Assembly (NCBI RefSeq): GCF_963675165.1
Contig: NC_087377.1
Location: forward strand, 11,580,632-11,644,631
Reading direction: 5' to 3'
From: Halichondria panicea
Lineage: Eukaryota > Porifera > Demospongiae > Suberitida > Halichondriidae
Length of the DNA stretch: 64,000 nucleotides
Positions 1 through 64,000 of the stretch are shown here, piece by piece. Both the position numbers and the translations under genes were made by a program. Position 1 is the stretch's first letter. Each line of letters starts with the position of its first letter. The notes beneath the pieces were generated by a model. That model was not told the DNA's origin and searched no databases. It was given only the letters and a program-made list of their open reading frames with translations.

Positions 1-305
1 GATGCTGCGCGGCTGATAAGCAATCGCTAAGTTTGCCCCCTCTTCCAAAAATCCTCCTGCTTGGGCATCCTCCAGTTTAGCAACAAACTAATAACAGCCC
101 CGCCCACTTTCTACATACAGTACACGAGTACCACATCTGAGGCACTTCTCACATGTAGATCATATAAACTAATGTCTAATATGCGTACATAGGTACAAAG
201 GAATTCAAGACACAATACACTACTTGAAATGGGTACATGCACTCGTCCTAGGCTTTGAGTTGTTGGCCTAAGTCATGAACAGCTACGTAGATATTCTTCA
301 AAGAC

Positions 306-815
306 TCACGTTGGATTGTGTTTTTCTATTTTCTCTCTGAGGATCATTTTCCCTAGCAGCTGACAGAGTGAGGTGAGACGTACATTCCACTCCAGCAGTC
401 TAGACTGTATCAAAGAATTGTCACCGCTCTCTGGGTGTGTGCGTATGTGTGGGGGGGGGATACATGTAAATAACAGGAGTATGTATAGAGCAACATTGAA
501 CACATGCACTCAAGATAGTGTAGTCACAAGCACAACACAAATACAAGCATTTAAATGTTCTGTGGAATCCACTTTGAAAGTTTTTTTACAGTGTCAGCTT
601 TTGAGTTACCCATACAATATCACTTCAACTACCTGCAGGTACATGCAGAGAGTTACTTTTATATCTTACTCATCTCACCAGTTTGAGCAGTGTCTCCAGG
701 AAGGTTTAGGTGTTGAGGGTAGTGTCTGTGTTGTAGTGTCTCAGCACAGAGGGGGAGGAGGGAGGACACTCGGTCACCACACCCACTCACACCACTCAGC
801 TTCCAAGCAGGAGAA
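306..815 (-). pseudogene. Exon-like fragments of an unidentified repeated gene
   Basis: Two blocks recur elsewhere in the window. Block 660-815 (minus-strand reading contains AETLQHRHYPQHIN, then ETLLKL before a GT) matches 23.53-23.66 kb and 60.09-60.25 kb. Block 306-410 (minus-strand reading LTSLCQLLGKMIL) matches about 6.0-6.15, 21.0-21.1 and 45.28-45.40 kb. The order on the minus strand is the same as in the 20.9-23.7 kb copy, so this looks like a decayed multi-exon gene. No product is recognised. The plus-strand frame across this block is a shadow. Confidence 0.4.
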
Positions 816-1014
816 GGGAACTGGAAGGGGTATACTAGATTATATCTGTCTGCTATTACGTATAATTATTACTCTGCAGTTATTTACATCACACAAGCTC
901 ACTTGAGCTTGACTGGCCCACATTAATTTTATCTACTACAACATCTATAAAAGCATGTACCCTTATCACAAACACCATTGTAATTATTATAAGCTATAGC
1001 ATACCTTTATCCCA

Positions 1015-1695
1015 TACTGCCCTTTGCAGCTCACTTGGAAGTTTTGGGCAAATAACAAAAACCACTTGAACAGTTTACATAAGTAAACCACAATACTATA
1101 GAACAAGGGACAAACTTTAAATTTTGGAATAGACCAGATCTTTATGTTTTAATTTGTTGTTGTAGTTTTTCACGCTATTTGTTGTAGCTCACATAAGCTC
1201 ACGTGAAGTTTTGGCAAACAGTATTACAGTACTGTAAAATGCAAAAAACCACTTGAGGTAAATGTAACAGTTTACAGCTAAACCACAACTTGGCCAAATC
1301 TCTATTTACAAGTACTCAGTTTGGGCTGTAGGAGTAGCTTGATTGCGACATAAACTGCCTACATATTCGTCTAGCTATTTTTTAAATTGCTGTCTGAGAA
1401 ACAGCCTGCTGCTGAATCAGTCTCCAATTCTCTGCCACAATGACATAGTACGCCACTGAACTCCTCTTGATAAGGATTAGTTTTTCATGGTTACCCAACC
1501 AGTAGTTTATGCATGCTGAATACTGTACTAGGTATAGCTAGAGATCTATATATCCACATAAAGATCTGAATCCAAAATTTTAACTTTGTCCCTTGTTCTA
1601 TAGTATTGTGGTTTACTTGTGTAAACTGTTACACTTATCTCAAGTGGTTTTTTGCTATTTGCTCCAAACTTCCAAGTGAGCTGCAAAGGGCAGTA
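1015..1695. mobile_element. Inverted-repeat element with ~100-bp arms
   Basis: The sequence from tactgccctttgcagctcac at 1015 to about 1120 reappears in reverse complement at about 1585-1695, with a few indels. Part of the same motif (agctcac, aaaaaaccacttga, aaccacaa) occurs a third time at 1184-1300. The size and long arms suggest a non-autonomous DNA transposon. No clear target duplication or coding capacity is seen. Confidence 0.6.
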
Positions 1696-1773
1696 CCACT
1701 ACACTATAAAGCATGTAAAGCTCCACACATCGTCATGGAAACACTACATCAGTACACTCAATCCTTGTTCCCC

Positions 1774-1799
1774 TGTGTGTGTGTGTGTGTGTGTGTGTG
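1774..1799. repeat. (GT)n microsatellite
   Basis: About 13 uninterrupted GT units, followed by a G-rich run. A second interrupted GT-rich tract lies at about 1954-1990. Confidence 0.9.
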
Positions 1800-1980
1800 G
1801 GAGGGGGGGTTGCATGAATTGTTGAGCTGTAATGTGTAAACAGTAACCATGAGCATGCATGTTTTTAAAAGAAACCACCATGCAGATGTGTTGTACCAAC
1901 AAAAATCAATCATTATAATTACCCCGTGCGTGCATAGCAGGGGTTGAGTGATTGGTGTGTGTGTTGGTTTGTGTATGTGT

Positions 1981-2402
1981 GTGTGTGTGGACACACAAAT
2001 GAGCTGTTAAGCAAACTAAACACTTTCATGGACTGCTTTAACCACTAATGAGACAGTGGTTTAGGTTGAAACTTGTAGGCGATCTTCGAGCGACAAAAAA
2101 CACTGTTTTCTAATCGATATAATTGGTGATAGATTCACGATCATTCCCTATAATGATGTTATAATAAAGTCATTACGGTAAAAAATTATCGTATCCGTTT
2201 TGCCGCTGTGCGCGTGCAATGAAGCTCAACGCATGCATGGGGTGAATGCTCTATGAGAATCTTGTTATGATTATATTGTCTACGAAAACTGGAAGTGTAA
2301 TTAAAAGAAGCTATGAATAAATGATCATAAAGGAAGTAAACAAAGAGGTTGTGTAATCAGTAATCACATTGAAACCTTCTCACTGTCAAGAAATAATTCA
2401 AG
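1981..2402 (+). promoter_or_regulatory. Conserved upstream module of type A receptor genes
   Basis: This block precedes the start codon of the first type A gene. It is clearly similar to 5031-5290 (upstream of a 5'-deleted copy) and 6785-7004 (upstream of the interrupted copy). Shared landmarks are the gagctgtt...cactttcat...ggctgctttaac run, the ttattgtatccgttttgc motif, gggtgaatgctct and tctacgaaaactggaagtg. Conservation right up to the ATG suggests promoter and 5' UTR, but no TATA box or initiator can be assigned. Confidence 0.5.
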
Positions 2403-3994
2403 ATGACATTAGAGATAAAGCTCATTAGAGTTCTTCTGATTTGCTTTCTGGCTGGCTTCAGCACTGGTAAGACTGACTGTTCAATTATAGATTCCCTTAC
2501 ATTGACACTGCATTTTTATAAAGCCCAATATTCAGTGAGTGTGGAGAGACCATGTCCAATGGAAACAGTCACTTTTACCTGCACTGCTCCTGGAGATTCC
2601 TTGAGATGGGAACCGTCAGATGTTACTCGCATCACTATCCTCTCCACCTTGGATCTCAATGTAACACTAATACGATCAGGTTACACTGTAACACTGATTG
2701 CAGCCAATGACACTTCACTAACATCTACTCTGTCAAGGACAGCAGAAAATGGGATCACTGTGTCCTGTAGGGGTATTCGGACCATCATAGGATCTTCAAT
2801 AATTCGTTTGGCTGGTGATTGTCTCAACCCATTGTGTCCGTGCACAAGTTACAATATGTACTGCATAGATTCACCAGGACCACCTTCCACCATAAGACAC
2901 TCCACTTCAAGCAGCTCAGCAGATGGAATCAGCGTGACTGTTGGTTGGGACGCTCCTACTGAGACTGGTGGTAGAGATGACCTCACCTACACAGTGACCA
3001 TCTTACCTCCGGCCCAGCTCTCTGCTACTGTCCTCACATCCACCTCTGTCACTGTGACTGCTCAATACTATGTAGACTATAATGTCAGTGTTATGGCTAC
3101 CAACTGTGCTGGGAACAGTACAACTGCTGAGTACAACTTTAGGAGTGGTGAGTATATTTAATATATATATTTTTGACTGTGTCAACTCTTTCTCAGGTAA
3201 CTGTCCTATGTTGACCAATCCCATGAATGGAGCGTTTGGACAAGTCTCCAGCAGATTACCAGGATCCACGGTAACCATCCAGTGTGATGCTGGGTATGTA
3301 TCTGCTGTTACAATGGTGACATGTGAGGGTACACTGATGTGGAGTCCAGACCCTGAGGCTATTGAGTGTACATTACTAACCACACCTACTCCCACAACTC
3401 GTGAGTTAAGCTCTTGGTTGTAGGAAATTAATACAAAATATCTATGTTAATCATTACACAGCTCCTCCAATAAATTGCACAGCTTCACTACCCTCACCAC
3501 GGAATAGCATTATCAGTGATCATTCAGTACCAGCTATTCCCAGTACACAAGTTACCCTCCAGTGCGACGATGAACTGTTCCCTGAGGGAATAATGACTGC
3601 TACCTGTCTAGCTACAGGAAAGTGGGACGAGGAAATCGTCTGCAGAGGCAAGCGTATTCATTACTTGAATACACTTGTAATAATACTTCTCTCTTGAACA
3701 ACCTATACAGCCGCTCCTTTTAGTTGTGCCAGCCTATCTGATGGGAGTCGATTTGATGCAGCTGTCTCCATCGGCGTTGTTGTCACAGCAGTTGCGTTCA
3801 CAATCATTGGATTGTTGATAGGTCTCTTGATCATGTATTTGTTCATGCGTAAGAAGGCAGTATGCTCCCCAGCAGCTAAAGGACAAGCTAATGTTGGACC
3901 CACTGCACCAGCTGGTCCTGTTTATGAGGAGGTGTCACTCAAAGAAGAGATTGAACTGAATACTAACCAGGCGTATGGACCAGTAGGACAGTGA
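2403..3994 (+). CDS. Type A receptor: signal, Ig-like, FN3, two sushi, TM, tyrosine tail
   Basis: A predicted type I membrane receptor of 431 residues with an intact frame. Exons are 2403-2466 (signal peptide, ending LAGFSTG), 2536-2814 (Ig-like, ERPC...FTC...SC), 2869-3147 (FN3 with GWDAP and YTVTI), 3197-3400 and 3462-3647 (two sushi domains with the C-C-C-W-C pattern), and 3711-3994 (transmembrane helix, basic RKK stop and tail). All junctions are phase 1. The first intron (69 nt) and the second (54 nt) could be read through. The paralog at 7005 has the first intron with an indel and a stop, and a clearly non-coding second intron, so both are taken as real. The donor at 3648 is GC, not GT. 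The tail has YEEV and NQAYGPV and ends GQ where paralogs end GL. Surface recognition plus tyrosine-based signalling is inferred. Confidence 0.8.
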
Positions 3995-4198
3995 AACTTC
4001 TGTGTTAATGTGCATGCTCGTGAACGATTTTAAAAACTGTAAACAGCAACATCTGTTCATTAAAAGCCACTACATCTTTTGTATTAAAAAAGAAGCTATA
4101 TTAAACGAGTGGTGCGCTGTGCTAATGCCTCTCGCCATGTTTAGCTTCGCTCAATTAAGGCATTAGAGTGTTGTAATTATGTCATATAACACTCAAAT

Positions 4199-4282
4199 AC
4201 AAAGTATACTAATACCTCTTCTATGATTATAATTATAATACGATTATAGAAGAGGTATTTGTATGCTTTATATACTGTTAAG
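4199..4282. repeat. Imperfect palindrome in type A 3' flank
   Basis: Left arm tatactaatacctcttctat pairs with atagaagaggtatt on the right around an A/T-rich centre. A related hairpin sits in the same place downstream of the other type A gene at 15487-15560. It may be the end of a small element, or it may just be shared 3' flank. Confidence 0.5.
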
Positions 4283-4290
4283 TTATTATT

Positions 4291-4802
4291 ATGCCTCGGT
4301 GTGTATGTGCAAGCAAGGTATACGGCAGTGTGTGTTTGTATGTGTGCATGTGTGTATGTAGACTGCTACAGCTGCTCAAAGATCAATAAGCTGCAAGTAA
4401 GAGTTTCTATAGGGTTCTAGTAATGTTTTCATGGATTCTGATTCGTGGATTTCCAAAATAATGCTTCATTCTCGAGTTATGCCTAATTTTGGAATGCCAT
4501 TGCAGCCTTTCAGAAGAGTGCATGCGTAGCAAAATGTGTCCATGGAGTGTTGCTACTCAGTAGTTAGCTCTGTACTAGAACGCCTAGCTATTGGTAGCTG
4601 CAAGAGTGAGAAGAGAGCTGCAAGGCTCTATACACTGATGCAGCAGCCATAAACTTTGTACTTTTAGCATCCTCTTTAGCAACAATCATGATCAATCATT
4701 TCGATCCCACTCTAGATGCAAAAATATTCATCATGATAATCATATCACGTGTGTATTAGCAATATCAGCTAGTAGCTTTATGTTGGCACATCCACTGAGG
4801 CA
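4291..4802. mobile_element. MITE-like repeat, TGCCTCGGTG ends (copy 1)
   Basis: Starts at tgcctcggtg and ends at cactgaggca, an inverted pair. The 5' region (gcaagcaaggtatacgg, a GT-rich stretch, actgctacagctgctcaaagat) recurs at 15576, 47191 and, reversed, at 46286. No coding potential is seen. The region from 4803 to 5030 shows nothing further. Confidence 0.55.
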
Positions 4803-5030
4803 TCAGCACCCGCGGTGCTTTCATTATTGTTTGCAATTGTTGACAATGAATCCACACACAGTCAATAGAGGAGCTTAATGGCAACAGAAATCTATTATCT
4901 GATGGCTTGGTAAACTAGAGCACTAATTTAAAAGTGCTAACCCTCAGCTGTCGACATGAATCTATACAAACTTGAAGCGTGTTACACAATAAATGCAGAT
5001 GTATAATGTGTATATGTGTGTACATGCATG

Positions 5031-5290
5031 GACACAAAATGAGCTGTTTGAGCGAACTAGACACTTTCATAGGCTGCTTTAACTGCTGTACTTTATATAG
5101 TTGAAACTTTTAGGCGATCTTCGAAGGCGACAAACCAATCGATTTTAATCGTTGCTTTATAAATTCACGATCATAATTATAATTATTCCCCATAATGATA
5201 AACTCGTTACGGTAAAAAGTTATTGTATCCGTTTTGCTGCTATGCGATGAAGCTCAACACACAGGGTGAATGCTCTACTGAGTATTGTTA
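5031..5290 (+). promoter_or_regulatory. Relic type A upstream module
   Basis: Matches the upstream module at 1981-2270, then stops at about 5290 and runs straight into sequence matching the intron before the second sushi exon. The signal, Ig, FN3 and first sushi exons are missing between them. Confidence 0.55.
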
Positions 5291-5328
5291 TGAAAATTAA
5301 TACTTCCAACAGTATGTTATTTACACAG

Positions 5329-5880
5329 CTCCTCCAATGAACTGCACGGCTCCACTATCCTCACCAAGGAATGGCACCATCAGTGATCATTCAGTACCTG
5401 CTCTTTCCGATACACAAGTGACATTCCAGTGTGATGATGGACTCTTCCCTGAGGCTGAGGGCATAATGACTGCCACCTGTCTAGCTACAGGAGAGTGGGA
5501 CCAAAACCCAGTAGAGATCCTCTGCAGTGGCAAGTGTAGTCATTACTTAAAGTAATTATGCTTCTATATACCTTGAACCACTTATTACAGCTGTTTCTTA
5601 CAATTGCGCCAGCCTATCTGATAGGAGTCGATTTGATGCAGCTGTCTCCATCAGTGTGGTTGTCATGGCATTCTATTCACCGTCATTGGATTGTTGATGG
5701 GACTCTTTATAATGTATTTGTTCATGCATAAGAAGAATGTGTACTCCCCGTCAGCTAAAGAGCAAGATAATGTATAGGACCCACTACACCAGTTGGTCCT
5801 GTTTATGAGGAGGTGTCATCCATGTAGAGAGGAGATTGAACTGAATACTATAACCAGGCGTATGGACCAGTAGGACTGTG
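5329..5880 (+). pseudogene. Type A receptor 3' fragment (sushi 2 + TM/tail), broken
   Basis: A second-sushi exon (5329-5529, open, with a GC donor at 5530) is followed by a TM/tail exon from 5591. The TM exon has lost one base near 5669, which shifts the frame. It also has an in-frame TAG at about 5775 in the paralogous frame and small insertions in the tail region (gtgtcatccatgtagag and aactataaccag). The exons upstream of sushi 2 are gone, so this is a dead 3' fragment. Confidence 0.75.
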
Positions 5881-6002
5881 AAACTTCTGGTACTTTGTTA
5901 ATGTACATGTAACATAATTTATAGAGCATGTACTGCATCTGTTCATTATCAACAACTTAGAACAATGTAAACAGAGTTGTTGGCGTAAGTCATGTAGCTA
6001 CG

Positions 6003-6650
6003 TATATAGTCAAAGACTCACATTGGATTGTGTTGTTCTATTCTCCCTCTGAGGATCATTCTCTCTAGCAGCTGACATAGTGAGGTGAGACAGTCCACTC
6101 CAGCATACTGCACCAGGGCATTGTCACTGCTCTGGGGGTGGGTGGAGGGGTACATGTAATTAAGTGGAGTATATTATACAGATCTCGTTATTTATTGAAA
6201 TAGCTTAAATGTAGGAAACAAGGACAGAGCAACATTGAACACTCAAAGTAGTTGGATGCATGCAGTCACAGTACAATTACACAAATACAAGAAAATGTTA
6301 TGTGGAATCTACTTAGAAAATTTCTTGCAGTGTCAGCTTTTGAGGAAATTTAGGTGATCTAGCTGGCTAAGAAATATCAACCCACGCTATCGATAGTACA
6401 ACAACAACATCACTAAAGTAACTTTATAGACTTAGAGAGTATAGGGTCACCAGAGGATGTCCGACATGCGTGCATGAATAATTACAAGTGCTAGTGTATT
6501 TTTTGGATCACACAATGACATCAATGCACTGAACTTATAGTGATTCGTGCACGCATGTCGGATCTTCTCTGGGGTCATACTGAATGATACATAAGTATCC
6601 TTTATTCACCCATCTCACCAGTTTGAGCAGTGTCTCCATGAGGTTGTACA
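6003..6650 (-). pseudogene. Further exon-like fragments of the unidentified repeated gene
   Basis: 6010-6140 matches 306-410 and 45.28-45.40 kb. A short piece at about 6600-6650 (minus-strand ETLLKLVRW) matches the end of the 660-815 block. The stretch between holds no readable gene. Confidence 0.35.
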
Positions 6651-6656
6651 AGGTGT

Positions 6657-6683
6657 TCACACACACACACGCACACGCACACG

Positions 6684-6755
<72 letters not shown>

Positions 6756-6766
6756 CACACACACAT
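6657..6766. repeat. (CA)n microsatellite with CGCA variants
   Basis: About 110 bp of CA dinucleotides, with interspersed cgcacg variants in the first half. Confidence 0.95.
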
Positions 6767-7004
6767 TCTGTACTATATATATATTATAGATTAGTCATTA
6801 CAGTAAAAAGTTATTGTATCTGTTTTGCCTCTGTGTGCGTGTAATGAAGTTCAACGCACGGGGTGAATGCTCTATGAGCATCTTGTTAATTATATTTGTC
6901 TACGAAAACTGGAAGTGTAATTAAAAGAAACTATGAATAAATTATCATAAAAGAAGTAAACAAGGAGGTTGTGTAAACATTCTCACTGTCAAGAATAATT
7001 CGAG

Positions 7005-7826
7005 ATGACACTAATAGAGATAATAAAGCTCATAGTTTTTTTGATTTGCTTTCTGGCTGGCTTCAGCACTGGTAAGACTGACTATTCAATTATAGATTTC
7101 CTTACATTGCTGCATGTTTCATAAAGCCCAATATTCAGTGAGTGTGGAGAGACCATGTCCAATGGAAACAGTCACTTTCACCTGCACCGCTGCTGGAGAT
7201 TCCTTAAGATGGGAACCGTCAGATGTTACTCGTATTCTTGTCCGCTCTGATCTCAATGTACCAATGACGTTATTTGGCTACACTGTGACACTGATTGCAG
7301 CCAATGACACTACATTAACATCTACTCTGTCAAGAACAGCAGAGAATGGGATCACTGTGTCGTGTGTAGATCCTGAGCCTACTGCGACCCTGATAGGATC
7401 TTCAATAATCCATTTAGCTAGTGAGTAATGTTTTTTTTTCTGTCTATAGGCCATTGTACCATCATATTCGATTTCTTATAGATCCACCAGGACCACCTTC
7501 CATAATAAGACACTCCACTTTAAACACCTCAGCCAATGAAGTCAGTGTATCTGTACAGTGGAACCCTCCTATTGAGAATGGTGGTAGAGATGACCTCACC
7601 TACACAGTGACCATATCACCTCTGGCCCAGCTCTCTACTACTGTCCTCACATCCACCTCTGTCACGGTGACTTCTCAATACAATGTCGACTACATTGTCA
7701 GTGTTGTGGCTACCAACTGTGCTGGGAGTAGTACAACAGCTGAGCATAACTTTAGGATTGGTAAGTATTATTGTTTTGTACACACAGTTTCAACTGATCC
7801 TCTCAGGCAGCTGTCCTGCATTGACC
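7005..7826 (+). pseudogene. Type A receptor, 5' half, interrupted by a 6.7-kb insertion
   Basis: Signal exon 7005-7071, Ig-like exon 7139-7420 and FN3 exon 7482-7760 are all open, with phase-1 junctions. The first sushi exon starts at 7807 (G-S-C-P-A-L-T) and is cut at 7826, after ttgacc. Reading on enters the inserted DNA, and the frame ends at about 7931. The missing part continues at 14538: 20 nt here plus 184 nt there makes 204 nt, the exact size of this exon in the 2403 gene and in the minus-strand copy at 33.4 kb. It was probably a full gene before insertion. A truncated soluble Ig-FN3 product is possible. Confidence 0.8.
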
Positions 7827-8080
7827 CATTGCCAGCAATTGCCATTGTATTTTGGACACTATTGTTCTAGCATCCTGTCTAAATATTTGTTCTATTTATA
7901 TGAAAATTCAAATATTACTCAATCATTTTAACTACTGCGGAAATAAATGCTACTATAGACTATTGTAGTGCGTGCGCAAGATCTTCGCTGAACTAGCTAC
8001 GTTCACTGCACTGGTGCTGGTGAGTAATATTATTGTTTACCTGTTGGTTGAGACTTCTGTGGTAGATTCTATCCTGTGGC

Positions 8081-8201
8081 AGATCTCTCTAGTCACTGTT
8101 ACAGGCCGGTACAAGTAATAACAAAATACTGAGCATGCAGTACTGCCAGCTCAGTATTTTGTTATTACTTTTACCGGCCTGTAACAGTGACTAGAGAGAT
8201 C
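8081..8201. repeat. Long hairpin near the left end of the 6.7-kb element
   Basis: The arm agatctctctagtcactgtt at 8081 continues to gagc at 8134 and pairs with 8149-8201 with one or two mismatches across about 53 bp. The 14-nt loop contains atgcagtac. It could be a nested MITE or a subterminal hairpin of the larger element. Confidence 0.8.
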
Positions 8202-8279
8202 TACCACAGTAAATAATTATATAGAACAGTACAGTATAGTAGTCAGTTCTCAGTCATATTCTTCTCAGTCCTGTTCTAG

Positions 8280-8807
8280 TTACAACACTTTTACTAAATT
8301 AAATTTAACTTTCTTTCTTGGCTCTTTGTTGTCCGCTTCTTTTGTGCTTTCTTCTTTTGTTTTTTTGGCTCTAAATCCTAGCAACGTGTAGTCTGGATTT
8401 AAAACTTCTGACACCTGGACATCGTATGTTTGGCTGAGCCTCACAACTTTCTTTAAATAGTTCTGGGCCTTTTTCTGAGACCCCATCGGAAAATAATGTG
8501 TTCCAGTATCATCTGCTGTTGTAAAATAAAATTGTTTTCCCTCAGTTCCCATCTTTACTAGCGACCCAATAGGAAAGGAGTTCCTGTGGTGCCTGATCTC
8601 TCGTAAGTCGGAGTCGATGTAGTACGGGTACGGGTGGAAGTGGCAGCAATTTCCCATCTCAATTCTTTCTCTGTTCTTTTTTGTATAGTAATTTACTGAT
8701 TCACATGACAGTAATAGCATGCAATCAATGGTAGTAAAGTGTGTCAAATGAATAGAGATAAAATCTTTATGGTCACTAATTATTAATCTTCCAGCAGACC
8801 TGTTCAT
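8280..8807 (-). CDS. Hypothetical lysine-rich protein of the 6.7-kb element
   Basis: An uninterrupted frame of up to 175 residues, not recognised. The C-terminus is strongly basic (KKTKEESTKEADNKEPRKKV), like a nuclear or DNA-binding tail. The middle contains YFTTADDTGTHYFPMG. An internal Met at 8657 (MGNCCHFHPYPYY) would give 125 residues and may be the real start, since the first 50 residues look less protein-like. The upstream ATG lies only 15 bp from the divergent chromodomain gene's ATG, so the two would need overlapping promoters. Confidence 0.45.
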   Translation of the reverse strand: MNRSAGRLIISDHKDFISIHLTHFTTIDCMLLLSCESVNYYTKKNRERIEMGNCCHFHPYPYYIDSDLREIRHHRNSFPIGSLVKMGTEGKQFYFTTADDTGTHYFPMGSQKKAQNYLKKVVRLSQTYDVQVSEVLNPDYTLLGFRAKKTKEESTKEADNKEPRKKVKFNLVKVL

Positions 8808-8822
8808 GCAGATCGACCTGTT

Positions 8823-9643
8823 ATGGACTCGTCAAAGAGGCAACGACCTGAGAAAGGATACTATTCCTACCTCCATAATATAAGCTCGGCTGACATGGAC
8901 TTATCTAGCATGCGGGAAGCACGAGATGTGAGAACCACTCTGAGCTGTAAGTCTGATGACAGTCTGCCAGAAGGGGTCTTCCTTGTTGAGAGGATAATTC
9001 ATCATCGACTAACTAAGGTACGTAACATTTTATGATATATAGCCCTATACGATTGATTCTATTTCTAGGGGAAAACGGAGTATTTGGTAAAGTGGGCTGG
9101 TTACTCATTGGAACAGTCTTCATGGGTCGCTAAGGAAGATGTGACTGTCTCTACTATCCAGTAAGATTATTAAGTATGGCATGGCAGTGCACTGTGTATT
9201 ACTATAATTATGCACATTTCCCCCCTTTCAGATCATACAATACACCACAAGCACCACATACCGAGCTTATAAGCGACGCAACAAGAAGATTTGTTCTGTC
9301 CATTCAATGTAGTTTAAATTTAGGTACTGTAAAATCCTGTAATTTAACTATAGATTTCCGGCTAGATGTATTTCGTTACCTATTTAAAGATCGAGGAACC
9401 CAAATGACCCGCGGAAAGCTCCAACTTCAACAAACTGATTTTAACGATGAATATTTTATAGGTAGTTGGTATATTTTGTATGATAGATATGGCAATGGCT
9501 GCACAGTAGATTTTCCTATTGTAGTATGTCCTAGAATTAAGTATGGACCGAAAACATATAGAAATAGCAATGGTGAAATGTTAGAGTCACCTAGACTACT
9601 ATCTGAAATTGTATGTGTAAATCTGGTGAAAAAACGTTGTTGA
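8823..9643 (+). CDS. Chromodomain protein of the 6.7-kb element
   Basis: Three exons (8823-9017, 9069-9160, 9232-9643) with clean GT-AG introns give 232 residues. Residues about 53-97 form a chromodomain: FLVERIIHHR, then KTEYLVKWAGYS, then SSWVAKEDV. It is split by the first intron after the RLTK turn. YLVKW and the later W are the usual aromatic-cage positions that bind methylated lysine. The C-terminal ~135 residues are not recognised. No reverse transcriptase or integrase accompanies it, so it is not simply the tail of a retroelement polyprotein. Its role may be chromatin targeting of the element (inference). Confidence 0.75.
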
Positions 9644-9931
9644 TCATTGTTAATTGTTAATTGTTAATGCATGCATGGCCCAACCTGAGCAGCCAATACG
9701 CACTATGTGACTCATAACTAACTGCTTCAGGCCAATTCTCTACCATAATGCTTTTAATGACTCTCAAACAAATGGCTGGGTCAACACGCATCCCGACTTA
9801 CAGCTAACCTTGTCAGCCTTCCATTAGAGAGCACGGATTTGCCTACAATTATACATAGACTATGTCATAGTTAAAGCTAGCACCAGATTTAAACATGAAC
9901 GAATGAATGTAAGACATAATTAGTCACATAG

Positions 9932-11058
9932 TCATTCAACATTAAGAGAAATGGTTTCTAAGCTAGGACGGTCATGAGCATGATAAGAAAGACATTCCTT
10001 AATTACATGGGCAAGTTCAGTTGACTTAATTACAATGGAGTTCATCTTCTTCATTATTCTACCTAATGAGTATATATCGCTCTGTGTGCTCTGTAAAACA
10101 AGCCCATCGCGGAGGTCTGGAGCTACTTGAGTGTGTTCTTTTATGTAAATAACTTTCTGTTCCTCGGTCAGGCAGTACTTCTTAGCATGCTTTTCTTTAC
10201 ATGCCTTTCCAAAATCCACAATACATGGCCGGATACATTCTAACAAAGTAGTCCCTAATACTACGTTGTCTACTTTAAGATCATTGTGAAGAATACTCAG
10301 CTTGTGCATGTATGATAGACCATCACAAATTTGGATCAGTATTTGCATCCATGTCTTAGGGCTTAATTTAATTTCGTTAGTCGAATACAAGGCAGAATAT
10401 AATGAAACTTGTTGCTGCTTCACGCTTACATTAGACATTACTAAAGCTCTCCTGGTGGAACAAATACCAAAACAGTGTGGTATATAAGGGCTGGAATTTA
10501 ATGTAAGTAATATACTGGCTTCATGCCTAATCGATTCGATTGAGGAGTCGGAAGTAAATGTTTTGACACAGACGTCAAAACACTCTTTAAAAATCATACG
10601 AGAGCATGTTCCAAACCGACCATTTCCTATATGAACATCACCACCCCCATCTGCTAAACATTTCTCACTTATCTCTGGAACTACAGTAACTCCTCGCATA
10701 ATATCAGCATTCGTACACATTCTTGGAGTTGCCTTGGGTAGACTGATTGCACTCGTCTTCATGGCTGCTGTTAGTAACTTTAGTGGTCGTTGGTGACTGC
10801 AGGATGTTCCCAGAGTTCCTGTCCGTAATTGCTTAGCTCGATACACGTTGAGTTCCCTGTATGAACAATATTATTTACTGGCTGTTAATCAGCAACTTAC
10901 AGTTTATAATCTATTGCCTTCTTCTTCCAATTCTGAACATTTTTCTCGGCACATTCAAGGCTCTTCTTCTCCATACACAGCTGCTTGCCAATTTTGTCAA
11001 CTCTAGCTTTTCGATTGAGCCTCTTGAGCTTGGATCTTGAGAATGTCTGGTCAGCCAT
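9932..11058 (-). CDS. Protein kinase-like protein with basic helical N-terminus
   Basis: Two exons on the minus strand (11058-10901 and 10856-9932) joined by a 44-nt intron give 360 residues. The first ~55 residues are Lys/Arg-rich and probably helical (SKLKRLNRKARVDKIGK, ENVQNWKKKA-like). The kinase fold follows: glycine loop IGNGRFGT, VCVKTF lysine, RHEAS for the helix-C glutamate, LHNDLKVDNVVL as the catalytic loop, VDFGKA as the metal-binding DFG, and VAPDLRDG in place of APE. HRD is HND here; the aspartate, the asparagine and DFG are present, so activity is possible. It lies head to head with the transposase-like gene (215 bp between starts). Confidence 0.75.
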
Positions 11059-11272
11059 TTTGTAATAAGTCTAAGAGAACCAGAGGTCGCAAAATACCCG
11101 CCATAATGCATCTGAGAAGTGTTATCATGCTATTGAATGAGTACTGTGGTTAATTTAGTGGGTGATAACACCGCAGCCTATTCACCCACCTACTCATATT
11201 GACATGGCTAATTAATTTTGTTACATAACAGCTCAAGGGACCTTTTGTTCCATTATCCCGGGCCTCCTAGCT

Positions 11273-13850
11273 ATGGCAGTAAACAAGCAGTCCAGAAGAG
11301 CAGAGAGCCTGTCCATCACCATCTCAAATTCAGCAAAGAAGTACTCTGACTTCAGCCACACAGAACCACAAGTACAGCCAAACTTCTCTCTCTCTATTCC
11401 TATCGAGTTGCTGCATCATTGGTACATGAACAAGAAGGCAGAAGAGACATTCATTAGCTTAGTTAATAGCATGGTAACAATAGTTAAACTAGCACAAAGC
11501 GATCGTCTGGAGAAAAGGCTTGCAGAACAAGCTAGCAAGGTAGCAAGAAGGATACGGGGGCTAAAAGGAAGAAGGAGGTATGCCGTACTTGCTGGAGAAT
11601 ACAACCTCTTCGTGCTTGATGGAGAAGCAGAATCGTATTCTGAAATTGAGCAGCAACTATCCACTGAATCTCCACAGCCAACAACAATCCCCGAAACAAG
11701 TAGACCTACCACAGCACACATCAACAAAGGCAAAAAAGTTCACGAGGTATCACCACGACAGGTAAAACGAAAGCTAGCACACTGTAAGAGCTCTGCAGAG
11801 CAAGCGCTTTGGTTTTGTGAATCATTCGGTCTTCAGCCAGAATCTTTAGAGCTACGCAAACAGACAGGATCTCCCATCAAATTCAATTTTTTATCTAGCC
11901 CATCTCACAAGCCACAACATCAAACGCCAGCTCTTTCACCAAACGATTCTGCGAGGGTACAGCAAGCTCTTTATGTACTTGACAGGTTTGCTGTGAGTGA
12001 CGAAGCTTATCATGAATTGAGCGTCGCATCTGATTTACCACCACTGTACCGAATCAAGGATGCTCGCCTCTCAATTAACAACTCTCTCGACATCCGACAT
12101 CTCGAAGGTCCTTATCCTGGTGCTTATAGACCACTGAAAGCTGCAATCCAGGAAGAGCTAGCTAAGATCGTAAGTAAAGAAGAAATTATACATTATTATT
12201 ATGGATTATTATTTTAGGTTCATTCAGGGAAAGCTATCACCCAACCAGTAAAAGTAAAACTCAGTGGTGACGGAGCCAGATTCACAAGATCATCCAATAT
12301 CATACTTCTCTCATTTGCATTTCCAGAAATTCAAGACAATGTTTTATCAGGCATGGGTAAGCTTAACAATAAAAATATTAAACGAGAAAGTGGTGAAAAT
12401 ATTTTTATATTGACATTCATACAGGCAATCATACTTTTGCTGGCCTAAAAGCCGAAGAGTCGTATGAAACAATTAGTTCAGGACTATCTGAGGTATTGAA
12501 GGAGTTGAACGACATCATTTCACACCCACTACTCACTGTTGATGAAACAGAGTACCGCCTTGAGTTTTTCCTGGGTAGTGATTACAAGGTGAGAATGTAT
12601 AGTTAATTACTGACTATAAAAATTGCATTATTAGTTTCTTTTACTGAGTATGGGCCTCAACAAAGCAACCTCTATGTACGCTTGTGTCTGGTGTACCATC
12701 AAGAAGGATGAAAGGTATATCTATAATTATTATGCTTAAACCTAGCTTCCCCATTTGCCGCTATAGGTGGGATATGTCAAAGGATAGGGCTGACTACACC
12801 GTAACAAATGCAAGAACATTGAGTTCCCTACAAGCAAAAGGCGCACTTCCCAGCAGTAAACCAGCAAGTGTACGACTAGGATCAATTACAACACCACTAC
12901 TGAACATAGAGCCAGACCATATAATACCCGATGAGCTACACCTACTCCTACGTATAGCTGACGTTTTAACAAGAAATCTCATTCTAGAGATAGTGGCATC
13001 TGCTAAACAAGACAGACAAGGAAACGCACATATACTCACTCACCTACAAACACTACAGACGATCGTTAAAGACTGTGGTATCACGTTCAGGGTATGGGAA
13101 GCAAGGGGTCCAGATGGCAAAGCTTCTGGACATTACGAATGGACATCACTGCAGGGGAACGACACCAAGAAGTTTCTGGAACGTCTCCCAGTGAGGTTTG
13201 CTGACCTACTGAAGGAAGAAATTCAAGCTAAAATGGCCCAACTTTGGACAGTGAGTACTAATTAAATTTCCCTTCGCATTTTACAAACATAATTATTTAT
13301 ATGGTCTGGCTCTGTAGGAATTTCTCTCTTTGTATAAGATGGTTTCTAGCTGGACTCCACCTCCCAGTGAAGTGGTTGAGCAAAAGGTATAGTGTTAGTT
13401 TACTAGTAGGGAGAACCATTGTATCTAATTTACTATAATCTATCATGATAGGCGAAAGACTGGATAAGGCTTTTCTTGAGCTTGAAGCACAAGTGTCAAG
13501 GGTTTCAGGAAAAGAATATTACGCCCTATATGCACACACTGGTCTTTCACTTCCCTTACTTTATTTCAAAATACGGAAATGTCAAGATGTTTAGTGGACA
13601 AGGTGAGTTCGAGTGTAAAGAGATAACATTTTAATCACCTTTTTCTCTAGGGGTGGAGAAAAATAATGATGACGCCAAGAGACACTACTTCTCCAGTAAT
13701 CTGCATGACCCAGTGGGGGAGGTTCTGAAAGCTGAAGCGAGAATAGACGAGACATCACAATTTAAGCGAAAGAAACGAAAGTACATACGAAAAACTCCAT
13801 TAGATTTAGTAGACATGAACAAACAGCCACGACTTGACTCTGAATCATGA
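11273..13850 (+). CDS. Transposase-like protein, eight exons
   Basis: Eight exons (11273-12169, 12218-12356, 12425-12588, 12635-12714, 12767-13250, 13318-13386, 13452-13602, 13651-13850) give a continuous frame of 727 residues. Landmarks are VKLSGDGARFTRSS, GNHTFAGLKAEESYE, a CVWC knuckle (ACVWCTIKKDERWDMS), DELHLLLRIADVL, then MHTLVFHFPYF and GQGVEKNNDDAKRHYF, with a basic tail (KRKKRKYIRK). I recall this arrangement from multicopy uncharacterised proteins of corals, sponges and some fungi. GDG, DELH and VEKNN could hold a D-D-E type triad (inference). No named superfamily is claimed. The N-terminal third has a basic helical stretch (RLAEQASKVARRIRGLKGRR). Confidence 0.65.
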
Positions 13851-14537
13851 TTAATTCTACCCAACATAATAATATAGTATACTATATATCCTGATAGATT
13901 GTAGACATTTACTATCTTCAAGTAAATGACTGCTAGCCTATACTTACTTGCAGCCATATACACTCACTTTACATTGCTGGTACATTGCGATTAATGGGGA
14001 ATTCCCCAAATTAGTGGCTCTACGCAGCTCTTGGGTATGTGTAGATACGATATGCGATACGTCATTGATAATTGTGGATTTTTTGACAAAACTGGACACA
14101 TTTTGGAACCGCTTAGTCCACTTTATATCGAGCAGCAGCCGCTTTAAGCAGCAGAGTAGGCCGTATATTTTTGCTGGCAATCGGCAAAAATGAAAATATA
14201 TGTGTAAGAATGCCGCAAATCAAACACAAAAATACAAAATAATCAAATTTTACAATACAATACACAAGACAAGCGCTGAAACATTGATCAACAAAAGCAG
14301 TTAGGGAACTTATACAAGCTGGCTGGCTAGCTTCTTGTGGGATTCCAAGGTTAGCTAAGATGTATTTCTTCTTCTTTGTATCGGCAAATCAACTGAAAGT
14401 AGCTCCCTACAAGGGAAAAAGGGAAGCATAGCCTTTGGTCTCATAAGAACACATATAAAATCATACCGTAATATACAGAAAATTACTAACTGATTTACTG
14501 ACATATTTTAATTGGTGTCCAGTCATTGCTGGCAATG
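13851..14537. other. Non-coding right end of the 6.7-kb element
   Basis: No convincing gene. Short frames here overlap each other on both strands and lack any motif. The region ends with the right inverted terminal motif. Confidence 0.5.
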
Positions 14538-15301
14538 AACCCCATGAATGGAGCCTTTGAACCAGTCGCCAGCAGATTACCAGGATCCACAGTAACCATC
14601 CAGTGTGGCGATGGGTATGTGTCTGCTGTTACAATGGTGACATGTGAGGGTACACTGATGTGGAGTCCAGACCCTGAGGCTATTGAGTGTACATTACTAA
14701 CCACACCTACTCCTACAACTAGTGAGTTAAGCTCTTGGTTGTAGGAAATAAATACAAAATATCTTTACACAGCTCCTTCAATAAACTGCACAGCTTCCCT
14801 ATCCTCACCAAGGAATGGCACCATCAGTGATCATTCAGTACCAGCTATTCCCGGTACACAAGTGACCTTCCAGTGCGACGATGAACTGTTCCCTGAGGGA
14901 ATAATGACTGCTACCTGTCTAGCTACAGGAAAGTGGGACGAGGAGATCGTCTGCAGAGGCAAGTGTATTCATTACTTGAATACACTTGCTTGTAATAATA
15001 CTTTTCTCTTAAACAATCTACAGCTGCTCCTTGTAATTGTGCCAGCCTATCTGATGGGAGTCGATTTGATGCAGCTGTCTCCATCAGCGTGGTTGTCACG
15101 ACAGTTGTGTTCACAATTATTGGATTGTTGATAGGACTCTTGATCATGTATTTGCTCATGAAGGCAGTGTACTCCCCAGCAGCTAAAGAGCAAGCTAATG
15201 TAGGACCCACTATACCAGCTGGTCCTGTTTATGAGGAGGTGTCACCCAAAGAGGAGATTGAACTGAATACTAACCAGGCATATGGACCAGTAGGACTGTG
15301 A
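14538..15301 (+). pseudogene. Type A receptor, 3' half (rest of sushi 1, sushi 2, TM, tail)
   Basis: Continues the exon cut at 7826. Exons are 14538-14721 (remainder of sushi 1), 14773-14958 (sushi 2), and 15024-15301 (APCNCASLSDGSRFDAAV, helix, MKAVY, then VYEEVSPKEEIELN and NQAYGPVGL). All are open and in frame with the 5' half. The donor at 14959 is GC, as in the 2403 gene. The juxtamembrane is shorter (MKAVY for MRKKAVY). With no signal peptide upstream it cannot be expressed as a receptor unless the insert is spliced out or excised. Confidence 0.8.
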
Positions 15302-15486
15302 AACTTCTGTTAATGTGCATGCTTGTGAACGATTTTAACAGCTGTAAACAGCAACATCTGTTCATTAAAAGCCATTACATCTTTTGTACTAAAAAAGAAG
15401 CCATATTGAACGAGTGGTGTAAGCTGCGCTGTGCTAATGCCTCTCGCCATGTTTAGCTTCGCTCAAAAACTAGAGTGTTATATATA

Positions 15487-15639
15487 ACACTAAAATACAA
15501 AGCATACCAATACTTCTTTTAAAGTGATTATAAAAGAGGTATTAGTTTGCTTTGTATACTGTTATATTATTACTATGCCTCGGTGCGTATGCGCAAGCAA
15601 GGTATACGATATATAGTGTGTGTGTGTGTGTGTGTGTGG

Positions 15640-15670
<31 letters not shown>

Positions 15671-15985
15671 TGTGTCTTGTATGTAGACTGCTACAGCTGC
15701 TTAGGATCAATGGAGTGCAAGTAAGAGTTTCTATAGGCTTCTGGTAACATTTTCTTGGATTCTGATTCGTGGATTTAGTAATACTTCTTTCTCGAGTTAT
15801 GCCTGGTTTTATTACTGGGAATGCCATTGAAGCTTTTTCAGAAGAATGCGTAGCAAAATTTGTCCATGGAGTGTTGCTACTCTACTTATAGTAGTTACAT
15901 GTAGCTCTGCTAAAATGTTCATCATGATAATCATATCATGTGTGTACGTATTAGCAATATTAGCTAGTAGCTTTATATTGACACA
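15487..15985. mobile_element. Palindrome and MITE-like repeat (copy 2), with (GT)n
   Basis: Hairpin at about 15487-15560 as at 4199. A tgcctcggtg-type repeat from 15576 to about 15985 has a decayed right end (acagcatcagcacccgcgg). A GT microsatellite at 15617-15675 lies inside it. The 3' flank of this gene is a duplicate of 3995-4990. From 15986 to 16430 only decayed flank and intron-like sequence is seen. Confidence 0.55.
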
Positions 15986-16430
15986 GCATCAGCACCCGCG
16001 GTACTGTTGTAATTGTTGACAATGAACTATAGAAGAGGGAAACAGAAGTCTATCTATCTGATGGCTTGGTGAACTAGAACACTGAAGTGCTAACCCTCGG
16101 CTACTGACATGAATCTATACAAACCTAAAGCGTGTTACACAATAAATGCAGATGTATGTATGAGCATAAAAGCTGGCTAGTAAGCAGCAAGTAACAAGAG
16201 CAATGCGTTTTAGTGGTGCATGAGACATGCACTGTGGACTAGAATCACATCAAAGTCAGCAAAGAAACCTGGAGTCTTGTGGCTCCTGATATGCTCTGGA
16301 GCTAAAGAAGCAACAAACTACAATTCTAGCTTTCTACTTTAGGGACCCTGTTCCATTGCTCCTTGAGCTGATGAGATACAAAGATGTATACTCACAGTTA
16401 TTTTCTGACCGTCCCTATATATAATTATAG

Positions 16431-16950
16431 TCAACTGCACTGTACCTGCTGAGCCATGCAACGGTGCTATATTGGACTATGAGAGGTTGAATGAGACAGT
16501 GTTGGAGGGAACAGTGTTGACTTACCAGTGTGAAAATGGATTCTCACTGACTGGACCCAACACCATCACTTGCACTAATGCTGGAGTCTGGAGTACTAAG
16601 CCTAAGGCAATCGTGTGTGTACTTATGACTAAGGTGATGAGCTTTGTAATATTGTATACTATCTACTATCTCATTTCACAGTTTCTACTATCGCTCCCTT
16701 GTTCTCCACTTCTGCAACTGTCGCTGTCAGTGTGGTTATCACTTTCATTGTCACTCTAGTCATTGGATTCCTCACTGGACTCCTAGTGATGCATCTTTTC
16801 TCTCGTAAGAAGGCGGTGTACTTCCCGGCAACTGCAGGACAAGCTAACGCAGCGTCCACTACACCAGTTGGTCCTGTTTATGAGGAGGTGTCACCCAAAG
16901 AGGACATTGAACTCAACACAAACCAGGCGTACGGACCATTAGGACTGTGA
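16431..16950 (+). pseudogene. Type B receptor 3' fragment (last sushi + TM/tail)
   Basis: The last-sushi exon at 16431-16633 is missing one base before its donor (actaag for actgaag), so it no longer joins in frame to the TM exon. The TM/tail exon at 16682-16950 is open: VVITFIVTLVIGFLTGLLVM helix, SRKKAVY, VYEEVSPKEDIELN, NQAYGPLGL. No signal, Ig, FN3 or other sushi exon lies upstream. Confidence 0.7.
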
Positions 16951-17483
16951 CAGTTGTTCACTCTTAATTTTAATACAATAGCATGTATAATTATTTTTTG
17001 CTGTAAAACCTTATAATGTGGTTTTTCTGACTTCCTCAATCAGACTGAAATAGAATAAGTGGTGTGTTTCTTTATGCCTATGAACCAAGTGATCAAACTC
17101 GACAGTTATAATATAATTATGGCTTGGTGTGGTAGTATGTGCATTACACCATAGCTTTCAGCTATTGTTTTCCTTGCAACTTTCATTATTATTCATTGAG
17201 ACAATGTAAACAATACATGTAGCACTGCATCTGTTTGCATAAACTGATGAACAAAATTAATAACAAGAATTAATTATACAACTGCATGTTACTGTTCTGT
17301 CAGACTTGTCCATCCTGCAGCAAAAATAAATCACAGTACAATAAGTATTTGTAAGAAAAACAATTAATATTATTAACGTAACATTGACAAGTTGACAGCG
17401 CACGCTCCCGAGCTTCTAAAGCTGCTATTGCTAGCTAGGTACATCAACGCTCGCACCACAACATGGTTGAATTTTGAATTAAG
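16951..17483. other. Type B 3' flank
   Basis: Non-coding. Shared with the 3' flanks after 27768, 31675, 37536, 53443 and 59354 (tttttgctgtaaaac, gaacca.gtgatcaaac, tatgtgcattacacc, cagctattgttttccttgca). It may contain the 3' UTR. Confidence 0.5.
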
Positions 17484-20400
17484 ATGGCCTTGATACTTCA
17501 AAGCCTGTACAAAACGGCAAGTGCAAGTAAGAATACAGTGAGCAGTATTAAAACTTATAATTAAATGCATGCATAATTTTGCAGATTCTGCTTTGATGTC
17601 TAGCGATGGCTTGGCCTGCCCCACTATCTCAGTGGTATTCACCTGCTCTGTTAATAGAAGTTCACTTTTGTGGGAAGTGGATCCTCCACCTGGCGTCGTT
17701 ACTGCACAGTTGACACAAGTGGTGTCTTCTGCTTCTACTGAGCTATTACAAATAGGGGTAGAACGTTTCATGTTTCAAGCAGCTAGAACTGAATTTAGTA
17801 GTAATAGCCTCACCTCCACCCTCACCACAGTCACTGAGGTGTCCTTGCTGAACGGCACCGTTGTGCGTTGTATTGGAGAAGCAACAGAATCCCTAACAAT
17901 CATTGTTGCAGGTGAGACATAATTATAATAGTTTTAATTGAGTACAACTGATCTCTTACAGAGCCACCCACTTCTCCATCAGCTCCAATGGTGGCTTCAC
18001 AACAAAACCAAATCAGTTCCTCTATTATCACTCTGGAGTGGGACCCTCCCTCCTCTACTGGTGGTGTGTCTGTCAGCTACGTCCTCACCATCTCCCCAAC
18101 ACCTCTCTCTGGGTCACCAGTCACCGTGGAGACCACCTCAGCACAGATAATCATCTCCTACAACAGTACACTCCCTACAATATGACCATCAGAGCTGACA
18201 ACTGTGCTGGCTCTAGTACTGATGTGATGGTGACAATTCCTTTTATTGGTTAGATATTACACGTACTAGCTTCACTGTACATTTAATTTAATGCATGCAG
18301 TTACCTGCCCTTCTAACCCACCACCTGCAAACAGAGTTACCATTGTTGGTACTCCTCCACTGCCTGCACTAGTAGGATCAACACTAAGCTTCACTTGCAA
18401 TGGAGAGACGGTATCAGCAACCTGTGAGAGTAATGGACGATGGTCACCTGACCCCGCCACATACGTCTGTCTCTCAGGTAGGTATATTCACTGTCATGAC
18501 TGTATACTATAGTCTTTTCTCAGATCTCACCTGTAGCTCTCCTGCTGCACCATCCAATGGCAGTGTGGATGTCAGTGGTGGGACACCACCCTTCTCACTG
18601 GGTTCAGAAGTCACCTATCACTGTGAGGATGGACTGTTCCCCCTTGATGTGAGGACCAGCACATGCACTGATGTGGGGGGTAGGGGAGAGTGGGTGGAGA
18701 ATCCTGGGAGCTTGGTGTGCAGGGAGAGGCCAGGTGAGGCAGCCAATTCCATTTCTTGTTTTTAAACTTTACTTCTTTATATGCAGCTAATTGCACAGTA
18801 CCCAAGGAGCCCTCCAACGGAACTATAGTGAACTATGAAAGCTAGAGGAGGTTGAATGAGACAGTGTTGGAGGGAACAGTGCTGACTTACCAGTGTGACA
18901 GTGGACTCTCATTGACTGGACCCAACACCATCACTTGCACTAATGCTGGAGTCTGGAGCACTGGGCCTGACACCATCGTGTGTGTGTCACCAACTGAAGG
19001 TAACCCAAGACTCGTAGGCGAACATGGGTTTTAATAGTCTCTTGTTACCCGAGGCCGTGCCGCGGCCAGCGGGTATAGTAGTCCGTTGTCTGTTTGCGTA
19101 TTCTGAGTCTACTCACCTGGATATCATAGTTGTTTTGGAAGGCTTCTTCGCTGACTCTCTTAGTTTTGCTGTGCTGTCCAACTCAGTCATATACTACTGC
19201 ATTTATTGTACATGTATATCACTCCTCTGGTTTCTATATCTTGTCTTTAGTGTTCTAGTCTGTCTGTCTGTTTACCTGTGTATTTTGAGTCCGCTCACCT
19301 GGCTGCCATATAATTATAGCGATTCTTTTGCAGCATGGATAGCCTCAACACAAAAAGTTCAGTTCAGTTATTGGAGTGGTTGCTTTGAATGAAAGCGAGC
19401 AAATCTTACCCTGCACGCGTTTAGGTATACAATGTATACGTATATACATGAGCCTAAAAAAAGCATTAATTTGAGGCGCGCCAGTATGATTGTACTATAT
19501 ATACTACACAGCCATGTGCATGGAGCTTCTTGGGAAGGCTGGCTCTGCTGTGATCAGTGGCGTGTCTATAAGGCGTGAGCATGCACCCCCCCCCTGGCCT
19601 ACCAGACAACTATGAAAATAATCTAGCTATCAGCACTGGCTGTGCAGCTCTATCGAGGCAAACTATATTGGCTCAAGTCATGGCCACACCCAAATTGACA
19701 ATTGATGCATGCACAAATGAGCATTGGCAATAATTATTATTATTTAATCATGACACTGCAATTTGTTTCCCCTTGTCTAATTAACGATGGGGCATAAAAT
19801 TTCAGCTACATGCATGCTGTGCACGCGGCCTTGAGCACCCACCTACTTCAATGCCCGTAACAGTCAAGGACTTAGTGCTTGTCAGATGCATGTGTTAGCT
19901 TAGTTACAATCAGTATATATAATTATACGTAACCACACTCATGTTGTATAATATACAATGTCACATGCTCCAGGGTTTGCAGCGACATTGAAGTTACCAC
20001 ACACTATTTTTCATCCTCAAAATTTAGGAAAATCACTCGTGCAAAATAAAAGCAAATATTTTTCTAGGAGGGGACCCCCCCGCTCTACCAACGGCTAATT
20101 TGGCGCTCGGATGCAAGCGTCCTATATTTAAGCTAATCACCCCCTTAATATTTGAAAACCATATTTTCACCCGCTTGGGCAAATTCCCCTGATATGCATA
20201 TATATAACATTCCGGACTTCTTTGCTGACTCTGCTGTGCATGATCCTATAGCTATATATATTATTATAGTCCCATGCATGCATGCATAAGTCTGACCATG
20301 CACCACCATCTACAGTGGTGTCTAGTGGCACCACAGCCGTTTTCAAATTAATTATAAATTATTATTCTGGTTGTCTTCTGCATGACTATATATATATAGA

Positions 20401-20728
20401 CCTTAATTCATTGTCCTCTGTGAATTGCTGCTATAGGTTTCCATGATACATTAAAATTAATTCTGCGGTTTTCCCAGAGCCTGTCACATAATTATAATAT
20501 TGGTATAACAACACAGTACTCTGGTTGTGATATACTAGTGCTCTATAGTTGTTATCCCTATGCCAATCCTCCACAGCCCCGACTGTGACAGCTGCTGCCA
20601 CACTATCAACTGGTGTAACTGTTGCCATCAGTGTTATTATTACTTTCGTTGCGTCTACTCTAGCTCCTTTCACCCAAAGAGGAGATTGAACTGAACACTA
20701 ACCAGGCGTATGGACCATTAGGACGGTG
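17484..20728 (+). pseudogene. Type B receptor, multiply broken
   Basis: Exons are 17484-17526 (short signal MALILQSLYKTASA), 17585-17911 (Ig-like, open), FN3 from 17962, sushi exons 18301-18477, 18524-18733 and 18787-18999, and a TM/tail remnant from 20577. Lesions: a 4-nt insertion near 18168 (acagtacactccc for acactccc) shifts the FN3 frame. A 9-nt insertion near 18840 brings an in-frame TAG into sushi 3. The TM exon has a deletion joining ttcgttgcgtctactctagc to the tail, removing most of the helix and the YEEV motif. The 1.6-kb last intron (19000-20576) corresponds to the 2.2-kb last intron of the 39368 gene. Confidence 0.75.
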
Positions 20729-21583
20729 AAACTTTGTGCTATTAATATTATTATTTTCTAGCCAGTATTATGTAGCTAGTGTTCATCTATAGATTGGTAA
20801 TGATTTGTTTGACAATAATAATTATAGCACATTCATTAATAATATCAACAAAGAAACGAGTACACATTGTTCAGTTACTGTTCTGTCAACCACCTATATA
20901 CAGTGAAAAGGAAGTGCATCATTACATAAGAAAAATAAGCAATTGCAATGTACTTGTATAAGCTACACACATGTAGACAGTCTGCCATTACGCAAAGATT
21001 CACGTTGGATTGTGTTGTTACAGGGTGAGGTGAGACAGCTAGTCCACTCCAGCAGGCTGTACCAGGCATTGTCACTGCTCTGTATAGGCACTCCTGCATG
21101 GTATAGGTGTGTGTGTGTGTGAGGGGGGGGAGACATGTAAACTAGAGCATTGAAGTGCAAACCCTCGGCTGGTAACATGATTATAGAAACCAGAAAAGTG
21201 GTATAATGCAGTGCATGTAGTAATGTATGTCTAGCAACTCAGGAGCAATAAAACAAACCAGACTGGCCGGAGGCATGTATGCTGAAACATTTAAGAACAG
21301 AGTTTTAGTGGTACATAAGACATGCACTGTGGACTAGGTCCTAGTCTAGGATCACAGTAAAGAAGCCTGGAGTCTTAGAGAAGTATGGCTGCTGGAGTAG
21401 GATCCCCATGCAGAGTCAGCTAACAGAGAATCAACAAACCAGTCACAATTCTAGCTTTCTATTGTAGTGACCCTTTTCCACTGTTCCTGGTACAGGATCA
21501 CTTCAGCTGTAAATACGTAGGGTATCTCGAATAAAGGCCGCATGCAGTTAGCTAGCTGCAACACACAAGTTCAAGCTTCTCGC

Positions 21584-22686
21584 TAGCCTCGACTCCAGCC
21601 CCTTGAATAGTGGGCCTGGTATTTACTGTTGGCGCGTGGGTGGACAATTAATTTATTATTTACCGTATTTTATCTCATTGAACGTTAAAACAGTATTTTA
21701 TCTTATTGTGATAAAGAACAGAAAAAAGAAAAAAGAGAGGCTACCTCTCTGTATATACTGTAGACAGAGACAGCTAAGTAAAATATCAGCTCTGTAGATT
21801 TATTCATTAACTTGAGGCTCGGATCGGATACACACTCAGGCGACAAGTTAATCTCATAAGAAATTAGTTAAACCTGTGGGTAAAAAATAAATGTGGATAA
21901 GTGCAGTGGCTGTGACGTAACATAATGTGAGGACTACTTATTGATTTACACAATAGATTTACCATTGAAAGCACTATCCATTAATACACACTCAAGCAAC
22001 AAGTCCGGATACACACTCAAGCAACAAGTCCCTCGGATCGGATACACACAAGTCCCTCGGATTGTAAACACATTCAGGCCACACAGTTCTCGGATCAGAT
22101 ACCACGTACTTACTCTGTGACCAATTTTCGGCAAATGTCACAACAATACTTCCTTCCAGAGAGAATGGCACTGAACGTCGAACAGACACACCAACACTTT
22201 GAAGATGGCTTCACTCAGAGAAACAAAAGGAGAAATCACTATCACAACACTTCTTTCAGAGAGAGGTGCACTGGTCCTGTCAAGCTTCACATCAATCCAA
22301 GAAAGGGAGTGTCTGGAAAGCAGATGGACTTGCTCTGGGACTTGCCATAGCCGGTCGATACGGTACCCACATAAACACCAGCGTACAGACACTTCAACGC
22401 CTCCAGCTGCTTGTCTTTCAAGACTAGACCTGGTTTTCCAACACAGGATAACGCGTACGCGAGAGCAGAAGAGAAGGTAGCAGCCATTACACAACTTGGA
22501 CTAGATTTCTTTTTTCAATGACATCATTATAAATGAAACGGATATCAATGTTTTACAAACTAATGCGGAATAAGAATACTGATAAATATACTGCAATTTA
22601 CGATTACCCAGATTCTGGGTAATTCTGGCGCATGCGTAAACAGTGTATACCAGGCCGTCTTTCTCAGCGGCTTGGAATCGAGGCTA
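21584..22686. mobile_element. 1.1-kb element with 9-bp target duplication and RecQ-like fragment
   Basis: Begins tagcctcga and ends tcgaggcta, flanked on both sides by gcttctcgc (21575-21583 and 22687-22695), a perfect 9-bp target duplication. The interior has short tandem repeats at about 21990-22080 (acacactcaagcaacaagtc) and a broken helicase fragment on the minus strand. It is a non-autonomous or decayed DNA transposon of the same family as 41490-42155. Confidence 0.85.
22138..22487 (-). pseudogene. RecQ/DEAD-type helicase N-terminal fragment, frameshifted
   Basis: Reading the minus strand from 22487: GLVLKDKQLEALKCLYAG (Q-motif-like region), then STGYGKS (Walker A / motif I, usually TGxGKS). 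After a frame change comes APLSERSVVIVISPFVSL (motif Ia region). The rest of the helicase is absent. The order and spacing match the start of RecQ-like helicases. The frameshift and truncation inside a 1.1-kb element indicate a passenger remnant. Confidence 0.65.
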
Positions 22687-22914
22687 GCTTCTCGCTTTTA
22701 TTCTACAACAAAACTGTAACATCGAAATCTGCCACTATTAACTTGTTGTGTGGAGGCTATCCATGCTGTAAACGCAGTGCTATGGCATCCAGGTGAGTAG
22801 ACTCACATATTACAGACAAACAGACAAAGAAACCAACGTACTACTATACCTATGGCTGCCCACGCGCGCCTCGGGTAATAAGTGGAGTATGCAGATCTAC
22901 AATGTACATTATCA

Positions 22915-23128
22915 ATACCGTATAGCGGGTATATTTCGAGGGTATAAATTTTCGCGGATGTGCCTTTAAGAAAGGTTTTCGCAGATTTAATTTTCATGGA
23001 ATAGCGCCTCTTTTGCAGCATGCATGCATGCATGAAATATTAAATTCACGGTTATAAATGTTCGCGGTTCATGCCTAATCCGCGAAAACCACGAACATTT
23101 ATACCCTCGAAATATACCCTCTATACAG
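22915..23128. mobile_element. MITE, TATAGCGGGTA family (copy 1)
   Basis: Left end taccgtatagcgggtatat and inner tttcgagggtataaattttcgc pair with ataccctcgaaatataccctctata on the right. Related copies lie at 29851, 44701 and 62515. Confidence 0.7.
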
Positions 23129-23665
23129 TTTGAAATAGTTGTAGGAAACAAGGACACAAAGTGTTTTGGAGCATAATTATGGCTTCTACACATTCCTAAC
23201 AACTTACCAGGATAGAGTTCAGGAATAGATCGACGTGTCTCTTGAACACTCTCTTACCCAGCGACTTGGCAAACACTGGCAACTGTGGACAGAGAGAGAG
23301 AAAGTGTTAGAGCAACATTGAACACATGCACTCAAGATACCGTATAGTCACAACACATAATAAAACACAAATACTGTACAAGCATTACATATTCTGTGGA
23401 ATGCACTTCTTACAGTGTCAACTTTTGAGGATATTACTCTGTTTTAGCGAAGAACTGGTGTCTAAGAAATTTCAACCCATACACTATCCCTAAAGAAACT
23501 GGAGAGCTACTTTCATATATCTTACTCATCACACCAGTTTAAGCAGTGTCTCCAGGAGGTTGATGTGTTGAGGGTAGTGTCTGTGTTGTAGTGTCTCAGC
23601 ACAGAGGGGGAGGAGGGAGGACACTCGGTCACCACACCCACTCACACCACTCAGCTCTCCAAGCA

Positions 23666-24559
23666 CAAGAATGAAACTGGTTAGAAAATTGTCCAGGTAT
23701 AATTGGAACAGATCTGATATAGAGCACGTGAAGTGTCCGATAAATTACAGTATAATATATATAGGCACATTTTTGGGGTGAGAATTATGCTGGTTTATGC
23801 ATTTTTATAACAATTATGACAGTCAGTAGTATACATATCTGTGGGCCTGATGGGAGTACTGGGTAGTTTTCATCTTTTTTTGTACCTTGTAGCCGAGCAT
23901 GTTTGCACTCTTTCTTTAATGTTGACCATACATTAATTTTAATTGGCAATCTATTAACGTTGTGTGCATGTCTGTCAACAGAAAAGGAGTATCATAAGTT
24001 GACCACATTTTTCTTTTCCCAGAAATCTTCGCCTGACTGCTACAAGTAGGGACCTGCAGAGTGAAAGAGTCTTATTACTGTACATTACTGCTCTGTTTAT
24101 GAAATAATTGTCTCAGAGTTTATTGTCTATCTTTCCTTGTTTGTCACTTTTGGCATTTGTTTTTTGAGCAGTGCTTGCATTGCGCACAACCGTTCAATAG
24201 TTTATACCAAATGTTGATACTGTGCATGCTTGTATGCTTGGTGATGCTGTCTCACTAATAATTAGTGATGGCATATAGTCTTGGACTTATAATTATCAGT
24301 CCAAGATTATGTCATCAACTGCAAGTAGCCTTCATAGTATAGGCCAACTCTGCACTCTCCAACTCTGTAGTAATGCATCCATATAGCTAGCATGCAATAA
24401 TAATAATTGCATAGGCTTAATTATCTATAGTGTATAACTTGTAAGCATGTGTAGGTATTAGTTATTGAATCACTGAAGTTTCCTTGCATAAATTAATGTT
24501 GTGAGGAGGACAAAGGTCGATCAGTATCACGTGATCCCTCATCAACTTCGGTGAACTTA
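23666..24559. other. No recognisable feature
   Basis: A/T-rich DNA without a convincing frame, splice pattern or repeat pairing visible by eye. Confidence 0.4.
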
Positions 24560-24568
24560 GTCGATCCC

Positions 24569-25584
24569 GGGTTGTTATAAAACAGGGAATGAGAAATGAG
24601 GAAATGAGAAATGAGGAAATGAGGAAATAAGAAATAGGAAATAAGGAAATAAAGAAATTGAGAACGAGAAATGAGCTGTTAGGCAGAGCATATCTATGGG
24701 CAGAGCAAGTCTGAAGACAAAGCTAACATCTACTGAGCTACAGATACGTACCTCCTGGTGACAAGTCTCCTGGTGCTCTGCCACCATACAGAACTTATGT
24801 TCCTCTGGTACACGGTGTGACACTCTCTACCTCTATCTACTTGTGTGCCATGTACGACTGGCATGGTTCAGACATCAGATCTACCTACGTAACGGTACTT
24901 ACATGTACTGTCCTACAGTCCCACAGTCTCAAACAATTTACCTATGCGTGGCTATACTGGCAATACATTCACTGATTTCACAATCCGGTGGGCAAGTGAT
25001 AGTCGATGGACTGGACTCAATGTCAACATCTACATGTAAGTAACAGCAAAGAAACCTCCAAAACTGTTTGTCAAACCAAGCAAATTCTAATGATCTGCCA
25101 GTCCTGTCGTAAAGCTGCAGGAAGTAATGACATTAGTACACTGTACTGGTATCATATCCAATCTCGCTACAGGGTGAAGAAAGCAATTCCCATTACCATT
25201 CTCACAAGCAATGCCTAGTAAAAGCTGATGCTACCTTTAATGAAGAAAGCTCACTGTGCCATCTGAAGCGATGGTAAAATTTAATTCTTACAATGTGTCC
25301 GACAACCTGTACTGTGTGGAGGTGCCACTATAATTATATATTTGATAACTAAATACTTAGTCACCTACTAGCTGATATCAGTCATTACTTTTGTGCATCT
25401 ATATAATAATAATTATTATAACAATGTCATAATTATTGTGATGAAAATTAATGCCATGGTGATGATCGTAACCATAAATATATTATTATTATTCTATTTC
25501 TTCATTTCCTCATTTCCTATTTCTTATTTCCTCATTTCTTATTTCTCATTTCCTCATTTCTCATTCCCTGTTTTATAACAACCC
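24569..25584. mobile_element. 1.0-kb element with purine-rich ~90-bp inverted ends
   Basis: Left end gggttgttataaaacaggga, then repeated aatgagg/aaataag units. The right end is the inverse (ttcctcatttc units, then tccctgttttataacaaccc). Flanks are gtcgatccc and ttcgatccc, a 9-bp duplication with one mismatch. The subterminal repeats are tandem variants of gaaatgag. Frames inside show no motif. Confidence 0.8.
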
Positions 25585-25761
25585 TTCGATCCCTAGTTCT
25601 GATGCATAACCACAATTACATCATTTGAAGCCAAATTTGGAGTCTTAGTGTAGACTGGGAATCAAAATTCTAGGCTCATTCCTCTCACTACTCTATCTAT
25701 GTTTCATTGAGATACTGCAAGCTGAATAAGAGCATAGATAGTTCTAGTTCCTCTACTATCT

Positions 25762-27768
25762 ATGATGAGAGCAATGCAACTGTTTACAGCAAATATCCTG
25801 CAGTTGTTTGCTTTTACTGCAGGTAAGAACTATAGCTACACATTATAGACGTCTGTCTTCACTAGCCTAAGTTTACATGTTTTACAGCCACACTGACAAC
25901 ATCTCCCTCCACTGTGGCTTGTCCTGATGACACTGTCACTTTCACCTGCACTCTGCCTGGTAGTGTCATACGATGGACGGTGTTTGCTGCAATGAGTCCA
26001 TCACAAGGCCGGATAGAGTTGTTCAGAATCACTTTGATTCCCAACACCAATATTAATGAGACACGAGGTGATCCAGCATTCCGTGGTATTCTTAATGACT
26101 CCAGTGGAGGATTGCTCACTGCCACTCTCACCTCACTGTCTGAGGCCTCAACTGTGGAGGGTATTATGGTGGAGTGTGTAGGAGAGAACTCACGAAAAGG
26201 TCCTCTCACCATCACTGTGGCTGGTGAGTTCTTTTCATAAATAAATTTCTTGATCAATTTGATACACCCATACAGATCCACCCTCCCCTCCACTGAACCC
26301 AACCGTATCTTCCACTCTAAATCAACCCAGCTCCTCTAATATCACTCTGGAGTGGAACTCCCCCTCCTCTACTGGTGGTGTGTCTGTCAGCTATGTCCTC
26401 ACCATCTCCCCAACACCTCTCTCCAAGTCACCAGTCATCGTGGGGACCACCTCTGGACAGATCACCGTCTCTTACAACACTCCTTACAATATGACCATCA
26501 GAGCTGTTAACTGTGCTGGAATGAATGAAACTTCAATTGTGAATCTAAGTACAATAATTATGTCTTGCATACAGCACATGCACGTATTACTTCTCTTTAT
26601 ACAGTTGTGTGCCCCACACCGTTTACTGCTGCTGGGGTGACTATCACCAACACACCTCCTGTCACTATTGGTGGATCCATGCTCTCCTTCACTTGTAGTG
26701 GAGACAATGAAGTGAGAACCTCAACCTGTGGCAGTAGCGGGTGGTCTCCTGACCCTGGGAGGACCTATGACTGCAGAACAGGTATATATCCTACGTAGTG
26801 GATTAACTGTGTAATGTTGACCTCATTATATCCCCAAGTTACTTGTGGCTCTCCTGCCACACCATCCAGAGGTAATGTGGACGTCAATGGTGGGACACCA
26901 CCCTTCTTAATAGGCTCACAGGTAATCTACCGCTGTGACGAGGGACTGTTCCCTCCTGATGTGAGGACCAGTACATGCACTGATGTGGGGGGTAGGGGAG
27001 AGTGGGTGGAGAATCCTGGGAGCTTGGTGTGCAGGGAGAGGCCAGGTGAAATGTATATATATATAGCTGTTTAGAGGCAATGTTTTTTAATTCCTTCGAA
27101 AAAGCTCATTTTGTAATTTCTGTGACGTACAGTTGTATTAGCTTTAATACGTACACCGCCTTTGTTCCACATTTTCAATGGCAAGTTATTGGATGCTCGT
27201 ATGGAGCTGATTGAGATCAGTACAAACATATTATTTTCTGACCGTCCATATAGCCAACTGCTCTCTTCCTGCTGAGCCCTGTAACGGTGCTATAGTGGAT
27301 TATGAGAGGTTGAATAAGACAGTGTTGGAGGGAACAGTGCTGACTTACCAGTGTGACAATGGACTCTCACTGACTAGACATAACAAAATCACTTGCACTA
27401 ATGCTGGAGAGTGGAGCACTGAGCCTGAGGCAATCATGTGTGTAGTTAGTACTGAAGGTCAGTATAATTTTTTACTATCCCAAAATACAGTCATACTATA
27501 TCTCACAGTTTCTACCTTGTTCTCCACTGCAACTGTCGCTATCAGTGTGGTCATCACTTTCATTGTCACTCTAGTCATTGGATTCCTCACTGGACTCCTA
27601 GTGATGCATATTTTCTCTCGTAAGAAGGCAGTATACTTCCCGGCAACTGAAAGACAAGCTAACGTAGGACCCACTGCACAGCCAGCTGGTCCTGTTTATG
27701 AGGAGGTGTCACCCAAAGAAGAGATTGAACTCAACACAAACCAGGCATATGGACCGTTAGGACTGTGA
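25762..27768 (+). CDS. Type B receptor, intact: signal, Ig, FN3, three sushi, TM, tail
   Basis: Seven exons, all phase 1: 25762-25822 (signal MMRAMQLFTANILQLFAFTA), 25888-26223 (Ig-like: VACPDDTVTFTC, IRWTV, MVECVG), 26276-26548 (FN3: TLEWNSPSS, SYVLTISP, YNMTIRAVNCAG), 26605-26781, 26839-27045 and 27254-27457 (sushi 1-3), 27509-27768 (TM/tail). Total 505 residues with no stop or shift. The helix is VAISVVITFIVTLVIGFLTG, then SRKKAVY, VYEEV and NQAYGPLGL. An ATG three bases in (25765) is an equally good start. It is the best complete type B member and the reference for judging the others. Ligand unknown. Confidence 0.85.
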
Positions 27769-29009
27769 AACTCATTCACTATAATATTCAATAGCATGCA
27801 TTCAACAAGTTAATTGTGATCATTCTGCCATTTAATTTGTTTTATAGGCCTATAATAATTATATAGACTCGCTATATTATAGTGTTTCATCTTCGTATAT
27901 ATAACCTGGAGATTGTCTCAATTGCATTCCCTAGCTATTATAATACTGGCAGGAAATTATTTTTTGCTGTAAAACTTGCCATTGTTATAACGTGTTTTTT
28001 CTGATTTCCTCAATCAGATAGAATAAAGTGGTGTGCTTCTTTTGAACCAAGCGATCAAACTTGACAGTTATTATAATTATGGGTCGGTGTGCGGTATAGT
28101 ATGTGCATTACACCCTAACTTTCAGCTATTGTTTTCCTTGCAACTTTCATTATTCAGCATCGGATATAAATGTATAATGTATACGTAATATTATTCATTG
28201 AGAACAATATATGTAGCACTGCATCTGTTCACATATTTAAACTGATGTACACATGTATGTATGTATTCTAATTTGCTTTGTAAGAAAAAAACTGTAAGAG
28301 AATAATTATTAATTATACAACTGTCCACAAATGTACCTGGAAAACTGCCCTTGAGCTTGAGACAGTGTTTACTGTTCTGTCCAACTTTCCCAGATTCCTG
28401 CAGCAAATATAAATCACAGTACATAAAGAAAAACTCAGTGCTAATGCCTCTCACCATGTTTTGCTTCACTCAAGGTATTAGAGGGTTATATAATTATATA
28501 TGTTATTAATGTTGTTTGCAATTGCTGTTGTTGGCTGTTGGAGGTGGCGGTCTGTTTGCATGGTGGTACTGATTGTTGTAGTGCTCATAGTTTTTGTTAT
28601 TATCACCAACAACTTGAAAAGTGGAGCTTATGGAAGGATGTTTTATGATTGTACAAAATCTCAGTATAGCTTGCTACTTGATCTTGATTGTGAACCGTTT
28701 GTGTACTTTATCAATAATGGTCATGATTGCATTCATCTCTATTGTCAACAGAACAGTATCCTTTATGATCACAACAGCTGGCTAAACAAACACTAACAGG
28801 TTACTCAGCCCACAGCTATACACTGAAGTCAGCAATTTAGCAAATGTTTCATTAACGATCTTTACTTTTGAAATTACCCACTGTCTCATGACTGGAGAAG
28901 TATGATCTAATCATAGATATATAAACAAACAGAACTGTTCGATCTAATCTAGGAGGTAAAGATGTCACATTTTGCTTTTGCACTTTTTATATTCGCCCTG
29001 TTATAAATC
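27769..29009. other. Type B 3' flank and repeated inter-gene segment
   Basis: Non-coding as far as can be told. The 28440-28800 part (ctaatgcctctcaccatgtt..., then a hydrophobic open frame) recurs in altered form at about 38110-38585 and 61200-61600. The hydrophobic 98-residue frame at 28500-28796 is not preserved in those copies. Confidence 0.4.
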
Positions 29010-31675
29010 ATGGTGAACTTGTTGATCAAGCATCTTCTGTTAGCAGTGATGATTGGCTCTCATAGGAGGTATGAATGCAAAACAAGATTATTATTGTGTT
29101 TCATGTGTGATTGAAACTGTTCCATTTCAACAGAGGCCTCATTAGTGTCCAACACCAGTGTGGCATGTCCTGGAGAGGCAGTTCTGTTCATATGCTCTAA
29201 GCCTGCCGCTGCATTGAGATGGCATGTGGATCCTCCAGCGAAGTCTGGGTTGATGTCAAGTCAAAGTACACTCTGTATCGGTTCTCAAATTGGTCGAAGG
29301 GACACATTAGGATCTGGAGTGATAATGTTTGAGGCTGTTCTTGTAAGCAATGATGGTGGAACTCTGACATCCACCCTAATCAACCTCAGTGAAGTGTCTG
29401 TACTGGAAGGAACCAATATTACCTGTATACTACTACCAATTTAAATGGTATTACAGTTGCAATACAGCAGACAACTGTCTCTGTTGCTGGTGAGTAGCTA
29501 TTTAATCTTAACACACATGCAGTTTAACTTATAGACTTTTATTGCACATGCATAGGTAATTCAACCTCAGTCTCCATTAAACCCAAGAATATCCTCCACT
29601 CAAAACCAGCTCAGCTCCTCTCTTGTTATTCTGGACTGGGACCCTCCCTCCTCTACTGGTGGTGTGTCTGTCAGCTATATCCTCGTCATTTCCCCAACAC
29701 CTCTCTCCAGGTCACCAGTCACCATGGAGACCACCTCGGCACAGTTCAATATCTCCCACAACATTCCCTATAACGTGACCATCAGAGCAGTTAACTGTGT
29801 TGGCAGTAGCCGTGACAACATGGTGATGATCCCTTCTATTGGTTAGTTCATATACCGTACAGCCGATAATTTTCGGGGGACAAAATATTCGTAGTTTTCG
29901 TGGTTGAAGCACTGACTATGAATATTTTACCCACGAATGAAGCGACCTTGACTACCTTTACCTGCAGTGCAATCAGCAACCATGAAAATAATATCCACGA
30001 AATGTCTAAATATTGCTACGAATATTTTGTCCCCCAAAAATTACCCGCTATACGGTATATGATTGTCTTAGTTGCGCTCGTTACTACCGTACTCTATCGA
30101 AATTACGACCCACTGCTTCTTTTGAGTGAAAGTTCCTGTATAGGCTATTTGCTTCAAGAATACGCCCACAAGGAAGTGATGCAAACTTTTTAGCGAGCAG
30201 TTTATAGTTGTCAAGAAAGGCTTAGCAGTTTCTTGAGTAAGCTGGTTGCTGAAGATAGCTATACGTATAGATAGTTAGATCCAATGATTATCACTCTTAT
30301 TTGCAAGTATAAGAGACAAGGACAATCTTCTCTGAATCTCTGTTGACAGACTTTTATTCAGCTACTTACCCATGCATTACCATTGTTGTATAATTATTGC
30401 AAGCACTGGCATGCCCCAGAAAATACTAAGTTTTTTCATGAGTAGGCGTAATTTCGAGACAAAACTACCGTTTTTGAAATTACTGTGTAGTATGCAATTA
30501 CAGTGGGCTTAGAGTACGATAATAATTTTGCTTCTCTAATGCAGTTACCTGTCCCTCCAACCCATCACCTGCGAATAGAGTGACCATCAATGGTGCTCCA
30601 CCACTGCCTCCAGTAGTAGGATCAACCCTGAGCTTCAATTTCAATGGACAGACGGTAACAGCAACCTGTGATAGTGTTGGACGATGGTCACCTGATCCCA
30701 CCACTTATGTCTGTATCTCGGGTATAAGGCTGTATTGCTGTCACTCTATACTGTTATTAGGCCCTCCTCTCAGGGCTCACCTGTGGCTCTCTTGTTGCAC
30801 CGTTCAGAGGTAGTGTGGACGTCAGTGGTGGGACACCACCCTTCTCACTGGGTTCACAGGTTATCTATCGCTGTGATGAGGGACTGTTCCCCCCCCTGAT
30901 GTGAGGATCAGCACATGCACTGACGTGGGGGGTAGAGGAAAGTGGGTGGAGAATCCTGGGAGTTTGGTGTGCAGGGAGAGGCCAGGTGAAATGTATGATT
31001 ATAATTATAGCTGTTGTTGAGTCTGTGCATTTTGTGAATGTATGTGCATTTAGGAAATACACCTTTTGACGAACTTCTTGTATGTACAATTCTCAATTAT
31101 CATAAAAAACTACAATTATAGCAAACTGCTCTCTTCTGCTGAGCCCTGCAACGGTGCTATAGTGGACTATGAGAGGTTGAATGAGACAGTGTTGGAGGGA
31201 ACAGTGCTGACTTACCAGTGTGATAATGGACTCTCACTGACTGAACCCAACAACACCACGTGCACTAATGCTGGAGTCTGGAGCACTGAGCCTGAGGCAA
31301 TCAAGTGTGTACTTAGGACTGAAGGTGATGAGCTTTGTAATTGTTTGCTATCTAATACCGGTATCTCATCTCACAGTTTCTACTGTCACTCCTTTGTTAT
31401 CCACTTCTGCAATTGTCGCTATCAGTGTGGTCATCACTTTCATTGTCACTCTAGTCATTGGATTCATCACTGGACTGCTGGTAATGCATCTTTTCTCTCG
31501 TAAGAAGGCAGTGTACTCCCCGGCAACTGAAGGACAAGCAAATGTAGGACCCACTGCACCAGCTGTTCCTGTTTATGAAGAGGTGTCACCCAAAGAGGAG
31601 ATTGAACTTCACACTAACCAGGCGTATGGACCATTAGGACTGCATGTGAAACTCGCTTATTTTAATATTCAATAG
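29010..31675 (+). pseudogene. Type C/B receptor pseudogene
   Basis: Signal-like exon from 29010 (two bases short before its donor compared with the 61.9-kb copy), type C Ig exon from 29134 (SVACPGEAVLFIC, LRWHVDPP), FN3 from about 29557, sushi exons 30545-30721, 30774-30984 and 31122-31325, and TM/tail from 31377. Lesions: 2 extra bases after the Ig cysteine near 29425, a 4-nt cagt insertion at the FN3 start, a Cys-to-Phe change in sushi 1 (SFNFNG), 2 extra Cs at about 30890, a 1-nt deletion at 31134, and 4 extra bases (catg or tgca) at about 31642 that read through the normal stop. The helix and YEEV/NQAYGPL tail remain. Confidence 0.75.
29851..30059. mobile_element. MITE, TATAGCGGGTA family (copy 2)
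   Basis: tataccgtacagccgataat at the left pairs with attacccgctatacggtata at the right, with inner gggggacaaaatattcg / cgaatattttgtccccc. It sits in the intron between FN3 and the first sushi exon. The matching position at 62515 is also occupied, so it predates that duplication. Confidence 0.8.
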
Positions 31676-32797
31676 CAATCAACAAGTTAATTGCAATCAT
31701 TCTGGCATTTTGTTTGTTTTATAGAACTGTTATTATATATATATAGACTCGCTAGTGTTTTGATAGTGTAGATTAATTGTCTCAAATTACATTTATATCA
31801 CCGTTATTTTTTGCTGTAAAACCTGTCGTTATTATGTAAGTTTTCTGACTTCCTCAATCAGAAATAGTGTGTTTCTTAATGAACCAAGTGATCAAACTCG
31901 ACAGTTATTATAACTACGCCTCGATGTGTGGTAGTATGTGCATTACACCCTAGCTTTCAATATAATCTATTGTTTTCATTGCAGCTTTCATTATTCAGTA
32001 TCGGATACGTAATGTTGGCAATGTAAACAATAACACTGCATTGGTTCATATAATTATTTAAACTGATGAACAAAGAGTAAGAAAAAACAACAATTAAGAG
32101 AATTAATTATATATATATACAACAGTTACTGTTCTGTCAGATTCCTGCAGCAAATATAACTTATTGTAAATTTTTTTACCAGCACTAAAGCTTGTCAGGA
32201 AATAAGCCATGCAGAAGAAATCTCAAAAAGATACTCACCCATTTTAGCTTTCAGTACAATATTCCTCCCACTTGTAATCAATTATCTATTACTGAATTGC
32301 ACCTCATATCATAATTATTGTCATCCGGAATTTGAACTCCTCTCTGTTATATAGCAACGTATATTTGCATGCATGTGCTTTTTGATTTCTTTACAACTGT
32401 TGGGCAGTCTAATCAACTTCAACATAAACACCATTCATGGTGTTTCTGGTGTTTCCTATGCAAACAATTTTATATAGTGAGAAGCTGAATGTATAGACAC
32501 ACAGTTCATTGTGTTGGTTTAATTGGGACTGAACTGATCGAACACTGAGAATAAATTATTATAATTTATAGGGCATGTATAGCTGTTGTATATACATCAT
32601 AATAATAATTATTGTCACCTGCAGTTTCACCAACCAAAGGAATTGATATAACATGCATGCAGTATTATTCTCTGTGGCACTGAGACATCTATGTAATTAT
32701 ATATATACATAATATACCAAAATTGTAATTATATAGTCCTATGAACCGACATGTACAATGTATAGTGCAGCATCATAAAAACGCTAAATGACAATTC
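31676..32797. other. Intergenic DNA between convergent receptor genes
   Basis: No gene seen. It contains the type B 3' flank motifs and the 3' flank of the minus-strand gene. It is duplicated at 53444-54593. Confidence 0.5.
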
Positions 32798-34371
32798 TTA
32801 CAGTCCAACTGGTCCATATGCTTGGTTAATATTCAGTTCAATCTCCTCTTTGCATGACACTTCTTCATAAACAGGACCAGCTGGTACAGTGGGTCTTACG
32901 TTAGCTTGTCCATCAGCTGATGAGGAGTATACTGCCTTCTTATGAGAGCAAAGGTACATCACTATAGGAATCCAGTGAGGAATCCAATGATCATGAACAG
33001 AACTGCCGTGACAACCACACTAACGGAAACAGCAATTCCAAGGTCAGTACCAGTGAATAGAGTTGGGGATTGATCTGTATATAGGTGGTTCAATATATAT
33101 ACATGCAAGTAACGTAAACACTAACCTTTGCAGACCGTTTTCCCTGGATTCTTGTCCCACTCTCCTGTAGCTAGACAGGTAGCAGTCATTATCCCCTCAG
33201 GGAACAGTCCATCGTCACACTGAAAGGTCACTTGTGTACCAGGAATAGCTAGTACTGAATGATCACTTATGGTACCATTCTGTGGTGAGGATAGTAGAGC
33301 TGTGCACCTCATTGGAAGAGCTGGAATTATCGTGAGAAGTAAGCATATAATTATGCACTTACAAGCAAATTATTATTACGGCTCACGAGTTGTGGGGGAC
33401 GGTTGGGTAAGTTGGCTACACTCAGTAGTCTCAGGATCTGGACTCCACATCAGTGTACTCTCACATGTAACCACTGAAACAGCAGATACATACCCAGCGT
33501 CACACTGGATGGTTACTATGGATTTTGGCAATCTGCTGGACACCGGTCCAAAGGCTCCGTTTGTAGAGTTGGTCAACATAGGACAGCCGCCTGAGAGGGA
33601 ATCAGAAATTAATGTGACTGTATGTGTGTTCAATAATATTGATACTTGGCAGCTCTTACCAATCAAAAAGTTATACTCAGCAGTTGTACTGTTTCCAGCA
33701 CAGTTGGTAGCTACAACACTGACAGTGTAGTCCACATTGTATTGAGCAGTCACAGTGACGGAGGTGGATGTGAGGACAGTAGCAGAGAGCTGGGCCGGAG
33801 GTGAGATGATCACTGTGTAGCTTCGATCACCAGTCTCAGTAGGAGGGTTCCAACCAACAGTTACACTAACTTTATCAGCTGAGCTACTCAGAATTGAGTC
33901 ACTGACTCCATTTGGTGGTGTGGTAGCTGTAGAAAAGTATTGCAAAACTTACTTTGCATGCATAATTATAATCTCACTTGCTGTCAGTATGGTTAGTTCT
34001 TCCCTCAACTCAGGCTGCAATAAAGGAAGACAACTAATAGTGATTCCCTCCACCGCAGGGAAACTCAAACTGGAGATGATCGCTGAACTAGTAGAATTAA
34101 ACATGATAAATGTAACGGTGTACTGATCTCGTTGGAATGGAAGTTCTGTTATGCTATCAAGTATCAAGTCCCTTGTTGGATCAGGTACGTCCCATTCCAG
34201 CAAAGCCCCAGGCACTGTACAAGTGAGTGAGATCACATCTCCAGCACAGGGGGTCTCAGTGTAGTCACGAGTCAGACCACCTAGCACCAAGGGTACACCT
34301 TTAGGAAGGAAATCTAGAATCAGATTTACAAACATGGACACTATAGACTCTAGTATAGGCAGGATACCCAA
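32798..34371 (-). pseudogene. Type A-like receptor, minus strand (copy 1), TM frameshift
   Basis: Exons on the minus strand: 34371-33978 (N-terminus MGILPILESIVSMF, then Ig-like TPCAGDVISLTC, LLEWDVPD, ITISC), 33926-33660 (FN3), 33590-33387 and 33320-33126 (sushi), 33074-32798 (TM/tail). Phases match the plus-strand type A genes. Two extra bases in the helix (GFLTGFL, then TAG) near 32963 stop translation before the tail; the copy at 54.6 kb lacks them. The tail reads VYEEVSCKEEIELN, NINQAYGPVGL. The N-terminus is unrelated to the LAGFSTG signal of the other type A genes. Confidence 0.75.
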
Positions 34372-35284
34372 ATTTATTTTCTCTCAATTTCAAGCTACCC
34401 TATAACTATAATTATTCTCAGAAATCTGGGGAATTTGGATAACAACGTAAATGATCCAGTGCATGACGTTTTATTTCTGCAATCTCACGTATCTATACTA
34501 ATAGTACATAATTATACAGTATCTACAGTTCAGGCCCTACTGTTAGCAGTGAAGATGACCGTCTATAGCCTTGGCAAAGCCGAAGAAAAATAGCTTATAG
34601 AGTGAAGTGCTACAACAAACCTACATTTACTAATAAGTCAATTCTTTTGTACAGCTATAGCTCTGCATGTGTACATGCATGCACACTGAATTTATAGCTA
34701 CTTTGTCTGTATTAATTGTTTGAAGAAATGTTCAGTTTTACGGAACATGTTACAAGATAAGTTTGCACATGCGTAAACAGTCAGTAGCCCTTTCTTCACT
34801 CGAGGCAGCCTTGTGGAGGAGGCTAATTGCATCTCTGATAAGCTAAAAGAAAAATTTTCCCTCAGACTCCCTTACTTAATTCATCTTCCCCAATAGCCAT
34901 TAATCCTACGGTCATAATTATTCATTTGCAAAATAACGATTTCATAAGGTGAAACATGCAACGCGATTGTTCATTTGAGGGTACTTTTAATTTCAATCTC
35001 TCTGTTCTTACAGTGAATATTGATACCTATACACTACAGTGACTCACCAACCACTAAAACCCAAATAGTTCTAGATCTAGCCTCAGCTTGTGTCATCAGA
35101 GTCATTATGAAGATGCAGGGAGGATCTAAAGGTTACTTATAACCTATAGAAGGTCTCGATAGAAGGTAGAAGATGGGCTCTTTACTGTTTCTCTAGATCT
35201 AGACTACACCCACAAATTTAACACAAGCAATTTAGTGGTGTTTGTGTTCTTAAAATGTTATCTAGATTCTGCAATAGATCTAAA
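34372..35284. other. Shared upstream region between divergent receptor genes
   Basis: About 900 bp separates the start of the minus-strand gene from the start of the 35285 gene. It is duplicated at 56162-57142 and could hold both promoters. No motif is assigned. Confidence 0.4.
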
Positions 35285-37536
35285 ATGCAAGTAAAAGCAG
35301 TTACTATTATTCAGTTGTTTGTTGTTGCTGCAGGTAGGACTTAGGTATAATTGTGTGTTCATGCACTAGAACCTTGACTATAGCTATCATTATTTTTGTA
35401 TGCAGCCACACTGACATCCACCTCCACTGTGTCCTGTCCTGATGACACTGTCACCTTCACCTGCACTCTGCCTGATAGTGTCATACGATGGATGGTCACT
35501 TCTCCACAACTACAAGTATTCACCATAACTTTAGACACCAGCAACATTGATGTCACACGAGGTAATCCAGCATTGCGTAGTGTTCTCACTGACTCCAGTG
35601 GACCTCTCACTGCCACTCTCACCTCACTGTCTGAGGCCTCTATTGTAGAGGGTACTATGGTGTTGTGTGAGGGAGAGAGCTCACGAGAGGGTCCTCTTAC
35701 CATCACTGTGGCTGGTGAGTTGACTGCTCTTTGTTTTGTAACATTATATAAAAGCGTGGAACAAGTGATTAATATACCCACATGCAGATCCACCCTCACG
35801 TCCACCCTCACGTCCACTGAATTCAAGAGTATCCTCCACTCTAAACCAACTCAGCTCCTCTATTATCACTCTGGACTGGGACCCTCCCTCCTCTACTGGT
35901 GGTGTGTCAGTCAGCTATGTCGTCACCATCTCCCCAACAACTCTCTCCGGGTCACCAGTCACCGTGGAGACCACCTCAGCACAGATAACTGTTTCCTACA
36001 ACACTCCCTACAATATGACCATCAAAGCTGTCAACTGTGTTGGAATAAGTCAAGAGAGTTTAATTGAGGATCTGAGTAAGCCATTTCATGGTCATAATAT
36101 TATACAACAATCAGGTATACTTTTAATACAGTGGTGTGCCCCACACCGTTTACTGCTGCTGGTGTGACTATCACCAACACACCTCCGGTTACTATTAGTA
36201 GATCCATGCTCACCTTCACTTGTAGTGGAGACAATGAAGTGAGAACCTCAACCTGTGGCAGTAGTGGGTGGTCTCCTGACCCTGGGACCTTTGACTGCAG
36301 CAGTCCGATTACAGGTATCATATAGGGGCAATTAACTCTCTAAAAGGAATGTTGATCTCGTGCATTATATCAGCTGTGGTTCTCCTGCTGCACCGTCTAG
36401 AAGCAGTTTGGACATCACAATGGTGGGACACCACCCTTCTCACTGGGTTCACGAGGGACTGTTCCCCCTTGATGTGAGGACCAGTACATGCACTGATGTG
36501 GGGGTAGGGGAGAGTGGGTGGACACTCTTGGTGTGCAGAGAGAGGCCAGGTGAAATGTAGTTGGGCCAAGCCAACTTCTAGGCAGGCCGGTAAAAAAAAT
36601 CTGGAGAGTGGGAGTTTTTAGACTCTTAAATTGTTAGGCTTCCTAAACCACACTGAGTTTTGTGGTAACCTTATGGAGTGGGTGGTTGTGGGTGTTTTTC
36701 TAGCAAAAGTGACTCGCTTGCATTCGTGAAGCGTGTAATTAAGTTGGCTTGGCCTTGTTCAGAGGGTTTTTGATTTCCTTCATTCTATAATTTCTGTGAA
36801 TTGTATTAGCTTACGTACACCGCTTTCATTCCACACTTTCTTAACTATTCAATGGCAGGTTATTGGATGCTCGTGTTGAGCTAATTGAGATACAAACATG
36901 TACTCATACAGTCATTTTTTCTGACCGTCTCTATAGTCAACTGCACTCTTCCTGCTGAGATACAAACATGTACTCATACAGTCATTTTTTCTGACCGTCC
37001 CTATAGTCAACTGCACTCTTCCTGCTGAGCCCTGCAATGGTGCTATAGTGGACTATGAGAGGTTGAACGAGACAGTGTTGGAGGGAACAGTGCTGACCTA
37101 CCAGTGTGACAATGGATTCTCACTGACTGGACCCAATACCATCACTTGCACTAATGCTGGAGTCTGGAGCACTGAGCCAGAGGAAATCATGTGTGTACTT
37201 ATGACTGAAGGTGATGGATGAGCTTTGTAATTGTTTGCTTATCTACTACCGGTATTCCATCTCATAGTTTCTACTGTCGCTCCTTTGTTCTCCACTTCTG
37301 CAACTGTCGCTATCAGTGTGGTCATCACTTTCATTGTCACTCTAGTCATTGGATTCCTCACTGGACTCCTAGTGATGCATGTTTTCTCTCGTAAGAAGGC
37401 AGTACACTCCCCAGCAACTGAAGGACAAGCTAACGTAGGACCCACTGCACCAGCTGTTCCTGTTTATGAAGAGGTGTCACCCAAAGAAGAGATTAAACTC
37501 AACACAAACCAGGCGTATGGACCATTAGAACTGTAA
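35285..37536 (+). pseudogene. Type B receptor (copy 1), damaged in sushi 2 only
   Basis: Exons: 35285-35333 (MQVKAVTIIQLFVVAAG), 35406-35714 (Ig), 35788-36075 (FN3), 36132-36314 (sushi 1), damaged sushi 2 at about 36372-36550, 37007-37210 (sushi 3), 37268-37536 (TM/tail). Sushi 2 has lost its first bases and about 18 nt around the second Cys, and has small indels. All other exons are open. Because each exon is phase 1-1, skipping sushi 2 would give an intact 433-residue receptor with two sushi domains. The tail ends PLEL rather than PLGL and has KEEIKLN. So this may be a living gene with one dead exon. Confidence 0.65.
36887..37026. repeat. 70-bp tandem duplication across a splice acceptor
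   Basis: gagatacaaacatgtactca to cctgct is present twice in a row, so the sushi-3 acceptor (ctatag|tcaactgcac) and the exon's first bases occur twice. The second acceptor at 37006 gives the normal exon. The copy at 58.8 kb has only one unit. Confidence 0.85.
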
Positions 37537-38869
37537 AACTCATTCACTATAATATTCAATAGCATTCATTGCATTTGTTTTATAGGCCTATGTATAGACT
37601 CGCTACGTGTTTCATCTTGCCTGGAGATTGTCTCAATTGCATTCCCTATATAATACATCAGAGGAGGTTATTTTACTGTAAAACTTGCCATTGTTATAAC
37701 GTAGTTTTTTTTACTAAAGTGGTGTGCTTTTTTTAAACCAAGTGATCAAACTCGACAGTTATTATAATTATGGTTCAGTGTGTGGAGTATAATTATATGT
37801 GCATTACACCCTAGCTTTCAGCTATTGTTTTCCTTGCAACTTTCATTATTCAGCATCGGATATAAATGTATATGTATACGTAATATTATTCATTCGAGAA
37901 CAATGTAGCACTGCATCTGTTCACACATATTTAAACTGATGTACACATGTATGCTAATTTGCTTTGTACAATAATAAGAGAATATTAATTATACAACTGT
38001 CCAAAAATGTACCTGGAACTGCCCTTGAGCTTGAGACAGTGTGCACTGTTCTGTCCAACTTGCCCAGATTCCTGCAGCAAATATAAATCACAGTACATAA
38101 AGAAAAACTCAGTGCTAATGCCTCTCACCATGTTTTGCTTCACTCAAGGTATTAAGAGGGTTATATAATTATATATGTTATTATTGTTGTTTGCAATTGC
38201 TGTTGTTGGCTGTTGTGGAGGTGTTAATTGTTGGCGGTCTGTTTGCATGGTGGTACTGATTGTTGTAGTGCTCATAGTTTTTGTTATTATCACCAAAAAC
38301 TTGAAAAGTGGAGCTTATAGAAGGATGTTTACGATTGTACAAAACCAATTGTTGTTTAAGACAAGTGAGACAATGGAGATTTTGTAACTTGCTCTAGAGG
38401 CCACATTGACTGGCAGTCAATCAGGCTTATAGAGAAATCAAATATATGCAGAGTATAGCTTGCTACTTGATCTTGATTGTGAACCGTTTGTTTACTTATC
38501 ATAATGGTCATGATTGCATTCATCTCTATTGTCAACAGAACAGTATCCTTTATGATCACAACAGCTGGCTAAACAAACACTAACAGGTTACTCAGCCCAC
38601 AGCTATTTACTGAAGTCAGCAATTTAGCAAATGTTTCATTAACGATCTTTACTTTTGGAAAACTTTTTCAGGACAACTCTACAGATATAGCAGATATAGG
38701 GCTCTGGGTATAGGGTATGGTAAACACAAGGTTAATATTAGATCTCTTTTTTCGTACCCACACTGACACAGTAAATTACCCACTGTCTCATGGCTGGAGA
38801 AGTATAATCTAATCTAGGATGTAAAGATGGTTTTATATTTGCCCTGTGGTGATTGAAGCTGTTCTACTA
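37537..38869. other. Type B 3' flank and repeated inter-gene segment
   Basis: Same organisation as 27769-29009. No supported gene. Confidence 0.4.
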
Positions 38870-39178
38870 CAGAGGCCTCATTAGCGTCCAACACCAACAC
38901 GAGTGTGGCGTGTCCTGCATGGAGAGGCAGTTCTGCTCACATGCTCTAAGCCTGCCCTGCATTGATATGGCAAGTGGATCCTCCAGCGATGTCTGGGTTC
39001 AAAGTACATTCTTTATTGGTTCTCAAGTTGGTCGAAGGAGGGACACATTAGGATCTGGAGTGATCATGCTGTTCTGTTCTTGTGAGCAATGATGGTGGAA
39101 CTCTGATGTCCACCCTAATCAACCTCAGTGAAGTGTCTGTACTGGAAGGAACCAATAATTTTATTACCTGTACTACTA
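38870..39178 (+). pseudogene. Type C Ig exon fragment
   Basis: Acceptor ctacag, then the EASLASN-like start, followed by a 4-nt insertion (cctgcatggag for cctggag), deletions and further shifts, and ending near cctgtactactacc. Clearly derived from the exon seen at 29134. No FN3 follows before the next gene. Confidence 0.7.
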
Positions 39179-39367
39179 CCAATAATTATATTTATATAGA
39201 TCTAGTTCTGTATAATTATGGTTGACTTCTTCCATATTATAATTATACTCAACATTCTGATGTGGTTTTTCTGACTTCCTCAATAGAGGGTGTGTTTCAT
39301 ATCATAAGTGATCAATAAACTTAAGCTTGTTGTTGTACCAGCTAGTTATATATATATAGCTCCTGCA

Positions 39368-42300
39368 ATGCAAGTACAGGCAGTTATTATCAGCATCCAG
39401 CTGTTTAGTCTTGCTGCAGGTAAGTTACACATAGATCATCATCTATACATGTGTTCACTGGAACACACAATTTGTTTCAGCCACACTGACATCCACCCCC
39501 ACTGTGGCCTGTCCTGATGACACTGTCACTTTCACCTGCACTATGCCTGGTAGTCTCATACGATGGGATGTCACTCCACCACAACAAGCTACATTCAGCA
39601 TAACTTTAAGAACCAACGACAACATTAACACTGATGAAACACGAGGTATTCCAGCATTCCGTGGTGTTCTCACTGACTCCAGTGGAGGAATGGTTACTGC
39701 CACTCTTACCTCACTGTCTGAGGCCTCCACTGTGGAGGATACTATGGTGGAGTGTGTGGGAGGGAGCTCACGAGAGGGTCCTCTCACTATCACTGTGGCT
39801 GGTGAGTTCTTTGTTCGGAACAAAACATTGTGGAACAAGTAATTAATGCACCCACAGATCCACCCTCCCCTCCCCTCAACCCAATAGTATCCTCCATTCT
39901 AAACCAACCCAGCTCCTCCATTATTACTCTGGAGTGGGACCCTCCCTCCTCTACTGGTGGTGTGTCTGTCAGGTATGTCCTCATTATCTCTCCAACATCT
40001 CTCTCCGGGTCACCAATCACCGTGGAGACCACCTCCACACAGATCACTGTCTCCTACAACACACACTACAATGTGATGGTCAGAGCTGTCAACTGTGTTG
40101 GAATGAGTCAAGAAAGTCAAATAGTTGATCTTAGTAAGCTATTTCAAGGTCGTGCGTACAGATATAGTCATGTAGTCCTTCTCTTTACTAAAGTTGTATG
40201 CCCCACACCGTCTACTGCTGTTGGTGTGATCATCACTAACACACCTCCTGTCACTATTGGTGGATCCATGCTCACCTTCACTTGTAGTGGAGACAATGAA
40301 GTGAGAACCTCAACCTGCGGCAGTAGTGGGTGGTCTCCTGACCCTGGGTTCTTTGACTGTGGCATCCCAGTTACAGGTATCATACATGGGCAATTAACTC
40401 TCTAAAGGAATGTTGATCTCATGTATTAGATCCCCCAATCGCCTGTAGCCCTCCAGTTGCACCATCTAGAGGTAGTGTGAACATCAGTGGTGGGACACCA
40501 CCCTTCTCACTGGGTTCAATGGTAATCTATGGCTGTGACAATGGACTGTTCTCCCTTGATGTGAGAACCAGTACATGCACTGATGTGGAGGGTAGGGGAG
40601 AGTGGGTGGAGAATCCTGGGAGCTTTGTGTGCAGGGAGAGGCCAGGTATATAGTCTACATCAATTTTCTGTTCATTTTTTCGCTGTGTCTATAAGTGAAC
40701 GTACTGCACTGTACCTGTCATACCACCGGTGCTATATAGTATATCCTATGTACGTTGCATTTCACCACAGTCAACTGTTCTTTACCCTTGGAGCCATCCA
40801 ACGGAACTATAGTGGACTATGAGATGTTGAATGAGACAGTGTTGGAGGGAACAGTGCTGACTTACCAGTGTGACAATGGACTCCCATTGACTGGACCCAA
40901 CACCATCACTTGCACTAATGCTGGAGTCTGGAGCACTGAGCCTGAGGCAATCATGTGTGTGTTACCAACTGAAGGTGAGAGTAATGAACCTGAGGCACAT
41001 AGCAACCACGGGGTTATGGTAATCCCTTGCGGTCTGTTTGTCTGTGTTATTTTAAGTCTGCTTACCTGTGTAAATTATTTTAAGATTAAATTTTTTCCTA
41101 ATATATAGTAACTTGTAACAACAATGTACATTATTTTTAACAATGGTTTGCTTAGTCACAATCAGTAACCACGATTATTTTTTGATAATAATACTACATT
41201 GTATAGATCTACTATTAATAGCTAGTACATTGTATACCGGTATACAATGTCACATGCTCCAAGGTTTGCAGCAACATTGAAGTTACCAACAAGTCAGTTA
41301 ACCGATTTTGTCTGGAAAAGCATTTTCGTTCGAAGTAACATTTTTCTGGAGACGCAAGCAAGCTAGTGTCCTATGCTAGCTAATCAATCACATGTCACCC
41401 GCTTGGGAAAATCTGAAATAAACCCTGCACTGGTGGTTTGTAACATTTCGGACTTGTTTGCTGTCTCTGCTGTGATCCTAGTCCCATGCTAGCCTCCTTC
41501 ACTGGCCTCCCCTGAAGAGAAGGCCTGCTACTGACTGCTTGCATGCGCACGCGCAAAATTAGTGGACATTTTTTCCCGTACAAATTCCTATAATTATATT
41601 AAATACTGAATTTATCAGAGAAACTATCTTGACAAAGAATACACTAATTGTTAAAGTCATACACAGAGCTATATATAGCTAGCTAGCTAGAGACAGAGCT
41701 GTAGGTTTGTTGTACAGCTATTTTCTTTTAGTCTCGAATACCCCTCAACCTAAAAGCTTTTAGGTTGAGGCGGGTATTCGAGACTAATTTTCTTTCTGAT
41801 AGAGTCAGTAGCAGTAGTATAATTATAATTTTTAGTAGACTTTTCACCAGAAGCATTATAGATGGGCGTGGCCTGTCCATATATAGCAGCTTTCACTCTG
41901 TTCAGACGATTGTCATCCGCACACTGTTGCAGGCTGTGAGTCTTTTGTTAACATAGCAGGCTACGGGTAGCTATCAGAATGCTATCAGATGGGCTAGAAA
42001 TTAACCTTCTATCGAACTTTCTATCTACTTCACTTCCGTTCTTTGTGATGTCATTGTTTTACTGAGCATACACGTTGTTGCATGGTTAACGCATGCGCAA
42101 GAGCAGTCGATATCAGGCCCACTCTTCAAGGAAGTGTGGCCTTGGATCGAGGCTAGTCCCATGCATGCACTGCATGCATGTCTGACTATGCACCATCATC
42201 TACCATAATTGTGTCCAATAACCGTTTTCAAACGTAAGCCTTATTGTCTTCTGCATGACTGTAATTTATTGCCCTATACTTGCATGCTGCCATGTTCATA

Positions 42301-43420
42301 CATACACACCGGACATTTTGGTAGGTGTTTTTAGATGGCCAAATTTAAAACCGTCAAATTAAAAGTTTTCCGGTGGACCCAACGCATTGCAGCAGTAGCC
42401 ACACGCCTAAGATGCCAAATGCATATAGGTGCCAACTTTCCAGGATTTAACACTCTTATCCCGAAAAGAAACTTCTATTCACCTAGATATTCCAGATTTT
42501 CAAGGTTACTGCTTCTAATTAGCTGTGTTACTATCCAATAAAACTTATCAAGCCTGGAAAAGTTAAAAAAAACTACTGCTTGAATCTTTTAACAATGAAC
42601 AGAAACAGCTTTACACAAGAGAACTTATAGCTTAAGCATCCAATAAGTGGGCGTGAAGAGAGCTGAGCAGTATGTGATGCTGCTGGGACGGCATCCCCAC
42701 AACAATTCATGAGATTGTAGGAAAACATGGAAGAATTATAGATATGAATTGTTGCACTGCACTGAAAATCAGAGGAATTATTGTGAATTTCTCCTTGGGC
42801 CAGTCGCTCAGGGGGGGCTATATAACACCCTTATACGTTTTGAAACTTGGCTGCATTAGGAAGTTGGCACCTATTATATGCAAATGGCTCATCCGCCAAA
42901 TATTCTAGTTAGCTATAATTATAGTATTACTAGATTAATGTTTTGTGAGCAAGGATCAATTTCAAATATAAAAAATTAAAACCTAAATTAGTACTGGTAA
43001 TTACACACAGAACGCAGATTGCAAGAGGTAAATTAATTTTTCTGCTGATTTGGTTCACCACAAAATATTCTAGTAACAATACAACCCCGTGTACTGATAC
43101 TCTGGGTGTGATATACAACTGCCTCAGGCTTCTATCCCAATATTTATTGCTAATCCTTCACAGCTGCCACCCTATCAACTGGTGTAACTATTGCCATCAG
43201 TGTTACTACTACTTTCGTTGCCATTACTATCCTTGGATTTCTCACTGGACTCCTAGTGATGTATTCGTTTATGCGTAAGAAGGCAGTGTACTACACAAGA
43301 AAAACAGCATTATCTGTTGTAGAACCCACTAAACCAGTTGGTCCTGTTTATGAGGAGGTGTCACCCAAAGAGGAGATTGAACTGAACACTAACCAGGCGT
43401 ATGGACCACTAGGACTGTGA
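39368..43420 (+). CDS. Type B receptor, open frame, lost acceptor at sushi 2
   Basis: Exons: 39368-39419 (signal MQVQAVIISIQLFSLAAG), 39481-39801 (Ig), 39858-40133 (FN3), 40194-40376 (sushi 1), 40439-40645 (sushi 2), 40771-40974 (sushi 3), 43164-43420 (TM/tail). All exons are open and phase 1; together they give 499 residues. The base before sushi 2 is changed: cccccaa|tc where paralogs have cccccag|tc, so the AG acceptor is gone. The likely product skips that exon in frame. The last intron is 2.2 kb and contains an element at 41490-42155. The tail exon is a distinct subtype (SVTTTFVAITILGFLTG, RKKAVYYTRK), with VYEEV and NQAYGPLGL kept. Confidence 0.7.
41490..42155. mobile_element. 666-bp element with perfect 9-bp target duplication
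   Basis: Begins tagcctcc and ends atcgaggcta, flanked by gtcccatgc at 41481-41489 and 42156-42164. Same terminal motif and duplication length as 21584-22686. It has no coding content and a 58-bp palindrome is nested inside it. It lies in the last intron of the 39368 receptor gene. Confidence 0.85.
41729..41786. repeat. 58-bp palindromic insertion with 9-bp target duplication
   Basis: tagtctcgaatacc at the left end is the complement of ggtattcgagacta at the right end. The arms pair through the aagctt centre with about one mismatch. It is flanked by attttcttt at 41720-41728 and 41787-41795. Same length and similar ends as 56457-56514. Confidence 0.85.
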
Positions 43421-45270
43421 ATTAAACTTCATGCTACTGACTTTTGTACTAACTATCATCATGCATACATAATGTTTTCTAGCCAGCAGTATAATTATAT
43501 GCATATGTTTCACCTGCTGTACAGTGCTAACCATTATTTTAAACAGTTACTGTAATTATTATAGCAATTACATAATAATGTTTGTTAATAAAAATGTATA
43601 ATAATATGCACAACATTGAGGGAAGCTACAGTTACTGTTCTGTCAAACTGTCCAGATACCTGCAGTTAATAATAAAGGAAGTGCATTACATCTGCCATAT
43701 GAAGTTAGGAAAGTAAGTAAATTATTGGTTTGTTATAAGAGACACTTCATGCACGTCAAACAAAATAATGTGCACCCCCTCAGATTTCAACGAAACCTGG
43801 CATAAATGATATGTACATACCTTTCCACAATAAATTATATGAATCAGCCACACCTTTCAGAGAGGAACATCTGAGTACTCTCTAAGTAATGTCATGTCAC
43901 AATGGAATGTACGACGTACACTGTATATACAAGCTAACAAAACCATAAAACCATGATTATTATAATCGTGCCACATCCGCTATCTCCGTTTAGCCACAAC
44001 ATTTGCTTGCTGCTCAACTGCAGGTAACGTTTCATTATTTGCTGCCTCCTATTCAAGTCACCTGATACTTGTGAGCAATCTCATTGGTCAGACAGTCTCG
44101 TTTAGGAAGGGCAACTGATTCATGAGACACACGTTGCCAATTTTATCCCCATAATAATGTAATATGGCTTCTTAGTTCATAGAACACATTAACTTCTGAT
44201 GATTCAGATAAAAACTGATTAATTCACCATACTCCTTATGATATAGTCTTTCAGATGACACGTTTAAAGGGGGTGGGCACTCAAAAGGTTAAAGGGTCAA
44301 AGCTCATTTGTTGTAACATTTAATTACTCAAAAATGGCGTCTTTAGTTACTATTGTCCGCCTTTTACAACTTAATTTCGTGATGGCATCAGAAGATATGG
44401 ACATTGAAATATAAAAGTGAACTGCAGTTATTGACACGACTGGGTCATTCCATAAGAATTGCCTATAGCTAAAGGGTGACCTTTCAGAATTCTCCGAAGC
44501 ATCACGTATAGATAGAGCAAATAATTAACACACATAAGAATTTATTTATTGCTTCTGAGGTAAGGCCACCTCTTAAAAGAAAAACAACTTATGATCAGAG
44601 TGTTTCCAGAGTGTATTTATGTAACAACTAGGGTTTCACAATGTTGTGTGGCCAGATTATGGGATAACGTTTAACAATTAATTTTGGTTTGATTGAAAGG
44701 TATACTGTATATAGCGGATAATTTTCGTTGGTGCAATTTTCACAAACTGTATTCGTACAGGTCGGGATGGTGACGTGATGAAAAATTTCTCAGTTTTAAT
44801 TTTTGTAGCCACTGATACGAAACTTTCCACCATACAAAAATAACCCACTATAAGATAATTGGCAGAAATTATGCTCTATAGCATATAGGTGGCTGGGTCA
44901 CCAACATTTTAGTGAATTTTGAAGGACTCGTAAATAATTATGATACATGGGGCTAAAATTGGGTGTGGTTATTAGTATGTATGTTTCACTGAAATCTGAG
45001 GGGGTGCTCATTTTTTGTGGTGACTAAATTGAGGAATGTCCCATAAACGAAGTAAGTACTTTAAGTGACACAAATTCACACAATGTACGTATATATGGTA
45101 TACAGTGGAAGTTTAGCCTAAGCTGAGTGGGTTTGGCTGTAAGTTAACTTATAATTAAGGGTCATACTGAATGACACAATAAACATACGTGGGTACAGTA
45201 ACAATTGTCCTGTATAAGGAAAGTTGGACTTGAGCCTATGTCATGCCATACAGTGCTATCATGATATTAC
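43421..45270. other. Intergenic DNA, no gene seen
   Basis: Begins with type B 3' flank. Apart from the MITE at 44701 no coding or structured feature could be supported. Confidence 0.4.
44701..44858. mobile_element. MITE, TATAGCGGGTA family (diverged copy 3)
   Basis: tatactgtatatagcggata at the left and taacccactataagata at the right, with inner attttcg/cgaaact-type matches. Diverged but same layout as 29851. Confidence 0.5.
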
Positions 45271-45278
45271 ACAAAGAC

Positions 45279-45600
45279 TCACATTGGATTATGTTGTTCT
45301 ATTCTCCCTCTGAGGATCATTCTCCCCAGCAGCTGACAGAGTGAGGTGAGACAGTCCACTCCAACAGACTGCATGCACCAGGCATTGTCACTGCTCTGTG
45401 GTGGATGAGGGTATATGGAGTATGTAGATCTACATTTATTTATCAATATTGGAAAAAAGGACACAAAGTGTTTTGGAGCAAACCTACGATATTGAAAGTA
45501 ATGGCTCCTATACACACAGTCCTAATATAACTCACCAGTCCATAGAAGATACAGCTCACTCACTCAGTAACTGGCAAACACTGGCAACTGTGGACAGAGA
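45279..45600 (-). pseudogene. Exon-like fragments of the unidentified repeated gene
   Basis: 45279-45400 (minus: VDCLTSLCQLLGRMILRGRI) matches 306-410 and 6010-6140. About 45565-45600 keeps the acceptor and first codons of the 23208-23282 exon (gcaaacactggcaactgtgg). The exon itself is lost. Confidence 0.4.
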
Positions 45601-45943
45601 AAGGGAGAGAGCAACATTGAACACATTCAAAAAAAAAAGTGAGAGAGAAAATTTCAAGGGAATTGGAGGAGGGAAATTTTTTTAGTACAATTATTATACG
45701 TTAATTTACATCATACGCTGTACTCAACACTTGGACACTTGGATCCTTGTGTATCACTAGTTATCACTACTTTTAATTTATACCACATGCACATCTACAA
45801 AAGTACCCTTATCACACACATTATTGTACATGATCAGTACACCTAATCTACACAACATCAACATACCTTTATCCCATACCCCACTACACCCTCAATCACA
45901 TAGCATATCCACACACATATCACACCCTAACCCAGCAGAGCCT

Positions 45944-46286
45944 TGCAGTTCTCTTCTCACTCTCTTGCAGCTACCAATAGCTAGCGTTCTAGTGCAGAGC
46001 TAACTACTAAGTAGAGTATAGCAACACTCCATGGACAAGTTTTACTACGCACTCTTCTGAAAAGGCTGCAATGGTATTCCAAGTAAGCAAAGTAGGCATA
46101 ACTAGAGAAAGAAGCTTTATTTTGCAAATCCACGAGTTAAAATCCAAGAAAACGTTACTAGATGCCTATAGAAACTCAGTTCATTGATCATTGAGCAGCT
46201 GTAGCAGTCTACACACACAGACAAACAAACAAACAGACACACAAACACACTACCGTATACCTCACTTGCGCATGCGCACCGAGGCA
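45944..46286 (-). mobile_element. MITE-like repeat, TGCCTCGGTG ends (reversed, truncated copy)
   Basis: Ends caccgaggca at 46286, with ttgcgcatgcgcaccgagg. The body matches 4291-4630 in reverse complement (gctgtagcagtctac, actccatggacaa, ctaccaatagctag). The far end is missing. Confidence 0.55.
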
Positions 46287-46693
46287 TAATTATTATACTC
46301 TGCCTCAATTTATATCACACAACACATTCACAAGCTGTACTCAACACTTGGACACATGTGCACATTGTCATAGTCATTTTGACACAGATAACACCCCGTA
46401 GTTTACATTTATACCACATGCACATGTACAAAGTATCCTTATCACACACATCTTTGTACATGATCAGTACACCTAATCTACACAACATACCTTTATCCCA
46501 TACCCCACTACACCCTCAATCACATAACATATCCACACACATCACACACCCTCACCCCTTCTTCTCCCACAGCTCTCCTGGCTTGTGATAGTGTGAGTCC
46601 ATACATCCTCCCCTCCTCATTTCGGGGGCCAGTGAACCACACGATTGAGTTTTGAAAAAGATATACGGGGCGCGGGAGGACTGGGACTGGGAG

Positions 46694-47085
46694 TATTAAA
46701 GAGGTGTCTTATATACGAAATAGGTGTCCTATATATGAAAAAGGTGTACTATAGTATTAAAGAGGTGTCTTATATACGAAATAGGTGTCCTATATACGAA
46801 AAAGGTGTACTATAGTATTAAAGAGGTGTCTTATATACGAAATAGGTGTCCTATATACGAAAAAGGTGTACTATAGTATTAAAGAGGTGTCTTATATACG
46901 AAATAGGTGTCCTATAATTATATGAAAAAGGTGTACTATAGTATTAAAGAGGTGTCTTATATACGAAATAGGTGTCCTATATATGAAAAAGATGTACTAT
47001 AATTAAAGAGGTGTCTTATATACGAAATAGGTGTCCTTTAAAAGGTGTTTATATACTAAATATGTGTCCTATATATAGGTGTCTT
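46694..47085. repeat. Higher-order minisatellite, 61-bp unit of three ~20-bp subunits
   Basis: The unit begins tattaaagaggtgtcttata and repeats at 46694, 46755, 46816, 46877 and 46942, then decays to about 47085. Within each unit aggtgt starts three related subunits: cttatatacgaaat, cctatatacgaaaa and actatagtattaaag. One unit has an extra aatt (cctataattatatg). Confidence 0.9.
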
Positions 47086-47190
47086 AAATATAAATGTGTG
47101 TGTGTGTGTACGTGTGTGTGTGTGGAGGGTTAGGATTAACTTGTTCTAAACTTTCTTTGCTATTCTCTTTTAGGGCAGTGAAGTTTATTA

Positions 47191-47711
47191 TGCCTCGGTG
47201 CGCATGCGCAAGCAAGGTATACGGTAGTGTGTTTGTGTGTCTGTGTGTCTGTGTGTGTATAGACTGCTACAGCTGCTCAAAGATGAATAAAGTGCAAGTA
47301 AGAGTTTCTATAGGCTTCTAGTAATGTTTTCTTGGATTTTAATTTCAAAATAATGCTTCGTTCTCGAGTTATGCCTAGTTTTGCTTACTTGGAATGCCAT
47401 TGCAGCCTTTTCAAGAGTGCGTAGCAAAAATTTTTCACCGAGTGTTGCTACTCTACTTAGTAGTTAGCTCTGCACTAGAATGCTAGCTGTTGGTATAGCT
47501 TCAAGGGTGAGAAGAGAGCTGCAAGGCTCTGCTGACGCAGCCATTAATTTTAGACTTGAACTTTTGGCATCGATAGTTTTTAACAACAATCATGGTTGAT
47601 CATTACCTACTCTTTGAGTTTCCGTTTCCCTTGTGATTCTGCCTGCATGCAAGCAATTAATGCAAAAGCTATTAATTTTATGTCATGTAGCTTTGGCACC
47701 TCACCGAGGCA
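47191..47711. mobile_element. MITE-like repeat, TGCCTCGGTG ends (copy 3)
   Basis: tgcctcggtg at the left, caccgaggca at the right, about 521 bp. The body matches 4291-4802. Confidence 0.6.
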
Positions 47712-47954
47712 TTAGCACCCGCAGTGCTTTCACTATTAGAATATAAGGCAGAAAGGCAGCTTATGCAGCATGTGAAAACTGTAAATTCTACTATTACTTA
47801 CAGTATATGTAAAATGGTAGGTGGGGACCGGTGGGGCTACAGAAATAAACCATAGATAGTAGAGGAAGGGGATTGGAAACGGGATCACGTGAGCTTACAT
47901 TTGCAACGTAAATATTACACAATCAGCAATAAGTATAGGTTATATAACGTCATG

Positions 47955-48021
47955 TAAGAGGGATGTACAGCTAATGTACAACTCGAGCCCGAAGGGCGTA
48001 TATAGCTGTACACCCCTCTTG
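47955..48021. repeat. Short hairpin
   Basis: gagggatgtacagcta pairs with tagctgtacacccctc around agcccgaagggc. A small palindromic repeat of unknown nature. Confidence 0.55.
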
Positions 48022-48309
48022 CAACAGTCCGCATGTCAACCAATAGACACCTTGAGGTGTGATTTCACTGGTTTTGAGGTCAAGAGAAGGTTTTGAAAAG
48101 AAGCAAATGAGAGTAATACTAGGTAAGTAAATGTATGAAGAGCCCTAAAACTTGTCCTTTAGGTTTGGCAAGGTACAAAATGAAAAATTATTACTACTGT
48201 GTGTGTGTGTGCATGCGTGCGTGAGTGATAAGGATCTCAACTAACAATTTGTGCTACAGAAATACCTGGCTAGCTTGTCCATATTTGTGTTCAAAGCACA
48301 GAAACTCAC

Positions 48310-48398
48310 CACTTAAGTCTTTGTGGATGTGCTGCTTGACCAGCTGCACTCCCCTGGTCTGTGTGACCACCCTCCAGGTCTCCTCAGCCACATAGTAC
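48310..48398 (-). CDS. Isolated exon of an unidentified gene
   Basis: On the minus strand a C-rich acceptor (ccccctcag) is followed by 89 nt of open reading, including YYVAEETWRVVTQTRGVQ then LVKQHIHKDLS, and a GTGAGT donor. The protein-like composition, with good sites at both ends, suggests a real or recently lost exon. No neighbouring exon was identified. A 19-codon frame at 50039-50098 (minus, MDEELLELADHLNEI) could belong to the same gene but ends in a stop. Function unknown. Confidence 0.4.
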
Positions 48399-49129
48399 CT
48401 GAGGGGGGGGGAGAGATAGTGAAATACAGTGGAACAATAACGAAGGACCCTACAAATTTCCTATGCAAAATAATTCCAAGTGAAGCAAGGCTCTAATCAG
48501 ATTAATTTTAGTGGTGGTAGCTAGCTAGTGGACACATTCATTAGAACCTTAATTTGGTTGTTGCAGACAGTACGGTTAATTGACTTCAAAGTTGGACTAG
48601 TTACAATCTGCAAGGACAATTAACCTCTCTACCGTGGTGAAAAACCTACTGTAAAGAATACACGTAAAATGAAGTACAAATGGTATATGCATCAGTCAAC
48701 AAACACAGTCTGTACTAGGGTGGGTGGATTTGGTAAAGACTTCAGAATGGATAAGCAACAATCACACTGAGCCCAACAGACGGTAAAGATACACTCTACA
48801 ATAAACATTAAGAATTAAGGGTCGTAGCTTTGATGGAGGCCCTACTACCATTAGTTGATGAACATGATTATTACTGGTTGGCTGGTAGCAAGTATCGATC
48901 ACTATGGGTATAGGTGTGGTTGTCTCTCCTCTGATCTGTGGACATACACAACTGGAAGGGATTCAGAGAATAAAATATTTCATGCTTGATAAAGGGAACT
49001 TCCAGTATATTGGTGTATTCGAAGAAGTACGTACCAAAGTACATGTATGTTAGAATGAATGGCTTGTACACCGTCTCACTTTTAGTTTATACTCATTACC
49101 ACTAATTAACATGCCAATCACTTCTAACA

Positions 49130-49998
49130 TAGATAAAGTAAAGGGATTGGAAATGGAAGCGGTACAATCCATGTTTCCCGGTGGTTTAATCGAGGCCGTT
49201 ATTCTACATGCAGTGGCGTAGCCAGGATTTTGAATTTTGGATTGGGAAGGGGGCAGGGCTCAAATTGTTGAAGCATAGACGCTGAAGTTTATTCACTAAA
49301 AAAAGGTCATCACTTTTCCTCAGCAGTAAGCATGCGCATCAGATGGCCCTGCCCACATATCCATTACATGACATCATTCTAGTAACTATGCATACAGTAC
49401 TGCAGAATAGATCGACAGATTACAGTTTCAAGCTAAGTTGCAGTTGATGGAGCACAAAAGGAGGGGGGCTCTAGCCCTGTCAGCTCCCCCTCTGCCTACC
49501 CCACTGACATGAAGAAAATTAATTGCAACGGACTAGAACCAGTCACTATAGTGTCTGTGAGGGCGAGTAGCGTTGTTAGAGGTGCTGTATTGATGGTTTA
49601 TATAGAGGACCTTTGGATGCAAGTCATGCAGTAAAACCCCAAATACCAAAATAACTGTGTTTTGTGTCTTGGGTGAGATCCAGAGGGGGCAATTTTCTGC
49701 CAGCCAATCTTAATCCAGCTAAAGGAGATATAGTGCTAATAAAACCTTCCTGATGCTGTTAATGTAAGACGCAGCTTACCTCCCAATAACAGCACGAAGC
49801 ACTGGTAAAAACTGTTTATACAATACCTGCCTGAATGATCGTCTCTTAGAGCAGAGTTTTAAGTCAACGCTATCGTTTCCATGCACTAATTAAAAAGTGA
49901 AACACAGATGAGATCAAGGGTATTCTAATCACAAGCATCAAGTCTATGTACGTTAGCACGTGATCCGCTTCTGTTTCCAATCCCTTTAATAATCTATG
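49130..49998. mobile_element. 869-bp inverted-repeat element with 9-bp target duplication
   Basis: Left end tagataaagtaaagggattgg, then aaatggaagcggt. The right end is the complement (ccgcttctgtttccaatccc, tttaataatctatg). Flanked by cttctaaca at 49121-49129 and 49999-50007. A third copy of the same end (catagatagtagagg, ggattggaaacgggatcacgtg) lies alone at about 47858-47892. No coding content recognised. Confidence 0.75.
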
Positions 49999-50608
49999 CT
50001 TCTAACAGTGACTGCATACTCACCAGCCTCACAAATAGTCAGAGTTTCTGAGAGATCTCATTGAGATGATCTGCCAGCTCCAGCAACTCTTCATCCATAA
50101 TTGGTCAATCACTTCAGACAAAACAAGGTAAAGACCCACTACACAATAAACACCAAGTGAGACAAGGGTGTACTAGCTCTCTGATAAAGGGTCATGCAAT
50201 CTCTACAACTATTATTTGATGTAATTATTACATGATGATAAAGGGTCACAGTAGAAAAAGACATAGCTTGCAGCTAGAGTATAGTCTACTGCTTTTCATG
50301 TATGCCACCATCACTCCAGCATGATGTTTAGTTAACACTTGAACTAAGTTAAATCAACTTCTCTAATCGATTTTTTACTTGTCTAGTTGATTTGGTAAAG
50401 AGTGTTAACTAAATATATGAAAAATAACATTGTTTACAGTTGGGGAACTTAGCTTAGTTAAATCATAGAGCTAGATGTAGCTCTGTCATAATGTCTTGGC
50501 CTAATTTCCTATTTTTTTACTTTTGCTTTATAGACACAGAGCTACAAGTGAGTCCAATACAGCATCTAAAATATATATACTAGATCTAGCTACATAAACT
50601 TCAACAGA

Positions 50609-53443
50609 GGCCTCTCTGGTATCCAACAGCAGTGTTGCATGTCCTGGAGAGGCAGTTCTGTTCACATGCTCTGTGCCTGGTGATATGTCTAGTGTACTGA
50701 GATGGCAAGTCAATCCTCCAGCAGAGTCTGGGTTAATGACTATGCAAAGTACACTCTTCCTTGGTTCTCTAGTCGGTCGAAGGGACACATTTGGATTTGG
50801 AGTGATCATGTTTGAGGCTGTTCTTGTGAGCAGTGACGGAGTAAACCTGACTTCTACTCTCATCAACCTCAGTAAAGTGTCTGTACTGGATGGAAGCATT
50901 GTCACCTGTGTACTTTAAATGGTATTACAGTTGTTGAACTACAGCAGACAATATTGGTTGCTGGTGAGGAGCTATCTTTACTATTATTCTTGGGTTTAGT
51001 GGAGAGGTTGGATTACCTGTGTGTGACATCAATAAGAGAGTGTGCTAGATTAAATCTAAAAACTCACTGTCTGAGGCCTCAATTGTAGAAGGTACTATGG
51101 TGTTGTGTGAGGGAGCAAGCTCACAAGAGGGTCCTCTCACTATCACTGTGGCTGGTGAGTGGCTGATGGAGTGCATACATATGCATGCATGTACACATGC
51201 ACTGTCAGTTTTATCAATACACTCATGCCAGATTCACCCTCCCCTCCACTGAATCCAAGGGTGTCCTCCTCAGCCCAAAACTAACTCAGCTCCTCTATTA
51301 TCACTCTGGACTGGGACCCTCCCTCCTCTACTGGTGGTGTGTCTGTCAGCTATGTCGTCACCATCTCCCCAATACCTCTCTCCGGGTCACCAGTCACCAT
51401 GGATACCACCTCAGCACAGATAACTGTCTCCTACAACACACCCTACAATGTGACCATCAAAGCTGTCAACTGTGCTGGAATGAGTCAAGAGGGTTCTATT
51501 GTTGATTTGAGTAAGCTATTTCATGGAATGTCGTCATTGGTTGTATTTGGTTGTAGACTCATTCCAGTGTAACAGTCATGACATACAAAGTATTCCTCCT
51601 ACTTAATGCAGTTGTGTGCCCCATACCGTCTGCTGCTGCTGGTGTTACCATCATCAACACATAATTATGATACAGATATTTTCTGACCGTCCATATAATT
51701 ATAGTCAACTGCACAGTACCTGTTGAGCCCTGCAACGGTGCTATAGTGGACCATGAGAGGTTGAACGAGACAGTGTTGGAGGGAACAGTGCTGACTTACC
51801 AGTGTGACAATGGACTCTCATTGACTGGACCCAACACCATTACTTGCACTAATGCTGGAGTCTGGAGCACTGAGCCTGAGGCAATCATGTGTGTACTTAT
51901 GACTGAAGGTGATATATATATAGATGAGCTTTGGAATTGTGTGTACACTGTATGGTCTCCACTAAACCCAAGAATATCCTCCACTCTAAATCATCCCAGT
52001 TCCTCTAATATCACTCTGGACTGGGAGGCTCCCTCCTCTGTGTGTCTATCAGGTATGTCCTCATCATCTCCCCAACATCTCTCTCTGGGTCACCAGTCAC
52101 TGTGGACACCACCTTAGCACAAATCACTGTCTCCTACAACGTTCTATACAATGTGACTATCAGAGCTGACAACTGTGCTGGAATGAATGAAACTAGAATT
52201 GTGAATCTGAGTAAGCTCATTAAACGTAATGTACATTGTATATCTATGCTCCTTCTCTTACAGTTGTGTGCCCCACACCGTCTACTGCTGCTGGTGTTAC
52301 CATCATCAACACACCTCCGGTCACTATTAGTGGATCCATGCTCACCTTCACTTGCAGTGGAGACAATGAAGTGAGAACCTCAACCTGTGGCAGTAATGGA
52401 TAGTCTCCTGACCCTGGGACCTTTGACTGCAGCAGTCCGATTACAGGTATATAATCTTAATCACATAAATTTGTACATGCTTCTTTTCATTGGTGTCCTC
52501 ATTAGATCCCCCAGTCACCTGTGGCTCTCCTGATGCACCATCTAGAGGTAGTGTGGACATCAGTGGTGGGACACCACCCTTCTCACTGGGTTCAGAGGTC
52601 ACCTATCGCTGTGACGAGGGACTGTTCCCCTTTGATGTGAGGACCAGCACATGCACTGATGTGGGGAGTAGGGGAGAGTGGGTGGAGAATCCTGGGAGCT
52701 TGATGTGCAGGGAGAGACCAGGTGAAATGTAGTTGATCAGAACAAAATTTTGCTGCGAAAAAATAATTTCTGTCTGCATGATCTGTCTACAATTGTATTC
52801 AATGGCAGGTCATATAATATCAGGTGCTCATGCTGAGCTGATGAGATACAAACATCTATCATGTGCTATAGTCATAGTATAATCATATGATATTTTCTGA
52901 CCGTCCATATAATTATAGTCAACTGCACTGTACCTGTTGAGCCCTGCAACGGTGCTATAGTGGACCATGAGAGGTTGAACGAGACAGTGTTGGAGGGAAC
53001 AGTGCTGACTTACCAGTGTGACAATGGACTCTCACTGACTGAACCCAACAACACCACGTGCACTAATGCTGGAGTCTGGAGCACTGAGCCTGAGGCAATC
53101 AAGTGTGTACTTAGGACTGAAGGTGATGAGCTTTGTAATTGTTTGCTATCTAATACCGGTATCTCATCTCACAGTTTCTACTGTCGCTCCTTTGTTATCC
53201 ACTTCTGCAATTGTCACTATCAGTGTGGTCATCACTTTCATTGTCACTCTAGTCATTGGATTCCTCACTGGACTGCTGGTAATGCATCTTTTCTCTCGTA
53301 AGAAGGCGGTGTACTTCCCGGCAACTGAAGGACAAGCAAATGTAGGACCCACTGCACCAGCTGTTTTTGTTTATGAAGAGGTGTCACCCAAAGAGGAGAT
53401 TGAACTTAACACTAACCAGGCGTATGGACCATTAGGACTGTGA
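50609..53443 (+). pseudogene. Mosaic receptor pseudogene with shuffled exons
   Basis: Order of pieces: type C Ig exon from 50609 (frame lost after its last Cys near 50912), 3' third of a type B Ig exon (51061-51153), FN3 (51233-51510), first part of sushi 1 broken off at about 51660, sushi 3 (51704-51909), a partial FN3 (from about 51955), sushi 1 with an in-frame TAG (about 52264-52446), sushi 2 (52506-52721), sushi 3 (52919-53122), TM/tail (53175-53443). The final exon is intact (SVVITFIVTLVIGFLTG, SRKKAVY, VYEEV, NQAYGPLGL). Two partial genes have been fused. Confidence 0.7.
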
Positions 53444-54593
53444 AACTCGCTTATTTTAATATTCAATAGCAATCAACAAGTTAATTGCAATCATTCTGGC
53501 ATTTTGTTTGTTTTATAGAACTGTAATTATATATATAGACTCGCTAGTGTTTTGATAGTGTAGATTAATTGTCTCAAATTACATTTATATCACCGTTATT
53601 TTTTGCTGTAAAACCTGTCGTTATTATGTAAGTTTTCTGACTTCCTCAATCAGAAATAGAATAAAGTGGTGTGGTTTCTTAATGAATCAAGTGATCAAAC
53701 TCGACAGTTATTATAACTACGCCTCGGTGTGCAGTAGTATGTGCATTATATATACCCTAGCTTTCAATATAATCTATTGTTTTCATTGCAGCTTTCATTA
53801 TTCAGTATCGGATACGTAATGTTGACAATGTAAACAATAACACTGCATCTGTTCATATAATTATTTAAACTGATGAACAAAGAGTAAGAAAAAACAACAA
53901 TTAAGAGAATTAATTATATATATACAACAGTTACTGTTCTGTCAGATTCCTGCAGCAAATATAACTTATTGTAATTTTTTTACACCAGCACTAAAGCTTG
54001 TCAGGAAATAAGCCATGCAGAAGAAATCTCAAAAAGATACTCACCCATTTTAGCTTTCAGTACAATTTTCCTGTAATCAATTATCTATTACTGAATTGCA
54101 CCTCATATCATAATTATTGTCATCCGGAATTTGAACTCCTCTCTGCAACGTACATTTGCATGTATGTGCTTTTTGATTTCTTTACAACTGTTGGACAGTC
54201 TAATCAACTTCAACATAAACACCATTCATGGTGTTTCTGGTGTTTCCTATGCAAACAATTTTATATTGAGTAGTGAGAAGCTGAATGTATAGACACACAG
54301 TTCATTGTGTTGGTTTAATTGGGACTGAACTGATCGAACACTGAGAATAAATTATTATAATTTATAGGGCATGTATAGCTGTTGTATATACATCATAATA
54401 ATATATAATTATTGTCACCTGCAGTTTCCCCAACCAAAGGAATTGATATAACATGCATGCAGTATTATTCTCTGTGGCACTGAGACATCTATGTAATTAT
54501 ATACATAATATACCAAAATTGTAATTATATAGTCCTATGAACCGACATGTACAATGTATAGTGCAGCATCATAAAAACACTAAATGACAATTC

Positions 54594-56161
54594 TTACAGT
54601 CCAACTGGTCCATATGCTTGGTTAGTATTCAGTTCAATCTCCTCTTTGCATGACACTTCTTCATAAACAGGACCAGCTGGTACAGTGGGTCTTACGTTAG
54701 CTTGTCCATCAGCTGATGGGGAGTATACTGCCTTCTTATGAGAGCAAAGGTACATCACTAGGACTCCAGTGAGGAATCCAATGATCATAAACAGAACTGC
54801 CATAACAACCACACTAACAGAAACAGCAATTCCAAGGTCAGTACCAGTGAATAGAGTTTGGGATTGATCTGTATATAGGTGGTTCAATATATATACATGC
54901 AAGTAACGTAAACACTAACCTTTGCAGACCGTTTCCCCTGGATTCTTGTCCCACTCTCCTGTAGCTAGACAGGTAGCAGTCATTATCCCCTTAGGGAACA
55001 GTCCATCGTCACACTGAAAGGTCACTTGTGTACCAGGAATAGCTAGTACTGAATGATCACTTATGGTACCATTCTGTGGTGAGGATAGTAGAGCTGTGCA
55101 CCTCATTGGAAGAGCTGGAATTATCGTGAAAAGTAAGCATATAATTATGCACTTACAAGCAAATTATTATTACGGCTCACGAGTTGTGGGGGAAGGTTGG
55201 GTAAGTTGGCTACACTCAGTAGTCTCAGGATCTGGACTCCACATCAGTGTACTCTCACATGTAACCACTGAAACAGCAGATACATACCCAGCGTCACACT
55301 GGATGGTTACTATGGATTTTGGCAATCTGCTGGACACCGGTTTCAAAGGCTCCGTTTGTAGAGTTGGTCAACATAGGACAGCCGCCTGAGAGGGAATCAG
55401 ATATTAATGTGACTGTATGTGTATTCAATAATATTGATACTTGGCAGCTCTTACCAATCAAAAAGTTATACTCAGCAGTCGTACTGTTTCCAGCACAGTT
55501 GGTAGCTACAACACTGACAGTGTAGTCCAGATTGTATTGAGCAGTCACAGTGACGGAGACAGTAGCAGAGAGCTGGGCCGGAGGTGAGATGATCACTGTG
55601 TAGGTTCGATCACCAGTCTCAGTAGGAGGGTTCCAACCAACAGTTACACTAACTTTATCGGCTGAGCTACTCAGAATTGAGTCACTGAATCCATTTGGTG
55701 GTGTGGTAGCTGTAGAAAAGTATTATGCTTTGCAAAACTTGCTTTGCATGCATAATTATAATCTCACTTGCTGTCAGTATAGTTAGTTCTTCCCTCAACT
55801 CAGGCTGCAATAAAGGAAGACAACTAATAGTGATTCCCTCCACCGTAGGGAAACTCAAACTGGAGGTGATCGCTGAACTAGTAGAATTAAACATGATAAA
55901 TGTAACGGTGTACTGATCTCGTTGGAATGGAAGTTCTGTTATGCTATCAAGTATCAAGTCTCTTGTTGGATCAGGTACGTCCCATTCCAGCAAAGCCCTA
56001 GGCACTGTACAAGTGAGTGAGATCACATCTCCAGCACAGGGGGTCTCAGTGTAGTCACGAGTCAGACCACCTAGCACCAAGGGTACACCTTTAGGAAGGA
56101 GATCTAGAATCAGATTTACAAACATGGACACTATAGACTCTAGTATAGGCAGGATACCCAA
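54594..56161 (-). pseudogene. Type A-like receptor, minus strand (copy 2), sushi 1 frameshift
   Basis: Exons on the minus strand: 56161-55768 (N-terminus and Ig-like), 55709-55455 (FN3, 12 nt shorter in frame than copy 1), 55385-55181 (sushi 1, 205 nt, one base too many at ttgaaaccgg), 55114-54920 (sushi 2), 54868-54594 (TM/tail, open: VVVMAVLFMIIGFLTGVLVM, SHKKAVY, VYEEVSCKEEIELN, NQAYGPVGL). The lesion differs from copy 1. Skipping sushi 1 (phase 1-1) would restore a receptor. Confidence 0.75.
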
Positions 56162-56456
56162 CTTTATTTTCTCTCAATTTCAAGCTACCCTATAACTATA
56201 ATTATTCTCAGAAATCTGGGGAATTTGGATAACAACGTAAATGATCCAGTGCATGACGTTTTATTTCTTCAATCTCACGTATCTATACTCATAGTACATA
56301 ATTATACAGTATCTACAGTTCAGGCCCTACTGTTAGCAGTGAAGATGACCATCTATAGCCTTGGCAAAGCCGAAGAAAAATAGCTCATAGAGTGAAGTGC
56401 TACAACAAACCTACATTTACTAATAAGTCAATTCTTTTGTACAGCTATAGCTCTGC

Positions 56457-56514
56457 TAGCCTCGATTCAAGGCCGCTTTAGAAGCGCTTCTAAAGCGGCC
56501 TTGAATCGAGGCTA
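56457..56514. repeat. 58-bp perfect palindrome with 9-bp target duplication
   Basis: Two 29-nt arms, tagcctcgattcaagg... and its exact complement, meet at gaagc|gcttc. Flanked by tagctctgc at 56448-56456 and 56515-56523. The equivalent site in copy 1 (about 34664) is empty, with a single tagctctgc, so this is a real insertion after the duplication. Confidence 0.95.
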
Positions 56515-57142
56515 TAGCTCTGCATGTGTACATGCATGCACACTGAATTTATAGCTACTTTGTCTGTATTAATTGTTTGAAGAAATGTTCAGTTTTACGG
56601 AACATGTTACAAGATAAGTTTGCACATGCGTAAACAGTCAGTAGCCCTTTCTTCACTCGAGGCTTGTGGAGGAGGCTAATTGCATCTCTGATAAGCTAAA
56701 AGAAAAATCTTCCCTCTGACTCCCTTACTTAATTCATCTTCCCCAATAGCCATTAATCCTACGGTCATATTCATTTGCAAAATAATGATTTCATAAGGTG
56801 AAACATGCAACACGATTGTTCATTTGAGGGTACTTTTAATTTTGATCTCTCTGATCTGTTCTTACAGTGAATATTAATACCTATACACTACAGTGACTTA
56901 CCAACCACTAAAACCCAAATAGTTCTAGATCTAGCCTCAGCTTGTGTCATCAGAGTCGTTATGAAGATGCATGGGGAGGATCTAAAGGTTACTTATAACC
57001 TATATAGAAGGTCTCGATAGAAGGTAGAAGATGGGCTCTTTAATGTTTCTCTAGATCTAGACTACACCCACAAATTTAACACAAGCAATTTAGTGGTGTT
57101 TGTGTTCTTAAAATGTTATCTAGATTCTGCAATAGATCTAAA

Positions 57143-59354
57143 ATGCAAGTAAAAGCAGTTACTATTATTCAGTTGTTTGCTGTTGCTGCAGGTAGGACTT
57201 ATATAGGTATAATTGTGTGTTCATGCACTAGAACCTTGACTATAGCTATCCTTATTTTTGTATGCAGCCACACTGACATCCACCTCCACTGTGTCCTGTC
57301 CTGATGACACTGTCACCTTCACCTGCACTCTGCCTGGTAGTGTCATACGATGGACGGTCACTTCTCCACAACTACAAGTATTCACCATAACTTTAGACAC
57401 CAGCAACATTGATGTCACACGAGGTAATCCAGCATTCCGTGGTGTTCTCACTGACTCCAGTGGACCTCTCACTGCCACTCTCACCTCACTGTCTGAGGCC
57501 TCTATTGTAGAGGGTACTATGGTGTTGTGTGAGGGAGAGAACTCAAGAGAGGGTCCTCTTACCATCACTGTGGCTGGTGAGTTGACTGCTCTTTGTTTTG
57601 TAACATTATATAAAAGTGTGGAACAAGTGATTAATATACCCACATGCAGATCCACCCTTACGTCCACTCAATTCAAGAGTATCCTCTACTCTAAACCAAC
57701 TCAGCTCCTCTATTATCACTCTGGACTGGGATCCTCCCTCCTCTACTGGTGGTGTGTCAGTCAGCTATGTCGTCACCATCTCCCCAACAACTCTCTCCGA
57801 GTCACCAGGCATCGTGGAGACCACCTCAGCACAGATAACTGTTTCCTACAACACTCCCTACAATATGACCATCAGAGCTGTCAACTGTGTTGGAATGAGT
57901 CAAGAGAGTTTAATTGAGGATCTGAGTAAGCCATTTCATGGTCATAATATTATACAACAATCAGATATACTTTTAATTAATGCAGTTGTGTGCCCCACAC
58001 CGTCTACTGCTGTTGGTGTTACTATCACCAACACACCTCCTGTCACTATTGGTGGATCCATGCTCACCTTCACTTGTAGTAGAGATAGTGAAGTGAGAAC
58101 CTCAACCTGTGGCAGTAGCGGGTGGTCTCCTGACCCTGGGACCTTTGACTGCAGCAGTCCGAAAACAGGTATCAACATGGGCAATTAACTCTCTAAAAGG
58201 AATGTTGATCTCATGCATTAGATCTCCAAGTCACCTGTGGTTCTCCTGCTGCACCGTCTAGAGGCAGTTTGGACATCAATGGTGGGACACCACCCTTCTC
58301 ACTGGGTTCACAGGTCATCTATCGTTGTAATGAGGGACTGTTCCCTCCTGATGTGAGGACCAGCACATGCACTGGTGTGGGGGATAGGGGAGAGTGGGTG
58401 GACACTCCTGGGAGCTTGGTGTGCAGAGAGAGGCCAGGTGAAATGTAGTTGGGCCAAGCCAACTTCTAGGCAGGCCGGTAAAAAAATCTGGAGAGTGGGA
58501 GTTTTTAGACTCTTAAATTGTTAGGCTTCCTACACCACACTGAGTTTGTGGTAACCTTATGGAGTGGGTGGTTGTGGGTGTTTTTCTAGCAAAAAGTGAC
58601 TCGCTTGCATTCGTGGAGCGTGTAATTAAGTTGGCTTGGCCTTGTTCAGAGGGTTTTTGATTTCCTTCATTCTTTAATTTCTGTGAATTGTATAAGCTTA
58701 CGTACACTGCTTTCGTTCCACACTTTCTTAGTATTCAATGGCAGGTTATTGGATGCTCGTGTTGAGCTGATTGAGATACAAACATGTATTCATAAAGTCA
58801 TTTTCTGACCATCCCTATAGTGAACTGTTCTCTTCCTGCTGAGCCCTGCAATGGTGCTATAGTGGACTATGAGAGGTTGAATGAGACAGTGTTGGAGGGA
58901 ACAGTGCTGACCTACCAGTGTGACAATGGATTCTCACTGACTGCATGGACCCAACACCATCACTTGCACTAATGCTGGAGTCTGGAGCACTGAGCCAGAG
59001 GAAATCATGTGTGTACTTATGACTGAAGGTGATGGATGAGCTTTGTAATTGTTTGCTTATCTACTACCGGTATTCCATCTCGTAGTTTCTACTGTTGCTC
59101 CTTTGTTCTCCACTTCTGCAACTGTCGCTATCAGTGTGGTCATCACTTTCATTGTCACTCTAGTCATTGGATTCCTCACTGGACTCCTAGTGATGCATGT
59201 TTTCTCTCGTAAGAAGGCAGTATACTCCCCAGCAACTGAAGGACAAGCTAACGTAGGACCCCCTGCACCAGCTGTTCCTGTTTATGAAGAGGTGTCACCC
59301 AAAGAAGAGATTAAACTCAACACAAACCAGGCGTATGGACCATTAGGACTGTAA
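57143..59354 (+). pseudogene. Type B receptor (copy 2), damaged in sushi 3 only
   Basis: Exons: 57143-57191 (MQVKAVTIIQLFAVAAG), 57268-57576 (Ig), 57650-57925 (FN3), 57986-58168 (sushi 1), 58231-58437 (sushi 2, intact here), 58821-59028 (sushi 3, 4 nt too long: ctgactgcatggaccc for ctgactggaccc), 59086-59354 (TM/tail, PLGL end). The single lesion is in a phase 1-1 exon, so skipping would leave an intact 430-residue receptor. Copy 1 has the opposite pattern (sushi 2 broken, sushi 3 fine). Confidence 0.7.
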
Positions 59355-59920
59355 AACTCATTCACTATAATATTCAATAGCATTCAACAGGTTAATTGTG
59401 ATTATTCTGCCATTTCATTTGTTTTATAGGCCTATGTATAGACTCGCTACGTGTTTCATCTTGCCTGGAGATTGTCTCAATTGCATTCTCTATATAATAC
59501 AGGCAGGAGGTTATTTTTACTGTAAAATTTGCCATTGTTATAACGTACTAAAGTGGTGTGCTTCTTTTGAACCAAGTGATCAAACTCGACAGTTATTATA
59601 ACTACGCCTCGATGTGTGGTAGTATGTGCATTACACCCTAGCTTTCAGCTATTGTTTTCCTTGCAACTTTCATTATTCAGCATCGGATATAAATGTATAT
59701 ATTATGTATACGTAATATTATTCATTGAGAACAATGTAAACAATAGCACTGCATCTGTTCACATACTTAAACTGATCGATATACACAATCATGTATGTAT
59801 TGAAATAAGAGAATATTAATTATACAAATGTACCTGGAACTGCCCTTGAGCTTGAGACAGTGTGTACTGTTCTGTCCAACTTGCCCAGATTCCTACAGAG
59901 TTCGTTAATTGAACACACTC

Positions 59921-60044
<124 letters not shown>

Positions 60045-60084
60045 TTTCAGTGGTGTCTCAACCCATACACTATCACTAGAGTTA

Positions 60085-60250
60085 CTTTCATATCTTACTC
60101 ATCTCACCAGTTTGAGCAGTGTATGTCTCCAGGAGGTTGATGTGTTGAGGGTAGTGTCTGTGTTGTAGTGTCTCAGCACAGAGGGGGAGGAAGGAGGACA
60201 CTCGGTCACCACACACACTCACACCACTCAGCTCTCCAAGCAGGAGAAAA
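60085..60250 (-). pseudogene. Exon-like fragment of the unidentified repeated gene
   Basis: Minus-strand reading contains LPLCAETLQHRHYPQHINLL; it matches 660-815 and 23.53-23.66 kb. It carries a 4-nt insertion (gtgtatgtctcc) against those copies. From 60251 to 60680 only low-complexity A/C-rich DNA is seen. Confidence 0.4.
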
Positions 60251-60689
60251 GGAAACTGTCGGGTGTACAAGAGATTCAGTCAATTAAAACTGCCATTACA
60301 GTACTCAACACTTGAACACTTAGATCCTTGTGTATCACTATTCACTAGTGAAACATTTATACCACATGCACATCAACAAAAGTACCCTAGCCATATTACA
60401 CAAATCTTTGTACATGCATGCATGATCAGTACGCATATAATCTACACAACACATACATGTACCTTTATCCCATACTCACATAGCATCCACACACACAACA
60501 CACCCTTACCCGCTTGTGATAGTGTGAGTCTATACATCCTCCCCTATATATTTTGGGGGCCAGTGAGTACACCTGCTAGTTTCTGTGGGTTGGGTCGTCA
60601 TAGATACAACGCACAACCCCAATTCTGATACATCATCAATCAGAGGAGCTGAGAAAATGGGGAGAGGGTGAACAACTTCAACATCCAGT

Positions 60690-61140
60690 CACTGATAATT
60701 TTATTGTTACTCTGGAGTAGGACCTCCTTCCTGAAGGTCTGTTAAACAGCCAACTATAATTATGTACATAATTATGTCCTCATCTCCCTAACACCTCTCT
60801 CTAAGTCACCAGTCACTGTGGAGACCATCTCGGCACAGATCACTATCTCCTACAACACTCCCTACAATGTGACCATCAGAGCTGAGAGCTGTATGTACTA
60901 TAATGTTGAATAGAAGACAAATTTTGAATCTGAGTAAGCCAGTATAATTATCATTTTCCTCTTTACTGCCGGCTGCTGTGTGTCCCACACCATATGACCA
61001 TCACCAACATACCTCCTGTCACGATTCATGGATCCATGCTCATCCTAATTCAGTCACTTGCAATGGAGACACGGGAATAAAGAACCTCAGCATTCAGCAG
61101 TATAGCGGGTGGTCTCCTTAACACTGGGACTTTTGATTCA
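60690..61140 (+). pseudogene. Decayed FN3 + sushi 1 fragment
   Basis: Recognisable pieces: ttattgttactctggagtagg, acacctctctctaagtcaccagtcactgtggagacc, ccctacaatgtgaccatcagagc, then gtgtcccacaccatatgacc and gggtggtctcc. Many stops and indels. Confidence 0.65.
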
Positions 61141-61199
61141 CTGCCACATATCATCTATTATTCAGCTCTAGGTAGCAGGGCTGCTGCCTTTGGACCTAG

Positions 61200-61882
61200 C
61201 TATATAGTTGGCTGTTGGAGGTGTTGTGTTGGCGTTCTGTTTGTGGGGGTACTGATTGTTGTAGAGCTCATAGTTGTTTGTTAATCACCAAGAACTTGAA
61301 AAGTGGAGGTTATGGAAGGATGCATGCATGTTTACGATTGTACAAATCATTCAATTTCAATTTTGTTTATGACAAGTGAGACAATGGAGATTTTTAATGA
61401 CTAACTTGCTCTGGAGGCCACATTGAGTTGCAGTCGAATCAGGCTTATATTTTTGAGAAATCAAATAATTATATGCTACTTGATCTTGATTGCGAACTGT
61501 TTGTTTACTTATCAATATAATGGTCATGATTGCATTCATCTTAATTGTCAACAGAACAGTATCCTTTATGATCACAACAGCTGGCTAAACAAACACTAAC
61601 AGGTTACTCAGCCCACAGCTATTTACTGAAGTTAGCAATTTAGCAAATGTTTCATTAACGATCTTTACTTTTTGAAAACTTCTTCAGGACAACTCTACAG
61701 ATAATTATAGCAGATATAGGGTATGGTAAACACAAGGTTAATATTAGATCTCAATTAAACTTTTTTTCGTATGCCCACACTGACAATAAACCCACTGTCT
61801 CATGACTGGAGAAGTATGATCTAATCTAGGCAATAGGTAAAGATGTCACATTTTGCTTTTGCTAAATTTGCCCTGTTAAATA
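61200..61882. other. Repeated inter-gene segment
   Basis: Third copy of the segment seen at 28.44-28.95 and 38.11-38.85 kb. It has extra aatt at about 61470 and 61688 and catgcatg at about 61322 compared with the 38-kb copy. No gene. Confidence 0.45.
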
Positions 61883-62515
61883 ATGGTGAACTTGTTGGTG
61901 ATAAGCATCTTCTGTTAACAGTGATGATTGGCTCTCAGATAGGAGGTATGAATGCAAAACAAGATTGTGCTTCATGTGTGATTGAAACTGTTCCATTTCA
62001 ACAGAGGCCTTATTAGTGTCCAACACGAGTGTGGCGTGTCCCTGGAGAGGCAGTTTTGTTCACATGCTCTAAGCCTGCCGCTGTACTGAGATGGCAAGTG
62101 GATCCTCTAGCGAAGTCTGGGTTGATGTCAGTTCAAAGTACACTCTTTATTGGTTCTTAAGTTGGTCGAAGGGACACATTTAAGTTAAACTTATAGACTT
62201 TTATTGCACATGCATAGGTAATTCAACCTCTCCATTAAACCCAAGAATATCCTCCACTCAAAACCAGCTCAGCTCCTCTCTTGTTATTCTGGACTGGGAG
62301 TCACCCTCCTCTACTGGTGGTGTGTCTGTTAGCTATATATCCTCGTCATTTCCCCAACACCTCTCTCCAGGTCACCAGTCACCGTAGAAAGTCAAACCAC
62401 CTCGGCACAGTTCAATATCTCCTACAACATTCCCTATAACGTGACCATCAGAGCAGTTAACTGTGTTGGCAGTAGCCGTGACAACATGGTGATGATCCCT
62501 TCTATTGGTTAGTTC
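61883..62515 (+). pseudogene. Type C receptor 5' fragment
   Basis: Signal-like ATG at 61883 now reads into a stop. The Ig exon from about 62006 has an extra C (gtgtccctggag), an in-frame stop in gttcttaagttgg and a large internal deletion. The FN3 part (from about 62220) begins in the correct frame but then has insertions (gtagaaagtcaaacc, tatatcctcg). Same layout as 29.01-29.84 kb. Confidence 0.7.
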
Positions 62516-62732
62516 ATATACTGTATATAGCCGGTAATTTTCGGGGGACAAAATATTCGTGGTTTTCGTGGTTGAAGCTCTGACCATGAATATTTTACCC
62601 ACGAATGAAGCGACCTTGACTACCTTTACCTGCAGTGCAATCAGCAACGACGAAAATATTATCCATGAAATGTCTAAATATTGCTGAACCACGAATACTT
62701 TGTCCCCCAAATATTACCCGCTATACGGTATA
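62515..62732. mobile_element. MITE, TATAGCGGGTA family (copy 4)
   Basis: Orthologous in position to the 29851 copy. ctgtatatagccggtaattttc pairs with attacccgctatacggta. Confidence 0.75.
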
Positions 62733-63784
62733 TGATTGTCTTAGTTGCGCTCGTTACTACCGTACTCTATCGAGATTACGCCCACGTCCGAAATTACGAC
62801 CCACTGCTTCTTTTGAGTGAAAGTTCCTGTATAGGCTAATTTGCTTCAAGAATACGCCCACAAAGAATTGATGCAAACTTGTCAGCGAGCAGTTTATAGT
62901 TGACAAGAAAGGTTTAGAAGTTTCTTGTGTAAGCTGGTTACTGAAGATAGCTACGTAGATAGTTAGATCCAATGATTATTACTCCTATTCGCAAGTATAA
63001 GAGACAAAGACAATCTTCTCTGAATCTCTGTAGACGACTTTTCTTCAGCTACTATAATTATTGCAAGCACTTGGCATGCCCCAGAAAATAGGCGTAATTT
63101 CGAAACAAAACTACCTTTTTCGAAATTAAGCCTACCTACCTGTAGCTGCTGTGTAGCATGCAATTAGGGTGGGCGTAATCTTGGTAGAGTACGGTAATAA
63201 TTTTAACCACTAACCACCGCTTATCAATGCAAACGGTCACGAGACCGCTGCACAAGTAGCACTATAGCTATTTGTTAGCTACAAAGAACATTTCGCTGAA
63301 AGCTGCATGCATGTACTGCCAGAAGCAAGCCCTTATGAACTCTGACCTCATTTCAGATACACCCCTTTTCGAATTTTTGAGCGGAAATGCAAAATACTTA
63401 TTTAAACTTCTACATTGTAGATCTATAATTATAGCTACATGCTAGTTCTGTCCTCCTTGAAGAGATCATTCATCAAGCCATATCAGATATAGACTTCTGT
63501 GCTGCTCTTCTATATTAAAGTGTGTATGCATTCAACAATAATTACATGATTATACAAAGCAAACTACCTCTTCTAATACTTTTTGAGCGAAAGCAAATCA
63601 TGGTGAGAGGCATTAGCCCAGCACAGTTTGCAACACTCGTTATTCTGGCATTTTGTTTGTTTTATAGATGTGGTTTTCTTTAACATTCTGATGTGGTTTT
63701 TCTGACTTCCTCAATAGAGGGTGTGTTTCATATCATAGGTAATCAATAAACTTGCTGTTGTACCAGCTAGCTATAGCTCCTGCA
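62733..63784. other. Duplicated intergenic DNA
   Basis: 62733-63200 matches 30060-30540 (intron of the 29-31 kb pseudogene). 63650-63784 matches the region just upstream of the 39368 gene (gatgtggtttttctgacttc, gtaccagctag) and probably contains the promoter of the next gene. Confidence 0.5.
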
Positions 63785-63839
63785 ATGCAAGTACACACAG
63801 TTCTTATTATCATCATCCAGCTGTTTTCTCTTGCTGCAG
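63785..63839 (+). CDS. Signal-peptide exon of a further type B receptor (partial)
   Basis: 55 nt, phase 1 donor (gcag|gtaagtt). It encodes MQVHTVLIIIIQLFSLAAG, close to the 39368, 35285 and 57143 signal exons. The Ig exon is not found in the remaining 160 bases, so the gene continues past the window or is broken. Confidence 0.6.
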
Positions 63840-64000
63840 GTAAGTTAAAATACATATAGATCTGTACATACATGCATATGTTTGTTCGCAGATATCACAG
63901 TTGACACTAGTCACACTTTGTTCTTGTAACTTAATAACAGCAGTAGACAACAGAAACAGCATAACACTCATAACCTAATCATAACCTAGCTTGCACAAAA

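Follow-up and report, generated by a model that had tools for sequence, protein, structure and literature searches.

We find that the 64-kb window, by which we mean the whole stretch of 64,000 nucleotides that was analysed, samples a much larger array of demosponge genes that probably encodes germline-diversified, immune-type receptors with phosphotyrosine tails. The sequence itself shows the clustering of the genes, their architecture, a predicted V fold with a variable face, constraint on the tail motifs, exon mosaicism and the pairing of two further tail classes, B and C; expression, phosphorylation, reading by SH2/PTB domains, a ligand and the immune or self/non-self role are inferred. About 200 receptor gene copies lie in one 3.7-Mb stretch, far more than the window holds. 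The exact NQAYGP-coding pattern occurs at no fewer than 217 places genome-wide, the first 100 of which were listed, while the reversed control gave 0; like all our genome-search counts, this is a lower bound. All but one of 150 scored tail hits fall within 11.25-14.93 Mb of one chromosome. Each domain has its own phase-1 exon, and a gene runs from a signal peptide through a single V-like Ig and a single FN3 to two or three sushi domains, ending in a TM segment plus short tail. Exon mapping omitted loci L007 and L008, which repeat L006. Contig C32, which is 5 kb long and carries a single Ig exon, matches copies of Ig and FN3 from this genome at 82-90 percent.

In the window, four genes possess every exon; one more, at 54.6-56.1 kb on the minus strand, has a shortened exon. 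This bears out the initial annotation's remark that many genes are broken. A crude splice script gave an uninterrupted spliced model for three of these five near-complete genes. In what follows, features are on the plus strand unless stated. The type-2 gene at 2403..3994 is apparently intact (signal from 2403, Ig 2491-2814, FN3 2869-3147, sushi 3197-3400 and 3462-3653, TM/tail 3762-3994); the script placed its signal peptide at 1735, which looks wrong, and the ATG at 2403 lies within the open frame. Also apparently intact are two type-1 genes, one at 25762..27768 (signal 25762-25822, Ig 25888-26223, FN3 26276-26548, sushi 26605-26781, 26839-27045 and 27254-27457, TM/tail 27509-27768) and one at 39480..43420, with its TM/tail exon 2.2 kb downstream at 43164-43420. 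A further type-1 gene at 35405..37536 has six nearly full-length exons, for which the script gave no complete splice model. The others are damaged or partial. A truncated gene at 5331..5881 retains a sushi exon and a broken TM/tail exon with internal stops, in which VYEEV and NQAYGP are readable. Type-2 Ig and FN3 exons at 7114..7768 presumably form one gene with two sushi exons and a TM/tail exon (LMKAVY...VYEEV...NQAYGPV) at 14535..15301, about 7 kb of other sequence lying between. At 16430..16950 a 5'-truncated copy has only sushi and TM/tail exons, and at 17593..20729 an Ig-FN3-sushi-sushi-sushi series ends in what is left of a tail (20.7 kb), with NQAYGP readable and VYEEV lost. The type-1 gene at 29136..31675 has a split second sushi exon and a frame running 10 residues beyond the usual stop after GPLGL. 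On the minus strand, the type-2 gene (Ig2) at 32798..34299 has a frame break in its TM exon and a tail reading VYEEV...NQAYGPV; its near-copy at 54594..56089, also minus-strand and type 2 (Ig2), has an intact tail, the shortened exon, which is FN3, and no complete splice model. The type-1 gene at 57267..59354, whose third sushi exon contains a frame break, is a near-copy of the one at 35405..37536. Both near-copies belong to a duplicated block (31111..38077 and 52908..59898) whose three pieces are 96, 94 and 89 percent identical. At 50610..53443 lies a mosaic, broken gene in which pieces of Ig, FN3 and sushi occur in duplicate and the tail is intact. FN3 fragments of a further copy lie at 60773..62491.

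Thirteen TM/tail exons are present, 11 on the plus strand and 2 on the minus, as initially annotated. NQAYGP followed by L or V occurs in 13/13 and VYEEV in 12/13; the latter is absent from the 20.7-kb copy and surrounded by stops in the 5.8-kb copy. The juxtamembrane KKAVY that had been counted as a third conserved element proved variable, being exact in only 8 of the 13 (the rest read KKAVC, KKAVH or LMKAVY or are broken). Codon changes were counted in 42 of 54 tail hits, each covering at least 80 percent of the query, a choice that may favour intact tails. Here the juxtamembrane Tyr is replaced by C, H or F in 7/42 and its codon has 0 silent and 4 replacement changes, placing it outside the invariant tail core. 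The two tyrosine motifs show 35 silent and 4 replacement changes and the linker 29 and 103; the motifs are constrained at the protein level, and both are also kept in public sequences among the matches listed. Around the second Tyr, N occupies -3 in 42/42, A -1 in 41/42 and G +1 in 41/42. The cluster, the exon order and these silent and replacement counts together support the original picture, in which Ig/FN3/sushi receptors are clustered and changing and their two-tyrosine tail is constrained.

The class A tail does not fit the ITAM, ITIM or hemITAM motifs. The ITAM consensus is YxxL/I-x(6-8)-YxxL/I, the ITIM consensus is (I/V/L/S)xYxx(I/V/L), and a hemITAM has acidic residues immediately before YxxL. 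In the window tails the two YxxPhi units are 13 residues apart. Among the matches listed, 107 public proteins have both motifs; their Tyr-Tyr distance is 17 in 104 cases and 18-19 in 3. The suggestion of an ITAM-like pair therefore fails, because the spacing lies outside 6-8. Public class A comprised 158 proteins, those listed out of 167 and 496 matches, four of them encoded by the window itself; the ITIM consensus was absent from the last 45 residues in 152 of these listed proteins and present in 6, and we do not regard class A as ITIM receptors. Nor do class A window tails, such as PAGPVYEEV, have the acidic run of a hemITAM before the Tyr. Pro stands at -2 in 149/151 anchored public tails among the matches listed, where the anchor allowed P, S or T; for the tally of the second motif in public tails, neither N nor Tyr/Cys was required beforehand.

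At the other end of the receptor, predicted folds of the two Ig types resemble T-cell-receptor and antibody V domains, and on these models we class them as V-set domains, which are defined by a nine-strand V fold with B-F cysteines and a C-strand Trp. By sequence, no PDB entry matched the Ig significantly (the best, at E 0.11, was an antibody scFv), and Pfam returned no Ig family for the Ig exon or for the Ig-FN ORFs of locus L031; the V assignment thus rests on predicted models compared against a library rich in antibodies. Copies differ chiefly on their CC'C''/CDR-like side, with which V domains bind. Since this face was defined after viewing clade IG1_a, clades IG1_b and IG3_main are the fair tests; 7/122 and 0/123 circular shifts, respectively, did as well as the chosen face, with alignment uncertain in the indel-rich part.

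Exon divergence and dN/dS were compared on exons of nearly full length, taken from 16-21 genes for each exon of a type. Median DNA difference is 0.505 for the type-1 Ig exon, 0.158 for the first sushi exon (up to 0.480), 0.180 for FN3, 0.099 and 0.083 for later sushi exons and 0.118 for the tail. The divergence attributed to the ectodomains as a whole is therefore mainly that of the Ig exon and partly that of the first sushi, whereas FN3 and later sushi exons are about as similar as the tail. Across overall dS bins from 0.08 to 0.8, dN/dS is 0.37-0.62 for Ig and 0.24-0.47 for the tail, with pairwise cells non-independent and the bin above 0.8 holding one pair. The anticipated excess of Ig over tail dN/dS is thus weak for whole exons, and the contrast is strong only at the level of the motifs and when the Ig face is set against its framework. 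For the Ig as a whole, no strong positive selection was seen outside the smallest bin: dN/dS is below 1 in all the others, and the values of 1.01 and 1.03 in the smallest come from only 3 and 2 pairs. On the face it is 0.57-0.85 with dS raised too, so positive selection is not demonstrated. The front exons of type-1 genes have a history unrelated to that of the back exons, indicating that exons have been reshuffled.

With its variable antibody-like head on a near-constant tyrosine tail, in about 200 copies, the array is a strong candidate for a recognition system of a primitive kind, either immune or self/non-self. We envisage that recognition falls to the Ig V domain, in which the CC'C'' side and the FG loop differ between copies and the remainder is nearly constant, and that output passes through the constant tail. 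In expressed receptors, binding of a ligand would lead Src-like kinases to phosphorylate the Tyr of VYEEV and NQAYG; phosphorylated YEEV would be read by SH2 domains, and NxAYG by SH2 or PTB domains. The Src-type SH2 ligand is pYEEI, and the classic PTB ligand NPxY has Asn at -3 and Pro at -2 of the Tyr. YEEV is present in 42/42 tails and the genome has at least 71 SH2 matches; the invariant Asn at -3 is accompanied by Gln, not Pro, at -2 in 42/42, with at least 9 PTB/PID matches in the genome. Gene duplication would supply new specificities, as would, in type 1, the union of varied Ig-to-first-sushi halves with shared sushi-TM-tail halves, such that diversity could build up in front with the signal preserved.

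Tail classes B and C, from the same cluster, repeat an N-x-[AS]-Y-G module with varied +3 context and may deliver alternative signals, as in paired receptor families. B and C genes form tail-to-tail pairs at 10/14 B loci; random placement of the 14, orientation ignored, put a mean of 3.6 near a C locus, with a maximum of 10 in 2000 draws. The pairs are block duplicates, so the pairing does not represent 10 independent events. Tentatively, the array may be a self/non-self complex in which about 200 germline V-domain receptors have recognition halves reshuffled onto a few constant signalling halves, with an N-x-[AS]-Y-G code in three tail classes and B/C as fixed opposite-facing pairs, possibly with opposing signals.

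Another possible reading, which we do not favour, is that the array is a candidate sponge allorecognition locus, reading self/non-self markers between individuals like Hydractinia Alr or Botryllus fuhc. A big Ig receptor cluster with many pseudogenes and tyrosine tails is likewise seen in the Hydractinia complex (excerpts of PMC11067881 and PMC12065747), one large region with discrete clusters of single-pass IgSF receptors (PMC11067881) bearing ITIM/ITAM-type motifs (PMC12065747). The sponge genes differ in having FN3 and sushi after a single Ig and non-ITAM spacing, and are likened to Alr by description only. Botryllus fester/FcoR genes, at 53 loci, also combine variable-type Ig, sushi, TM and an ITIM/hemITAM tail with a partner gene beside them (excerpt of PMC12065747). 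FcoRs, however, carry a pair of C2 Ig domains and canonical ITIM/hemITAM, whereas the sponge genes have FN3 and an NxAYG tail, and the likeness is of architecture only; with FN3, just a single Ig among the exons mapped and class A tails lacking a hemITAM, they do not fit the make-up of that family. The B/C pairs favour allorecognition, as does an ITIM-consensus hexamer in 11/12 public class C copies (VLYDEV in 10, VSYDVV in 1), compared with the 6/158 listed for class A, but about 200 copies fit pathogen or microbe recognition equally. The vertebrate NITR and KIR/LILR families are clustered, rapidly duplicating V/Ig receptors with similar ectodomains and different tyrosine tails. The sponge array resembles them in its clustered, duplicating V/Ig receptors and varied tails (class B and class A genes at L031 are 41 percent identical in their Ig-FN regions) and differs in its FN3/sushi stalk and a class A without ITAM or ITIM.

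It is unlikely that the receptors are adhesion or cell-identity molecules for tissue building, diversified for cell sorting and not immunity. Ig-FN3 architecture, common among adhesion proteins, agrees with such a role, but duplication, pseudogenes, exon reshuffling and V-face-focused variation, all seen here, are typical of immune-type families. It is similarly improbable that the motifs in the tail act in sorting (AP-2 YxxPhi, NPxY-like) and that the receptors mainly capture and internalise ligand. YEEV, YGPL and YGPV do fit YxxPhi, and NQAY is NxxY; endocytic YxxPhi, however, requires just the Tyr and the +3 residue, whereas the N, A and G flanking the second Tyr are kept too, and N-x-[AS]-Y-G recurs in classes B and C with +3 varied. 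Finally, low tail DNA distances and discordant exon histories could suggest a tail uniform solely through recent copying or gene conversion, which is very improbable and was rejected because silent changes are frequent and replacements almost absent in the motifs, and a public tail whose best genome matches are 67-69 percent identical retains both tyrosines in near-identical settings (VYEDV, NKAYGQ).

If the array is such a self/non-self complex, it would put V-domain, tyrosine-tail allorecognition or immune receptors at the animal base. Front/back exon-block swapping would be a germline route to multiply V-domain specificities. According to a 2025 review (PMC12065747), the proteins proposed for allorecognition are not conserved between sponges, cnidarians and ascidians, yet those of cnidarians and ascidians have converged on signalling of the ITIM/ITAM type; no sponge receptor is named in the portion available. 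With V-like heads, stalks of sushi and FN3 and tyrosine tails under constraint, the sponge array would supply this missing third case. Aggregation factors, TIR-Ig receptors, and NLR and SRCR expansions are other sponge recognition families with different domains (PMC12909245, PMC10855680 and PMC5450542), and 564-637 V-set and I-set sequences were counted in Dysidea avara (excerpt of PMC12909245). No V-Ig/FN3/sushi family with a two-tyrosine tail was found described in the available portions of PMC12909245 and PMC5450542, nor was a published description of the receptor family found in a literature search that covered mainly openly accessible journals. The array supplies exact exons for typing grafted individuals and exact peptides for SH2/PTB binding. 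The genome also has three silicatein-type active sites within 11 kb, assigned by the silicatein active-site motif and two of them read in translation; on these rests its assignment to a sponge, most likely a siliceous demosponge.

The receptor array is real: it is very large and strongly patterned, and it joins a variable V-like head to a constrained two-tyrosine tail. A six-frame scan bore out the thirteen tails of the initial annotation (11 on the + strand, 2 on the - strand), and all 13 carry NQAYGP. The invariance claimed for the other tail motifs was only partly upheld, as VYEEV is kept in 12 of 13 tails and missing in one, and the juxtamembrane KKAVY is exact in 8 and inexact in the remaining 5. 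Across the genome (131,455,214 bases), a codon-level pattern for N-Q-A-Y-G-P gave 217 matches, the places of the first 100 being listed, versus 0 for a reversed control. This count takes in the exact wording only, leaving out differently worded tails, and slightly fewer than 217 tails bear that wording, since a few carry two or three copies of the NQAYGP module. A protein-level search with a single tail gave 299 candidates, of which 150 were scored: all but one of these (149) map to contig C1, from 11,249,229 to 14,927,785, and the other maps to C7. Because the scored tails spread over this C1 interval, the window represents about 1/60 of the megacluster. The NQAYGP module is triplicated as 18-residue repeats in a minus-strand tail at C1:11478685-11481701 (three at 11.480 Mb) and duplicated, also as 18-residue repeats, in a tail near position 8098 of locus L025. 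Ig1-like exons occur beyond the main cluster at C1:9.87-9.98 and 10.42 Mb, at C6:2.31 and 2.35 Mb, and on C32. A lone dispersed receptor gene adjoins a NACHT (NLR-like) gene on C7 (positions 4391-6316 and 8635-9999 of C7:3594001-3604000).

The two-tyrosine tail is constrained. Silent and replacement changes, counted by parsimony on a tree of 42 tails, number 14:2 in VYEEV and 21:2 in NQAYGP, 21:20 in the stretch between them, 15:12 in RKKAVY, 29:103 in the linker upstream of VYEEV and 61:148 in the TM part; the two motifs together differ from the linker with a P of 1.4e-14. The tyrosine codon of YEEV is invariant, silent changes included, while other motif codons do vary. At the juxtamembrane tyrosine, all 4 changes are replacements and none is silent. 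Public relatives numbered 167 by protein search and 496 by profile search, and among the 158 examined (4 being the window's own proteins) YEEV is found in 149, N-x-A-Y-G in 143 and both in 136. In the 151 tails that could be anchored, the first tyrosine is followed by E (149), E (148) and V (148), then by N at +14 (148), A at +16 (146), Y at +17 (145) and G at +18 (138). One public tail, at best 67-69 percent identical to anything in the H. panicea genome, reads VYEDV and NKAYGQ; thus both tyrosines are kept outside this genome, with slightly changed flanks.

Exon mapping with eleven query domains covered the window, 200 kb around it and six 3-kb loci. Genes are about 2 kb long with one exon per domain, in the order Ig1-FN3-sushi-sushi-sushi-TM/tail (type 1) or Ig3 (or Ig2)-FN3-sushi-sushi-(sushi)-TM/tail (type 2). 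Part of the exons submitted to Pfam passed the fn3 and Sushi cut-offs, and the Ig exon had zero Pfam matches. Exon edges are splice sites of phase 1. Close to their starts, 189 of 213 exons have an AG in the corresponding frame, against 39 and 61 exons for the two alternative frames. Broken genes are indeed common, many of the 56 units counted being truncated or split, a total that includes some fragments or repeat modules of a single tail. In four window genes every exon is present, and a fifth gene is nearly complete; three of these five yield an uninterrupted spliced protein. A 7-kb block is duplicated within the window (31.1-38.1 and 52.9-59.9 kb; identity 96, 94 and 89 percent). At 7.8-14.5 kb, about 7 kb, perhaps an inserted element, separates the FN3 and sushi exons of an apparently single type-2 gene and holds a protein-kinase ORF (9932-10870, - strand; Pfam Pkinase, E 5e-22) and two long + strand ORFs without a Pfam match (11216-12217 and 12648-13265).

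Among type-1 genes, the front and back halves have been recombined, because front-exon distances are unrelated to tail distances (rho 0.00 for Ig, -0.03 for FN3, 0.01 for the first sushi) and neighbouring exons are correlated (Ig-FN3 0.37, FN3-sushi1 0.55, sushi3-tail 0.43, TM-tail 0.56); the symmetric phase-1 exons permit such exchange. For example, the distance between the genes at 11,532,713 and 11,760,970 is 0.52 for Ig and 0.44 for the first sushi, versus 0.01 for the third sushi, 0.00 for TM and 0.01 for the tail. Type 2 is less mosaic, with every correlation at 0.35-0.73. Whole-exon dN/dS, the comparison proposed in the initial annotation, separates Ig from tail at best weakly: at overall dS 0.2-0.8, Ig (0.37-0.62) overlaps with the tail (0.38-0.47). 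Over the same two bins, dN/dS is 0.46-0.54 for FN3, 0.31-0.64 for sushi, and 0.71-0.79 (type 1) or 0.34-0.36 (type 2) for TM. Ig values of 1.01 and 1.03 in the smallest bin (dS under 0.08) come from just 3 and 2 pairs. Exons of one gene differ in age, since dS differs clearly within the same type-1 pairs (bin 0.4-0.8): 1.47 for Ig and 1.11 for the first sushi versus 0.19-0.35 for FN3, later sushi and tail.

Taken together, we consider immune-type recognition with phosphotyrosine output most likely, and a role in allorecognition possible. As candidate ligands, YEEV would suit Src-type SH2 domains, and NxAYG resembles the sites bound by IRS-type PTB domains, for example that of the IL-4 receptor. 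Genome-wide there are 71 matches to SH2, some of them interrupted by stops, and 9 to PTB/PID. Three of the SH2 matches fall within 6 kb at C2:7250187-7256049, in open reading frames 406-417 residues long, possibly a cluster of SH2 kinase genes. Elsewhere on C2 (656915-667884), three matches to DCGASYAF, a silicatein-type active site, fall within 11 kb (control 0), and two of the three continue like silicatein when translated, which points to a siliceous demosponge.

As far as the accessible portions of the literature describe them, Hydractinia Alr and Botryllus FcoR come closest, the likeness being one of architecture and layout; the sponge array differs from both in its FN3-sushi stalk, copy number and non-ITAM tail. 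Our searches of those portions found no description of this V-Ig/FN3/sushi two-tyrosine family. The related sponge reports, so far as accessible, concern NLR, SRCR, TIR-Ig and aggregation factors (PMC5450542, PMC12909245, PMC10855680).

Two further tail classes share the cluster. Class B gave 15 matches at 14 places, all within C1:13.88-14.49 Mb, and class C 21 matches, all within C1:11.45-14.49 Mb. At 14.49 Mb, a gene with a class B tail shares 41 percent identity in its Ig-FN region with a neighbouring class A gene, and a class C tail belongs to a facing gene. A C locus lies less than 6 kb away, tail to tail, at 10 of 14 B loci, versus a mean of 3.6 and a maximum of 10 under random placement. 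Both classes repeat the module (N-x-[AS]-Y-G), which in class A reads IELNTNQAYGPL: class B carries RLKANLSYGEV and METNHSYGLA, and class C carries VELKANESYG and, in most of the longer public tails, IELKSNQSYGQL or a near match. Class C has VLYDEV, resembling VYEEV, in 10 of 12 public tails and VSYDVV in one more. Because VLYDEV fits the ITIM consensus and PVYEEV does not, one may guess that A and C signal oppositely. Both B and C tails end in an EYDY motif (EYDYVDNEL and EYDYIYVD; locus L034, 4795-5397 on the - strand and 936-1511 on the + strand), which in class B may be a YxN-type adaptor site.
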